From contig CM075103.1 of assembly GCA_037576195.1 (NCBI GenBank), positions 28,232,723 to 28,296,722 of the forward strand: 64,000 bases of DNA. The letters run 5' to 3'. This document shows positions 1 through 64,000 of this stretch, one piece after another; position 1 is the first letter of the stretch; each line of letters begins with the position of its first letter. Under the pieces are notes generated by a model. It was not told where the DNA came from, made no database searches, and saw only the letters and a program-made list of their open reading frames with translations. Origin of the DNA: Phytoseiulus persimilis (lineage: Eukaryota; Arthropoda; Arachnida; Mesostigmata; Phytoseiidae). A program made the translations under genes and the position numbers.

Positions 1-540
1 ACGTTGTGCGAAATACAGCCAGAAGCGTCCAATACACGATGAGACGTGTTCTGGGAGCCCAACGAGCCCAGTCCCCTCACACCCTCCATCGGAGTGTGGA
101 GGGAAAGGTGACTTCGGGTTCAATCATAGCCTGCCGGCACAAGGGAATCAATTGTGGAAAAACGAGAGAGTCCTAGACCGTTCACCATGCTTCGAGGTAT
201 TTCCCCCGGAACTCGTTTTGTGGAGGAAGAAAAATCATGGAGGGGAGAAGGGGGGGGGGGGCTTTTGATAGAACTGGATTCGTCGTTATACAACCGTGGT
301 GAGAAAGCTCCATTTACAGCCCGTGACTTCACGGTGGTTATGTGCACCCACTTGATAAAATGTTGATCTCGGTAGTGCCGCTGTCCCCGACCAGCCGAAC
401 TTCGAGATTTGATCCTAGGCGAAAGACTCACGGATAAGCTATTCGGGCTTTAGGCCACATTTCGACTGTATCCGAGCAACGTTGCACTGCCAACGAGCTC
501 AGTGGAAACCGCCTTCTCCTACTTCGAGGACGCATACCCG
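1..540. other. No gene recognised at left edge
   Basis: I see no convincing coding exon here. The stretch contains a homopolymer run of G near 250-261 and small open frames on both strands without a recognisable motif. It may be the non-coding flank of the transposase remnant that follows. Confidence 0.4.
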
Positions 541-544
541 ACTT

Positions 545-1443
545 GACGGTCCATGAACGAGAACTACCAACGAAGAAGGGTTCCTTGTGAAAGATGACGG
601 CTTGGCGGACAGGATGCTGGGTTTCACAACTCCGGACTTGGTTGCACCATTGAGCAACGCTCCCGTCGTCGACATGGACGGGACTTTCCGAATTGTGCCT
701 CATACCTTTGCTAAACTCTGCACTCTGCATGGGTTCTATCTTGGTCAGATGGCACCTTGCGCTCTCTTCCTCTCGCCCAGCCGGACAACAGAAACGCGTA
801 CGCGTATGCTGAATCAACTGAGAGCCAATGCCTTGAGGGCCGTTGAAAACAGTTTCCCGACCGCCGAGATCAAGGGTTGTTCCTTCCATTTCGGGCAATG
901 CCTCTGGTGGAAATGGCAGAAGCTCGGACTCAGTCGGGAAGAATTCAACGAAGACGGCGATGCCCGACGCGTTCTCCGATCCGTCAAGGCCCTGGCACTC
1001 ACTCCGCCGAACTTGATCGACGACGCATGGTTGGAGATCAACGCAAATTGTTCGGGACACGCACACGTTGCTTGTGCAGCTCTGGAAGATTTCAAAGACT
1101 ATGTATGTGGCTTGAAAACGGGAACGTGTACCCCAGGCGGTTGTGGAACCATTACCGCAACTTCGGGCCACGAACCACCAACCATCTCGAGGTATGGCAT
1201 CATGCAGTGAAGGTCCTCGTACGGAAAAAACATGTTGACATCTTTGGAACGATGGAACGCCTCCAACAACAACGGGCGAAGTATGAGTCCACGATGCGTC
1301 CCCTCGGTATGGGCCAGGCTGCACCCCGGAAATGTCCGAAATACCAGCGGATCAACAATAACATCATGAAGCTTGCTGGACAACTGGAGGCCAACGAAAT
1401 TAATCTTCGTGAATACATCCATGCAGTAGCGCATCATCTATGA
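545..1443 (+). pseudogene. MULE-type transposase, decayed
   Basis: This encodes the core of a Mutator-like (MULE) DDE transposase, the enzyme that cuts and pastes its own DNA element. The open frame near 587-1100 reads through the first catalytic Asp context (VDMDGTF), a conserved HGF turn, and the family hallmark KGCSFHFGQCLW. A one-base shift near 1100-1110 moves the frame to the one ending at 1443, which carries the third catalytic residue in NHLEVWH. The block that normally holds the second catalytic Asp (usually TDFE) is missing between the TRMLNQLR and NALRAVENSFP segments, so an internal deletion has removed part of the active site. No ATG begins the frame, and the N-terminal zinc finger usual in arthropod copies is not visible. 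The frameshift, lost Asp and missing N-terminus make this an inactive relic. Confidence 0.8.
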
Positions 1444-2283
1444 GGCCACTTTCATACCATGTAGGAGATTCGGAGCGATCCCGAATCTGAAACATTGGGA
1501 ATTAATGTGATATCCTGTTGCATGGATCCAACCCAAAGCGTGTTCATGCGCCGTGATATTCGTGGATGAAAAACTCAACAACTACCATTCGAAGTGATCC
1601 TAATAGATTTCAAGAACGTTATTAAGGAGGTATTGAACTTACTCGGGATGGTTCTGAATTTTGAGCTGATACAGAATGGCCCATCCGTACGAGCTCTCGA
1701 GTCGCCGGCTTGGGCAAATACTGATCGATGTTCGACTGAGGACGTGCGGCAGTTCATTGACAGAGGACTTGATGAGGTTCTATACTTTTCGACTGTTCTC
1801 CTGCTGGGATCCATGGAAGGAGACTCGAGAAATCAGTTGCGGACTTCTTCCGGGGAAGAGAAACAACTCTTTGGCCCACTCTGAGAACCGACGGATCGCG
1901 GAGAGTTGAGGTCTGTATTCGGAGTCATCGGGCCGCGTCGAGTGCCCCGGTTACCAGGAGAGAAAGAAAATCTGCATCACAGTTTGAGGGAAGAATCAGG
2001 AGCTCCGTTCGGGAAGCGACTTCGCAGTCTGAGTGCAGAAAAGGAGTAATGATGACCAGCACGAGTTCGGCTCCAACATGCCTCGGTCTCTCTTTCTACA
2101 ACCAAAGGAAGAAGTCGAATCCACGGGAGCTTCGCTCTGACTTTGATTCCAAAGCGGTCGGAGCGGGAAAGGGCTCTTCACTGGCATTTGAGATTCTGGC
2201 ATACAAAACCTAACCGCTGCCGCTCGCTGTGAGCGCATACTCTCCGTCTCTGTCCACCCAGTCGACTCAACCGGAAAGCAGTT
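1444..2283. other. Unassigned stretch
   Basis: No gene is recognised. A 96-codon plus-strand frame at 1594-1884 has no start context, motif or paralogue elsewhere in the window, and its minus-strand shadow is equally featureless. Confidence 0.4.
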
Positions 2284-2780
2284 GTGAAAAAAACGGTCGA
2301 GGCTGAAAACGAAATCAACGGTGCCACAGCGCGCGGGCAACCACGCACATCTGGGACGTGTAAGAGACGATCGTCACACGCTGAGCTCACGCAGAGATCG
2401 TGCCCTCAAAAACCGGCGGAGGCGGCAGTGAGCTCCGCAAATTTCGCTGAGAAGTCGGGTCGAATGCAATCGAGCACGGCTCCCGGGCCGGACGGAATGC
2501 GTCCAGAGACAGTATCCCTCATGAAAAAGTTTCCCACTCTATTTGCCTGAGAGGGGGCATTCCTGAAACCCTGGAAGACAGCAAGACTCACCCCCAGTCT
2601 GCTGAGCGCGGTCGCCGGAGGTATCGAAACTGTGATGAACTGCAGGATTCAGGAAGAACTCGAGGGAAAGGGTGAACTCAACGGAACGCGGCTCGGTTTC
2701 CGTCCGGGACGATCATTTCTGGGGGTGATTTGGAAGAAAACACAGGGGATCAAGTTCGATCACAGATTGAAGTTGGGAGC
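2284..2780 (+). pseudogene. R1-like non-LTR reverse transcriptase, N-terminal fragment
   Basis: One reading frame, broken by a TGA at 2548-2550, shows the order typical of a non-LTR retrotransposon reverse transcriptase: the entry motif APGPDGM (about 2482-2502), then FLKPWKTARLTP, then the region before motif A with EELEGKGELN and LGFRPGRS. The catalytic YADD segment is not found downstream. A piece resembling the extreme C-terminal domain of the same family lies at 3916-4050 on the same strand, so both may derive from one decayed insertion. Family assignment to an R1-like clade is inference from the motif style. Confidence 0.7.
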
Positions 2781-3915
2781 GCACAGGACTGCGCCGAATG
2801 CGGACGGTTTCCTTTTGTGTGGTGGTTTCCCTCCATGGTGTCATCATCCTTCGACTCGTTGCTCATGTGAAGAAGTTATTGGGAGGAGGAGCAGAACAAA
2901 GGTAAAGGTGAGAAGATTTTCTCTACAACGCGGAAAGGGAAAATCGCATTCTAGCAGACCATGAGCGATTGGAGCTTCTCTGTGTGCTGTGTAGAGAACC
3001 ATCTTCAGATCAGAAACGGAAAGAGTTGGATATTTCAACGACCAAGAGATGCTCGATTCTCGTTCCGCTTCCCGACCTAACAAGTCTCTCCTTGGCCTCA
3101 GATCTAGCTGCTCATGCGGTTGAGGTTTAGCGACGTGAGAGATGTCGAACGTCTCGACACGTTTCGAAGTCCGTAGGATTTTTTCCGACCATTTATGTGG
3201 CCGCGTAGAGAGCTGAGCGCCGCTTCAGCTGTGCAGCTCTATCGAGATTCTCAGGTCGAACGGTTGCCTGCGTTGAGACTTGAAATCGTGAAAGGGAAAA
3301 CGGGGTCTGCTTGAGACTCTGAGGCTTCGTCGCCTTCCGCCGTTCGGTGTTGTTTCGGCATGATGAACGCAAATGAGCTTCTATCTCCGGTCCACAAGAA
3401 CGAATCCTCGGATATTTCGCAACTGCTCTTATTTTTCTTTTCTTCTCCCCCAGGATGATTGCCCCGGATGGCTAGAACCTGGAAGTTCAGGCACTGACCA
3501 TTCTACATTATCCGTATCCCTTGGCGTCCCCCTCCCCGCATCGATATTCGGTAAGATATGTCCCCTGATACATCATCATCATGAACAGCCCAGAGAGGCG
3601 GAATATTTCCTTAGTTGAGTCGTGGACTTGTGTCTGTCGGGTATATCGCGACGAATGGGAGAAGCCTCAGCTAATCATGGGAATCCAAATTACGTGATGC
3701 TACCGCACGGTGTCTCCAGAGGCCATTTCGCGTCGTGGCACAAACAGGGCACGCTTATACGAGATTCCAGCCGAAGACAGTGCAGATGATGATCGAGCTA
3801 CGTCCGGAGCGATCACTGAAGGAACCATGGAAAAAAATGCAAATTAGATGGGATAACTCAACAAAAGAAAGATTGGAAGTGCATCCCAGATATTCGAAAG
3901 CGGTGAGAGCGGAAG
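2781..3915. other. Unassigned, probably decayed retrotransposon interior
   Basis: It lies between two non-LTR retrotransposon fragments in the same orientation. Several short plus-strand frames (for example 3373-3618) carry no reverse transcriptase motif that I recognise. No YADD-like box was found. It may be the mutated middle of the same insertion. Confidence 0.35.
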
Positions 3916-4050
3916 TTTGGTGAACTCAACTATTTCACCTATCAGATGCTCATTGGCCACGGAGATTTCCGAAAGTGCCTTCACGTCTACAATTGGACGA
4001 ACGTAAGCAAGCGAGTCGGAGCAATCCTACGCCGGAAGAACGAGCTCTGA
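3916..4050 (+). pseudogene. R1-like ORF2 C-terminal domain remnant
   Basis: The short frame contains FGELNYFTYQMLIGHGDF, matching the conserved 'tQ-l-tGHG-F' segment that follows the reverse transcriptase/RNase H part of R1-type non-LTR elements, just before the terminal zinc knuckle. It stops at TGA 4048-4050 before any knuckle. A second remnant with the same FGEL-Y-T-QM--GH--F skeleton lies at 58742-58951, so the two are members of one family. Confidence 0.6.
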
Positions 4051-4355
4051 GAGCGCCAGTTCAGTCACGGGTGAGAATGGATGCGACGACAGCCGGACCT
4101 TGACATCAAGTGCTTCAGCTCTATGAGCTGACGAGAATTCGGCAGTTCCCATCACTACCGAAGAAATCGCTCGGGCCCCGGGATCAGTGGCTCAGCCACG
4201 AGAATGTTGGGAGAGGGTGTTTTCGGGGTCAAGGGTTCCAGGTTCCTTGATTTCTGGGTTCCCGGGTTCCTGGGTCTCGAACCGCAACCATCATCTTATC
4301 GTTGGATTAGGGCTAAGCAGCGTCCAGCGTTCCAGGATTCCCCGAGTTCCCCACT

Positions 4356-6371
4356 TCACGACAGTTCCAGTTGCAAAGCGACCATCATGTATGTCGTGAT
4401 AAGATTGAGCACCTGCGAACGATTACGGCCATCAGCGCCCATTCTCGAGAAGGATGTCCGGTATCCTCTCCATCATGATGACAGTGAACACTCGCACTCA
4501 CGCTCAGAAAAGTTTGCTTCCGTATGGTCAAGAAACCAAAAAATGTGAAACCAAAAACTTTGGTCTCGAATCTTCTTGTGAATTGGAAGCTCAAACTGTC
4601 GAACTCTCTGCTCTCGTATACACGGGAGGAAAGAATTTCTTGCGGCCTCTGTGCCTGGGAAGTGACAAGAATGTTATCCTGATTATAATGCAATCCAACG
4701 ATTTGTGCGCCTCAAACTGCATCAAATCGACATTCATTTTCCGGTGAAAGAATTTTCCGCCCGATAACTTTTTATACTCCGATATGCTTCATATAGAATA
4801 CTCGCTTCACGGTGTATCTCAGATGCGAGCATCAAGAAAGTGCTCGCGACCAGTGCCTGCCAGAGTGAATGCACTGCCGAAAGTCCCAAGCTGGTATTGC
4901 TTCGCGAGAGTTTGTCGAGCTGACTGATCACGAGGGCCATTTGTGGGACAGTGAGCACCAGCATCGAGCCGATATAGAAACCAGCGATACGGTCGACGGC
5001 TCCGATGAGTCGACAGCAGGTCTCATGGCAGCGGATAGCTCTCTGTGGAATCCAAGCTTGCTTTGAATATCAAGCAGGCGGATTCCGAATGAATTACCGC
5101 GAGGGACTCCCTACTCACATCGAGTCTGCAAACATCCATCCTCTTTGCTGCTTCTTCGAACTCCGGTACAGTCATGCGGAGGAGAGGTAGCACGACGTAG
5201 AAGCCAATGACGAGAACATAGCAAGCAGCGTGTAGGTTGACGTCGTTGTACATCCGAAACTCCACAATAGCGGCGTAGAAGATCGGCGATTTCCATTGCC
5301 TAGGTTTGTGGCTCGCCGTGCTCATGACATCGCCGATGAAGATGAACGAGATAATGCCCAAAGTGATGCACAGAGGCGCTCGCACCTTCCATGGTTTCAC
5401 CCTCAGCATACACAAAACGGGGTCATCTGGCATGAAAGGTTTCGTTGTCAATTCAGAGGAGACCCGTTTTCATGGGGATGGGCGATCGCCAAGACGATTT
5501 TTGTTGGGATTGCTAGCTAACCAAGCAGGAAAATCGGAGGACACCTACCGATTATGTCGAATGCGATCTGGCGGATTTCCACCAGGTATGTGCGCCTACT
5601 CAATGAAACTGCGAGGCGATACCTAAGCACGGTCATGAGAATGGAGAGAAGAGGCAGCAGGTACCTGCAGAGAAGTTCAGATAACGCTTCTCAAAGAATC
5701 TCTGTAGCTGAGCTCAGCAACTCCGCGCATGGTTATAGAGGGTGACAAGAAATAACCTGGATTTCTGGCCATGGTGGGACTCGAGCAGTGGATAAGACGA
5801 TAACGAAGGTCGGGCTGATCCCATCGACGGAGGGCTCGCTACGGCATTGCAAGTGAAATATACTTCAACACTTTCTCGGAACTCGAGGCAAGTTGAGCGA
5901 GTCCACGTCACCTCCTGTCACCCTTCGAGCTCATCCGGATTGGCACCCACCTGATGGGATTTCCGTCAGGATTGATTTTGAGTAGCGCGTACGCGTCGGG
6001 CACCAATGATGGAACACAAAAGAAAACGACAGCTTCCACAGTCATTGCAAAAGACACTGCACACATCGCAAGGGGCCATATCCTGGCACTTTTGCTTATT
6101 TCAGTTCTCAAGAGTTTATGGGGGAAGTCATTGAGTCCGGCAACCTTCGCGGCAATGAAGTAATATTTCAGCCTGGAACGGGCGCACTTCAGGTTTAGTT
6201 TTCGGCAGCAGCGGGCCATGGAGATCGTCTCCTTGACGAAGCGATTCTCGGCTCTTTTCTTACATGCGATCCTGCTGAAACTCACTTGAGGAGGAAGTTG
6301 AAAAGTTCTGAGTCCCACAAAACCTCTCGCCGCTGGAACAGCGTGAAATCCTCTATCCTGTCTCGTTTCAT
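4356..6371 (-). CDS. Gustatory receptor-like 7TM protein (GR1)
   Basis: A seven-exon gene on the minus strand, predicted 392 aa, encoding a gustatory-receptor family ligand-gated channel of sensory neuron membranes. Exons: 6371-6286, 6172-5951, 5664-5549, 5426-5119, 5042-4806, 4654-4502, 4412-4356. The 86-bp first exon starts with ATG (MKRDRIEDF) and joins in phase 2 to the second exon. Several hydrophobic segments are visible, such as ICAVSFAMTVEAVVFFCV-like and GIISFIFIGDV-like stretches. The end carries the family hallmark, TYMMVALQL, preceded by FGFTFFGFLTIRK. Every exon length matches GR3, and exons 2-7 match GR2. Introns are 76-286 bp. The intron after exon 5 begins GCGAGT instead of GTGAGT, a rare but usable GC-AG donor. 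No stop or frameshift was found. Family assignment is firm; the ligand is unknown. Confidence 0.85.
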
Positions 6372-6684
6372 CGCGGTTGCATCCTATCGACTGAGATGGT
6401 CTCCGATGAATCGTTCTACTACGAATAGCGCGTGAAGCGATTACATGCCTCTGCGGTATACCCGAGTTGGAATCGATATTTTGCTCCAAGCGCCTGAACG
6501 AATTGTATGTATATTAGGACACAGTTTCCGCGCAGCTTGCACGAAATATTTAAGAGCAGATTGTTGCTCCGAACTCGCGTCAATCTCAAGATTCCGGCTC
6601 AGTTTTGCATTACCACATCCACTACCGTTCCGAACAAAGTTTCCGAATCGAATCAAGGAGGGGCGGTCCTGTGGCCGGAGCCGA
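6372..6684. other. 5' flank of GR1
   Basis: No coding feature is recognised beyond the GR1 start codon. The sequence upstream of the ATG (about 6372-6490) still aligns with the matching flank of GR3 (17803-17930), showing that the duplication that produced GR1 and GR3 included upstream DNA and probably the promoter. Confidence 0.45.
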
Positions 6685-7290
6685 TGCTGCGTGAACTTTG
6701 TTCTGCTGTTCCGGGGCATTGAACTGGCGCTTAGTGAGGAGTCATTCACGGGCTCGAGCGCCCTCGCTCCCTATGAGTTAGTCGTGGATTCTCCAAATAC
6801 AAGCCCTGATTAATATATGTACAGTATAGAGCCGCTATTTGAGCAGAATATCGATCTTTGCGTCAATTCATTGACCGAACGTGTAATTGCTATCCGGAAC
6901 GGCTCCTCCTTTCAGTGCGGCAGACATAAACACGTCACTGTTGACCGTTGTCCATAAGAAGAGGCTGTCCATCGATGCGACGACGCGCTGTGAGGATTGA
7001 AAAGAGTTTAAGAAAAGTCAGTGAGCTGACTTTTGAGTTGAGTGAGCTTCCACCGAAGGAGGACACGGAATGGAGCAACCCTCGATCCCAGCAGCGCAAG
7101 GCGCTGTGGTATACAGACCCTTCTATCGAACCATCAGACAAGGGCGTTGTTTTTCGCAATGAGGAGCCCCTCTTGGTTTTACGTCTGTGCCCGACCTCTT
7201 TCCCTAAACGTGGCTCATGGCCGGCATCGTCGAATTCCCCCAAACCACCATTGACCTTGACCCTCTGGTCTGTGCCCAATTCAACTTCAA
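6685..7290. repeat. Diverged duplicated block, copy A
   Basis: This stretch aligns in the same orientation with 10165-10760. Shared landmarks in order are 'CCGGGGCA(T/G)TGAAC', 'GATTAATATA', 'GAGCAGAATATCGATC', 'GCGCTGTGAGGA', 'AAGGCGCTGTGG'/'GAGCGCTGTGGG' and 'GCATCGTCGAATT'. Small insertions and deletions separate them and no common long reading frame survives, so it is either an old interspersed repeat or a duplicated non-coding region. Confidence 0.65.
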
Positions 7291-10164
7291 TTGAATAAGT
7301 TGGCGCTTGCCCGGTCACGAGAGGTGTCTGAGTTTCTGTGGAGGTCCTGCTGTCCCTCATCCAAATAATCGCGGGAATGGGAAACGGAAGGAGTCCCATG
7401 TGTCTTTCTCGCAGCTCCGTCTCTATAACGTATTCTTCGCGGAGAATGAAACGGAGGGTAGTATTGGGTTCTGAAACGTCCTGTAGGTGTTAAGGTAGCA
7501 GCTTGGATGTATCCTCGACACCATACATTGCGGGACAGCAATGGCTCTCCAGAGCATATCGGATAGTTCAAATAGGTTAAAGCTCCAGAGTGTTCTCGCG
7601 TTGAGTCATCCCCCCCCCCCGAGACTCTTCGATAATATTGGGAAGGGTGGATTAAATACCACTTCGATGGACGAAATTGTTCCACAAAGATTCTTTGTTA
7701 TCAGAGAAATCTTCGCAGGTTTGGAAGCCATGTTGATTGCGTCATGGAGAACTCGCGACAATGATGATGATCATCATCATCACATCCTTGCCCCAAAAAA
7801 AAAAGCTGGGTACGCCCCTGTTCCATCCAGGCCCGACTCGCCGCCTCTGTATAAAGATCTACTTTTCTTGGAATACTCTTCCTTGGGCGCGGTGTAGTGT
7901 CTCGAATCCGATTTCCTGCATGTCGACTTGCCTTAGAAAATATGCTCCTCGTCAAGATAGTCGGAAGGATTTTTTGGACCACTGAAATGGTTCCTGAGCT
8001 CTCCAATGCAGTCAGGGATGCTGACCAGGCACCAGGCGCCATCAGGTAACCAGCGAGTCAGGCTCAGCAGCTTGCTCAAGGTCTGGCCGCCATTGTAATC
8101 CTGGCCGATGTGAGTACAAATCATCCCGACCTCTGATTCCCGATCGCACAACATCCCTTTCACTCTTCTCTGGCTTTTGTCGGGAGCGATGTTAATCACA
8201 GGCGCGGATTCGCTCTGTGACTCCTCATATCGGAGCCGATTACAACGGGAGAACGCAGCTTCGCTCAGCAATAGTACTGATCTTCGCCAGCCTCTTGGGA
8301 GACAGGAGGAAGCTGGACAACAAACGGTTGGGATGGCGATAAGAAACTTTGTCGCACCGAGACCGGCGTCAGGGAATGAGCCAGAGTCTCGCTGAGCGGG
8401 AGGGAGGCAAGTTTATGGACGTCACATCCGAAGCTCCAAATAGAAACCACAGGTCCCTCCCTTCTCTATCCGCGCGTGAATTCCAGTGAGGCGATCTGAA
8501 TAGTCACTTTCATGCGAAAATTCTCCGACGGATCTCACGTGCTCGTTCGGATGAGCCTCCATATGTTAGACGGTCGAGCATCGGGAGCAGAGCCGTGCGC
8601 CGCGCCGCCGAGGATGGGATGGCCCCGCCAGCCGCCGTGCCCCCGAGCGGCGGACGGCGGCGGAGCGCGGCGCCGGTACCTCATCTCGTGGTTAAGCGCC
8701 ACAAGTAGGGGGTCGCAAGAATCCTCGAGTCCGCCTTTGCGACACCGAGCCACAAATCTGTTTTGATGGGCTCAGTAACGGAGCGCAGTTAGACATGTAC
8801 GAGAAGCTTCGAACAGCGGACTACGGCAACGGATCGGCTCTGTCTGTGGGCATAGTGCGGCGTGATTGTGGCTTGCACGATACATGCTAATACTCTTCTC
8901 ACCAACGTGAACCGGAGTCGAGCTGGACCATTTGAGGTGGTCAACGATCACGTTTTCTCTATGCGCATAGATGAATAGATCGGTTGTGCCGTGAATCGGA
9001 TCCAAACGGCGAGGGCGAAGGAGAGATCCACTTTGGATACCTTCCATGTCGGGAACAGCGGGCAGTCTGGAGCGTCCTTTCTTACTCGGCACGGGAACTT
9101 TCGACTTCCCATATTTTGCTCGAACCTCAGCTCTGGCATGGATTTTCCCCGGAATTTCGACGATGTGGGGTGGCTGGAGCACTTGGGACGAGAGGGGACA
9201 CAACGACACCCAGTTGAGGTTCTGCGAAAGCTTTACGCGGATACGAACACGCCGATCGCGAAACCAGAGAGAGCTCCTTCGGCTTCTACTCCCTGTGACC
9301 GCCCCTCATGGATTTCAATCGAACCCTCCGACTGTCCTGAAGGATTGAAAATAGAATCCACCCAAAAAGCTGACGATCCAAGTTTCGCTTCGAATAACAG
9401 TTCATCTTTCCCGTCGCGGAAAATCGAAAAGTTGTGAAGCTCCCGTCGGCTCATTCAAAGTCTGCGAGTGGATTGATCACACCAAATCGTTGAGGATAAC
9501 ATAAGAATTGTGACCGCCGTATCAATATGTTTCTAGTTCTGAATCTGGAATTGATATACTGCACATTGAGCCTGAACTACTCAAGAGGACAGAAGAAATC
9601 GAATGATGACTTTTGTGAATCATTTCGCTGGCCGACAGGCACTTCTCGCGACGAACAGGCTGGATTCCACAAGCCATTTCCGATGAGTAACAACCTGCAG
9701 CGCGCCGCGGCGCTCGTCGCCGCCGCCGCCTTTTTTCCCGACCGCCGCCGTCGAAATCCTCACGGCGCACAGCTCTTATCGGGAGCTAGACGCCATTTTC
9801 CGTTGAAGGGATAGCGGAAAATATTTATGGCGCGAATTTCCTCCGCGAAGGTTCCGAAGGAGTGTTCCCGTTAATCCAACGTCATCTTCAGCGTTCCCGT
9901 CATCAGTTTTGCCGTTAAACTTTAACGCAAATAAGGTTTTATCGGGAGCCAGCACTGTAGGTAGGTTGAGCACGAGTGCCTTCCTGTTTTCCGAGCTTCG
10001 TTTTCAGCTGTGTGTCTCTGCGGTGTGTAGGAGTCCAAATCGATATTTCGCGACTTGCGTCACCGTGAATAGCTGGTTTATCAGAACAGCGTCCCCAAGC
10101 TGCTCTGACCTTTCGCCGATTCCGGGATTCTGACTCACTTTCACCCTCCTATAAGAACATAGAG
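7291..10164. other. Unassigned 2.9 kb with two GC-rich islands
   Basis: I cannot assign a gene with confidence. Features seen: a run of C near 7609-7620, a GATGATGATCATCATCATCAC palindromic microsatellite near 7760-7782, and two short very GC-rich islands at about 8590-8690 and 9700-9760 rich in GCCGCC. Two minus-strand frames (7933-8271 and 8772-9209) look slightly protein-like but have no family signature, defined start or splice support. Confidence 0.35.
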
Positions 10165-10760
10165 GGCTTCGTGAGCTCCCTTCTGCTGCTCCGGGGCAGT
10201 GAACCGGCGTCGAGGGAGGAGAAATGCATGGGCTCGGATGCCCTCGCTCTCCACGAGTTCAATGCGAACTTTCCGACGACAGTTTTCTGATTAATATACA
10301 GTATACAGCCGCAATCGGAGCAGAATATCGATCATTGCGCCAATGCATTATGGAAGCAGAAAATTGAGTTGTGAAGCGGCCCCTGCGTTCAGTGACAAAG
10401 TAGTGAGGGTGCCAGTGAGGGCAACTCTTGATAATCACCGGCAGAAGCCGTCCATCGTCGCGGTCCGGCGCTGTGAGGAGTCAAATATCAATTGGAGAAC
10501 GGGGTCAACTGAGCGTTCCCCTCATGAAGAAAGACTCGGAGAAGAGCTTCGCTCCATATCATCAGCGGAGAGCGCTGTGGGACACAGACCTTTCCAACTA
10601 CTTATTCAAGTGGGTGTTTTTCTTTTAACCAACCGGAGCTTCCTTCAGTTCCAAGTCTGATTCGTACCTCTTTTCTTATCCGAGCCGATGGCCAGCATCG
10701 TCGAATTTTCCTCGGCCGCCATCTGGCCGTCCCGTGCCCCTCATTAACCTTCATGCGATG
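10165..10760. repeat. Diverged duplicated block, copy B
   Basis: Direct-orientation partner of 6685-7290 with the same ordered landmarks. The two copies lie about 3.5 kb apart on opposite sides of the GC-rich unassigned region. Confidence 0.65.
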
Positions 10761-12060
10761 CAGTTAGCGTTTTCTTCAGAGATCTCCTTGCGGTCGTCCT
10801 TCTGTTACTCATCATCATCTTCTTCCATGTACGATAGTTTTTTGAGTTTTGAAGTATGTCGGAGCATGGTTCAATATTGTGGTCTCAGTGTCCTCGAGAC
10901 GAACAGTGAAAGGCACACGAGTTCGGATGAATTCCATACTAGGACACCCAAGGCGGGCCCGAGTCAGATTTCCATGCTTCCGTATGAGACAGTTTTCAAT
11001 GTTCTCGTGTTCCGCCTCTTCCTGCGAAACCCTCGACTTCATTATTCCCACCAAAGTTGAAAGTTCCGGAGGCAAATGTGTCGGAGACTTCTCGGGAGTG
11101 GTGCTCCGCCGCTCCCAACTAAGACAAAGTTTTTATCAGTATACTGGATGCACAATTCAAAGACGAACAGTTTCATTCAACGCAACCACACGGAGAAACC
11201 TCCAGTTCTTAGCAGTTACTTCAGCGAATGTACATCTATACTTTCCACAAGATGAACAAGTTTTTTGGGTATAGTGCAAAACTTGCAAGTTTCTCGATGA
11301 AGTTGCGTTGAGGGGTTGTTGCCTCCAGGATATCTGTTGGGTTTATTCCATCCTCGTCTCGCTGTTTCTCGCGAAGACTCGCGGGATGGGTCGAAGCTTG
11401 TCCAACCCCCGAGCTTTGATGAACTGGTAGAGAATGGCTTTCGTGTCCCCCTGTGCATCGAGATGATTCGGACGAAAAAACATTGATCTCGGACTCCGTG
11501 GAAAGTTTTTGTTCTCGATAAAGAGAGGCGAAGCGCATTCTCGGCGATCCATCCTGGACAGTGGGATAACAAGCTTCGCCGCTGTAGCTCGAAATCTCCT
11601 CTTCTCCCGCGTCTGAATCGTGTCTTAGTGACGTCTTTTGGCACGTTCGTCAAGCCCAAATCAACTGACGCCCACTTTGCCATTCGTTGACTCGGATCAG
11701 TCCTATTGACCCAAATGGGGAAGGAGCCCTCGAACAACGAGCCCATGCCAACGCACGTCGCCTCCTATCCGTTTGAGTCGATAGGATTTCGCGGTCGCTC
11801 TTCCTTCGTGTTCTCGATCGGTGGTGCTCTGAGATTGACAATGTTCCGAATGCTGCTTCGAATCGCCTCTTTCTTCTGTTGGTTCCTTTTCTCGGCACTC
11901 GTCATCGTCTGAAACGGTCTTGCAGGTTCTAACTTTCAAGTGTCTGTAAGACAAAATTTGGTTCCTTATCAAAGCTGATATTCAGTGAGTGCAACTCATG
12001 GAGCCTGTCGTAGTCAAGAGGAGCTCCTCCGTGACTTTGGGCTGCCAGGGAAATGAATGA
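10761..12060. other. Unassigned; possible reverse-transcriptase scrap on minus strand
   Basis: A minus-strand frame (11746-11216) contains WIAENALRLSLSRTKTF, which resembles the 'W-aeNgL-L--sKT--f' segment downstream of the YADD box in non-LTR reverse transcriptases. No other domain motif supports it. I looked here for the missing first exon of the neighbouring receptor gene (GR2) and did not find a convincing match. Confidence 0.3.
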
Positions 12061-13706
12061 ATGAATATCGTCTGTTCCAGGTTAAGGCATTATTTTGTCC
12101 TCGCGAAATTCGCCGGACTTGACTATTCTCCGCATCAGCTCTTGAAGGCTGAAGTGAGCACATTCGGTAGAGTCTGGTCGCATGTGATATGTGTGGTGTC
12201 TGTTTTAATGAGCGTGAAAGCTCTGGTCTTCTTCTGTGTCCCTTCAACGGTTCCTGAGACTTATGTGCCGCTGAAACTGAACGCCGCAGGCTATTCGTTC
12301 AGGTGAGTGCCTGTCATCGCAAACTTCCCAACTTCTCCAATGCTCCCAGCCGTCCCGCGAGAACTCTGCGGAAAGATCTCGATCGAAGTACTTCCTTAAC
12401 TTCTCTTAAGGTATCTCGTTCCTCTATTCTCCGTCACTATGACGATTCTGAGGTGTCGCACGGCAACTTTGTTGACTGGGCGCACATACTTGACAGAAAT
12501 TCGCCAGATCGTCTCCGACATCACACGTGAGCATTCTTCGTCTCTTAATATCCATTAACAGCATCAACCTAATCACGGAGTCCGGTGAGAACGAGTTCTT
12601 CGGAATATTTCCCATTTCAGGAGACCCCGTCTTATGTAGGCTGAGGTTGGAGTCGTGGAAGGTTCGAGCCCACTTGAGCGCGATGTTGGGCTTGACTCTA
12701 ATTATCACGGTCGGCCATGTCTCAAGCTCGGTGAGCTTCCATCCAGATGGATGGAAATCGCCCATATTCTACGCTACGCTCCTAGAGCACCAAACGTACA
12801 TCGGCGTTGCTTTGCACGTTGCCTGCTGTGTTCTCATTGTGGGCTTCCACATTGTGTTACCTCTTCTCCGCATGGCGGTGCTCGAGTTTGAGAGAGCAGC
12901 GAAGACGATGGATATTCGCACACTTGACGTGAGTAACCAGTTCGTCATTGAATGCGTCTTTGTTCGGGCTGAGGGAGACATGAAGTGAGAGCTGGGTTTC
13001 AAATTTGCAGATAGCCATCCGCTGCCATGAAACGAGCTGCTCTCTCATTGAAGTGGTCGACCGAATCGCTAGTTTTTTTCTCGGTGCTATGCTGGTGATC
13101 GCAGTCCCGCAATTCGCGCTCACTATCAGCAGCTTGGACAAGCTTTCGCGGAACCATTTAAGCCTGAGGGTATCCGCGACGTTTTTCGTCTGGCAGGCAA
13201 TCTTCACCACCACCTTCCTAATACTCGCATCCAGAATACACAGAGAGGTGAGTTTTGTGGTCATCCCAAGCTTGTCGGGAGGATACGCACGCTCGCCGTT
13301 CCTCCTACAGGATTATCGGAGGAGTTGATGAATTCATGAGAACGAGGAGCGCAGCGAAAGATGGAACTGAATATCCAACATCCCTCAGGCACAGAAACCG
13401 CAGGAAATACTTTCTTCCCGCGTATACAAGAACAATGAGTTCGCCAATTTGAGTTCTCAGTTCACGAAGAGATTCCAGGCCAAAGTGTTCGGCTTCACGT
13501 TCTTCGGCTTTCTAACATTCAGGAAGAGGACTATTCTCAGCGTGAGTGTGGAATCTGATGCAGATCAAACTCTTAGATTTTTAACACAATTCGAAGTCAC
13601 TGAACATATCCTTTCACGACGATTGCTCAGGACCGAGATTCTCCCTCAGGTGCTTCACATCATCACAACATACTTGATCGTGGCTCTGCAGATCAGATCG
13701 TGCTAA
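12061..13706 (+). CDS. Gustatory receptor-like 7TM protein (GR2)
   Basis: Plus-strand paralogue of the GR1 and GR3 genes. Exons that match their exons 2-7: 12081-12302, 12411-12526, 12621-12928, 13011-13247, 13389-13541, 13650-13706. Lengths are 222/116/308/237/153/57 bp, exactly those of the other two genes, with the same intron phases and GT-AG junctions. The last exon encodes the signature TYLIVALQ and the one before it FGFTFFGFLTFRK. An upstream ATG at 12061 runs in frame into the first of these exons and would give about 370 aa. In GR1 and GR3, however, that boundary is a splice acceptor (TTCCAG, also present here at 12075-12080) preceded by an 86-bp exon. No counterpart was found here, so the true 5' end is open: either exon 1 is lost, diverged or distant, or 12061 is used. 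Confidence 0.82.
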
Positions 13707-14250
13707 CTCTCGAGCCCCGACAGAAGCCGAACCTTCGGGAGACTCATCTCTCAAAGATTCATCGGCCAATGGTATGGTCCGGAGCACTGGCATCGATGAA
13801 CGAACCGAGTGCCTGCTTTAGAAATACCGCCTCAAAGCAGCTAAAGCAACCCACGAGTTTGCCGGAGTTAGTCACCTCGCCCCAATGGCCTCGAAACATG
13901 GGATGAAATCGAAGGGGAGAAGGCATTCGATGAGGATCCGTCTTGAAACTCAGCTCGACGAAGGAGATACTCAGGTGACCGACTCAGTCATCTCAATAGT
14001 GTCGTTTTCACCTGAACATGCAATGGTCAAGAGCTGCTGATCGATTGAGCACCACTGTAGTGAGGAACAGTTCTGACTTCGATATCATTGACAGAGGCTC
14101 CTGGCTCCGAGGGTGTTTCAATAAATGAGTCTACATTTGATCTCGATTGTTAGGATCGTGGTCTGCATGTGAGTTTTTATGACGGAGCCGAGGTACTTAT
14201 GTTCTGTCATCAGACTTTTGTCCTCGAATCGGTGCTTCTCGAATTACTGT
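13707..14250. other. Spacer after GR2
   Basis: No gene is recognised. It separates two oppositely oriented receptor genes together with the retrotransposon scrap that follows. Confidence 0.4.
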
Positions 14251-15526
14251 GGCTGAATGAAAGAGATGCAGAAACCTGAGTCAGTACGCCTCTCAATGGG
14301 AGCAGGCTCGGAGGGCGCATAGCTACTGTCCGCAACAGCAATATGCGCCGGTTTCTGCTTCCAGAGAGACAGAAACACTACTTCCGAAGGAGTCGGTGGA
14401 ATGATTGACTCCGGTGGCCAAGTCCCCAGACCTCGACCCCATAGAGAATTCGGTCGATTTTGGATTCGTTTCCTTGTCACGATTCGCATTTCAGGAACGA
14501 AGATTGCCTTCAGGAAGAGGGTACTGAGGGAGTGAACACTTCATCGGAAGTTCAAAATCTTAAATTCGAGGATTGATCACAGATATGCGAGCTGGATATC
14601 ATCGACCGGCAGCAGTCCGAAGTGATTGGTTTTTATTTCTCGTAGCTCCATGAGTACAAAATCCCAGGAAAGATGTCCGCATCACAGATTTTCTCGACAC
14701 CTTGCACCTCCTCGGCAACGGTGGTATGGGGAAACTTCGTGGCCCCAGTATGATAGCGTTCCGTCGCAGTGCGAGTACCGGCCGTGATTTCCATGATGAT
14801 CGGTGGGCTCAGAAGATTGCATAGCGCCAGAGACTGCAGGCGCATCACTGTCGTAAGCTCCGGCAGGCTCGTCTCGAAAAATCGAGCAAATTGACGGACA
14901 GCGCTGTTATTAGAGAGTTCACGATGCATGCATCGATCGACTTCGACGTAGTTGAATTGAATTCAACACAGCCTCCGAGACACCGGGAGACGCCTCGCTG
15001 AGCTCGCTCGAATCAGAGGCTCACTGGCGATGCTCAAACGTATTAATGCGCGCGAATCACGAAAACTTCGATCGCCCTAAAGAGTGGCGTGTCCTCGTGG
15101 GAGCATGTCGTGGCCGCACTTTGCGTGATAGTGGATAAGATGAGGCTCATAAAGATCGCGATTTGTCTGAGATACAACGGCTTGACGGAGTTTCGACTCG
15201 CTCTTGAACGCAGCGAGCGTTCCGAATCTTAGGATCAGGGTTTCCGATTTCACATGACTTGGATCAACAGTCCAAGTGAGCCAGATGCAATCAGTAGAAC
15301 TCTCATCGGTGCATGATATCAATCGATTCTGAAGCTCATCGAATATGGGCTCTCTCGGTGACGGCACGCGACCATTAGCTGTGACTCTCCATTCTCGGAA
15401 ACGGCTCACTAACTGAGTATAACATTGTTGTTCTGGTCGCTTGTCACTCGTTTCCGCATTCCCCCCACACAAGCGCACAGAATGCACTCGGAATCGAGGG
15501 AGAAAGCCATCACAATCTGGGTTCAA
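14251..15526 (-). pseudogene. Possible non-LTR retrotransposon remnant
   Basis: On the minus strand, around 14450-14400, the conceptual translation reads KIDRILYGVEVWGLGHRS, resembling the 'LLYG-EvWg' segment near the end of non-LTR reverse transcriptases. It is followed within 15 codons by a stop. Further minus-strand frames at 14929-14633 and 15526-15077 lie in the same direction but have no motif that I can name. The call rests on one short motif and is weak. Confidence 0.35.
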
Positions 15527-15932
15527 CCTTCGAATGATCCACTGCGGTCGGTGACTGCAGATTTTAGGGCGCCGAAATGTCAGGGAAACAAACTATATCC
15601 GTGTCTGACCCCGGCCTCCAGCTCTGAGCTCTTCGCTCGCCGAATGAGCGCGAAGCATAACTCGCCTGACGATCCGCGTGGAGTCTACGGAAGTTTCGTC
15701 CCCCTCCGTCCCAACTTAAAAGAACCCCCCGTTAGAAAAAACTTCAGAGGCTTCTATTGAATATAACCGCTGCCTACTCAAACTACAAAAGATGATCTCT
15801 CGTCGGTTGCGTCCGAGATGAACCCAGCTTCACCCGACCGCAGCCTAGCGACCGTATCCAATCTCACCTGCGTTGCTTTCCCCGTGGAGAGAATATGGCG
15901 CTTCTTAGGTTTCCGGCGTTGGTCTTGGTCGG

Positions 15933-17802
15933 CTAAGACATTCTCATTTGCAAAGCGACGATCAGGTATGTGGTGATGATGTTGAGCACCTGCGGAATGA
16001 TCTCAAGCATGAGAGCTTTCACATGGAACCTACGTGCGGTATATTTTGAGCAACAATAGAGTAGCGTACGTCTGAACTCACACTCAAAACGGTTCCTTTC
16101 CGAAAAGTAAGAAATCCGAGAAAGGTGAATCCAAAAACTTTGTTCTGATATCTTCTCATGAATTGCGAGCTCAAAGTCTCGAAATCCTCGTTCCTGTAGA
16201 CGTGGGAGGAGAGAACTTCTCGTGGCCTCTGTGCCTGAGGAGTAACGACCATGGAATCCCGTTTGTCGAGTGTTGTAATTAAATATCAATTCCCGTTGGA
16301 TCAACATTTCGTCAATGCATCCCCAGTTTTCCGCACAATTTCCCCAGGGAATCGGGGTTTTGCATCCGTGAAACTCACTTCTCGGTGTATGTCGGATGCA
16401 AGCTTCAAAAAAAAGATCACGACGTATGCTTGCCAAACGAAATGCGCCACCGCTTGTCTGAACGTTCCAGCGTCCCGCGAGACCCTGTCTAAGTTGCTGA
16501 TTGTGAGCGCGATTTGTGGAACTGCGATGACCAGCACCGATGCAAGAAAACAACCGGCGATGCGGTCGACGACTTCGATGAGACGACAGCAGGTCTCGTG
16601 GGAGCGAATAGCTCTCTGGAAATTACGGGTAGGAGCTCAACTCGACTATGACACTGTCAGATTTCAATGGTATCTCCCCGGGGCACTGCGTACTCACGTC
16701 GAGTCTGCAGACATCCATTGTCTTCGCTGCTTCTTCGAATTCCGGTACCGTCATGCGGAGTAGAGGTAGCACAATTTGGGAACCAAGGATGAAAACGTAG
16801 CTAGCAGCGTGCAAGTTGGTGTCGTAATACAACGCAAACTCGAGGAGAGTGGCGTAGAAAACGGGCGATTTCCATTGTCCCGGTCGGAATCTCAGCGCGG
16901 ATATCATACCGCTTATGAAAGTAATTGATATAAACCCCAGAGCAGCGCAAAGGCACACCTGTACCTTCCAAGATGTCACCCTCAATGTGCTCAAAACGGG
17001 ATCATCTGGATCGGATCAATATTTCGCTCGATTCGATGTCATGATGCGTCGTTGTGAAAATGGACGACCGTCGCTACGGTACTCCCCTATGTCACAGAAT
17101 CATCATCTTCCTATTCTTGATTGAGCAGCGATATTTGAGAGAATCGGAGGAGCACCCACCAATTATGTTGAAGGCGATCTGACGGATTTCCACTAAGAAT
17201 GTGCGCTCACTCAACAAAGATGCGATGCGATACCTGAGCATCGTCATAGAAACGGAGAACAGGGGAAGTAGGTACCTGCAGAAAGTTGAGAGAGCTTTTC
17301 CTAGAATGACTGCTGCGAAGATTCGGAACACCGCGGAAGAAGATGAGTGCACCCAAGCAGGCACCTACCTGATGGGGTTTCCTTCAGCATTCTGTTTGAG
17401 TACCGTGTCCTCTTCGGGGACCAATGATGGAATACAAAGGAAAACCAGCGCTTTCACACACATGGCGAGAGACGCCGAACACATCACAAGAGGCCATACC
17501 CTTCCGAAGGTGCTCAATCTAGTTCTGAAGAGTTCGTGGGGGTAATTGTTGAGCCCAGAGATTCTCGCGAAGATGAAGTGGTATCTCAGCCTGGAACGGA
17601 AGCACTTTGGCCTACTCTTCCGGTCTGTGCAGGGGTTCTTCTCTTCCGATAAGATCGGATTCGGTAGACGGAGTGACTATTCCGCTATATTGAAAGAATG
17701 AACAGCTTGAACCCACTTGAAGAGGAAGTTGAAGATATCCGAGTCCCAAAAGACCTTCCGCCGGTGAAACAAAATGAAGTCGTCTCTCTTGTCTCGTTTC
17801 AT
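15933..17802 (-). CDS. Gustatory receptor-like 7TM protein (GR3)
   Basis: Seven-exon minus-strand gene, predicted 392 aa. Exons: 17802-17717, 17590-17369, 17275-17160, 17005-16698, 16615-16379, 16234-16082, 15989-15933. The first exon begins MKRDKRDDFILFHRRK and ends with AA before GTGGGT, completing a Lys codon with the next exon's first base, as in GR1. Frame-checking shows why this exon is needed: the second exon has an in-frame TAG upstream and no ATG of its own. The C-terminus has FGFTFLGFLTFRK and TYLIVALQMRMS. All introns begin GT and end AG. No disabling mutation was seen, so this is a plausible functional receptor. It shares orientation, exon sizes and 5' flank with GR1, and GR2 lies between them in reverse. 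Confidence 0.87.
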
Positions 17803-18289
17803 GACGAATGCGTCCTTCTGAGTGCGGTCGTATCCGGAAAATCGTTCTGCTACGATCAGCGCGTCACGCCATTACATGCCTTCATGGTGTATCATCGTCG
17901 TGATCGATATTCAGCTACAATCGTTGCTGAGGATCGTTTGTCCACGAAGAAACTCGACAGTTTGCTGGTTTGAACTCTCTCCTTGTCTTTCTCACCGGAG
18001 CGGGTCAAATCGATTGAACGATGACCAAGTGTACATCAGATGAAGTAATAACGAGGCTTTCTCAGGGTTCGGGGTAAGATGACAAATGCACAGGGCTCGA
18101 GGCAATTCAATGAGAACTGAGATCCGGGAATCGAGATTTTCTGAGATCTGGATGTCGAAAATCTGTTGTGAGTATTGGGACCCAACCACATCACTCCGGG
18201 ACCCACGTCAAAATCAAGGATGGAAGAATGGGACTGGACCGCGAGAAACGGTCGAGACGTTCCACTCAAGATTATTCGGCTCCTTACAA
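17803..18289. other. 5' flank of GR3 and unassigned spacer
   Basis: The first ~130 bases align with the 5' flank of GR1. Beyond that I see no gene. Confidence 0.4.
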
Positions 18290-18700
18290 GGTTGTCATCG
18301 TGAGTCGGGAATTTTCTTATCTCTCTTCTTTTGCTCATGTATCGGAAAACTTATCGGATTCCGGATTTTTTTTTTGCGTCCGATGGGTGGAAGGATGGCG
18401 CATATTTTTTATCTCGATTTCAATGAATCGTTCGGAAATTGAGTTTCGCAAATCCGCTCAAAGATTGTCCTTTTCCTTCTCAACCTTTTCTCAAAAAAAC
18501 AGGCGACAAACTCCTGAAGTCGACCGATCGAATTCGGAAGTCCCAAGGTGGGCGCAGGATAGGATGCTGCTCAAACGCCCGGTAACTTCAGATTTCTAGC
18601 TCAGGATCTGTGAGAAGGACGGAAGATCGTTTCAACCTTGACCTCAAGATCGATCTCCTGACAAGATCGCGTCCTCTTTGCATTTTGGCCCGTAACTGCT
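18290..18700 (-). repeat. Dispersed repeat, copy 1 (inverted partner at 58.4 kb)
   Basis: Read on the minus strand, this segment aligns with 58395-58715 on the plus strand. Shared blocks include ACGGGCCAAAATGCAAAGAG, 'ATCGATCTTGAGGTCAAGGTT', 'GCATCCTATCCTGCG', 'GAGC(C/G)GATTTGCGAAA(T/C)TCAATT', a poly-A tract, and 'ATGAGCAAAAGAAGAGAGA'. It directly follows the reverse transcriptase remnant on the same strand here, so it may be part of a retrotransposon or hitchhiking DNA. Confidence 0.7.
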
Positions 18701-19311
18701 CAAGGAATAGCGTGATGCAGACTGTGCCACAGCCCCAGTACAGTGCTGTGGGAGTCGAAAACCAACTGAGAACCTGGCCCCCTCCCTTTGTTATGAGCAT
18801 CAGTCCCGCCGTCTCCCATAGCAGCGGGAAGTTTCCCTCCCTCACCGGTTGGTTGAGAAGATCCCTGATCAATCAGGACCACCTACTGGCCGAGAGCTTC
18901 ACGCCCTTGGCGGGGACTCCGTCCGGCCCCGCAGCTTAACGCATCGCCAGTCCCAGCTCCCAGTTCTCTACTCCCTCTGCGCTCCGGTCCCGACATCCCA
19001 GCCAGCTCGCCGTTCTACTAACAGTCATCTGTTGACGGAAGTACCGTTGGCGAAGCATCAGTCCCGCCGTCTCCCATAGCAGCGGGAAGTTTCCCTCCCT
19101 CACCGGTTGGTTGAGAAGATCCCTGATCAATTAGGACCACCGACTGGCCGAGAGCTTCACGCCCTTGGCGGGGACTCCGTCCGGCCCCGCAGCTTAACGC
19201 ATCGCCAGTCCCAGCACCCAGTTCTCTACTCCCTCTGCGCTCCGGTCCCGATATCCCAGCCAGCTCGCCGTTCTACTAACAGTCATCTGTTGACGGAAGT
19301 ACCGTTGGCGA
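18701..19311 (-). pseudogene. R1-like reverse transcriptase remnant with internal tandem duplication
   Basis: The minus strand encodes the N-terminal part of a non-LTR reverse transcriptase: AAGPDGVPAKGVKLSAS, then LIRDLLNQPVREGNFPLLWETAGLML. A TGA separates the two blocks. The region is duplicated in tandem: 18796-19053 and 19054-19311 are near-identical 258-bp direct repeats (86 codons, so frame is kept). The duplication brings in an upstream piece, ENWELGLAMR, ahead of the entry motif. Downstream (18796-18700) the frame continues for ~30 codons without a clear domain. The palm and catalytic YADD region are absent. Confidence 0.75.
18796..19311. repeat. Two tandem 258-bp direct repeats
   Basis: Copies at 18796-18053+1000 (that is 18796-19053) and 19054-19311, both starting AGCATCAGTCCCGCC. 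Only a handful of substitutions separate them (for example ATCAATCAGG versus ATCAATTAGG), which points to a recent duplication inside an already dead retrotransposon. Confidence 0.9.
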
Positions 19312-19572
19312 AGCGCGGTCGTTTCCTCTTTCCGCCAGTAGATCGATCGATCTCCATCCAGATGGTGCCATTGTCCCCGCCTGTCGCCCTCAGTTTCCCT
19401 CTTCCCCTGGACCACATGCTCAAGCATGCTGTGGGACTCCCTCTTTCAGCGCAGGAATGCGTTTGTCTACGGGCGGGTTTACTGGCGTGTATTCGGGAGC
19501 AGAACGAAAACATCGAAACGAAAATATCGCGACGGGACGCCTTCGAGATCTTTCGGCCTCCGAAGCGGAGGG

Positions 19573-19711
19573 AAGGGTCTCGGCCATTAAGGCTTGGCCA
19601 TCGGCCCCTTGGAATTTGCACTACTTCCGACAAAACCTGGTCAACTTCAAAGGCTCAAATCTCGGCTCCCATGGGTTACAGCGCCGATCGAGTTATTTTC
19701 GGAAAGCTGAA
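19573..19711 (+). repeat. Left terminal inverted repeat
   Basis: Inverted match to 20930-21058. It contains one ~9-base insertion (GGCTTGGCC-like) relative to the right copy. Confidence 0.75.
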
Positions 19712-20066
19712 GAAGAGAGCTATCGAATGACATACATGCCGTTTTGATCGAAGATGGACGCATACCTTTAAAATCGATGAATTCGAGACCGATGCGAAAA
19801 TATATAGCGTCGAGTCCGCACTCTGGAGTTAAGCTGAATCGAAAGGTCACTGAGAGTCCGAGGTTTTGCAAAAAAAATGTTTTTTTTTTTTTGGCTCTCC
19901 CTCCCCCCGCCGGAAAAAAAAATGCCCGTGATGGTTCCGGCGAACTACGTGATCTTTATTCGCCAGCATCACCTTCTTCTGAGCCTGTCTCTTCCTCTGA
20001 GGGTATGAAGAGATCGGTCAAGGCTTCCGCTGGGCGCAGAACTGATGGGAGGTACCTAGCATGGGC

Positions 20067-20522
20067 TTAGTAGAAGCCAGAGACCGCAACGTGCGAACAG
20101 CAGCTGACTGTTCGGGTCCCGTTAGGGCACTCACACCAGTAGCGTCGGATTCCGTCTACGCTGTCCCTCCCGGGCACGTCGTCGATGTAGACCCGATAAG
20201 TTGTACGTTCCCTGTGACGCGACCTGATTTCGAGACGGACGATGGTCGGTGCTTCGTCGTTGTTTTCGGGGTCGATCGCTTCCGCCAAGTAGGATAAGGC
20301 CAAATTGATTTGGTATGGCCCTGAAGTCAGAAGCAGTAGGTGGTCTCTCGTCAGCTTCGGGGAGTCAGTAAGCTGTGTGGAGGAAACTCTCTCAAGAGCC
20401 CTCGGTCTGCGATTCCACCCTGCGCGGAGGGCTTCCTCTCCGAGATCATTTCGCGCCACCTTCTTCCGCAGCTTCTCCATGTCGCGGTTTTCTGATGTAT
20501 TCACTACGGTCGCAAAGAACAT
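20067..20522 (-). CDS. SWIM-type zinc-finger protein, element-borne fragment
   Basis: A 151-aa frame starting at ATG (20522) inside the inverted-repeat element. The last ~25 residues form a SWIM-type finger: YWCECPNG-RTVSCCSHVA, with the C-x-C ... C-x-H arrangement. SWIM fingers bind DNA or protein and are common in transposase-derived proteins of arthropods, where the motif is normally followed by more helical sequence. Here the frame stops five residues after the His-Val-Ala, so it is truncated or an intron follows. The region upstream (YRVYIDDVPGRDSVDGIRR) also fits the sequence that precedes the finger in such proteins. Function is not known; being enclosed by inverted repeats argues for a transposon protein. 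Confidence 0.6.
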   Translation of the reverse strand: MFFATVVNTSENRDMEKLRKKVARNDLGEEALRAGWNRRPRALERVSSTQLTDSPKLTRDHLLLLTSGPYQINLALSYLAEAIDPENNDEAPTIVRLEIRSRHRERTTYRVYIDDVPGRDSVDGIRRYWCECPNGTRTVSCCSHVAVSGFY

Positions 20523-20929
20523 CGTTCACGCAGACCGGCTTCCCGTGGTACGCCGTTTAACGATCGGCATCTTCCTGCGATCTCACCGTTTTTGATCTTC
20601 GACCCAACTTATGGAGATCCCTCCTACAAACAGCACAGTGTACAAACATCGTCGAATGGAACTGGAAAGCTAGGTACTCTATAGGAACACAGATTCTTTA
20701 TGCGGTCGTCACGTGGTACTCGGCTAGAGTCTCAGGAACAATGTTTGTGGCTTCTGTTCTCGAAATTCGATTCCCTCGCCTGCGCCCATGTATGCATTTG
20801 CTTACAGCCGTTGCACCCGGGCGGTCAGCTGTGCGCAGGTGCTCGAGCCTAACATGTATGCATATTTTGAGTTCCGACTTCATCACTAGAGAGCTCAGGC
20901 AGGGGGGTCCAAAAAGGTTTTCCAAAGGT

Positions 20930-21058
20930 TCAGTTTTCCAAAAATAACTCGATCGGCGCTGTAACCCATCTGGGAGCCGAGATATGAGCCTTTGAAGCTG
21001 ACCAAGTTTTGTCGGGAGTAGTGCAAAATCCAAGGGGCCACTAATGGCCGAGACCCTT
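20930..21058 (-). repeat. Right terminal inverted repeat
   Basis: Inverted match to 19573-19711. Confidence 0.75.
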
Positions 21059-21375
21059 TGAATTGATTCAGAATTTCATGTGCTGAATCTCGGTGTCTCA
21101 TCAATAGTAAAAAATAACGGAATGGTGTTGTTCAGATGAGGGTGTGGGAGATAGTGAACGAGTGAGTTTTGTAAATCCGTAGTATTTGCCTGTGAGTGTT
21201 CGGTCCGTCGAGTGTGGAGGAGCGTCCTCTATAGGTATGTACTCATGCAGATTCAGCGTTTCCTTGGCGAGCTTGGTTGCTTCAATGAGAGGAGAACGTT
21301 TGGAATGGAAACTTAAAAAACTGCGATGCCTCGCGGCGACAATCTCATCCGTTGAGAAATCCAAGACTTCAGAGC

Positions 21376-22110
21376 ATGAGGGTATGAAGACCCTCGTGTT
21401 AGTCGATGTCACTGTGACCGAACAAGATCCTCAAACAGCAAGAGGACGGGAACTACGGAAATGGTGGTCAGCCAGATCTGCGGTGACGTCAGAAGCGGAT
21501 CGGGGGAATCCTGTTGCTGAAGAGAAGTCGACTTAGTTTTTGACACTGTTGACTCAGAATATCATATCTAACCATTACGTGTTCCACGATGACAATAAAT
21601 TTTAGACACAAACATCGGTACCGTTTTGTATGAGTCCTGTGTTCCTGATACCTGTTCAAAGAAGATTCATCGGTTGGAAGATGGGAGATGGAACTGCGTC
21701 AAGTGTATAAAGACCCACGACAGTTATGGATCGCGGTTTCTTCTGAAGGTCTTGATTCATGATGAAACACAAGGAATCTGGTGTACCGTTCTCAATATAA
21801 AGAGTGAATTCGCAGTAAGTCAGCATTTCATAACTCACCCAAGGGATCTAGGTGCTGACAATACAGTTGTCATGGACCATATTTTTAGGAGGCGGAAAAA
21901 ATCTTAGGTACCGATGTGGGGACGGTAGCCCGATCGCGGGCGGATGGAAAAGCTGCGTTTGAAGCTTTGTTCGCCAGTGTACAGGAGGAGCAGTTCTGCA
22001 TGAAGCTATCGCATCGAAAACGACCATATGAGGTTCATATCCGAATCCGATCAGCGTTGACTAGGCTCTTCAGTCATGAAGAGCCTCAGTTGAAGAGCCT
22101 CATCGGTTGA
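21376..22110 (+). pseudogene. RPA1-like gene fragment (DNA-binding domain C)
   Basis: Replication protein A large subunit binds single-stranded DNA in replication and repair. Two exons are clear: 21606-21814 and 21889-22110. The first, after a TTTTAG acceptor, encodes TVLYESCVPDTC... with a zinc ribbon spaced C-x4-C-x13-C-x2-C, exactly the spacing of the RPA70 C domain, followed by FLLKVLIHDETQG-W. Joined across a 74-bp GT-AG intron comes EAEKILGTDVG, matching the 'AE-iLG' helix of the family, and the frame ends at TGA 22108-22110. Upstream, around 21376-21470, GMKTLVLVDVT and RGRELRKWW resemble the end of domain B, but a splice junction to 21606 is not obvious. Domains A and N are not found. 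It could be a truncated gene copy, or cargo of a transposon such as a Helitron, which often carries RPA genes. Confidence 0.65.
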
Positions 22111-22542
22111 ATGCCTAGGTCGATTGTTGTCGGGTCGGTTTTCTATGGAACCCGGAAGCAGGATCTTCACGTGCTCGGGAGCCTGTACCTGGTTGGAAGG
22201 TCTTAAAAAGATTGTTCTCACTGCGATCGGTTCAATGGCCAACTTCGTGACCGTCCAGTCCGTGGTGAACGAAGCCGTGGAGGCCTTGGGCATCTCTGGC
22301 TGATTGTTGTCTTGACATCGGGACGCATAAGGTCTGCTAGGTGATGACGGTCATAGGACTTTGGTCATCTACTGTCCGCATTCTACATCCTCAATCTATC
22401 CAGATTGTTCTATCATGGCGATGGCCTCTCTGTGTTCGTGGCTGCCTCGCCTCGAGTCCGTTAAGCGGCCTCCATTAGCCTTACAATGTCGACGTTTCCT
22501 CTGGGTGAAACATCAAAGCCTCAACAGGTTTGAATCGGCACA
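22111..22542. other. Unique flank left of the Nanos-like array
   Basis: This stretch is not repeated in the later units. An ATG at 22488 opens 14 codons (MSTFPLGETSKPQQ) that end at a GT-containing junction CAACAG|GTTTGA. A true upstream exon of the first Nanos-like gene might lie here, but no in-frame splice to 22600 could be shown. Confidence 0.35.
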
Positions 22543-22599
22543 GGCTGTTTCGACCGTCGCTCCCTTCATCGTCACCTACCCCTCACGAAAGACTCATCG

Positions 22600-22995
22600 A
22601 TGACTCCTTCAAGGTCTGCTCTTCCGGTAGTTGCGTTGCTCGATCATTTCCGACGGCTGCGAGAACTTGCACTGGGTCGATCAGATCATTCAACTCAGAT
22701 TCTCTTGATATCATCCGAGGATCGCGGTCCTAGTCAACCGTCATGCCGATCTGCCGATGACAGTTCACGATCGGATCCGTTTTGCGTCTTCTGCAAGAAC
22801 AACAAAGCACCGAAACCTGTCTACCGGAGTCATGTCGCCAAGGACAATCGCGGTCTCGTTGTTTGCCCAGTCTTGCGACAGTTTAACTGTCCACATTGTA
22901 ACAATGGAGGAGGTGACCTGGCTCATACGGCCAACTTTTGCCCCAAAAAGCGAGCAGAATATTTGAACTCGTTTGTGAGGAAGACTCGAGAATAA
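22600..22995 (+). CDS. nanos-like: Nanos-like zinc-finger protein, copy 1
   Basis: A 131-aa protein. Residues 1-60 are Ser/Arg-rich and low in complexity. Residues 62-114 form the Nanos double zinc finger C-x2-C-x12-H-x10-C-x7-C-x2-C-x8-H-x4-C, starting CVFCKNNKAPKPVY and including GLVVCPVLRQFNCP. Nanos proteins bind mRNA, usually with Pumilio, and recruit the CCR4-NOT deadenylase to silence germline and patterning transcripts in the cytoplasm. That role is inferred here from the finger alone. The canonical second finger has seven residues between its second Cys and the His; here there are eight. This copy is the most divergent (RRLRELALGRSDHS, PHCNN, SFVRKTRE), has a unique 5' flank, and its stop is followed by TCGG rather than forming AATAAA. 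It may be the founder. Confidence 0.85.
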   Translation: MTPSRSALPVVALLDHFRRLRELALGRSDHSTQILLISSEDRGPSQPSCRSADDSSRSDPFCVFCKNNKAPKPVYRSHVAKDNRGLVVCPVLRQFNCPHCNNGGGDLAHTANFCPKKRAEYLNSFVRKTRE

Positions 22996-23810
22996 TCGGT
23001 CCCTAACTGCTCATTCGAAGCGAGGTGTAACTATACTCAACAGACATCTTCGAGCATACGACGATTTTGGTTTCTGAATATCTTCAGCAGACCGGTTACC
23101 GACTCAGATTTGCCGCGAAGGTCGTTGGGACTTCCGACGCCAGTTCTCGGAGACAATCTCCGGTTTTTTTCGCCGTCTGGTTGGAACAACGAGAGGGTCC
23201 GAATTCAGCGGTCAACATAAAACCAGCACAGCGGTAACAAGTATCCCCAAAAACTGCTAAGGGTTAATCTGTAGCTACTCACGAGGAATGAGCCGATTCT
23301 CAAATGGGGATATCCTATGCTATCTTTTAAAAGTATAAGACACCAATTCCAGCCTCATTAAAAGTTTGATGAGGCTGAGAAACGCTGGAACTGTTCCCCA
23401 GAGATCGCAGCTCACTTCTGAAATAAATGTACCCCGAGGGGAAACGCCTGCGCTCAACTCAGTTCTGCTGGACGGGATCGAGGGATTTTGAGAACTCGTT
23501 GTTGAGCAAGAAAGTACCGGCAAGAACGTCCCTTACTGTTCGGTGCCCGGCTCCGAGGAATGCTCACGTGATCTTTTGCTTGAGCCCTCTACAACCCTCT
23601 CCAAGCGATGATCTCCTTGGAGCTTGACGAGGTTTTTCGAAGTCAGAAGGTTTGTGGCTGATCTCGGCTTCGGATCGTTAATTGTTGACCATCATCCACT
23701 CTTAGCAACTAGAATGCAGAGACGAGACTCAGAGACTGGTTTGGGACGGTACGTAATGTCTCGACCGTCGCTCTCCTCATCGTAAGGCACCTCACACAAA
23801 AGGCTCATCG

Positions 23811-24206
23811 ATGACTCTTTCCAGGTCCGCTCTTCCAGTGGATGCGTTGCTCGATCAGTTCCGACGGCTGCAAGAACTTGTACAAGGTCGATCGGAGTAT
23901 TCTACTCAGGTCCATGCAAGATCATCCGAGGATTGCGGTCCCAGTCAACCGTCAAGCCGATCTGTCGATGACAGTTCACGATCCAATTCGTTTTGCGTCT
24001 TCTGCAAGAACAACAAAGCACCGAAACCCGTGTACCGGAGTCATGTCGCCAAGGACAATCGCGGTCTCGTTGTTTGCCCAGTCTTGCGACAGTTCAACTG
24101 CCCCTATTGTAACAATGGAGGAGGTGATCTAGCCCACACTACTAACTTTTGCCCCAAAAAGCGAGCAGATTATCTGAACTCGTTTCTGAGGAAGACCCGA
24201 GAATAA
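23811..24206 (+). CDS. nanos-like: Nanos-like zinc-finger protein, copy 2
   Basis: Intact 131-aa copy with all eight zinc ligands. It differs from copy 3 at one residue: HTTNF instead of HTANF, just before the last Cys. N-terminal type 'LVQGRSEYSTQVHARSS ... SSRSVDDSSRSNSF'. Its stop codon TAA lies inside AATAAA. Confidence 0.85.
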   Translation: MTLSRSALPVDALLDQFRRLQELVQGRSEYSTQVHARSSEDCGPSQPSSRSVDDSSRSNSFCVFCKNNKAPKPVYRSHVAKDNRGLVVCPVLRQFNCPYCNNGGGDLAHTTNFCPKKRADYLNSFLRKTRE

Positions 24207-25617
24207 AGTACCGAAGTATCGACTACATCAGGTGTCTTTTTTGGCGTCTTTTTCCGTTGATGCTGGAACGAGGAAGCAGCCCCAATGCTGATAAACGTTT
24301 ATGCTGTTTGAGCAGCATCGTCGGAGACATGAGAGTTGTTCGCGGGGATAAAACTTATTCTTTATTCAATGAAACGATGAGAACGAGCGCGTTGACGGAG
24401 GCCACCGTCTCAGCCTGTTCCGGCAAGGAGCTCCCCGGCAGGTAGCGATCCCCTGACTGCCGCTCTGTCGCAGAGATTGTTCTCCACAACCTATCAAGTG
24501 TCGACTCGCTCTGAATAGCGAATCGAGCCGAAGATTCGGTGAGCAAGAACCTACAGGTCTCGTGCGCAGTCCTATCTAAATATCGACTTTAAGAAGATAT
24601 CCCTACCGTTCAGGGCGAGCGGTGAGAACTGCGATTTTTTCCTGAATGAGCAAACTCCTTGTTCTGCTCGCAGTCCTCGTAATATATCTCCCTCTCGAAT
24701 GGCTCCACAATCCTTTAAGGTCCACTGCAGTTGGTTTGTATACTTAGTTCTCCTTCGTTAAGCCTCTCCACAGAGAATTCGTCCGAGCGGCGAATTTCAT
24801 AGCCCCGACTGCTCATTCGAAATGAGGTTTAACTATACTCAACAGATGTCTTCGAGCATACGTCTATTTCGGTCTCTGAATATCTCCAGAAAACCGGTTA
24901 TCGACTCAGATTTGCGGCGAAGGTCGTTGGGACTTCCGCCGCCAGTTCTTGGAGACAATCTCCGGATCTTTTCGCCGTCTTGTTGGAACAACGAGAGGGT
25001 CCGGATCCAGCGTTTAACACAAAACCAGCACAGCGGTAACAAGTATCCCCAAAAACTGCTCAGGGTTAATCTGTAGCTACTCACGAGGAATGAGCCGATT
25101 CTCAAATGGGGATATCCTATGCTATATTTTAAAAGTATGAGACACCGATTCCAGCCTCATAAAAAGTTTGGTGAGGCTGAGAAACGCTGGAACTGTTCCC
25201 CAGAGATCGGAGCTCTCTTCCAGAAGAAATGCTCCCCGAGGGGAACGCCTGCGCTCAACTCAGTTCTGCTGGACGGCTTCGCGATCGACGGATTTTGAGA
25301 ACTCGTTGTTGAGCAAGAAAGTACCGGCAAGAACGTCCCTTACTGTTCGGTGCCCGGCTCCGAGAAATGCTCACGTGATCTTTTGCTTGAGCCCTCTACA
25401 ACCCTCTCCAAGCGATGATCTCCTTGGAGCTTGATGAGTTTTTTCGAAGTCAGAAGGTTTGTGGCTGATCTCGGCTTCGGATCGTTAATTGTTGACCATC
25501 ATCCACTCTTAGCAACTAGAATGCAGAGACGAGACTCAGAGACTGGTTTGGGACGGTACGTAATGTCTCGACCGTCGCTCTCCTCATCGTAAGGCACCTC
25601 ACACAAAAGGCTCATCG

Positions 25618-26013
25618 ATGACTCTTTCCAGGTCCGCTCTTCCAGTGGATGCGTTGCTCGATCAGTTCCGACGGCTGCAAGAACTTGTACAAGGTCGATC
25701 GGAGTATTCTACTCAGGTCCATGCAAGATCATCCGAGGATTGCGGTCCCAGTCAACCGTCAAGCCGATCTGTCGATGACAGTTCACGATCCAATTCGTTT
25801 TGCGTCTTCTGCAAGAACAACAAAGCACCGAAACCCGTGTACCGGAGTCATGTCGCCAAGGACAATCGCGGTCTCGTTGTTTGCCCAGTCTTGCGACAGT
25901 TCAACTGCCCTTATTGTAACAATGGAGGAGGTGATCTAGCCCACACTGCTAACTTTTGCCCCAAAAAGCGAGCAGATTATCTGAACTCGTTTCTGAGGAA
26001 GACCCGAGAATAA
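25618..26013 (+). CDS. nanos-like: Nanos-like zinc-finger protein, copy 3
   Basis: Intact 131-aa copy. Its whole unit is almost identical to unit 2 at a distance of 1807 bp, a sign of a recent single-unit duplication. The stop overlaps AATAAA. Confidence 0.85.
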   Translation: MTLSRSALPVDALLDQFRRLQELVQGRSEYSTQVHARSSEDCGPSQPSSRSVDDSSRSNSFCVFCKNNKAPKPVYRSHVAKDNRGLVVCPVLRQFNCPYCNNGGGDLAHTANFCPKKRADYLNSFLRKTRE

Positions 26014-27424
26014 AGTACCGAAGTATCGACTACATCAGGTGTCTTTTTTGGCGTCTTTTTCCGTTGATGCTGGAACGAGGAAGCAGCCCCAATGCTGATA
26101 AACGTTTATCCTGTTTGAGCAGCATCGTCGGAGACATGAGAGTTGTTCGCGGGGATAAAACTTATTCTTTATTCAATGAAACGATGAGAACGAGCGCGTT
26201 GACGGAGACCACCGTCTCAGCCTGTTCCGGCAAGGAGCTCCCCGGCAGGTAGCGATCCCCTGACTGCCGCTCTGTCGCAGAGATTGTTCTCCACAACCTA
26301 TCAAGTGTCGACTCGCTCTGAATAGCGAATCGAGCCGAAGATTCGGTGAGCAAGAACCTACAGGTTTCGTGCGTAGTCCTATCTAAATATCGACTTTAAG
26401 AAGATATCCCTACCGTTCAGGGCGAGCGGTGAGAACTGCGATTTTTTCCTGAATGAGCAAACTCCTTGTTCTGCTCGCAGTCCACGTAATATATCTCCCT
26501 CTCGAATGGCTCCACAATCCTTTAAGGTCCACTGCAGTTGGTTTGTATACTTAGTTCTCCTTCGTTAAGCCTCTCGACAGAGAATTCGTCCGAGCGGCGA
26601 ATTTCATAGCCCCGACTGCTCATTCGAAATGAGGTTTAACTATACTCAACAGATGTCTTCGAGCATACGTCGATTTCGGTCTCTGAATATCTCCAGAAAA
26701 CCGGTTATCGACTCAGATTTGCGGCGAAGGTCGTTGGGACTTCCGCCGCCAGTTCTTGGAGACAATCTCCGGATCTTTTCGCCGTCTTGTTGGAACAACG
26801 AGAGGGTCCGGATCCAGCGTTTAACACAAAACCAGCACAGCGGTAACAAGTATCCCCAAAAACTGCTCAGGGTTAATCTGTAGCTACTCACGAGGAATGA
26901 GCCGATTCTCAAATGGGGATATCCTATGCTATTTTTTAAAAGTATGAGACACCGATTCCAGCCTCATAAAAAGTTTGGTGAGGCTGAGAAACGCTGGAAC
27001 TGTTCCCCAGAGATCGGAGCTCTCTTCCAGAAGAAATGCTCCCCGAGGGGAACGCCTGCGCTCAACTCAGTTCTGCTGGACGGCTTCACGATCGACGAAT
27101 TCTGAGAGCTCGTTGTTGAACAGGAAAGTACCGGCGAGAACGTCCCTCACTGTTCGGTGCCCGGCTCCGAGAAATGCTCACGTGATCTTCTGCGTGAGCT
27201 CTCCACAACCCTCTCCCAGCGATGATCTCGTTGGAGCTTGACGAGGTTTTTCGAAGTCAGAAGGTTTGTGGCTGATCTCGGCTTCAGATCGTTTATTGTT
27301 GACCATCATCCACTCCAAGCAACGAGAATGCAGAGACGAGACTCAGTGACTGGTTTGGGACGGTACGTATTGTCTCGACCGTCGCTCTCCTCATCGTAAG
27401 GCACCTCTCACAAAAGGCTCATCG

Positions 27425-27820
27425 ATGGCTCCTTCCAGGTCTGCTCTTCCAGTGGATGCGTTGCTCGATCAGTTCCGACGGCTGCAAGAACTTGTACAAG
27501 GTCGATCGGAGTGTTCTACTCAGGTCCATGCAAGATCATCCGAGGATTGCGGTCCCAGTCAACCGTCATGCCGATCTGTCGATGACAGTTCACGATCGAA
27601 TTCGTTTTGCGTCTTCTGCAAGAACAACAAAGCACCGAAACCCGTGTACCGGAGTCATGTCGCCAAGGACAATCGCGGTCTCGTTGTTTGCCCAGTCTTG
27701 CGACAGTTCAACTGCCCTTATTGTAACAATGGAGGAGGTGATCTAGCCCACACTGCTAACTTTTGCCCCAAAAAGCGAGCAGATTATCTGAACTCGTTTC
27801 TGAGGAAGACCCGAGAATAA
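27425..27820 (+). CDS. nanos-like: Nanos-like zinc-finger protein, copy 4
   Basis: Intact copy beginning MAPSRSALP rather than MTLSRSALP, with ECSTQV and SCRSV in the linker. The protein is identical to copy 14, 17.9 kb away. The 3' flank carries a ~126-bp deletion around 27955, which makes this unit 1681 bp. Confidence 0.85.
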   Translation: MAPSRSALPVDALLDQFRRLQELVQGRSECSTQVHARSSEDCGPSQPSCRSVDDSSRSNSFCVFCKNNKAPKPVYRSHVAKDNRGLVVCPVLRQFNCPYCNNGGGDLAHTANFCPKKRADYLNSFLRKTRE

Positions 27821-29105
27821 AGTACCGAAGTATCGACTACATGAGGTGTCTTTTTTGGCTTCTTTTTCCGTTGATGCTGGAACGAGGAAGCAGCCCCAAT
27901 GCTGATAAACGTTTATCCTGTTTGAGCAGCAGCGTCGGAGACATGGGAGTTGTTCACAGAGATTGTTCTCCATAACCTATCAAGTGTCGACTCGCTCCGA
28001 ATAGCGAAACGGGCCGAAGATTCGGTGGGCGAGAACCTACAGGTTTCGTACACAGTCCTATATGAAGATAGACTTCTAGAAGGTATCTCTACCGTTCAGG
28101 GCGAGCAGTGCGAACTGCGACTTTTCCTAAATAAGCAAACTCCCTGATTTGCTCGCAGTCTTCGTGATATATCTTTCTCTTGAACGGCTCAACAGTCCTT
28201 GAAGGTCCACTGGAGTTGATTTGTATACGCCGTTCTCCTTCGTTCAGCCTCTCCACAAGAGAATTCGTCCGAGCGGCACAATTCACAGTCCCTGACTGCT
28301 CATTCGAAGCGAGGTTTAACTATACTCAACAGATATCTTCGAGCCCACGTCGATTTCGGTCTCTGAATATCTCCAGAAAACCGGTTATCGACTCAGATTT
28401 GCCGCGAAGGTCGTTGGGACTTCCGCCGCCAGTTCTTGGAGACAATCTCCGGATCTTTTCGCCGTCTTGTTGGAACAACGAGAGGGTCTGAATTCAGCGT
28501 TTAACATAAAACCAGCACAGCGGTAACAAGTATCCCCAAAAACTGCTCAGGGTTAATCTGTAGCTGCTCACGAAGAATGAGCCGATTCTCAAATGGGGAT
28601 ATCCTATGCTATTTTTTAAAAGTATGAGACACCGATTCCAGCCTCATTAAAAGTTTGGTGAGGCTGAGAAACGCTGGAACTGTTCCCCAGAGATCGGAGC
28701 TCTCTTCCAGAAGAAATGCTCCCCGAGGGGGAACGCCTGCGCTCAACTCGGTTCTGCTGGACGGCTTCGCGATCGACGGATTTTGAGAACTCGTTGTTGA
28801 GCAGGAAAGTACCAGCGAGAACGTCCCTCACTGTTCGGTACCCGGCTCCGAGAAATGCTCACATGATCTTCTGCGTGAGCTCTCTACAACCCTCTCCCAG
28901 CGATGATCCCGTTGGAGCTTGACGAGGTCTCTCGAAGTCAGAAGGTTTGTGGCTGATCTCGGCTTCAGATCGTTAATTGTTGACCATCATCCACTCTCAG
29001 CACTGAGAATGCAGAGACGAGACTCAGAGACTGGTTTGGGACGGTACGTAATGTCTCGACCGTCGCTCTCCTCATCGTTAGGCACCTCACACAAAAGGTT
29101 CATCG

Positions 29106-29501
29106 ATGACTCTTTCCAGGTCTGCTCTTCCAGTGGATGCGTTGCTCGATCAGTTCCGACGGCTGCAAGAACTTGCACAAGGTCGATCGGAGTATTCTAC
29201 TCAGGTCCATCCAAGATCATCCGAGGATTGCGGTCCCAGTCAACCGTCAAGCCGATCTGTCGATGACACTTCACGATCGGATCCGTTTTGCGTCTTCTGC
29301 AAGAACAACAGAGCACCGAAACCTGTCTACCGGGGTCATGTCGCCAAGGACAATCGTGGTCTTGTTGTTTGCCCGGTCTTGCGACAGTTCAACTGCCCAT
29401 ATTGTAACAATGGAGGAGGTGATCTGGCCCATACTGCCAACTTTTGCCCCAGAAAGCGAGCAGAATATTTTAACTCGTTTCTGAGGAAGACTCGAAAATA
29501 A
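29106..29501 (+). CDS. nanos-like: Nanos-like zinc-finger protein, copy 5
   Basis: Intact copy of the 'LAQGRSEYSTQVHPRSS ... DDTSRSDPF' type. Private changes include NNRAP in place of NNKAP within the first finger and EYFNSF near the C-terminus. It shares YRGHV, CPRKRAEY and the RKTRK end with copies 13 and 15. The donor-like GTAAGG upstream of the ATG is GTTAGG here. Confidence 0.85.
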   Translation: MTLSRSALPVDALLDQFRRLQELAQGRSEYSTQVHPRSSEDCGPSQPSSRSVDDTSRSDPFCVFCKNNRAPKPVYRGHVAKDNRGLVVCPVLRQFNCPYCNNGGGDLAHTANFCPRKRAEYFNSFLRKTRK

Positions 29502-30909
29502 AGTACAAAAGTATCGACTACATAAGGTGTCTTCTTTGGCGACGTTTTCTGTTGATGCTGGAACGAGGAAGCAGCCCGAATGCTGATAAACTTTTATCCT
29601 GTTCGAGCAGCATCGTCGGAGACATGAGAGTTGTTCGCAGGGATGGAACTTATTCTTTATTCAATGAAACGATGAGAACGAGCGCGTTGACGGAGGCCAC
29701 CGTCTCAGCCTGCTCCGGCAAGGAGCTCCCCGGCGGGTAGCGATCCCCTGACTGCCGCTCTGTCGCAGAGATTGTTCTCCACAACCTATCAAGTGTCGAC
29801 TCGCTCTGAAAAGCGAATCGAGCCGAAGATTCGGTGAGCAAGAACCTACAGGTTTCGTGCGCAGTCCTATCTAAAGATCGACTTTAAGAAGATATCCCTA
29901 CCGTTCAGGGCGAGCGGTAAGAATTGGGATTTTTTCCTGAATGAGAAAACTCCCTGTTTTGCTCGCAGTCTTCGTGATATATCTTTCTCTTGAACGGCTC
30001 AACAGTCCTTGAAGGTCCACTGGAGTTGATTTGTATACGCCGTTCTCCTTCGTTCAGCCTCTCCACAGGAGAATTCGTCCGAGCGGCAAAATTCACAGTC
30101 CCTAACTGCTCATTCGAAGCGAGGTTCAACTATACTCAACAGATATCTTCGAGCATACGTCGATTTCGGTCTCTGAATATCTCCAGAAAACCGGTTATCG
30201 ACTCAGATTTGCCGCGAAGGCCGTTGGGACCTCCGCCGCCAGTTCTCGGAGACAAGCTCCGGATCGTTTCGCCGTCGGGGTGGAACAACGAGAGGTTCCG
30301 AATTCAGCGTTTAACATAAAACCAGCACAGCGGTAACAAGTATCCCCAAAAACTGCTCAGGGTTAATCTGTAGCTACTCACGAGGAATGAGCCGATTCTC
30401 AAATGGGGATATCCTATGCTATCTTTTAAAAGTACAAGACACCAATTCCAGCCTCATTAAAAGTTTGATGAGGCTGAGAAACGCTGGAACTGTTCCCCAG
30501 AGATCGCAGCTCACTTCTAAAATAAATGTACCCCGAGGGGAAACGCCTGCGCTCAACTCAGTTCTGGTGGACGGGATCGAGGGATTTTGAGAACTCGTTG
30601 TTGAGCAAGAAAGTACCGGCAAGAACGTCCCTTACTGTTCGGTGCCCGGCTCCGAGAAATGCTCACATGATCTTTTGCTTGAGCTCTCTACAACCCTCTC
30701 CAAGCGATGATCTCCTTGGAGCTTGACGAGGTTTTTCGAAGTCAGAAGGTTTGTGGCTGATCTCGGCTTCGGATCGTTAATTGTTGACCATCATCCACTC
30801 TTAGCAACGAGAATGCAGAGACGAGACTCAGAGACTGATTTGGGACGGTACGTAATGTCTCGACCGTCGCTCTCCTCATCGTAAGGCACCTCACACAAAA
30901 GGCTCATCG

Positions 30910-31305
30910 ATGACTCTTTCCAGGTCTGCTCTTCCAGTGGATGCGTTGCTCGATCAGTTCCGACGGCTGCAAGATCTTGCACAAGGTCGATCGGAGTATT
31001 CTACTCAGGTCCATCCAAGATCATCCGCGGATTGCGGTCCCAGTCAACCGTCATGCCGATCTTTCGATGACAGTTCACGATCGAATTCGTTTTGCGTCTT
31101 CTGCAAGAACAACAAAGCACCGAAACCCGTGTATCGGAGTCATGTCGCTAAGGACAATCGCGGTCTCGTTGTTTGCCCAGTCTTGCGACAGTTCAACTGC
31201 CCTTATTGTAACAATGGAGGAGGTGATCTAGCCCACACTGCTAACTTTTGCCCAAAAAAGCGAGCAGATTATCTGAACTCGTTTCTGAGGAAGACCCGAG
31301 AATAA
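30910..31305 (+). CDS. nanos-like: Nanos-like zinc-finger protein, copy 6
   Basis: Intact copy with private linker residues LQDLAQG, SSADCG and SFDDSS. From 31126 onward (first finger) it is the start of the 5.4-kb block repeated at 36528, so the two halves of this gene have different closest relatives. Confidence 0.85.
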   Translation: MTLSRSALPVDALLDQFRRLQDLAQGRSEYSTQVHPRSSADCGPSQPSCRSFDDSSRSNSFCVFCKNNKAPKPVYRSHVAKDNRGLVVCPVLRQFNCPYCNNGGGDLAHTANFCPKKRADYLNSFLRKTRE

Positions 31306-32716
31306 AGTACCGAAGTATCGACTACATCAGGTGTCTTTTTTGGCGTCTTTCTCCGTTGATGCCGGAATTAGGAAGCAGCCCGAATGCTGATAAACGTTCA
31401 ACCTGTTTGAGCAGCATCGTCGGAGACATGAGAGTTGTTCGCGGGGATAAAACTTATTCTTTATTCAATGAAACGATGAGAACGAGCGCGTTGACGGAGG
31501 CCACCGTCTCAGCCTGTTCCGGCAAGGAGCTCCCCGGCAGGTAGCGATCCCCTGACTGCCGCTCTGTCGCAGAGATTGTTCTCCACAACCTATCAAGTGT
31601 CGACTCGCTCTGAATAGCGAATCGAGCCGAAGATTCGGTGAGCAAGAACCTACAGGTTTCGTGCGTAGTCCTATCTAAATATCGACTTTAAGAAGATATC
31701 CCTACCGTTCAGGGCGAGCGGTGAGAACTGCGATTTTTTCCTGAATGAGCAAACTCCTTGTTCTGCTCGCAGTCCACGTAATATATCTCCCTCTCGAATG
31801 GCTCCACAATCCTTTAAGGTCCACTGCAGTTGGTTTGTATACTTAGTTCTCCTTCGTTAAGCCTCTCGACAGAGAATTCGTCCGAGCGGCGAATTTCATA
31901 GCCCCGACTGCTCATTCGAAATGAGGTTTAACTATACTCAACAGATGTCTTCGAGCATACGTCGATTTCGGTCTCTGAATATCTCCAGAAAACCGGTTAT
32001 CGACTCAGATTTGCGGCGAAGGTCGTTGGGACTTCCGCCGCCAGTTCTTGGAGACAATCTCCGGATCTTTTCGCCGTCTTGTTGGAACAACGAGAGGGTC
32101 CGGATCCAGCGTTTAACACAAAACCAGCACAGCGGTAACAAGTATCCCCAAAAACTGCTCAGGGTTAATCTGTAGCTACTCACGAGGAATGAGCCGATTC
32201 TCAAATGGGGATATCCTATGCTATTTTTTAAAAGTATGAGACACCGATTCCAGCCTCATAAAAAGTTTGGTGAGGCTGAGAAACGCTGGAACTGTTCCCC
32301 AGAGATCGGAGCTCTCTTCCACAAGAAATGCTCCCCGAGGGGAACGCCTGCGCTCAACTCAGTTCTGCTGGACGGCTTCACGATCGACGAATTCTGAGAG
32401 CTCGTTGTTGAACAGGAAAGTACCGGCGAGAACGTCCCTCACTGTTCGGTGCCCGGCTCCGAGAAATGCTCACGTGATCTTCTGCGTGAGCTCTCCACAA
32501 CCCTCTCCCAGCGATGATCTCGTTGGAGCTTGACGAGGTTTTTCGAAGTCAGAAGGTTTGTGGCTGATCTCGGCTTCAGATCGTTTATTGTTGACCATCA
32601 TCCACTACAAGCAACGAGAATGCAGAGACGAGACTCAGTGACTGGTTTGGGACGGTACGTATTGTCTCGACCGTCGCTCTCCTCATCGTAAGGCACCTCT
32701 CACAAAAGGCTCATCG

Positions 32717-33112
32717 ATGGCTCCTTCCAGGTCTGCTCTTCCAGTGGATGCGTTGCTCGATCACTTCCGACGGCTGCAAGAACTTGTACAAGGTCGATCG
32801 GAGTGTTCTACTCAGGTCCATGCAAGATCATCCGAGGATTGCGGTCCCAGTCAACCGTCATGCCGATCTGTCGATGACAGTTCACGATCGAATTCGTTTT
32901 GCGTCTTCTGCAAGAACAACAAAGCACCGAAACCCGTGTACCGGAGTCATGTCGCCAAGGACAATCGCGGTCTCGTTGTTTGCCCAGTCTTGCGACAGTT
33001 CAACTGCCCTTATTGTAACAATGGAGGAGGTGATCTAGCCCACACTGCTAACTTTTGCCCCAAAAAGCGAGCAGATTATCTGAACTCGTTTCTGAGGAAG
33101 ACTCGAAAATAA
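32717..33112 (+). CDS. nanos-like: Nanos-like zinc-finger protein, copy 7
   Basis: Intact MAPSRS-type copy with LLDHFRRL and C-terminus RKTRK. The protein is identical to copy 10, exactly 5402 bp downstream. The unit is 20 bp short because 'AAGGAGCTCCCCGGC' and neighbouring bases are missing near 33331. Confidence 0.85.
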   Translation: MAPSRSALPVDALLDHFRRLQELVQGRSECSTQVHARSSEDCGPSQPSCRSVDDSSRSNSFCVFCKNNKAPKPVYRSHVAKDNRGLVVCPVLRQFNCPYCNNGGGDLAHTANFCPKKRADYLNSFLRKTRK

Positions 33113-34503
33113 AGTACAGAAGTATCGACTACAAAAGGTGTCTTCTTTGGCGACGTTTTCTGTTGATGCTGGAGCGAGGAAGCAGCCCGAATGCTGATAA
33201 AGTTTTATCCTGTTTGAGCAGCATCGTCGGAGACATGAGAGTTGTTCGCAGGAATAAAACTTATTCTTTATTCAATGAAACGATGAGAACGAGCGCGTTG
33301 ACGGAGGCCACTGTCTCAGCCTGTTCCGGCAGGTAGCGATCCCCTGACTGCCGCTCTGTCGCAGAGATTGTTCTCCACAACCTATCAAGTGTCGACTCGC
33401 TCTCAATAGCGAATCGAGCCGAAGATTCGGTGAGCAAGAACCTACAGGTTTCGTGCGCAGTCCTATCTAAAGATCGATTTTGAGAAGATATCCCCACCGT
33501 TCAGGGCGAGCGGTGAGAACTGCGATTTTTTCCTGAATGAGCAAACTCCTTGTTCTGCTCGCAGTCCTCGTAATATATCTCCCTCTCGAATGGCTCCACA
33601 ATCCTTTAAGGTCCACTGCAGTTGGTTTGTATACTTAGTTCTCCTTCGTTAAGCCTCTCCACAGAGAATCCGTCCGAGCGGCGAATTTCACAGCCCCGAC
33701 TGCTCATTCGAAGCGAGGTTTAACTATACTCAACAGATGTCTTCGAGCATACGTCCATTTCGGTCTCTGAATATCTCCAGAAAACCGGTTATCGACTCAG
33801 ATTTGCCGCGAAGGTTGTTGAGACTTCCGCCGCCAGTTCTTGGAGACAATCTCCGGATTTTTTCGCCGTCTGGTGGGAACAACGAGAGGGTCCGAATCCA
33901 GCGTTTAACACAAAACCAGCACAGCGGTAACAAGTATCCCCAAAAACTGCTCAGGGTTAATCTGTAGCTACTCACGAAGAATAAGCCGATTCTCAAATGG
34001 GGATATCCTATGCTATTTTTTAAAAGTATGAGACACCGATTCCAGCCTCATAAAAAGTTTGGTGAGGCTGAGAAACGCTGGAACTGTTCCCCAGAGATCG
34101 CAGCTCACTTCTAAAATAAATGTACCCCGAGGGGAAACGCCTGCGCTCAACTCAGTTCTGGTGGACGGGATCGAGGGATTTTGAGAACTCGTTGTTGAGC
34201 AAGAAAGTACCGGCAAGAACGTCCCTTACTGTTCGGTGCCCGGCTCCGAGAAATGCTCACATGATCTTTTGCTTGAGCTCTCTACAACCCTCTCCAAGCG
34301 ATGATCTCCTTGGAGCTTGACGAGGTTTTTCGAAGTCAGAAGGTTTGTGGCTGATCTCGGCTTCGGATCGTTAATTGTTGACCATCATCCACTCTTAGCA
34401 ACGAGAATGCAGAGACGAGACTCAGAGACTGATTTGGGACGGTACGTAATGTCTCGACCGTCGCTCTCCTCATCGTAAGGCACCTCACACAAAAGGCTCA
34501 TCG

Positions 34504-34899
34504 ATGACTCTTTCCAGGTCTGCTCTTCCAGTGGATGCGTTGCTCGATCAGTTCCGACGGCTGCAAGAACTTGTACAAGGTCGATCGGAGTGTTCTACTC
34601 AGGTCCATGCAAGATCATCCGAGGATTGCGGTCCCAGTCAACCGTCATGCCGATCTGTCGATGACAGTTCACGATCGAATTCGTTTTGCGTCTTCTGCAA
34701 GAACAACAAAGCACCGAAACCCGTGTACCGGAGTCATGTCACCAAGGACAATCGCGGTCTCGTTGTTTGCCCAGTCTTGCGACAGTTCAACTGCCCTTAT
34801 TGTGACAATGGAGGAGGTGATCTAGCCCACACTGCTAACTTTTGCCCCAAAAAGCGAGCAGATTATCTGAACTCGTTTCTGAGGAAGACCCGAGAATAA
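34504..34899 (+). CDS. nanos-like: Nanos-like zinc-finger protein, copy 8
   Basis: Intact copy with two finger changes shared only with copy 11: SHVTKDN (Ala to Thr) and PYCDNGGGD (Asn to Asp right after the second-finger Cys pair). The protein is identical to copy 11, 5402 bp away. Confidence 0.85.
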   Translation: MTLSRSALPVDALLDQFRRLQELVQGRSECSTQVHARSSEDCGPSQPSCRSVDDSSRSNSFCVFCKNNKAPKPVYRSHVTKDNRGLVVCPVLRQFNCPYCDNGGGDLAHTANFCPKKRADYLNSFLRKTRE

Positions 34900-36311
34900 A
34901 GTACCGAAGTTTCGACTACATGAGGTGTCTTTTTTGGCGTCTTTTTCCGTTGATGCTGGAACGAGGAAGCAGCCCGAATGCTGATAAACGTTTATCCTGT
35001 TCGAGCAGCATCGTCGGAGACATGAGAGCTGTTCGCAGGCATAATACTTATTCTTTATTCAATGAAACGATGAGAACGAGCGCGTTGACGGAGGCCACTG
35101 TCTCAGCCTGTTCCGGCAAGGAGCTCCCCGGCAGGTAGCGATCCCCTGACTGCCGCTCTGTCGCAGAGATTGTTCTCCACAACCTATCAAGTGTCGACTC
35201 GCTCTCAATAGCGAATCGAGCCGAAGATTCGGTGAGCAAGAACCTACAGGTTTCGTGCGCAGTCCTATCTAAAGATCGATTTTGAGAAGATATCCCTACC
35301 GTTCAGGGCGAGCGGTGAGAACTGCGATTTTTTCCTGAATGAGCAAACTCCTTGTTCTGCTCGCAGTCCTCGTAATATATCTCCCTCTCGAATGGCTCCA
35401 CAATCCTTTAAGGTCCACTGCAGTTGGTTTGTATACTTAGTTCTCCTTCGTTAAGCCTCTCCACAGAGAATCCGTCCGAGCGGCGAATTTCACAGCCCCG
35501 ACTGCTTATTCGAAGCGAGGTTTAACTATACTCAACAGATGTCTTCGAGCATACGTCCATTTCGGTCTCTGAATATCTCCAGAAAACCGGTTATCGACTC
35601 AGATTTGCCGCGAAGGTTGTTGAGACTTCCGCCGCCAGTTCTTGGAGACAATCTCCGGATTTTTTCGCCGTCTGGTGGGAACAACGAGAGGGTCCGAATC
35701 CAGCGTTTAACACAAAACCAGCACAGCGGTAACAAGTATCCCCAAAAACTGCTCAGGGTTAATCTGTAGCTACTCACGAAGAATAAGCCGATTCTCAAAT
35801 GGGGATATCCTATGCTATTTTTTAAAAGTATGAGACACCGATTCCAGCCTCATTAAAAGTTTGGTGAGGCTGAGAAACGCTGGGACTGTTCCCCAGAGAT
35901 CGGAGCTCTCTTCCAGAAGAAATGCTCCCCGAGGGGGAACACCTGCGCTCAACTCAGTTCTGCTGGACGGCTTCGCGATCGACGGATCTTGAGAACTCGT
36001 TGTTGAGCAAGAAAGTACCGGCAACAACGTCCCTTACTGTTCGGTGCCCGGCTCCGAGAAATGCTCACGTGATCTTTTGCTTGAGCTCTCTACAACCCTC
36101 TCCCAGCGATGATCTCCTTCGAGCTTGACGAGGTTTTTCGAAGTCAGAAGGTTTGTGGCTGATCTCGGCTTCAGATCGTTAATTGTTGACCATCATCCAC
36201 TCTTAGCAACGAGAATGCAGAGACGAGACTCAGAGACTGGTTTGGGACGGTACGTAATGTCTCGACCGTCGCTCTCCTCATCGTAAGGCACCTCACACAA
36301 AAGGCTCATCG

Positions 36312-36707
36312 ATGACTCTTTCCAGGTCTGCTCTTCCAGTGGATGCGTTGCTCGATCAGTTCCGACCGCTGCAAGAACTCGCACAAGGTCGATCGGAGTA
36401 TTCTACTCAGGTCCATCCTAGATCATCCGAGGATTGCGGTCCCAGTCAACCGTCAAGCCGATCTGTTGATGACACTTCACGATCGGATCTGTTTTGCGTC
36501 TTCTGCAAGAACAACAAAGCACCGAAACCCGTGTATCGGAGTCATGTCGCTAAGGACAATCGCGGTCTCGTTGTTTGCCCAGTCTTGCGACAGTTCAACT
36601 GCCCTTATTGTAACAATGGAGGAGGTGATCTAGCCCACACTGCTAACTTTTGCCCAAAAAAGCGAGCAGATTATCTGAACTCGTTTCTGAGGAAGACCCG
36701 AGAATAA
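36312..36707 (+). CDS. nanos-like: Nanos-like zinc-finger protein, copy 9
   Basis: Intact chimeric copy. Up to 36527 it matches copy 12 (FRPLQELAQG, SRSDLF); from 36528 on it matches copy 6 (GTGTATCGG, GCTAAGG). It therefore contains the junction between the two 5.4-kb blocks. Confidence 0.85.
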   Translation: MTLSRSALPVDALLDQFRPLQELAQGRSEYSTQVHPRSSEDCGPSQPSSRSVDDTSRSDLFCVFCKNNKAPKPVYRSHVAKDNRGLVVCPVLRQFNCPYCNNGGGDLAHTANFCPKKRADYLNSFLRKTRE

Positions 36708-38118
36708 AGTACCGAAGTATCGACTACATCAGGTGTCTTTTTTGGCGTCTTTCTCCGTTGATGCCGGAATTAGGAAGCAGCCCGAATGCTGATAAACGTT
36801 CAACCTGTTTGAGCAGCATCGTCGGAGACATGAGAGTTGTTCGCGGGGATAAAACTTATTCTTTATTCAATGAAACGATGAGAACGAGCGCGTTGACGGA
36901 GGCCACCGTCTCAGCCTGTTCCGGCAAGGAGCTCCCCGGCAGGTAGCGATCCCCTGACTGCCGCTCTGTCGCAGAGATTGTTCTCCACAACCTATCAAGT
37001 GTCGACTCGCTCTGAATAGCGAATCGAGCCGAAGATTCGGTGAGCAAGAACCTACAGGTTTCGTGCGTAGTCCTATCTAAATATCGACTTTAAGAAGATA
37101 TCCCTACCGTTCAGGGCGAGCGGTGAGAACTGCGATTTTTTCCTGAATGAGCAAACTCCTTGTTCTGCTCGCAGTCCACGTAATATATCTCCCTCTCGAA
37201 TGGCTCCACAATCCTTTAAGGTCCACTGCAGTTGGTTTGTATACTTAGTTCTCCTTCGTTAAGCCTCTCGACAGAGAATTCGTCCGAGCGGCGAATTTCA
37301 TAGCCCCGACTGCTCATTCGAAATGAGGTTTAACTATACTCAACAGATGTCTTCGAGCATACGTCGATTTCGGTCTCTGAATATCTCCAGAAAACCGGTT
37401 ATCGACTCAGATTTGCGGCGAAGGTCGTTGGGACTTCCGCCGCCAGTTCTTGGAGACAATCTCCGGATCTTTTCGCCGTCTTGTTGGAACAACGAGAGGG
37501 TCCGGATCCAGCGTTTAACACAAAACCAGCACAGCGGTAACAAGTATCCCCAAAAACTGCTCAGGGTTAATCTGTAGCTACTCACGAGGAATGAGCCGAT
37601 TCTCAAATGGGGATATCCTATGCTATTTTTTAAAAGTATGAGACACCGATTCCAGCCTCATAAAAAGTTTGGTGAGGCTGAGAAACGCTGGAACTGTTCC
37701 CCAGAGATCGGAGCTCTCTTCCACAAGAAATGCTCCCCGAGGGGAACGCCTGCGCTCAACTCAGTTCTGCTGGACGGCTTCACGATCGACGAATTCTGAG
37801 AGCTCGTTGTTGAACAGGAAAGTACCGGCGAGAACGTCCCTCACTGTTCGGTGCCCGGCTCCGAGAAATGCTCACGTGATCTTCTGCGTGAGCTCTCCAC
37901 AACCCTCTCCCAGCGATGATCTCGTTGGAGCTTGACGAGGTTTTTCGAAGTCAGAAGGTTTGTGGCTGATCTCGGCTTCAGATCGTTTATTGTTGACCAT
38001 CATCCACTACAAGCAACGAGAATGCAGAGACGAGACTCAGTGACTGGTTTGGGACGGTACGTATTGTCTCGACCGTCGCTCTCCTCATCGTAAGGCACCT
38101 CTCACAAAAGGCTCATCG

Positions 38119-38514
38119 ATGGCTCCTTCCAGGTCTGCTCTTCCAGTGGATGCGTTGCTCGATCACTTCCGACGGCTGCAAGAACTTGTACAAGGTCGAT
38201 CGGAGTGTTCTACTCAGGTCCATGCAAGATCATCCGAGGATTGCGGTCCCAGTCAACCGTCATGCCGATCTGTCGATGACAGTTCACGATCGAATTCGTT
38301 TTGCGTCTTCTGCAAGAACAACAAAGCACCGAAACCCGTGTACCGGAGTCATGTCGCCAAGGACAATCGCGGTCTCGTTGTTTGCCCAGTCTTGCGACAG
38401 TTCAACTGCCCTTATTGTAACAATGGAGGAGGTGATCTAGCCCACACTGCTAACTTTTGCCCCAAAAAGCGAGCAGATTATCTGAACTCGTTTCTGAGGA
38501 AGACTCGAAAATAA
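38119..38514 (+). CDS. nanos-like: Nanos-like zinc-finger protein, copy 10
   Basis: Intact; same protein as copy 7. The unit shares the same 20-bp shortening. One visible difference from unit 7 lies downstream at 38655 (G for A at 33253). Confidence 0.85.
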   Translation: MAPSRSALPVDALLDHFRRLQELVQGRSECSTQVHARSSEDCGPSQPSCRSVDDSSRSNSFCVFCKNNKAPKPVYRSHVAKDNRGLVVCPVLRQFNCPYCNNGGGDLAHTANFCPKKRADYLNSFLRKTRK

Positions 38515-39905
38515 AGTACAGAAGTATCGACTACAAAAGGTGTCTTCTTTGGCGACGTTTTCTGTTGATGCTGGAGCGAGGAAGCAGCCCGAATGCTGAT
38601 AAAGTTTTATCCTGTTTGAGCAGCATCGTCGGAGACATGAGAGTTGTTCGCAGGGATAAAACTTATTCTTTATTCAATGAAACGATGAGAACGAGCGCGT
38701 TGACGGAGGCCACTGTCTCAGCCTGTTCCGGCAGGTAGCGATCCCCTGACTGCCGCTCTGTCGCAGAGATTGTTCTCCACAACCTATCAAGTGTCGACTC
38801 GCTCTCAATAGCGAATCGAGCCGAAGATTCGGTGAGCAAGAACCTACAGGTTTCGTGCGCAGTCCTATCTAAAGATCGATTTTGAGAAGATATCCCCACC
38901 GTTCAGGGCGAGCGGTGAGAACTGCGATTTTTTCCTGAATGAGCAAACTCCTTGTTCTGCTCGCAGTCCTCGTAATATATCTCCCTCTCGAATGGCTCCA
39001 CAATCCTTTAAGGTCCACTGCAGTTGGTTTGTATACTTAGTTCTCCTTCGTTAAGCCTCTCCACAGAGAATCCGTCCGAGCGGCGAATTTCACAGCCCCG
39101 ACTGCTCATTCGAAGCGAGGTTTAACTATACTCAACAGATGTCTTCGAGCATACGTCCATTTCGGTCTCTGAATATCTCCAGAAAACCGGTTATCGACTC
39201 AGATTTGCCGCGAAGGTTGTTGAGACTTCCGCCGCCAGTTCTTGGAGACAATCTCCGGATTTTTTCGCCGTCTGGTGGGAACAACGAGAGGGTCCGAATC
39301 CAGCGTTTAACACAAAACCAGCACAGCGGTAACAAGTATCCCCAAAAACTGCTCAGGGTTAATCTGTAGCTACTCACGAAGAATAAGCCGATTCTCAAAT
39401 GGGGATATCCTATGCTATTTTTTAAAAGTATGAGACACCGATTCCAGCCTCATAAAAAGTTTGGTGAGGCTGAGAAACGCTGGAACTGTTCCCCAGAGAT
39501 CGCAGCTCACTTCTAAAATAAATGTACCCCGAGGGGAAACGCCTGCGCTCAACTCAGTTCTGGTGGACGGGATCGAGGGATTTTGAGAACTCGTTGTTGA
39601 GCAAGAAAGTACCGGCAAGAACGTCCCTTACTGTTCGGTGCCCGGCTCCGAGAAATGCTCACATGATCTTTTGCTTGAGCTCTCTACAACCCTCTCCAAG
39701 CGATGATCTCCTTGGAGCTTGACGAGGTTTTTCGAAGTCAGAAGGTTTGTGGCTGATCTCGGCTTCGGATCGTTAATTGTTGACCATCATCCACTCTTAG
39801 CAACGAGAATGCAGAGACGAGACTCAGAGACTGATTTGGGACGGTACGTAATGTCTCGACCGTCGCTCTCCTCATCGTAAGGCACCTCACACAAAAGGCT
39901 CATCG

Positions 39906-40301
39906 ATGACTCTTTCCAGGTCTGCTCTTCCAGTGGATGCGTTGCTCGATCAGTTCCGACGGCTGCAAGAACTTGTACAAGGTCGATCGGAGTGTTCTAC
40001 TCAGGTCCATGCAAGATCATCCGAGGATTGCGGTCCCAGTCAACCGTCATGCCGATCTGTCGATGACAGTTCACGATCGAATTCGTTTTGCGTCTTCTGC
40101 AAGAACAACAAAGCACCGAAACCCGTGTACCGGAGTCATGTCACCAAGGACAATCGCGGTCTCGTTGTTTGCCCAGTCTTGCGACAGTTCAACTGCCCTT
40201 ATTGTGACAATGGAGGAGGTGATCTAGCCCACACTGCTAACTTTTGCCCCAAAAAGCGAGCAGATTATCTGAACTCGTTTCTGAGGAAGACCCGAGAATA
40301 A
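39906..40301 (+). CDS. nanos-like: Nanos-like zinc-finger protein, copy 11
   Basis: Intact; same protein as copy 8, including SHVTKDN and PYCDN. Confidence 0.85.
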   Translation: MTLSRSALPVDALLDQFRRLQELVQGRSECSTQVHARSSEDCGPSQPSCRSVDDSSRSNSFCVFCKNNKAPKPVYRSHVTKDNRGLVVCPVLRQFNCPYCDNGGGDLAHTANFCPKKRADYLNSFLRKTRE

Positions 40302-41712
40302 AGTACCGAAGTTTCGACTACATGAGGTGTCTTTTTTGGCGTCTTTTTCCGTTGATGCTGGAACGAGGAAGCAGCCCGAATGCTGATAAACGTTTATCCT
40401 GTTCGAGCAGCATCGTCGGAGACATGAGAGCTGTTCGCAGGCATAATACTTATTCTTTATTCAATGAAACGATGAGAACGAGCGCGTTGACGGAGGCCAC
40501 TGTCTCAGCCTGTTCCGGCAAGGAGCTCCCCGGCAGGTAGCGATCCCCTGACTGCCGCTCTGTCGCAGAGATTGTTCTCCACAACCTATCAAGTGTCGAC
40601 TCGCTCTCAATAGCGAATCGAGCCGAAGATTCGGTGAGCAAGAACCTACAGGTTTCGTGCGCAGTCCTATCTAAAGATCGATTTTGAGAAGATATCCCTA
40701 CCGTTCAGGGCGAGCGGTGAGAACTGCGATTTTTTCCTGAATGAGCAAACTCCTTGTTCTGCTCGCAGTCCTCGTAATATATCTCCCTCTCGAATGGCTC
40801 CACAATCCTTTAAGGTCCACTGCAGTTGGTTTGTATACTTAGTTCTCCTTCGTTAAGCCTCTCCACAGAGAATCCGTCCGAGCGGCGAATTTCACAGCCC
40901 CGACTGCTTATTCGAAGCGAGGTTTAACTATACTCAACAGATGTCTTCGAGCATACGTCCATTTCGGTCTCTGAATATCTCCAGAAAACCGGTTATCGAC
41001 TCAGATTTGCCGCGAAGGTTGTTGAGACTTCCGCCGCCAGTTCTTGGAGACAATCTCCGGATTTTTTCGCCGTCTGGTGGGAACAACGAGAGGGTCCGAA
41101 TCCAGCGTTTAACACAAAACCAGCACAGCGGTAACAAGTATCCCCAAAAACTGCTCAGGGTTAATCTGTAGCTACTCACGAAGAATAAGCCGATTCTCAA
41201 ATGGGGATATCCTATGCTATTTTTTAAAAGTATGAGACACCGATTCCAGCCTCATTAAAAGTTTGGTGAGGCTGAGAAACGCTGGGACTGTTCCCCAGAG
41301 ATCGGAGCTCTCTTCCAGAAGAAATGCTCCCCGAGGGGGAACACCTGCGCTCAACTCAGTTCTGCTGGACGGCTTCGCGATCGACGGATCTTGAGAACTC
41401 GTTGTTGAGCAAGAAAGTACCGGCAACAACGTCCCTTACTGTCGGTGCCCGGCTCCGAGAAATGCTCACGTGATCTTTTGCTTGAGCTCTCTACAACCCT
41501 CTCCCAGCGATGATCTCCTTTGAGCTTGACGAGGTTTTTCGAAGTCAGAAGGTTTGTGGCTGATCTCGGCTTCAGATCGTTAATTGTTGACCATCATCCA
41601 CTCTTAGCAACGAGAATGCAGAGACGAGACTCAGAGACTGGTTTGGGACGGTACGTAATGTCTCGACCGTCGCTCTCCTCATCGTAAGGCACCTCACACA
41701 AAAGGCTCATCG

Positions 41713-42079
41713 ATGACTCTTTCCAGGTCTGCTCTTCCAGTGGATGCGTTGCTCGATCAGTTCCGACCGCTGCAAGAACTCGCACAAGGTCGATCGGAGT
41801 ATTCTACTCAGGTCCATCCTAGATCATCCGAGGATTGCGGTCCCAGTCAACCGTCAAGCCGATCTGTTGATGACACTTCACGATCGGATCTGTTTTGCGT
41901 CTTCTGCAAGAACAACAAAGCACCGAAACCTGTCTACCGGAGTCATGTCGCCAAGGACAATCGCGGTCTTGTTGTTTGCCCGGTCTTGCGACAGTTCAAC
42001 TGCCCATATTGTAACAATGGAGGAGGTGATCTGGCCCATACTGCCAACTTTTGACCAAAAAAGCGAGCAGAATATTTGA
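41713..42079 (+). pseudogene. nanos-like: Nanos-like zinc-finger protein, copy 12, truncated
   Basis: The frame opens normally, but a TGA at 42052-42054 replaces the TGC for the last zinc-binding Cys, so the predicted product is 113 aa and the second finger cannot close. The bases after it still encode the usual KKRAEYLNSF tail, then TAA in AATAAA. The 5' half is the copy-9 type, with the switch to copy-13-like sequence at about 41929. This is the only disabled copy of the fifteen. Nearby, a single T is missing at ~41443 relative to unit 9. Confidence 0.85.
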
Positions 42080-43520
42080 ACTCGTTTCTGAGGAAGACTC
42101 GAAAATAAAGTACAGAAGTATCGACTACAAAAGGTGTCTTCTTTGGCGACGTTTTCTGTTGATGCTGGAGCGAGGAAGCAGCCCGAATGCTGATAAAGTT
42201 TTATCCTGTTTGAGCAGCATCGTCGGAGACATGAGAGTTGTTCGCAGGGATAAAACTTATTCTTTATTCAATGAAACGATGAGAACGAGCGCGTTGACGG
42301 AGGCCACCGTCTCAGCCTGTTCCGGCAAGGAGCTCCCCGGCAGGTAGCGATCCCCTGACTGCCGCTCTGTCGCAGAGATTGTTCTCCACAACCTATCAAG
42401 TGTCGACTCGCTCTGAATAGCGAATCGAGCCGAAGATTCGGTGAGCAAGAGCCTACAGGTTTCGTGCGCAGTCCTATCTAAAGATCGACTTTAAGAAGAT
42501 ATCCCTACCGTTTAGGGCGAGCGGTGAGAACTGCGATTTTTTCCCGAATGAGCAAACTCCTTGTTCTGCTCGCAGTCCTCGTAATATATCTCCCTCTCGA
42601 ATGGCTCCACAATCCTTTAAGGTCCACTGCAGTTGGTTTGTTTACTTAGTTCTCCTTCGTTAAGCCTCTCCACAGAGAATTCGTCCGAGCGGCGAATTTC
42701 ACAGCCCCGACTGCTCATTCGAAACGAGGTTTAACTATACTCAACAGACATCTTCGAGCATACGACGATTTCGGTCTCTGAATATCTTCAGCAGACCGGT
42801 TACCGACTCAGATTGGCCGCGAAGGTCGTTGGGACTTCCGCCGCCAGTTCTCGGAGAGAATCTCCGGTTCTTTTCGCCGTCTGGTTGGAACAACGAGAGG
42901 GTCTGAATTCAGCGTTTAACATAAAACCAGCACAGCGGTAACAAGTATCCCCAAAAACTGCTCAGGGTTAATCTGTAGCTGTTCACGAAGAATGAGCCGA
43001 TTCTCAAATGGGGATATCCTATGCTATTTTTTAAAAGTATGAGACACCGATTCCAGCCTCATTAAAAGTTTAGTGAGGCTGAGAAACGCTGGAACTGTTC
43101 CCCAGAGATCGGAGCTCTCTTCCAGAAGAAATGCTCCCCGAGGGGGAACGCCTGCGCTCAACTCGGTTCTGCTGGACGGCTTCGCGATCGACGGATTTTG
43201 AGAACTCGTTGTTGAGCAGGAAAGTACCGGCGAGAACGTCCCTCAATGTTCGGTACCCGGCTCCGAGAAATGCTCACATGATCTTCTGCGTGAGCTCTCT
43301 ACAACCCTCTCCCAGCGATGATCCCGTTGGAGCTTGACGAGGTCTCTCGAAGTCAGAAGGTTTGTGGCTTATCTCGGCTTCAGATCGTTAATTGTTGACC
43401 ATCATCCACTCTTAGCACTGAGAATGCAGAGACGAGACTCAGAGACTGTTTTGGGACGGTACGTAATGTCTCGACCGTCGCTCTCCTCATCGTTAGGCAC
43501 CTCACACAAAAGGCTCATCG

Positions 43521-43916
43521 ATGACTCTTTCCAGGTCTGCTCTTCCAGTGGATGCGTTGCTCGATCAGTTCCGACGGCTGCAAGAACTTGCACAAGGTCG
43601 ATCGGAGTATTCTACTCAGGTCCATCCAAGATCATCCGAGGATTGCGGTCCCAGTCAACCGTCAAGCCGATCTGTCGATGACACTTCACGATCGGATCCG
43701 TTTTGCGTCTTCTGCAAGAACAACAAAGCACCGAAACCTGTCTACCGGGGTCATGTCGCCAAGGACAATCGTGGTCTTGTTGTTTGCCCGGTCTTGCGAC
43801 AGTTCAACTGCCCATATTGTAACAATGGAGGAGGTGATCTGGCCCATACTGCCAACTTTTGCCCCAGAAAGCGAGCAGAATATTTGAACTCGTTTCTGAG
43901 GAAGACTCGAAAATAA
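43521..43916 (+). CDS. nanos-like: Nanos-like zinc-finger protein, copy 13
   Basis: Intact; protein identical to copy 15 (3617 bp downstream) and close to copy 5. Finger variants are YRGHV and CPRKRAEY. Confidence 0.85.
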   Translation: MTLSRSALPVDALLDQFRRLQELAQGRSEYSTQVHPRSSEDCGPSQPSSRSVDDTSRSDPFCVFCKNNKAPKPVYRGHVAKDNRGLVVCPVLRQFNCPYCNNGGGDLAHTANFCPRKRAEYLNSFLRKTRK

Positions 43917-45329
43917 AGTACAAAAGTATCGACTACATAAGGTGTCTTCTTTGGCGACGTTTTCTGTTGATGCTGGAACGAGGAAGCAGCCCGAATGCTG
44001 ATAAACTTTTATCCTGTTTGAGCAGCATCGTCGGAGACATGAGAGTTGTTCGCAGGGATGAAACTTATTCTTTAATCAATGAAACGATGAGAACGAGCGC
44101 GTTGACGGAGGCCACCGTCTCAGCCTGTTCCGGCAAGGAGCTCCCCGGCAGGTAGCGATCCCCTGACTGCCGCTCTGTCGCAGAGATTGTTCTCCATAAC
44201 CTATCAAGTGTCGACTCGCTCCGAATAGCGAAACGGGCCGAAGATTCGGTGGGCGAGAACCTACAGGTTTCGTACACAGTCCTATATGAAGATAGACTTC
44301 GAGAAGGTATCTCTACCGTTCAGGGCGAGCAGTGCGAACTGCGACTTTTCCTAAGTAAGCAAACTCCCTGTTTTGCTCGCAGTCTTCGTGATATATCTTT
44401 CTCTTGAACGGCTCAACAGTCCTTGAAGGTCCACTGGAGTTGATTTGTATACGCCGTTCTCCTTCGTTCAGCCTCTCCACAGGAGAATTCGTCCGAGCGG
44501 CAAAATTCACAGTCCCTAACTGCTCATTCGAAGCGAGGTTCAACTATACTCAACAGATATCTTCGAGCATACGTCGATTTCGGTCTCTGAATATCTCCAG
44601 AAAACCGGTTATCGACTCAGATTTGCCGCGAAGGCCGTTGAGACCTCCGCCGCCAGTTCTCGGAGTCAAGCTCCGGATCGTTTCGCCGTCGGGGTGGAAC
44701 AACGAGAGGTTCCGAATTCAGCGTTTAACATAGAACCAGCACAGCGGTAACAAGTATCCCCAGAAACTGCTCAGGGTTAATCTGTAGCTACTCACGAGGA
44801 ATGAGCCGATTCTCAAATGGGGATATCCTATGCTATCTTTCAAAAGTATAAGACACCAATTCCAGCCTCATTAAAAGTTTGATGAGGCTGAGAAACGCTG
44901 GAACTGTTCCCCAGAGATCGCAGCTCACTTCTAAAATAAATGTTCCCCAAGGGGAAACGCCTGCGCTCAACTCAGTTCTGCTGGACGGCTTCACGATCGA
45001 CGAATTCTGAGAGCTCGTTGTTGAACAGGAAAGTACCGGCGAGAACGTCCCTCACTGTTCGGTGCCCGGCTCCGAGAAATGCTCACGTGATCTTCTGCGT
45101 TAGCTCTCCACAACCCTCTCCCAGCGATGATCTCGTTGGAGCTTGACGAGGTTTTTCGAAGTCAGAAGGTTTGTGGCTGATCTCGGCTTCAGATCGTTTA
45201 TTGTTGACCATCATCCACTCCAAGCAACGAGAATGCAGAGACGAGACTCAGTGACTGGTTTGGGACGGTACGTATTGTCTCGACCGTCGCTCTCCTCATC
45301 GTAAGGCACCTCTCACAAAAGGCTCATCG

Positions 45330-45725
45330 ATGGCTCCTTCCAGGTCTGCTCTTCCAGTGGATGCGTTGCTCGATCAGTTCCGACGGCTGCAAGAACTTGT
45401 ACAAGGTCGATCGGAGTGTTCTACTCAGGTCCATGCAAGATCATCCGAGGATTGCGGTCCCAGTCAACCGTCATGCCGATCTGTCGATGACAGTTCACGA
45501 TCGAATTCGTTTTGCGTCTTCTGCAAGAACAACAAAGCACCGAAACCCGTGTACCGGAGTCATGTTGCCAAGGACAATCGCGGTCTCGTTGTTTGCCCAG
45601 TCTTGCGACAGTTCAACTGCCCTTATTGTAACAATGGAGGAGGTGATCTAGCCCACACTGCTAACTTTTGCCCCAAAAAGCGAGCAGATTATCTGAACTC
45701 GTTTCTGAGGAAGACCCGAGAATAA
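45330..45725 (+). CDS. nanos-like: Nanos-like zinc-finger protein, copy 14
   Basis: Intact MAPSRS-type copy, protein identical to copy 4. Silent change GTTGCC for GTCGCC in the finger region. Confidence 0.85.
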   Translation: MAPSRSALPVDALLDQFRRLQELVQGRSECSTQVHARSSEDCGPSQPSCRSVDDSSRSNSFCVFCKNNKAPKPVYRSHVAKDNRGLVVCPVLRQFNCPYCNNGGGDLAHTANFCPKKRADYLNSFLRKTRE

Positions 45726-47137
45726 AGTACCGAAGTATCGACTACATGAGGTGTCTTTTTTGGCGTCTTTTTCCGTTGATGCTGGAACGAGAAAGCAGCC
45801 CGAATGCTGATAATCGTTTATCCTGTTTGAGCAGCATCGTCGGAGACATGAGAGCTGTTCGCAGGGATAAAACTTATTCTTTATTCAATGAAACGATGAG
45901 AACGAGCGCGTTGACGGAGGCCACTGTCTCAGCCTGTTCCGGCAAGGAGCTCCCCGGCAGGTAGCGATCCCCTGACTGCCGCTCTGTCGCAGAGATTGTT
46001 CTCCACAACCTATCAAGTGTCGACTCGCTCTCAATAGCGAATCGAGCCGAAGATTCGGTGAGCAAGAACCTACAGGTTTCGTGCGCAGTCCTATCTAAAG
46101 ATCGATTTTGAGAAGATATCCCTACCGTTCAGGGCGAGCGGTGAGAACTGCGATTTTTTCCTGAATGAGCAAACTCCTTGTTCTGCTCGCAGTCCTCGTA
46201 ATATATCTCCCTCTCGAATGGCTCCACAATCCTTTAAGGTCCACTGCAGTTGGTTTGTATACTTAGTTCTCCTTCGTTGAGCCTCTCCACAGAGAATCCG
46301 TCCGAGCGGCGAATTTCACAGCCCCGACTGCTCATTCGAAGCGAGGTTTAACTATACTCAACAGATGTCTTCGAGCATACGTCCATTTCGGTCTCTGAAT
46401 ATCTCCAGAAAACCGGTTATCGACTCAGATTTGCCGCGAAGGTTGTTGAGACTTCCGCCGCCAGTTCTTGGAGACAATCTCCGGATTTTTTCGCCGTCTG
46501 GTGGGAACAACGAGAGGGTCCGAATCCAGCGTTTAACACAAAACCAGCACAGCGGTAACAAGTATCCCCAAAAACTGCTCAGGGTTAATCTGTAGCTACT
46601 CACGAAGAATAAGCCGATTCTCGAATGGGGATATCCTATGCTATTTTTTAAAAGTATGAGACACCGATTCCAGCCTCATTAAAAGTTTGGTGAGGCTGAG
46701 AAACGCTGGGACTGTTCCCCAGAGATCGGAGCTCTCTTCCAGAAGAAATGCTCCCCGAGGGGGAACGCCTGCGCTCAACTCAGTTCTGCTGGACGGCTTC
46801 GCGATCGACGGATTTTGAGAACTCGTTGTTGAGCAAGAAAGTACCGGCAACAACGTCCCTTACTGTTCGGTGCCCGGCTCCGAGAAATGCTCACGTGATC
46901 TTTTGCTTGAGCTCTCTACAACCCTCTCCCAGCGATGATCCCGTTGGAGCTTGACGAGGTCTCTCGAAGTCAGAAGGTTTGTGGCTGATCTCGGCTTCAG
47001 ATCGTTAATTGTTGACCATCATCCACTCTTAGCACTGAGAATGCAGAGACGAGACTCAGAGACTGGTTTGGGACGGTACGTAATGTCTCGACCGTCGCTC
47101 TCCTCATCGTTAGGCACCTCACACAAAAGGCTCATCG

Positions 47138-47533
47138 ATGACTCTTTCCAGGTCTGCTCTTCCAGTGGATGCGTTGCTCGATCAGTTCCGACGGCTGCAA
47201 GAACTTGCACAAGGTCGATCGGAGTATTCTACTCAGGTCCATCCAAGATCATCCGAGGATTGCGGTCCCAGTCAACCGTCAAGCCGATCTGTCGATGACA
47301 CTTCACGATCGGATCCGTTTTGCGTCTTCTGCAAGAACAACAAAGCACCGAAACCTGTCTACCGGGGTCATGTCGCCAAGGACAATCGTGGTCTTGTTGT
47401 TTGCCCGGTCTTGCGACAGTTCAACTGCCCATATTGTAACAATGGAGGAGGTGATCTGGCCCATACTGCCAACTTTTGCCCCAGAAAGCGAGCAGAATAT
47501 TTGAACTCGTTTCTGAGGAAGACTCGAAAATAA
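47138..47533 (+). CDS. nanos-like: Nanos-like zinc-finger protein, copy 15
   Basis: Last intact copy, protein identical to copy 13. Its unit runs on to 48466 and is cut off there, so there is no sixteenth gene. Confidence 0.85.
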   Translation: MTLSRSALPVDALLDQFRRLQELAQGRSEYSTQVHPRSSEDCGPSQPSSRSVDDTSRSDPFCVFCKNNKAPKPVYRGHVAKDNRGLVVCPVLRQFNCPYCNNGGGDLAHTANFCPRKRAEYLNSFLRKTRK

Positions 47534-48542
47534 AGTACAAAAGTATCGACTACATAAGGTGTCTTCTCTGGCGACGTTTTCTGTTGATGCTGGAACGAGG
47601 AAGCAGCCCGAATGCTGATAAACTTTTATCCTGTTTGAGCAGCATCGTCGGAGACATGAGAGTTGTTCGCAGGGATAAAACTTATTCTTTATTCAATGAA
47701 ACGATGAGAACGAGCGCGTTGACGGAGGCCACCGTCTCAGCCTGTTCCGGCAAGGAGCTCCCCGGCAGGTAGCGATCCCCTGACTGCCGCTCTGTCGCAG
47801 AGATTGTTCTCCACAACCTATCAAGTGTCGACTCGCTCTGAAAAGCGAATCGAGCCGAAGATTCGGTGAGCAAGAACCTACAGGTTTCGTGCGCAGTCCT
47901 ATCTAGAGATCGACTTTAAGAAGATATCCCTACCGTTCAGGGCGAGCGGTAAGAATTGGGATTTTTTCCTGAATGAGAAAACTCCTTGTTCTGCTCGCAG
48001 TCCTCGTAATATATCTCCCTCTCGAATGGCTCCACAATCCTTCAAGGTCCACTGCAGTTGGTTTGTATACTTAGTTCTCCTTCGTTAAGCCTCTCCACAG
48101 AGAATTCGTCCGAGCGGCGAATTTCACAGCCCCGACTGCTCATTCGAAGCGAGGTTTAACTATACTCAACAGATGTCTCCGAGCATACGTCGATTTCGGT
48201 CTCTGAATATCTTCTGCAGACCGGTTACCGACTCAGATTGGCCGCGAAGGTCGTTGGGACTTCCGCCGCCAGTTCTCGGAGACAATCTCCGGTTCTTTTC
48301 GCCGTCTGGTTGGAACAACGAGAGGGTCTGAATTCAGCGTTTAACATAAAACCAGCACAGCGGTGACAAGTATCCCCAAAAACTGCTCAGGGTTAATCTG
48401 TAGCTACTCACGAAGAATGAGCCGATTCTCAAATGGGGATATCCTATGCTATTTTTTAAAAGTATGAAACTTTGAAACTTGGGTTTTTTTCTTAGGGCTC
48501 GGGAAAAACACGTCTCATCAAAGCTGTAGCAAACGAAAGAGG

Positions 48543-49252
48543 TTGGAAAGTAATGCTCAGATTGGTCTCGGAACCACCCCTCCAGAGTTGGAAAGTAATG
48601 CTCAGATTGGTCCCGGAATCACCCCTCCAGAGTTGGGAAGTAAAGCTCAGATTGGTCTCGGAATCACCCCTCCAGAGTTGGAAAGTAATGCTCAGATTGG
48701 TCCCGGAATCAACCCTCCAGAGTTGGAAAGTGATGCTCAGATTGACCCCGGAATCACCTTTCCAGAGTTGGGAAGTAATGCTCAGATTGGTCTCGGAATC
48801 ACCCCTCCAGAGTTGGAAAGTAAAGCTCAGATTGATCTCGGAATCACCCCTGCAGAGTTGGAAAGTAATGCTCAGATTGGTCCCGGAATCACCCCTCCAG
48901 AGTTGGGAAGTAATGCTCGGATTGGTCTCGGAATCACCCCTCTAGATCTGGAAAGTAATGCTCAGGTTAGTCTCAGAATCACCCCTCCAGAGTTGGAAAG
49001 TAATGCTCAGATTGGTCTCAGAATCACCCCTCCAGAGTTGGAAAGTGATGGTCAGATTGGTCTCGGAATCACCCCTCCAGAGTTGGAAAGTAATGCTCAG
49101 ATTGGTCCCGGAATCACCCCTCCAGAGTTGGAAAGTAATGCTCAGATTGGTTTCGGAATCACCCCTCCAGAGTTGGAAAGTGATGGTCAGATTGGTCTCG
49201 GCATTACCCCTCCAGAGTTGGAAAGTAATGCTCAGATTGGTCCCGGAATAAC
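48543..49252 (+). repeat. 45-bp minisatellite, direct array
   Basis: About 16 tandem copies of a 45-bp unit of the form GGAAAGTAATGCTCAGATTG + GTCYCGGAATCACC + CCTCCAGAGTT. Because 45 is a multiple of three, long frames are open (peptide unit ELESNAQIGLGITPP), but the same is true in other frames, so I do not call a protein. Confidence 0.92.
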
Positions 49253-49274
49253 TTTACTACTTACTAATAAATAA

Positions 49275-49446
49275 CTTTTCAACTCTGGAGGGGTGATTCC
49301 GAGAGCAATCTGGCCATTACTTTCCAACTCTGGAGGGGTGATTCCGAGACCAATCTGGCCATTACTTTCCAACTCTGGAGGGGTGATTCCGAGATCAATC
49401 TGGCCATTACTTTCCAACTCTGGAGGGGTGATCCCGAGACCAATCT
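49275..49446 (-). repeat. 45-bp minisatellite, inverted array
   Basis: About four copies of the same 45-bp unit in the opposite orientation, only ~25 bp after the direct array, so the transcribed or single-stranded region could fold into a long hairpin. Confidence 0.9.
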
Positions 49447-49639
49447 TTTTGTTTTCCGGTAGAACCTCTCAGCCAGCCCTCAGAAGTGTCCCGGAATCAC
49501 CTTCCGGTATTGCTTCAGTAACACTCCCTATCGCCTCGCAAATCCCATTGCGGGCGGTGGTCTTGAGTCTTAAGATGGTTCAGATTTAATTCTGATATGA
49601 ATTAAATCCTCTTTTTACCACATAAGAAATTCGTTGTCC

Positions 49640-49722
49640 CGGCCGGGGATCGAACCCGCGATTGCTAGCTTAGCGTGGCACCCAAGGCGTTGGTTTATGC
49701 CACACGGCCAACGAGCCGGTAT
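49640..49722 (-). repeat. tRNA-like sequence or SINE head
   Basis: On the minus strand this shows a B-box-like GGGTTCGATCCCC with a 7-base T-loop, preceded by GGCTCGTTGGCCGTGTGG, which resembles an A box. A proper seven-base-pair acceptor stem does not form by eye, so a tRNA pseudogene or tRNA-derived SINE is more likely than a working tRNA. It sits between two inverted minisatellite segments. Confidence 0.45.
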
Positions 49723-49798
49723 CCGAGACCAATCTGGCCATTACTTTCCAACTCTGGAGGGGTGATTCCGGGACCAATCTGGCCATTACTTTCCGGTC
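49722..49798 (-). repeat. 45-bp minisatellite, second inverted segment
   Basis: About 1.7 further inverted units ending directly at the LINE ORF1 start codon at 49800. Confidence 0.85.
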
Positions 49799-49799
49799 G

Positions 49800-51164
49800 A
49801 TGACACCACCAGTACGCAGAGAATCGGTCGAAGCGACATCCGAGGAAATAAACAGAGAGTCTCAAAGAACGGCAGTACAGAGGAACCGGGATTTTCTTCC
49901 GGTTGATTTACCGCAGACTCCAAGCTCGAAGCAACGGAAGCGCTGCTACTCGGAAGGATCGCCAACCAAAACAGAGAGCGTACCAAAACAAAGGCGTTCG
50001 AACTCAATGGAGGTTGACGAACACTGCAGTCGTTGTGAGCAAGCGCTGCAAGGAGCCCTACTGAAATGCACTTCGTGCAGGCGGATATTCCACTTCGCGT
50101 GCAGGGAGGCGGATGAAGAATCCCCAAACACAAACCGCGCGCTACCAGCAACTACACTGTCAACGGAGAAGATACTGTCGGTCCTGCACAAAGAAGACAC
50201 TCTCGAAGCGGGAATCATGGGATATATCACGTTCCTTGTGACCCGAGTGAAGAAGTTGGAGGAGCAAGTTGGTCAGATGCAAGCACATCGCAATCAGGCG
50301 AGTGACGCCAAGAGTGCAACAGAACACACCGCACTGGGAACTTCAGAGAGCACCCAGGTGCGGAAGCAGCCAGCGAAGTTAGTCTTGGTGCTCGGTGACC
50401 CAGCTATCAAGCAATTGAAATGGAAAATTATATCGCAACTACCAAAGTAGTGCCCTGCGGTGGTACGTTCGTTCTCTGGAAAGGATACAAGGACAATCCC
50501 AGACCAGGGGAAAAAATTCTTAGAAGGAAGCCCACAACCGACCCACCTCATAATAAATTCAGGATTCGAGGAGTGTGCAGACTTCAAGAAAGAGCAAGAC
50601 CTGAAGTCTCTGGAAGAGTTCTCGATCTACCTGAAGACCGTAAGGCCCAATTGTTCAATGAGCATCGTAACGGTTCCACAATTCTCGTCCGAGGGCAAAA
50701 ATGCGAACGACACGCTGATCAAGGCAACCGGAGCACGAGGAATTGAAGTTATCGACGTGGTGCGGAATCATCGACCAATGGTGAACTTGGGAACCTACAC
50801 ATACACAGGACTAGAAGAGTGTACATTAGCATGCGCAAAGGCTATAGCCAAGAAGGCAGCAGCTTTTTTTAGGAATAAAAACTGTAAGCCCGAAGACGCC
50901 CAGCACGACCGCAAGCGCGCTCGGCAAAGAACGAGAGCGGAAGCGGAGAGATCCGAGCCTGAAGACCTTGAGGTCGGAACCTCAGCGGAAACCCCAGGCC
51001 GCGATAATCCGGGAGGAACCAGCGGGGAGCTCACGACAACCGCCAAACTCAGCCCCCAGGCCGAGGCATCGTCTACAGCCCGGAGACACAAACCGGAGAA
51101 CGAGTCAACAGCCATCGAAGGCGATAGACCTGACGAACATCATTACACAGGCGCTCCTGTCTGA
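49800..51164 (+). pseudogene. LINE ORF1: PHD finger and SGNH-like domain
   Basis: One frame of about 455 codons interrupted by TAG at 50448-50450. Near residues 78-105 is a PHD-like zinc finger (HCSRCEQAL, LKCTSCRRIFHFACRE) with Cys4-His-Cys spacing. Around residue 200 comes LVLVLGDPAIKQL, resembling the first block of SGNH hydrolases found in CR1 ORF1 proteins (usually GDS; here GDP, so the Ser nucleophile is not evident). After the stop the frame continues with THLIINSGFEECADF, which sits where the 'GTND' block would be. A coiled-coil-like stretch (VKKLEEQVGQMQ) lies between. The C-terminal 90 residues are charged and low in complexity. Such proteins coat the element RNA and help target-primed insertion. 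Confidence 0.75.
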
Positions 51165-51206
51165 CGAAGCGAGCTCGCAGATGAAGCGAACTCGGGCAAG
51201 AAGGTC

Positions 51207-53956
51207 ATGAGCAAGATGCGGGCGGAGGGCGCCTCACGGCCTTCCGTCTCAATGCTCCTCTGGAATTGCGAAGGACTCAGGGGTCTCCTGGATAGACTAG
51301 AGGACGATGCAATCTGGAAACAGCACAATGTCGTTCTCCTCACGGAGACATTCATGATAGAAGAACTTGACTTCGAAGAATTCATCAGTTACCACAGACT
51401 CGCTAGAGCACCAGAAGAGCGCGGGAGACCAGAGGGAGGTTTGACCGTGTATGTGGAAAAACACCAACCACAATTCCAAGTAGCAGCGAGAGATGAGCAC
51501 TACATCATTCTAAGCAACAGTACCATGGAGGTCGGTCTCTTCTACATACAACCAGAATTCGCAGCACTTGAAGTTCTAGACATCGTTCAAAGCGCGGTGT
51601 CAAAGATGAACCTCTCCAAATCGGTTATTGTCGCTGGTGACTTCAACTCAAGGATCGACAGGGCAGCAAGAGACGAAAAGGGAAAATACCTGACCGAGTC
51701 AATGGAAGCTATGGGACTGACATTGGTCAACGAAACCGAAACTCCCACATACGTCAGCACAACAGGGTGCAGCACAATCGACTTATTCCTCGCAAGTGAC
51801 TCCGTCAAAGTAAAATCATACTCAGTCTGGAATCATCCAGTAAGAAAGCATCGCCCAGTTCACCTAGGGGTAGAAGCTCGAGGAATACGCCGAAATCTGC
51901 AATCCCGGCAAGAGATGCGATACTCCCGAATGATTCAGTGTCAATCGATGGAGAACGAACTGTAGCACGTGAGACACGACCAGCGAATCGAAATCGGAGA
52001 CCCGGACATAACCGAAGGAATCATCGTTAAATTCATGTCATACGGCCTCCGAAAGGCGAAACGGAGAAAACAGACGAAACGATGGTTCACCACAGAGTGC
52101 CGACAACTACTCCACAAGGCAAAGGATCTTTTGAGAAGACTGCGTAACGGAGCACAGGAGGCCAAGGACGAATATCGTCGCGCCCGGATAGAATACCACG
52201 CGGAAGTCAAGGCGAGCAAGTTGCGGACCGCTGAAGAAGACGAACGGCAGATGGTATCAAACGCGGGAGAAGAACCATACCGATACATAATCAAACGGAA
52301 CAACAGAAGCGTCTGCAATGCAACCCCGGAGTCGGTCAGGGAACATTCTGAGAAACTCCTATTCGATCCGGAAACAGCACCACCAGAAGCAAATGTCGAA
52401 TTACCGCTAAGCTTCGGCCAGTGGTTGATCAACGTCTCGTGGACGCCCCTAGAAGTTCAAGAAGTCGTCAGGTCTCTGCCGAAAGGAAAGAGTGCGGGCC
52501 CTGACGGACTATACTAGGAACACTAGAAAGCGACCATCCTCATCACAGCGGATCTGATCGCGCGTCTCTTCAACAATATCATGCTAGGAGGAAGAGTACC
52601 GAGTTCGTGGCATCGGGCCCGACTCACGCTACTGTTCAAAGGCAAGCCAGCGGATTCAAAGAGCAACATGGATCTCTTCAGGGAGATCGCGAGCGAGACG
52701 ACCCTCAAGAAAATTTTCTTCAAGGGAGTGATCAGAAGAATCGAGTACTTGATCGAAGACCACCTGCCTCCACAGCAGTTCGGTCTCCGACGAGGCCTTG
52801 GAACGCAAGACGCGCTCCACGTCGTGATGTCGGGAATAGAGAGAAGTCTCGCCACGAAGGGGCATACGTATGCCATTCTGATGGATGTCAGAAAGCTTTC
52901 GACTTAGCACCAAGACAGAGAATGGTAAGCGCCTTCAAGCAAGCAGGAATCAATGGGCAACTTCTCAAAGTCATTGAGAGTTCCTACCACGAAGACTCAC
53001 TCGAAGTCAACATCGGAGCAGGAATCAGCGTTGACATACGACAGATCCGCGGAACACCGCGAGGCGATCCACTAAGCTGCACGGGGTTCTCACTCCTGCT
53101 TGCAGAGCTCCCCGCGAAGGTCATTGACGAATGTAGAACAGGGACGATCGCAATGTTTGCGGATGACATTATCATTCTCCATCGAAGCCGGAGCCAACTC
53201 CAAAAGATGCTCGACGTAGTGAGCGAACATCTTGCGGAGGAAGGACTACGACTCAATGCTTCGAAGACAGTGGTGATGAAGATTAGACGAGGAGGCCGAC
53301 TCAGCCGACATGACCGAATTTTGTGGAAAGGAAACCAATTGGAATTCGTGTCATCAGCAAAATACCTCGGGCTTCGCTTGCAGACAACTGGGACATGCTT
53401 CACGGAGCATGTCCAAGAGGTTTGCTGCAAGACGATCGCTACAATGTACGGAGACACCGGGGACGCCTACAAATTGTCTATCTCCACCGCCATAAAGTTG
53501 TTTCTCATAAAAGCCCTGCCAAAACTCTCTCACGGTATGGACCGCGTATGGAGACATCTCACAGTGAGAAATTCCCGAGAACTCGAGAGCTACTACTGCA
53601 CTCATCTCAAACGAGCCTTTCGAGTCCACAAAAGCGCACGAAATCGCTACTTGTACGTGCTTTCGGACAGTGATGTACCCTTTGTGGAAATCATGAGAAG
53701 AAGACTCAAGACAGAAAATACGCCAGCGTTCCTCGAAATCACCAAGGATTGGAAGCATAAGGTCGGGGCGGTACGCACGGAGCTTGAAGGGGATCCGATC
53801 CTCAAACGCTGCGGAATATGGAGTGCCGCAAAGTACCCAAGAAGGCACCTCTTCGCTAGGTACCTAATACACGGGTTCCACAATCAACTGTGTAGTAGAG
53901 AGAATTGTCATGCGCCAATTGTCATGTGGTTTGTCGGCTACAACTCTCAAGTATAA
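51207..53956 (+). pseudogene. LINE ORF2: endonuclease and reverse transcriptase
   Basis: ATG at 51207, 43 bp after ORF1. The endonuclease (51240-51900) has LLWNCEGL, LLTETF, GDFNSRID, TPTYVSTTGCSTIDLF and KHRPVHL, the APE-type active-site series. After TAG 51963 the frame continues through a linker (WFTTECRQLL) to the reverse transcriptase entry motif LPKGKSAGPDGLY. TAGs at 52515 and 52527 follow; then WHRARLTLLFKG and PQQFGLRRGLGTQDA. A single-base loss near 52898 splits the motif A region (MDVRK / FDLAPR). In the new frame come RGTPRGDPLS, the catalytic FADDIIIL (53156-53179), LRLNASKTVVM, KYLGLRL and a C-terminal Cys pair. No RNase H domain is seen. The enzyme nicks target DNA and copies the RNA there; this copy cannot. 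Confidence 0.85.
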
Positions 53957-53984
53957 AATCTCAAAATATATGATCTATGACTGA

Positions 53985-54401
53985 ATGGAAAAGGAGGCAG
54001 CTCTCGCAGGAACCCAGAAAAATCGCCAATCATTTAGGAAGGGCTTGGTGAAGAATCCTGAGACGAAGTATAGGGTGAAAGACTGGGTTCTGAAGATACG
54101 ATCTCAAAATATAGCCGTCCGGGTTATAGATATAAGGAAAACAGCCGCAGATGATGCCCAACGCCATAGGAATCACGATTCCAAGGCGTCCTCTCAATGG
54201 GCCGATAAGTTCATGAGCCGAAATGGGTTTTGCGTTCGGAAACGGACAAGCGTCGCGCAGCCTCTCCCGGCCGACTTCAGACAGAAGATGGACGATTTCC
54301 GGGAATTCGTCGAGGCTGTGGCGCCCGGGGCGGTCAACGAAAATGGCGCCCCCCCCCCTCCCCCCTCCTCGTGTCATGAAACAGCAGCCAGAATCACATG
54401 A
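53985..54401 (+). pseudogene. Pogo/CENP-B-type transposase DNA-binding fragment
   Basis: A 138-aa frame from ATG 53985. KDWVLKIRSQNIAVRVIDIR and KASSQWADKFMSRNGFCVRKRTSVAQPLPADF match the CENP-B-type helix-turn-helix that lets pogo/Tigger transposases (and proteins derived from them) grip inverted-repeat DNA. The catalytic DDE part is missing: the frame runs into a C-rich tract (PPPPPPSS) and stops. It lies between a LINE and a copia element, so a transposon fragment is likeliest. Confidence 0.7.
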
Positions 54402-54654
54402 ATGAAACATCAAATGTGTTGATTCGGCCAAGGGTATTCATTATCCAAGCTTCGAAACTGAACCCTCCGAGCTTTCATGATCGCGAATTCGTTGATCGCA
54501 TCGTTCACTTCGATGTTATTCGAGCTTCCATGCTCGATCGACAGGATCGCGAGGTTTGAGAGCCGTAATTGGCTCATGCTGGCGCGGAGATAAGATTTGA
54601 TCGATTCCCGGTGCACGTCAATACCATGTCGGTATCGAGCATTGTGTTTCCCCA

Positions 54655-56536
54655 TCGTATTCGCCGGAACTCTGTGGCTCGGCGGAGCGAGAAAACAGAA
54701 CAATCGTTGAGGCTGCCAAGAGCATTATGGGCGGAAGCATGTAACACAGCAGCTCACACTCTGAACCGCACTGGTAAATCATCTATAGAAGGAAAAGCCC
54801 CTTTCGAACTTTGGTTTGGAAGGTCGGTTGGCAGTCTGAAAAATTTGAGAATATTTGGAACCGAATGCTACGTTTACATCCCGAAGAAGTACCGTGAGAA
54901 GTTCAACTCTAAAGCTTTGTGTGGTCACATTGTCGGATATGTCAATGAAAGGGACGGATATCGTGTCTGGGTACCGTCCAGACAAAAACTTATTTGTAGC
55001 CACGATGTGAGAGTCAAAACCGAGAGGACCGGACAAGTGACTTCTGAAAGACGGTTTCCATCGCGTCTGGAGGACACAAGTTTGGAAACCTCTAAACAGA
55101 CAACTTTCGGAATGTCGTTCGTTGAGGAGGAGGAGTTAGAAAAAGATACTCCGGGATCGGAAGTACATTCGAGCATCTCTGGAAGCTCAACTGACAGTTC
55201 AGGGCAGACTCTTCAAGGTGGTGGTAAAGCCGCAAGGAGGAAGTCATGTGCTGTATTTCAGGCGGGAGGAACTCCGTCGATATGCAAAGAGAATCCAAGT
55301 TCGTATCATGAGGCAGTTACATCAGTTCAAAGGGAACAATGGCTCGATGCCATGAAGGAAGAACTTGCCTCAATTGAGGAGAATCAGGTTTGGATTTTGG
55401 TAGATCGAACTCATCATGCGAGCATTGTGAAAAGCAGGTGGGTTCTGTGCATGAAGGATATCGGGGAAGGCAAACAGAAGTTCTCGTCGCAAAAGGATAT
55501 GCTCAGAAATTCGGAATCGATTATGATGAGACCTTCAGTCCAGTAGCCCGATACAGCACAGTTCGCTGTCTGTTGGCTGTGGCCTCTTCTCGTCGGCTCA
55601 AGCTTGCTCGATGTCAAGACAGCGTTCCTGTACGGGACTCTCGAAGAGGAAGTTTACCTCGAGCAGCCTGAAGGGTTTCAAGATGGTACTGATAAAGTTC
55701 ACCGTTTGAAACGAAGTCTCTACGGGTTGAAACAAGCTCCCCGATGTTGGAACCAGAGGCTGGGGGAATTTCTCGAAAAGGAGGCACTGAAGAAAAGCTC
55801 TGCTGACCCATTCTTGTTTTGTCGGGAGAGGGGAGGCAAATCTCTGTATGTGGTGATTTATGTCGATGATGGGCTTGTTGTGGGGAGTGATGACGAAGAA
55901 ATCAAGGGCTTCCTTGATCAGTTAAAGGCCACATTCAAAATCACTGTTGGTGCTCTGGAAAAATATCTCGGCATGAAAATCGCGGTATGTATGGATGGTG
56001 CGATAAGTATAAGTCAAGAAGCCTATACCAAACGGATTTTAGAGCAGTTTGGCATGGCAGAATCTAACCCTGTATCTACGCCAGCCACTAAAGATGACAA
56101 AGAGGAAACTGGGAATCTTCCACCTAATGTTCCTTATCGTTCGGCAGTTGGAAGTCTCATGCATCTCACAAATGCAACTCTTCCTGGAATTTCTTTTGCG
56201 GTCAGCAAAGCTGCTCGTTCTCTGAAAAGTCCAACCCCAGGTGATTGGCTCGTTGTGAATTTGCGGTATATTTGCCCCATGGTTGATGCGAGCCCAACGT
56301 TATACGTTGATAGTGCTAGTGCTGAGAAGTTGGCGAAGAATCCAGAATTTCACAAAAGGTCAAAACATATCGAAGTTCGTCACTTCTATGTCAGAGAGAG
56401 AGTTCTTGCAAAGGAGCTACATTTGGAGCATATCGCGGGTGTTAACCAGCTAGCTGATCTTCTCACGAAGCCTCTGGACTTCCCTAGGTTCGAATACTTG
56501 AGGGATAGAATTGGCCTCATGCCCCCGGAAGGCTAA
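54655..56536 (+). pseudogene. Copia Pol: integrase end, reverse transcriptase, RNase H end
   Basis: Three frames must be stitched. Frame 1 (to ~55480): integrase tail HTLNRT, KAPFELWFGR, LRIFGTECYVYIPKKYREKF, and the start of the reverse transcriptase, WLDAMKEEL, SRWVL. Frame 2 (55480-55603): [23 protein letters not shown]. Frame 3 (55604-56536): [24 protein letters not shown], the motif GLKQAPRCW, the catalytic YVDDGLVVGSDD, EKYLGMKI, then YRSAVGSLMHL. Around 56270 the frame jumps from the end of that block to LYVDSASAEKLAKNPEFHKRSKHI, so about 100 residues of RNase H including catalytic acids are deleted. The C-terminus HIAGVNQLADLLTKPLD is typical of copia. Confidence 0.85.
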
Positions 56537-56550
56537 TCATCCGGAGGAGG

Positions 56551-56640
56551 TGTTGAGATTGGAGGATTAGCTTCCAACCCCTATAAATAGCAATGTCCAA
56601 TAAACAACGATAACCACTTGGAATCCTATCTCTGCGTCGT
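56551..56640 (+). repeat. Copia 3' LTR (partial limits)
   Basis: After a purine-rich tract (GGAGGAGG) the sequence starts TGTTGAGATTGG, the usual copia LTR beginning. It contains CTATAAATAG at about 56581, a TATA-box match, and AATAAA at about 56600. The 3' end of the LTR could not be fixed without its partner. Confidence 0.6.
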
Positions 56641-57394
56641 TATTTCGAGTCTCTCTGCCCCCAAAACTTCTTCAGATTCCGACTCCTCGTCAGATTATCA
56701 TAGTAGTGTTGGAGACGGGGAGAATGCGAGCGCAGACAACGAATGCTCTGAAAGCCGAGAGGAGACCTAGGACCTGGATGATTTCGATTTGTGTGAGGAA
56801 TCTGACAGCACAGGCAGCCAAGTGGGCGATTCAGACGGAGAGTCGCCATGACGAGCCGGCCATACCCGCATTATTCCGAACGGAGCGTTGATTGGAGTGC
56901 ATACCCGTTGTTTTTATTTCTGTGTCGCTCTTTTATCAGTAAATCTAATTATTGATCTACCAAGCGTCGAATAAAGCCGAGATAAATCTGTGTGGCATCT
57001 TCTGCAAAAGTACTGATATCGTTGTGGGAGAGGCTCATCGTTTCGTTAGTTTAGGCGGTATGTGCTACTTCCGAAAGCTCCATATTTTGTGAGCCTACTG
57101 TTGATCACATTTTCACGGCTCCTTGGTTCCTCCAACGAAACACACTTGAGTTGCGGAGCCCTCCGCACCTATCTCGCGGTGGACTCTGCGCTCGTGGCTC
57201 GTGAATCAATCAGAGAAAGTCTTCGAAACTATTGTACTCTGGGTTGAAGGCACAACGAAACATTGCAATGGTGGATGGTTTCCCCTTTCTGTTGACCCCG
57301 GGCCATAGCATGCAGGCCTGCGACTGCAATTTCGTCATTTGGAGGACTTCAAGGTATTTGCGACAATGATACTCCGGAACAGCTTCAGTGCACT
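56641..57394. other. Unassigned; acidic coding-like stretch
   Basis: Around 56660-56850 one plus-strand frame is acidic and Ser-rich (SSDSDSSSDYHSS, then after a TAG, DLDDFDLCEESDS). It may be the tail of a transposon protein, but there is no nameable domain. Confidence 0.3.
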
Positions 57395-57828
57395 CCAAAA
57401 ATCACCCCCACTGACCCCCAGGAATACGGTCAAGTCGACCTCGGAATCACCTCCATGGCCTTCGAAAAGTATCGTCAGATCGACCTCGGCGTCAACTCCA
57501 AGGACCCTGAAAAGTATGGTCAGATCGACACCGGAATAACCTTCACGGACGCTCAGAAATATGGTCAGATCCATCCCAGAATCACCTCCATGTACTCCTA
57601 AAAGTATGGTCAGATCAATCCCAAGAACACCTCCATGTACTCCGAAAAGTATGGTCAGATCGATCCCGGAATCACCTGCATGTACTCCGAAATGTATGGT
57701 GAGATCGCTCTCGGAATCACCTCCATGTACTCCGAAAAGTATGGTCAGATCAATCTCAGAATTACCTTTACGGACCCCCAAAAGTATGGTCAGATCGACC
57801 CTCGGGGTGCTCGCGGCTTCGTGTTTCC
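57395..57828 (+). repeat. 45-bp minisatellite, related second array
   Basis: About nine tandem 45-bp units of the form AAAAGTATGGTCAGATCGAT + CCCGGAATCACC + TCCATGTACTCCG. The core 'AAGTA-TG-TCAGAT---- -CCCGGAATCACC' matches the unit at 48543-49798, so both arrays descend from one 45-bp monomer. The minus-strand frame is open through it (15-residue unit with DLTILFGVHGG), probably by chance of period. Confidence 0.88.
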
Positions 57829-58254
57829 TCAAACGATGCTTAATTTGAGTTTTCATTGACATCATACAGGTCTGCTTCTTGAAGTCCGTTATCTGAGGGG
57901 TCCGTTATAACCGAGATTTTAAGGTAATGGGCACTCATCCCCAAAACTCTCCATCTCGCCGTCCGTCTTGGCCCTGACGAGGGTGCGAGATAAGCTAGAA
58001 ATTCGCCCCCCTCGGCATGCCAACCCCCAGTGCCCCGTCACACGCAAAGTTCCACAGTGTTGGGCCCACGATGTAACCCCGAGGGACATCGGTGGGAGAG
58101 TCGGCTGCAGTACCGCTGAGTACCGATGGACTCGTGGCGGAAACCACCACTGTTTCATGTTTCCAGATGTGATGTAATTCTATACAATATCGAATGAATA
58201 CTATCGTTCTCCGAGCGGAGTCCGACTGCCGGTCGAGGATGACGAAGCTATTTT
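57829..58254. other. Unassigned spacer
   Basis: No gene is recognised. A 69-codon frame at 57968-58177 has no motif. Confidence 0.35.
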
Positions 58255-58470
58255 CTTTCCTTCCGTGAATCCCGCCTTCTTGATTTTCTGAAAAAGTTGT
58301 CGGATCGACCCGTGAACTTCTTTGTCAGGTGGTTTGGACCAGCCTTTGAACTTGATGCCATCCGGAAATTTTCCGAATCCGGCTTCCCTGAGGACTTACG
58401 GGCCAAAATGCAAAGAGGACGCTCGAGGAGGAGGTCGATCTTGAGGTCAAGGTTGCCGGGCGTATGAGTT
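58255..58470 (+). CDS. Hypothetical exon, unknown protein
   Basis: An open frame reads FRESRLLDFLKKLSD, then RPVNFFVRWFGPAFELDAIRK, then FSESGFPEDLRAKMQRGRSRRR before a stop near 58465. The composition (aromatic, Leu and charged residues in helical spacing) is protein-like and unlike the neighbouring low-complexity DNA. There is no recognised family. No start codon is visible, so it would be an internal or terminal exon or a piece of a transposon protein. Its last third overlaps the start of the dispersed repeat also found at 18.3-18.7 kb, where the LRAKMQRGR portion is preserved next to a reverse transcriptase remnant. That favours a mobile-element origin. Confidence 0.35.
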
Positions 58471-58715
58471 GCATCCTATCCTGCGTCGACCTAGGCACTG
58501 ATATTTTGAGAGGAGTTGGAAAAAAAAATTGAGCCGATTTGCGAAATTCAATTCTCTACCGATTCACGGGAGTCGAGAACAAAAAGACGCGCCATTCTTC
58601 CAGCTATCGAAAAAAAAAAAACCCAGAATCGGATAATTTCTCACCAATATATGAGCAAAAGAAGAGAGAGCAAGAGATGTCCCTGCTTACGATGACCACC
58701 TTGTATGCACACCAG
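58395..58715 (+). repeat. Dispersed repeat, copy 2
   Basis: Inverted partner of 18290-18700, with the same series of landmarks including an A-rich run (58607-58621) and 'ATGAGCAAAAGAAGAGAGA'. It is immediately followed by an R1-like tail fragment. Confidence 0.7.
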
Positions 58716-58741
58716 ATGTAAAAATATGGTATGATAGGACA

Positions 58742-58951
58742 TTCGGAGAACTCACCTATTACACGTCGCAGATGGTCTCAGGCCACGAGTCGTTCCAGAT
58801 GTTCTCTCATTCGATTGGGAAAGCCCCGAGGTCGATCTGTATCCACTGCGACAGTAGGGAGGAAGATGATGCTGGAGTGCGGGGAAATACTGCGGGCCAT
58901 GGGGGAAAGGGTCATTTCGTTGTATCTGAGCGAGACGGGAATCGCCTTTGA
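58742..58951 (+). pseudogene. R1-like ORF2 C-terminal domain remnant
   Basis: FGELTYYTSQMVSGHESFQMF matches the conserved 'GH--F' block, followed by the first half of the terminal zinc knuckle, CIHC. The His and Cys that normally complete it are not found before the stop near 58951. Same family as 3916-4050. Confidence 0.6.
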
Positions 58952-60029
58952 AGGCGGGGATTTCAAAATCCCGTCGGGGGTCCCACCCGTATTCGGACGC
59001 GGGTACGAACGACGATCACATGCCACACAAAACAGATGCTAACTTGAATGTTCGGGAACGTAGAACGGTATCGCTCCAAGTCGTCGCTAGATCGAATGGT
59101 TTTGAAAAAATGCCGATTCCTGTGCCACATCCCACAGAAGGAACATTCCCGATCAGGCATGCTCAGGGAGAATTCGCTGAGCTGAGTTGGAAGGAACTTG
59201 AACATCGGTAGCGTGGTCCACGAATCAATGCAGCCCGACTCGCTGGAAAACCTCTCTGTTGACCCGTGAAAAGCGCGGCAGAGAGCGCGACTGCTCTTGT
59301 GACCGGAATACCCGAACACCGCACGCTCACGATGGCGACAATACCCGTAATTGAGCCCTCAGGAGTAACTCAATAGGCGCGGACACTCGGCGGAGGCTTT
59401 CCAGTGTGACGGTCGAACGAGGTTCCGAGTATCCCCGACAACAGTCCCCTAGAAACGGGCGTCACAGTACGGAAAACCGAACAGTAGACTGACGGACGAT
59501 GTCTGAATAGAACGGTTCTTGCTCGAGCAGTTCCGCACTATCGAGGAGATACCAAAAAAACTTGGCTGGTCTTGTTCCGCCGTCGTGCAGACGGTTTTGG
59601 TGCCAAAAATACCGACAAATTAAATTTTCGCCTCTGAAATCGGTTAGTTCTCATCGACAGTTCGAATCAACCTGATTTTGTTCCACTTTTATCCAGCATT
59701 CAAGCGCAGAACCACGAGTCTCCAGCATTCTTCGTTGTGGCACGGTAAGCGTTGAAAGAATGTCAACCATTTCGGCGGTTTTCAGCGGTTCGTCTTCCTG
59801 TTTTTCGCATGGATAGGAGGTAACCGGGGGTTTTCTGAGAGATCCAACGACGGCAAAATGAGTCACACTGAGAGAGGTATCGAACCATGCATTAAGTTCG
59901 GGAATCTGGGTTTGGCCTGGAAAACCCCCTTATTCCGTTGCACCCCTTGGGGTCAGAAGAGATAGCAGGAATGGAGAACGGGGAAGGCCGTTCAACTTCG
60001 AGGAAGAATGTATGGATTCACATAGTGTG
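58952..60029. other. Unassigned; possible insertion splitting an R1-like element
   Basis: No gene is recognised. It lies between two consecutive parts of a non-LTR ORF2 tail (58742-58951 and 60030-60252) that are normally ~50 codons apart, so it may be inserted DNA. Confidence 0.3.
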
Positions 60030-60252
60030 GCAGGGAAGCTGGTCGGCACCCTCTGAAGGAATCACTCAAGAGAACAATATCGATGAGATTATGGAGTCAG
60101 AGGCCTGCTGGAGGGCGACCAAGTACTTCATCAGACTCACCGTGAGCACCATGGAGGACCTTGACAGGGCGGAACAGCGAACTGTACACACTCAACAGGA
60201 AATCGAACGCACCTGGAAAACGCGCGGGCGGAAGCGACGAGGAGGTGATTGA
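60030..60252 (+). pseudogene. R1-like ORF2 extreme C-terminus
   Basis: The frame reads IDEIMESEACWRATKYFIRL and VSTMEDLDRAEQRTV before TGA 60250-60252. This resembles the final helical segment of R1-type ORF2 ('ml-seeaW-av--f---vm--Ke--Er'). It is only a short signature. Confidence 0.5.
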
Positions 60253-61944
60253 TAACAGATGATGAGGCCGGGAGAAGATGCAGACAGTCCAGGTCCCGCG
60301 AGGTTACATCGCCGGACCGATCCCCCTCACTCAATGAGCGGCGCACGCGCAGAAACCCGGGAGGAAAGACACCACTCAGTCACAACGCTCGTATAGTGAC
60401 GCGGTTCGATCCGACAAATTCCACAATCATCCCAAGTATACTGGGAAAAAATAGTTTTTCTGTGATACTACTTCCGCGCGCAGTTCAACTTGGTATCACC
60501 CCTCCGGCGACCGCCGGTGAGTTCTATTTGAGGTCGAGGCCGGCGCCAACTGCGAGGGCCGCCTCTGAGGGTTTTCCCCAAGAACGGTATCTACATAGTC
60601 AAAAAAATTTAACTCCCCCCCTCCCCCATGGTAACTCCGCTCCCGCCGGTTTTGGAAACTCCAAACTAGCTCCTTGCCGGCAGGATCAATATCAATCCAT
60701 CCATCCGGCGATTTCAAACTCGCTTGGTCCTGCGTCTCTGCAAGGTGGAAGGACCTCCGATCAGTGGTCTTGCGATCAATTGCTGAATTCCATCAAGAGT
60801 TCTCTGTGATCACTCATCTCAGGTCGATCATGAACTTCTCAGGTATCGAGGATCTTCATGCTGACTTCGATTTGTTCGTCGAAGCCGTTGGAATACACGT
60901 GGCCAGGGATCTGCCTCTGCCATCGATGGATGACGAATACTCCGATGACATCGATAGTGAATTCGGAGAGCTCGAGATGGAAGACTTCCAGCAGGAGAAA
61001 ATTTACGTGGAGGAGCAGGGGTCGATCGCGAGACAGAACTCGAGGAATGTGAGGCGATGAGGCTCGGAGAAATGTTCCCGACGCCGCTGACCTCCGAAGA
61101 CAACGAGCCTGCGGAGGACCAGGCCGGAACAGCGCACCGAGAATGCTCGTCTGAAGAATCGGAATAATTGTTGACATGTGGATTTCAGATTATTCTTGAG
61201 AGAGATTCGATGTCTGTGGGAGACACCTCTGGCTGTGCAATGAATAAATATAGATGTGTATATTGTGTGTGATCTAGAACTCTCCTTCAGTCAGAGGAGC
61301 GGCATTCCTCAGAATGCGCGAGGGCTCTCCTCTGTCGCTTGCGAGCGCTGACCAATATTTATGGTGAAGCATGGTGGCATGTTGAAAGTTCCCGACCTTC
61401 GTTCTTACTGACTTGACTCTAACGAAGCGAGAGGTAATACCTTGAGTACCTGATTTCAGACCCGACTCGTCCTCATTGTCATGGGCCGGGCCCAAAGCGA
61501 CAAACTTTCCATCTGAACTTTGTTCGTTTTGGCTCCGTCAATAGATTCTTCGTCAACAGTTTCTGAATCGGAAGCATCAGTATGGTCATCGTCAGGCGCC
61601 GGCTGTGGAGACGAGCCGGAAATCTCACTAGGCTTGGGACATTTTTCAGAGAGCTCCCCGGTGGACTAAGCTCGTCGAGTCGCAAGAAAAAGACCAACTC
61701 GAGGAGTTTCAGCCTGGCCGAGACCGACATCAGAGCCGGAATGATTGGGCCCCATAATCACGGTCATCCGTCAACCGCCATCGGTCATGAGCTACCGGTA
61801 GGGGATTTTGATGAGCAAGCTTCTTGCGATTCGACAGGAATCGATTCATGAACGCGCAGCCCTTTCGGAAGAACCTGAAGAGCCGGAGGCACGAGTGGGT
61901 CACGACTCCACAGTCCCGGCTGTCTCCGACCAGGCGCTTCGCAC
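60253..61944. other. Unassigned 1.7 kb; acidic reading frame
   Basis: A plus-strand frame at about 60830-61060 is strongly acidic (DDEYSDDIDSEFGELEMED) and after a one-base shift continues as LEECEAMRLGEMFPTPLTS to a stop at 61168. It may be a decayed gene or transposon accessory protein. No recognised domain is present. The rest of the stretch shows nothing I can name. Confidence 0.3.
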
Positions 61945-62045
61945 AAGACAGCACAGCTCATCCTGAATATGCTCAGCGACCGAACATAGCGACGGACTCA
62001 CAAGGATACGAGGGGGTCACAGCTGTTGAATAGGAGAAACTAAGG
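61945..62045 (+). repeat. Duplicated coding tail, copy 1
   Basis: It encodes RPNIATDSQGYEGVTAVE then TAG, followed by GAGAAACT. It matches 63907-64000 in DNA, reading frame and stop position. Confidence 0.65.
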
Positions 62046-62700
62046 AGCGTTGCTCTGAACTCGATATCTGCCCGGAGGAATATCGCGCTCAGTCCCAGAG
62101 CCCGATGGTCCATTAGGCTAATCATCGGAAAAATTATCAGCCTCTCACTTAGCGGTCGCAGATGAGGGCGTTGTTCGCGCATGGGAGAATCACAGGGAGC
62201 CGCATGGCATACCATCAGCCATTTGAAACGAAGTTTCCATGTCGAGTTCGTCCAGAGTGGTCCTCATTCTCCGTGATGAGGATATTACCCCGTTACATTC
62301 GTTCACTCTGAACGGCGGACTCCAGGGGCCTGAGGTGGCCAAAGCATTCATGGGATGATACCGAGCTTCTTCCATCTCCCGCAATGATATTTGACAGAAT
62401 TCGTCATTTGTTTTTGTTGCTGTCCTGACGAATTCCAATCCTCTGTGGCTGGGAGGTCGACCGGAATGCGGCGACATCCAGCTCTACTGATATTATTTCT
62501 CGAACGAACACTTGTTTTTTGAGGTCGGAGCTGCCGAGCTGAATCGGGATGACAGGACGACTCAACCAGTCGACGGCCAAAGGCCAACCTGGCGTGGTGT
62601 TCTGTGACCTCGCCGCGAACGGCGCTTCTTCGACGTGTACCAAGCCTCGCTCCAGGGAGGATAGCTCACAGGAGCAGTCACGTTCATAACTGACGATGAA
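62046..62700. other. Unassigned spacer
   Basis: Several minus-strand frames overlap without a motif. Nothing can be supported. Confidence 0.35.
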
Positions 62701-62929
62701 ACTTTTTTTCTACGCCGCTTTATTCTTCGAACTAATGATATAATCTGTGATCTCACCGTTCTGCTTCTCACCGTACTGCCTTCGGGTCGACGATTGGCAT
62801 TGAACTCCAAAACGCTCTCGAGAGCATCTGGAGCATCTTTGCCGTGCTAGTAATATTTTGTTGCAACAGTTTCCATCACCAAAAATTTGCCCTTCCAACA
62901 CTGTGAGGAACACAATTCTACTTATTTCG

Positions 62930-63325
62930 TTACTTGAAGATTTCTTCGTCGCCTCAGGATACGCTCCGAAGGGGTCCTGGAAGACGAGACAGAGTGTTCT
63001 CACACAACATTCCTTGAACGTTATGCTTCCACTCGGATGGCTCTCCTCCGTTTCTTGTTCAGATTGCTGGGTGGCTCCCTGAAACACGAAGAGGATCGTA
63101 CTCATGAGAACGAACAATGCAGCCCATAACGAACGGCTCCGTGCACGTTCGAGAGTTCGGAATTCATCGCAGAACTGGACTTGAGCCCTCGTTACTCACC
63201 TGGAAGATGGCCCCGGTTGATTGATATCCGTGATCTCGACATCCGGAGTGCTCTCCCTTCGCTTCCGGCTGGGTCTGTCAGTTCTATCGAGACCACACCT
63301 ATCTTCAGCGGTGAAAGACATGACG
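62930..63325 (-). CDS. Candidate membrane-protein N-terminus (possibly DEG/ENaC-like)
   Basis: On the minus strand an ATG near 63323 opens MSFTAEDRCGLDRTDR to INQPGPSSR, ending at a clean donor AG|GTGAGT near 63193. After a short intron with acceptor GTCCAG the next sequence encodes, in one frame, LSNVHGAVRYG and, in the next frame over, SLWAALFVLMSTILFVFQ, a good transmembrane helix. A short 'HG' segment followed by a first transmembrane helix is how DEG/ENaC sodium channels begin, but here the two pieces are in different frames and nothing downstream confirms the family (the frame then reads ITFKECCVRTLCLVFQ). It could be a broken channel gene or an unrelated single-pass protein. Weak call. 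Confidence 0.28.
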
Positions 63326-63437
63326 ATGTGGAGCTCCTTTTCCTGATTGTCTAGCACAACACACGTTTGAAGTACTATCTGACCTGGAGATCACATCTTA
63401 ATGTAGAGCCGTCGAGCTCCCCCTCGCCTCTCGCAGA

Positions 63438-63833
63438 ATGGTATTCGAGGGGATCCAAACTCAAATTCGAGGCATAACTCTCAAACTCATGCGAGGATAC
63501 CGCTTGAGCGAATGCCACCGCGGTGGCGGGCTCCATCGATCGAATGTTATTGAACCGGATCGCACCAAAGTCTTCCGCCTCGAAACTAGCGCGTCGAACG
63601 TCGAAGAACTTGTGAGGACAATCTCCGTGTTCCGCCGGAGCATTCTGGACAATGTGGGGGAACGTTCGCTCCTAGTTGATCGATGCGTCCAGTCGCCGAA
63701 CATTTCTGCATGCGGAGAAGCCCAGATTTGGGATCAAAAACCAAAAATAGAAACTTGCACCAAGTTTTCGACGAAGAAAACTGCAAAACTCGCGTTCGCA
63801 TTTGACGGAACGCCCTCCGCCTGCTTCGCCTGA
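63438..63833 (+). pseudogene. Possible Ty3/gypsy Pol scrap
   Basis: A 131-codon frame contains IEPDRTKVFRLETSASNVEE and LVRTISVFRRSILDNVGERS, reminiscent of the 'PD--Kv----P-NvkeL--flg---YYR-fI' connection between gypsy reverse transcriptase and RNase H. The key Leu-Gly and Tyr-Tyr residues are not conserved and no other Pol motif is nearby, so this is a tentative call. Confidence 0.3.
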
Positions 63834-63906
63834 TGGAAGCTGGCGCAAAGGGCTCCGAAAGGGAGCCGATCTACCGCGGAGCATTTTTTTTTCTGAATCT
63901 GCACAT

Positions 63907-64000
63907 GACAGTACAGCTCATACTGAAGACGCGACCGAACATAGCGACGGATGAACAAGGAACCGAGGGGGTTCCAGCTGATGAATAGGAGAAACTGTAG
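63907..64000 (+). repeat. Duplicated coding tail, copy 2
   Basis: It encodes RPNIATDEQGTEGVPADE then TAG and GAGAAACT, matching 61945-62045. The window ends here. Confidence 0.65.

What the first reader, a model, noticed from the sequence alone, without database searches (positions are those of the whole stretch)
22543..48466. Fifteen-gene tandem array of Nanos-type zinc-finger genes
Nanos is usually one or a few genes per genome and controls germline fate. Here fifteen near-identical 131-codon genes with a full eight-ligand Nanos finger sit head to tail over 26 kb, fourteen of them intact. The fingers are almost invariant while the linkers vary. Such dosage of an RNA-binding regulator is, to my knowledge, unusual. 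Possible explanations are selection for high expression, an arms race, or a selfish germline locus; none is shown by the sequence.
Basis: partly seen in the sequence, partly recalled or inferred. Interest (0 to 1): 0.92.

Follow-up and report, generated by a model that had tools for sequence, protein, structure and literature searches.

The report
Tandem array of Nanos germline-regulator genes
An arthropod genome carries a run of fifteen copies of a Nanos-type gene, a germline regulator that usually exists in one to a few copies, inside a wider multiplication of the same gene family, and the RNA-binding part of the copies is still protected by natural selection.

Summary
Fifteen head-to-tail Nanos-type ORFs lie within 22546-48470; fourteen are open, and the copy at 41713 has TGA in place of its eighth zinc ligand. 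Pfam zf-nanos matches at E about 1e-20. The array is part of a larger expansion: 57 zf-nanos places in this 181-Mb genome, in several clusters, against two PUF (Pumilio-type) loci. The array groups with a gene on C1 and degenerate copies on C53; the C2/C3 clusters form another group. Within the array the finger is under strong purifying selection (dN/dS 0.075) while the linker is near neutral (1.12), so these look like working protein genes, not merely homogenised repeats. The array turns over by unequal exchange and conversion. The gene model needs correcting: a conserved 35-nt upstream exon and 76-nt intron would give 138 rather than 131 codons in 14 of 15 copies. I read it as a lineage-specific, probably dosage-driven amplification of a Nanos RNA-binding repressor. 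Expression, tissue and species are unproven; the host is an arthropod, perhaps a predatory mite.

The parts
22546..48470 (+). whole nanos array: divergent copy 1, fourteen ~1.8-kb units, and a truncated start of a further unit
   Evidence: blastn of unit 8
22600..22995 (+). copy 1, divergent; lacks the shared splice donor and the upstream exon ATG
23811..24206 (+). copy 2 ORF
25618..26013 (+). copy 3 ORF
27425..27820 (+). copy 4 ORF; its unit is the one without the ~126-bp insert
29106..29501 (+). copy 5 ORF
30910..31305 (+). copy 6 ORF
32717..33112 (+). copy 7 ORF, CDS identical to copy 10
34504..34899 (+). copy 8 ORF, CDS identical to copy 11; zf-nanos E 2.6e-20
36312..36707 (+). copy 9 ORF
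38119..38514 (+). copy 10 ORF
39906..40301 (+). copy 11 ORF
41713..42108 (+). copy 12, TGA at the eighth zinc ligand
43521..43916 (+). copy 13 ORF, CDS identical to copy 15
45330..45725 (+). copy 14 ORF
47138..47533 (+). copy 15 ORF
34407..34441 (+). putative 35-nt first exon of copy 8; same place (97 bases before the ORF start) in 14 of 15 copies
   Evidence: conserved ATG and donor, open joined frame, same exon in L003
34206..34333 (+). upstream block of unit 8 that is 71% identical over 132 columns to the stretch upstream of one C53 copy (L006); perhaps promoter or 5' UTR
35033..35166 (.). ~126-bp dispersed repeat of unit 8 with TCGCAG at both ends; present in 13 of 14 full units
31089..36040 (+). 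tract that recurs 5402 bp downstream with one mismatch: recent multi-unit duplication

Best explanation
A true tandem array of protein-coding Nanos paralogs, one branch of a lineage-specific expansion of the Nanos family in an arthropod. Shown: finger identity, copy number in this assembly, purifying selection on the finger, and turnover of units by unequal exchange and conversion. Inferred: each gene makes a Nanos of about 138 residues (short N-terminal segment, free linker, two-knuckle finger) that binds RNA beside a Pumilio site and brings in a repressor through the N-terminal segment; the copies together supply a high dose of it, most likely in germ line or early embryo, while unequal crossing-over keeps changing their number. 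I put 'working Nanos-family genes' at about 0.9 and 'dosage is the main reason for the copy number' at about 0.45; the confidence given is for the statement as a whole.
For: zf-nanos E about 1e-20 and only Nanos structures as PDB matches. 14 of 15 ORFs open. Finger dN/dS 0.075 within the array and 0.039 between copy 1 and the rest; finger diversity by codon position 0.019, 0.009, 0.094. Pocket residues F321, T366, Y369 of fly Nanos are F, T, F in 14 of 14 array fingers compared. A 35-nt exon and an intron at the same place and phase are shared with L003. The second group of copies also shows a constrained finger (0.135) and N-terminal segment (0.211). 5-kb tract repeated with one mismatch, mosaic unit 12, and an insert that spread to 13 of 14 units.
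Against: No expression data. One copy is broken and the C53 copies look degenerate, so part of the family is decaying. K368, which touches RNA phosphate in fly, is N in the array, so binding may differ. The vertebrate NIM is absent: no Trp in any array protein; the repressor link is not shown. PUF proteins are not multiplied, which limits how far Nanos dosage alone could raise complex formation. Selection tests treat recombining copies as independent. The N-terminal segment is weakly constrained within the array (0.745).
Confidence: 0.6

Rival explanations
1. Copy-number drift: unequal crossing-over multiplied a gene that needs few copies; selection keeps the finger of whichever copies are expressed and the number itself has no function.
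For: Recent multi-unit duplication, mosaic units, a broken copy and a near-neutral linker are what unequal exchange under weak constraint gives.
Against: Finger constraint runs through the distinct copies (13 synonymous to 6 replacement changes), and the family has multiplied in several separate places while PUF repeats (two loci) and arginine-kinase-type genes (three loci) have not.
Confidence: 0.25
2. Genetic conflict: amplified Nanos copies are a response to, or a means of, competition in the germ line (over chromosome elimination, sex ratio or transposons), with linkers changing under antagonism.
For: Several separate amplifications of one germline family; linker dN/dS 1.12 in the array. 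If the host is a phytoseiid mite (not shown), paternal genome elimination occurs in that family (passage of PMC6902594).
Against: Linker dN/dS is not clearly above 1 in the array and is 0.64 in the C3 clusters, which fits plain relaxation. The fingers do not diversify. Host and sex bias are unknown.
Confidence: 0.15
3. Assembly artefact: haplotypes or reads were stacked into extra units.
For: Two long tracts are identical but for one base; copy number rests on one assembly.
Against: Most units differ from each other by 2-9% over their length, and the single repeat insert and empty site are ordered within one gap-free stretch.
Confidence: 0.04
4. The nanos copies are carried by a transposable element.
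For: Other clusters lie among transposon-like ORFs and on both strands; all but one full unit carry a dispersed repeat.
Against: The window copies are strictly head to tail with a nearly constant period, and the repeat entered after the array existed, since unit 4 shows the empty site. The genome search with a whole unit cannot settle it: its 39 rows were the ~111-bp repeat only and did not even list the array's own units.
Confidence: 0.03

Closest known systems
Drosophila Nanos (PDB 5kl1, 5kl8; PMC4995099, passages)
   Same: eight zinc ligands; pocket residues F321 and T366 kept, Y369 as F; N325 kept
   Different: K368 is N and Y352 is F in the array; one extra residue in the second knuckle loop (53 against 52 residues); much shorter protein; dozens of copies in the genome
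Zebrafish Nanos finger (PDB 3alr; organism recalled)
   Same: best PDB match, E 2.5e-15
   Different: no vertebrate NIM in the array proteins
Bombyx mori nanos homologs (PMC13120685, passage)
   Same: several nanos genes in one arthropod genome, with one of them required for germ cells
   Different: four homologs against 57 zf-nanos places here; no tandem array is mentioned in the passage seen
Known large tandem arrays of dosage-type genes such as histones and rDNA (recalled)
   Same: head-to-tail units homogenised by exchange, coding part conserved by selection
   Different: a germline RNA-binding regulator rather than a bulk structural product; dosage role not shown

Membership tests
Nanos family (PF05741) | match to the zf-nanos profile above the curated cut-off | tested here: met
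   E 3.6e-20 and 2.6e-20 for two array proteins; 15 of 15 array places over the cut-off
Nanos family (PF05741) | two CCHC knuckles, eight zinc ligands | tested here: met
   14 of 15 copies; copy 12 has TGA at the eighth
Nanos family (PF05741) | RNA-contact residues known from fly Nanos | tested here: inconclusive
   F321, N325, T366 kept; Y369 and Y352 are F; K368 is N in 14 of 14 compared
Nanos family (PF05741) | CNOT1-interacting motif (NIM: F, W, D, Y, L at 1, 4, 6, 7, 10) | tested here: not met
   no Trp in any of 15 array proteins; by PMC4003280 (passage) the NIM could not be detected in insects, flatworms, annelids or rotifers either, so it defines a subset and not the family
Nanos family (PF05741) | predicted fold like solved Nanos fingers | not tested
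Nanos family (PF05741) | binds RNA together with a PUF protein | not testable with these tools
   two PUF loci exist in the genome; binding needs an assay
Nanos family (PF05741) | expression and role in germ line or early embryo | not testable with these tools
   no expression data held

The most novel reading that the evidence does not exclude
In this lineage Nanos has become a fast-turnover multigene family (57 or more places, several separate amplifications) whose copy number is itself under selection in a germline conflict, such as one over elimination of one parent's chromosomes, with linkers free to diversify and the RNA-binding finger frozen.
Probability: 0.15. Interest if true: 0.95.

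Novelty: new variant of a known kind. Interest (0 to 1): 0.76.

Why it matters
Nanos is a key germline and embryo regulator, usually studied as one or a few genes. A genome with dozens of copies in separate clusters, with fingers under strong constraint, is a natural test of what sets Nanos dosage and of whether germline RNA regulators can be drawn into high-output or conflict roles. It also means that a 'nanos' probe in this lineage may follow many genes at once.

Tried and rejected
Homogenisation alone as the cause of the invariant finger: rejected, because third codon positions in the finger are far more diverse (0.094) than first and second (0.019, 0.009) and than non-coding sequence (0.055). 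A simple retrocopy as the origin of the array: considered because L003 has a second intron that the array lacks, but the array shares L003's first intron. An RNA gene inside the unit: no Rfam family at the gathering threshold and no tRNA in the window. Naming the host: no 30-base TTAGG run (that search skips simple repeats in DNA mode, so weak) and no cox1; 112 cuticle-domain matches show an arthropod; PDB matches of a mu-class GST and an arginine kinase do not settle the order. Whole-unit DNA search was uninformative because it listed only the dispersed repeat. Paper searches on nanos with mites, phytoseiids, duplication, expansion and paternal genome elimination showed no report of such an expansion among the rows listed, which for several searches are the top part of a longer list (10 of 38, 25 of 186, 15 of 588). 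Six papers were seen as passages only, none whole.
Full report
WHAT IS THERE. The window is C3:28232723-28296722 of a 181.0-Mb genome in 127 contigs. Fifteen ORFs of 131 codons lie head to tail on the + strand, with starts from 22600 to 47138. The first start-to-start distance is 1211 bp, the others 1681-1809 bp. Fourteen ORFs are open; the copy at 41713 has TGA at the eighth zinc ligand. Copy 1 differs from the others at 39-49 of 396 positions, the other fourteen from each other at 0-29. There are no Ns in the window.

IDENTITY. Pfam zf-nanos matches at E 3.6e-20 and 2.6e-20 for the two array proteins scanned. At E up to 0.01 three PDB sequences match, 3alr, 5kl1 and 5kl8, all named Nanos (zebrafish and fly from recall). 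With the fly residue numbers given in passages of PMC4995099, the pocket for the base just upstream of the Pumilio site (F321, T366, Y369) is F, T, F in 14 of 14 array fingers compared; N325 is kept, Y352 is F, and K368, which contacts a phosphate, is N. The genome's L001 keeps K368 and L002 has R. RNA binding beside Pumilio is therefore plausible, with a possible change in strength.

GENE MODEL. The paralog L003 (C1:17.887 Mb) has a 35-nt exon and a 74-nt intron at the same place and phase, and the first residues align (MERMNSDT, MQRRDSET). L003 also has a second intron that the array lacks; four acceptors leave its frame open, so its full protein is not settled. Copy 1 has neither the ATG nor the donor at that place. 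No RNA confirms the model. AATAAA overlaps the stop codon in 14 of 15 copies; if it is used, the messages would have almost no 3' UTR, which is inference.

SELECTION. Among 11 distinct array sequences without copy 1 (the broken copy kept, its stop codon skipped), dN/dS is 0.075 in the finger (dS 0.147, dN 0.011), 1.12 in the linker, 0.745 in the N-terminal segment and 0.426 in the C-terminus; copy 1 against the rest gives 0.039 for the finger. Changes number 13 synonymous and 6 replacement in the finger, 7 and 18 elsewhere (Fisher p 0.014; binomial against expected sites p 4e-5); both tests treat changes as independent, which recombining copies are not. Finger diversity by codon position is 0.019, 0.009 and 0.094, and outside the CDS 0.055. 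The finger is thus held by selection on the protein and not by recent copying. In 13 ORFs of the C3:31.6 and 36.0 Mb clusters dN/dS is 0.135 in the finger, 0.211 in the first 40 codons and 0.638 in the linker.

TURNOVER. 31089-36040 recurs 5402 bp downstream with one mismatch; unit 12 follows copy 9 up to alignment column 1097, then mostly copy 15 up to column 1452, then a mixture. A ~126-bp dispersed repeat, whose ~111-bp core is listed at 39 places elsewhere in the genome, sits in 13 of 14 full units between copies of TCGCRG; unit 4 shows the empty site. Diversity in the insert is 0.021 against 0.068 and 0.038 in the 150 columns on either side. So the array existed before the insertion and the inserted form then spread: concerted evolution. 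A stretch upstream of the first exon in unit 8 (34206-34333) is 71% identical over 132 columns to the stretch upstream of one C53 copy, perhaps a shared promoter.

GENOME CONTEXT. One search lists 57 zf-nanos places, all over the cut-off (a lower bound). My tally of its rows: 15 in the window, 14 at C3:31.61-31.74 Mb, 5 at C3:36.02-36.08 Mb, 13 at C2:5.15-5.52 Mb, 3 on C53 and 7 singles. A search with an array protein adds a frame-split copy at C1:17891688-17891923, about 4 kb from L003, and a few weak rows. Other families in the same genome: PUF repeats at two loci, arginine-kinase-type at three, Piwi 19 rows, several per gene, GST_N 9 rows; I take this as no sign of general inflation, though these are few families. 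A finger tree used 40 sequences from the 57 places (10 places not fetched; 7 did not fit the full pattern, copy 12 among them), 30 distinct rows with two outgroups. It groups the array (100/100) with L003 and C53 (93/84), and the C2 and C3 clusters with L033 (90/92); the three L019/L020 copies stand apart. Fly Nanos falls beside the array group (95/92) and zebrafish in the other half, both on long branches; 14 of 27 inner branches are open, so deep order is not settled. Of the two C53 copies aligned in full, one keeps the upstream ATG and donor and both have stops or frame breaks before the finger, so they look degenerate. The C3 clusters are larger duplicated blocks on both strands among transposon-like ORFs.

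HOST. 112 Chitin_bind_4 matches show an arthropod. Genome size, about 50% GC in the window and four contigs of tens of megabases make me think of a phytoseiid mite, from recall; the three chromosomes given for two phytoseiids in PMC6902594 (passage) do not match. This remains a guess.

HOW IT LIKELY WORKS. Shown: a Nanos finger, many copies in this assembly, constraint on the finger, turnover by exchange. Inferred: a short RNA-binding adaptor that works with one of two Pumilio-type proteins and recruits a repressor through its N-terminal segment, seen as LLDQFRRLQELVQGR in the array, FIEQFRLLRELALGR in L003 and FEQLIMEIDVLRDRDLG in the clusters (their likeness is my reading). The vertebrate NIM is absent. 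Dosage is my leading reason for the copy number; drift and conflict remain open.

NOVELTY. Nanos is known. Dozens of copies in separate clusters were not described in the listings and passages seen (four in B. mori; two in Mnemiopsis; searches). The library holds only open-licence papers, so absence there is weak evidence.

Noticed in passing
48542-49249, 49274-49446 and 57428-57805: Arrays of a 45-bp repeat just beyond the nanos array; the second lies in inverted orientation to the first, and a more diverged 45-bp array occurs 8 kb further on.
   Followed up: no
51207-53956 and 54626-56536: LINE-like endonuclease and reverse-transcriptase ORFs in pieces, then a Copia-type fragment, right of the array.
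   Followed up: partly
614-1210 and 20067-20522: Weak MULE-transposase and SWIM zinc-finger matches, below the curated cut-offs.
   Followed up: partly
14 of 15 copies, for example 34895-34900: A polyadenylation-type AATAAA overlaps the stop codon, suggesting messages with almost no 3' UTR.
   Followed up: partly
L019 and L020 (C3:31.709-31.719 Mb): Three nanos copies of a further type within the C3:31.6 Mb cluster, with M in place of pocket residue F321 but K368 kept.
   Followed up: partly
L005, L006, L038 (contig C53, 130-3828): Three degenerate L003-like nanos copies at the very end of an unplaced 75.6-kb contig, which may be the edge of another, unassembled array.
   Followed up: partly
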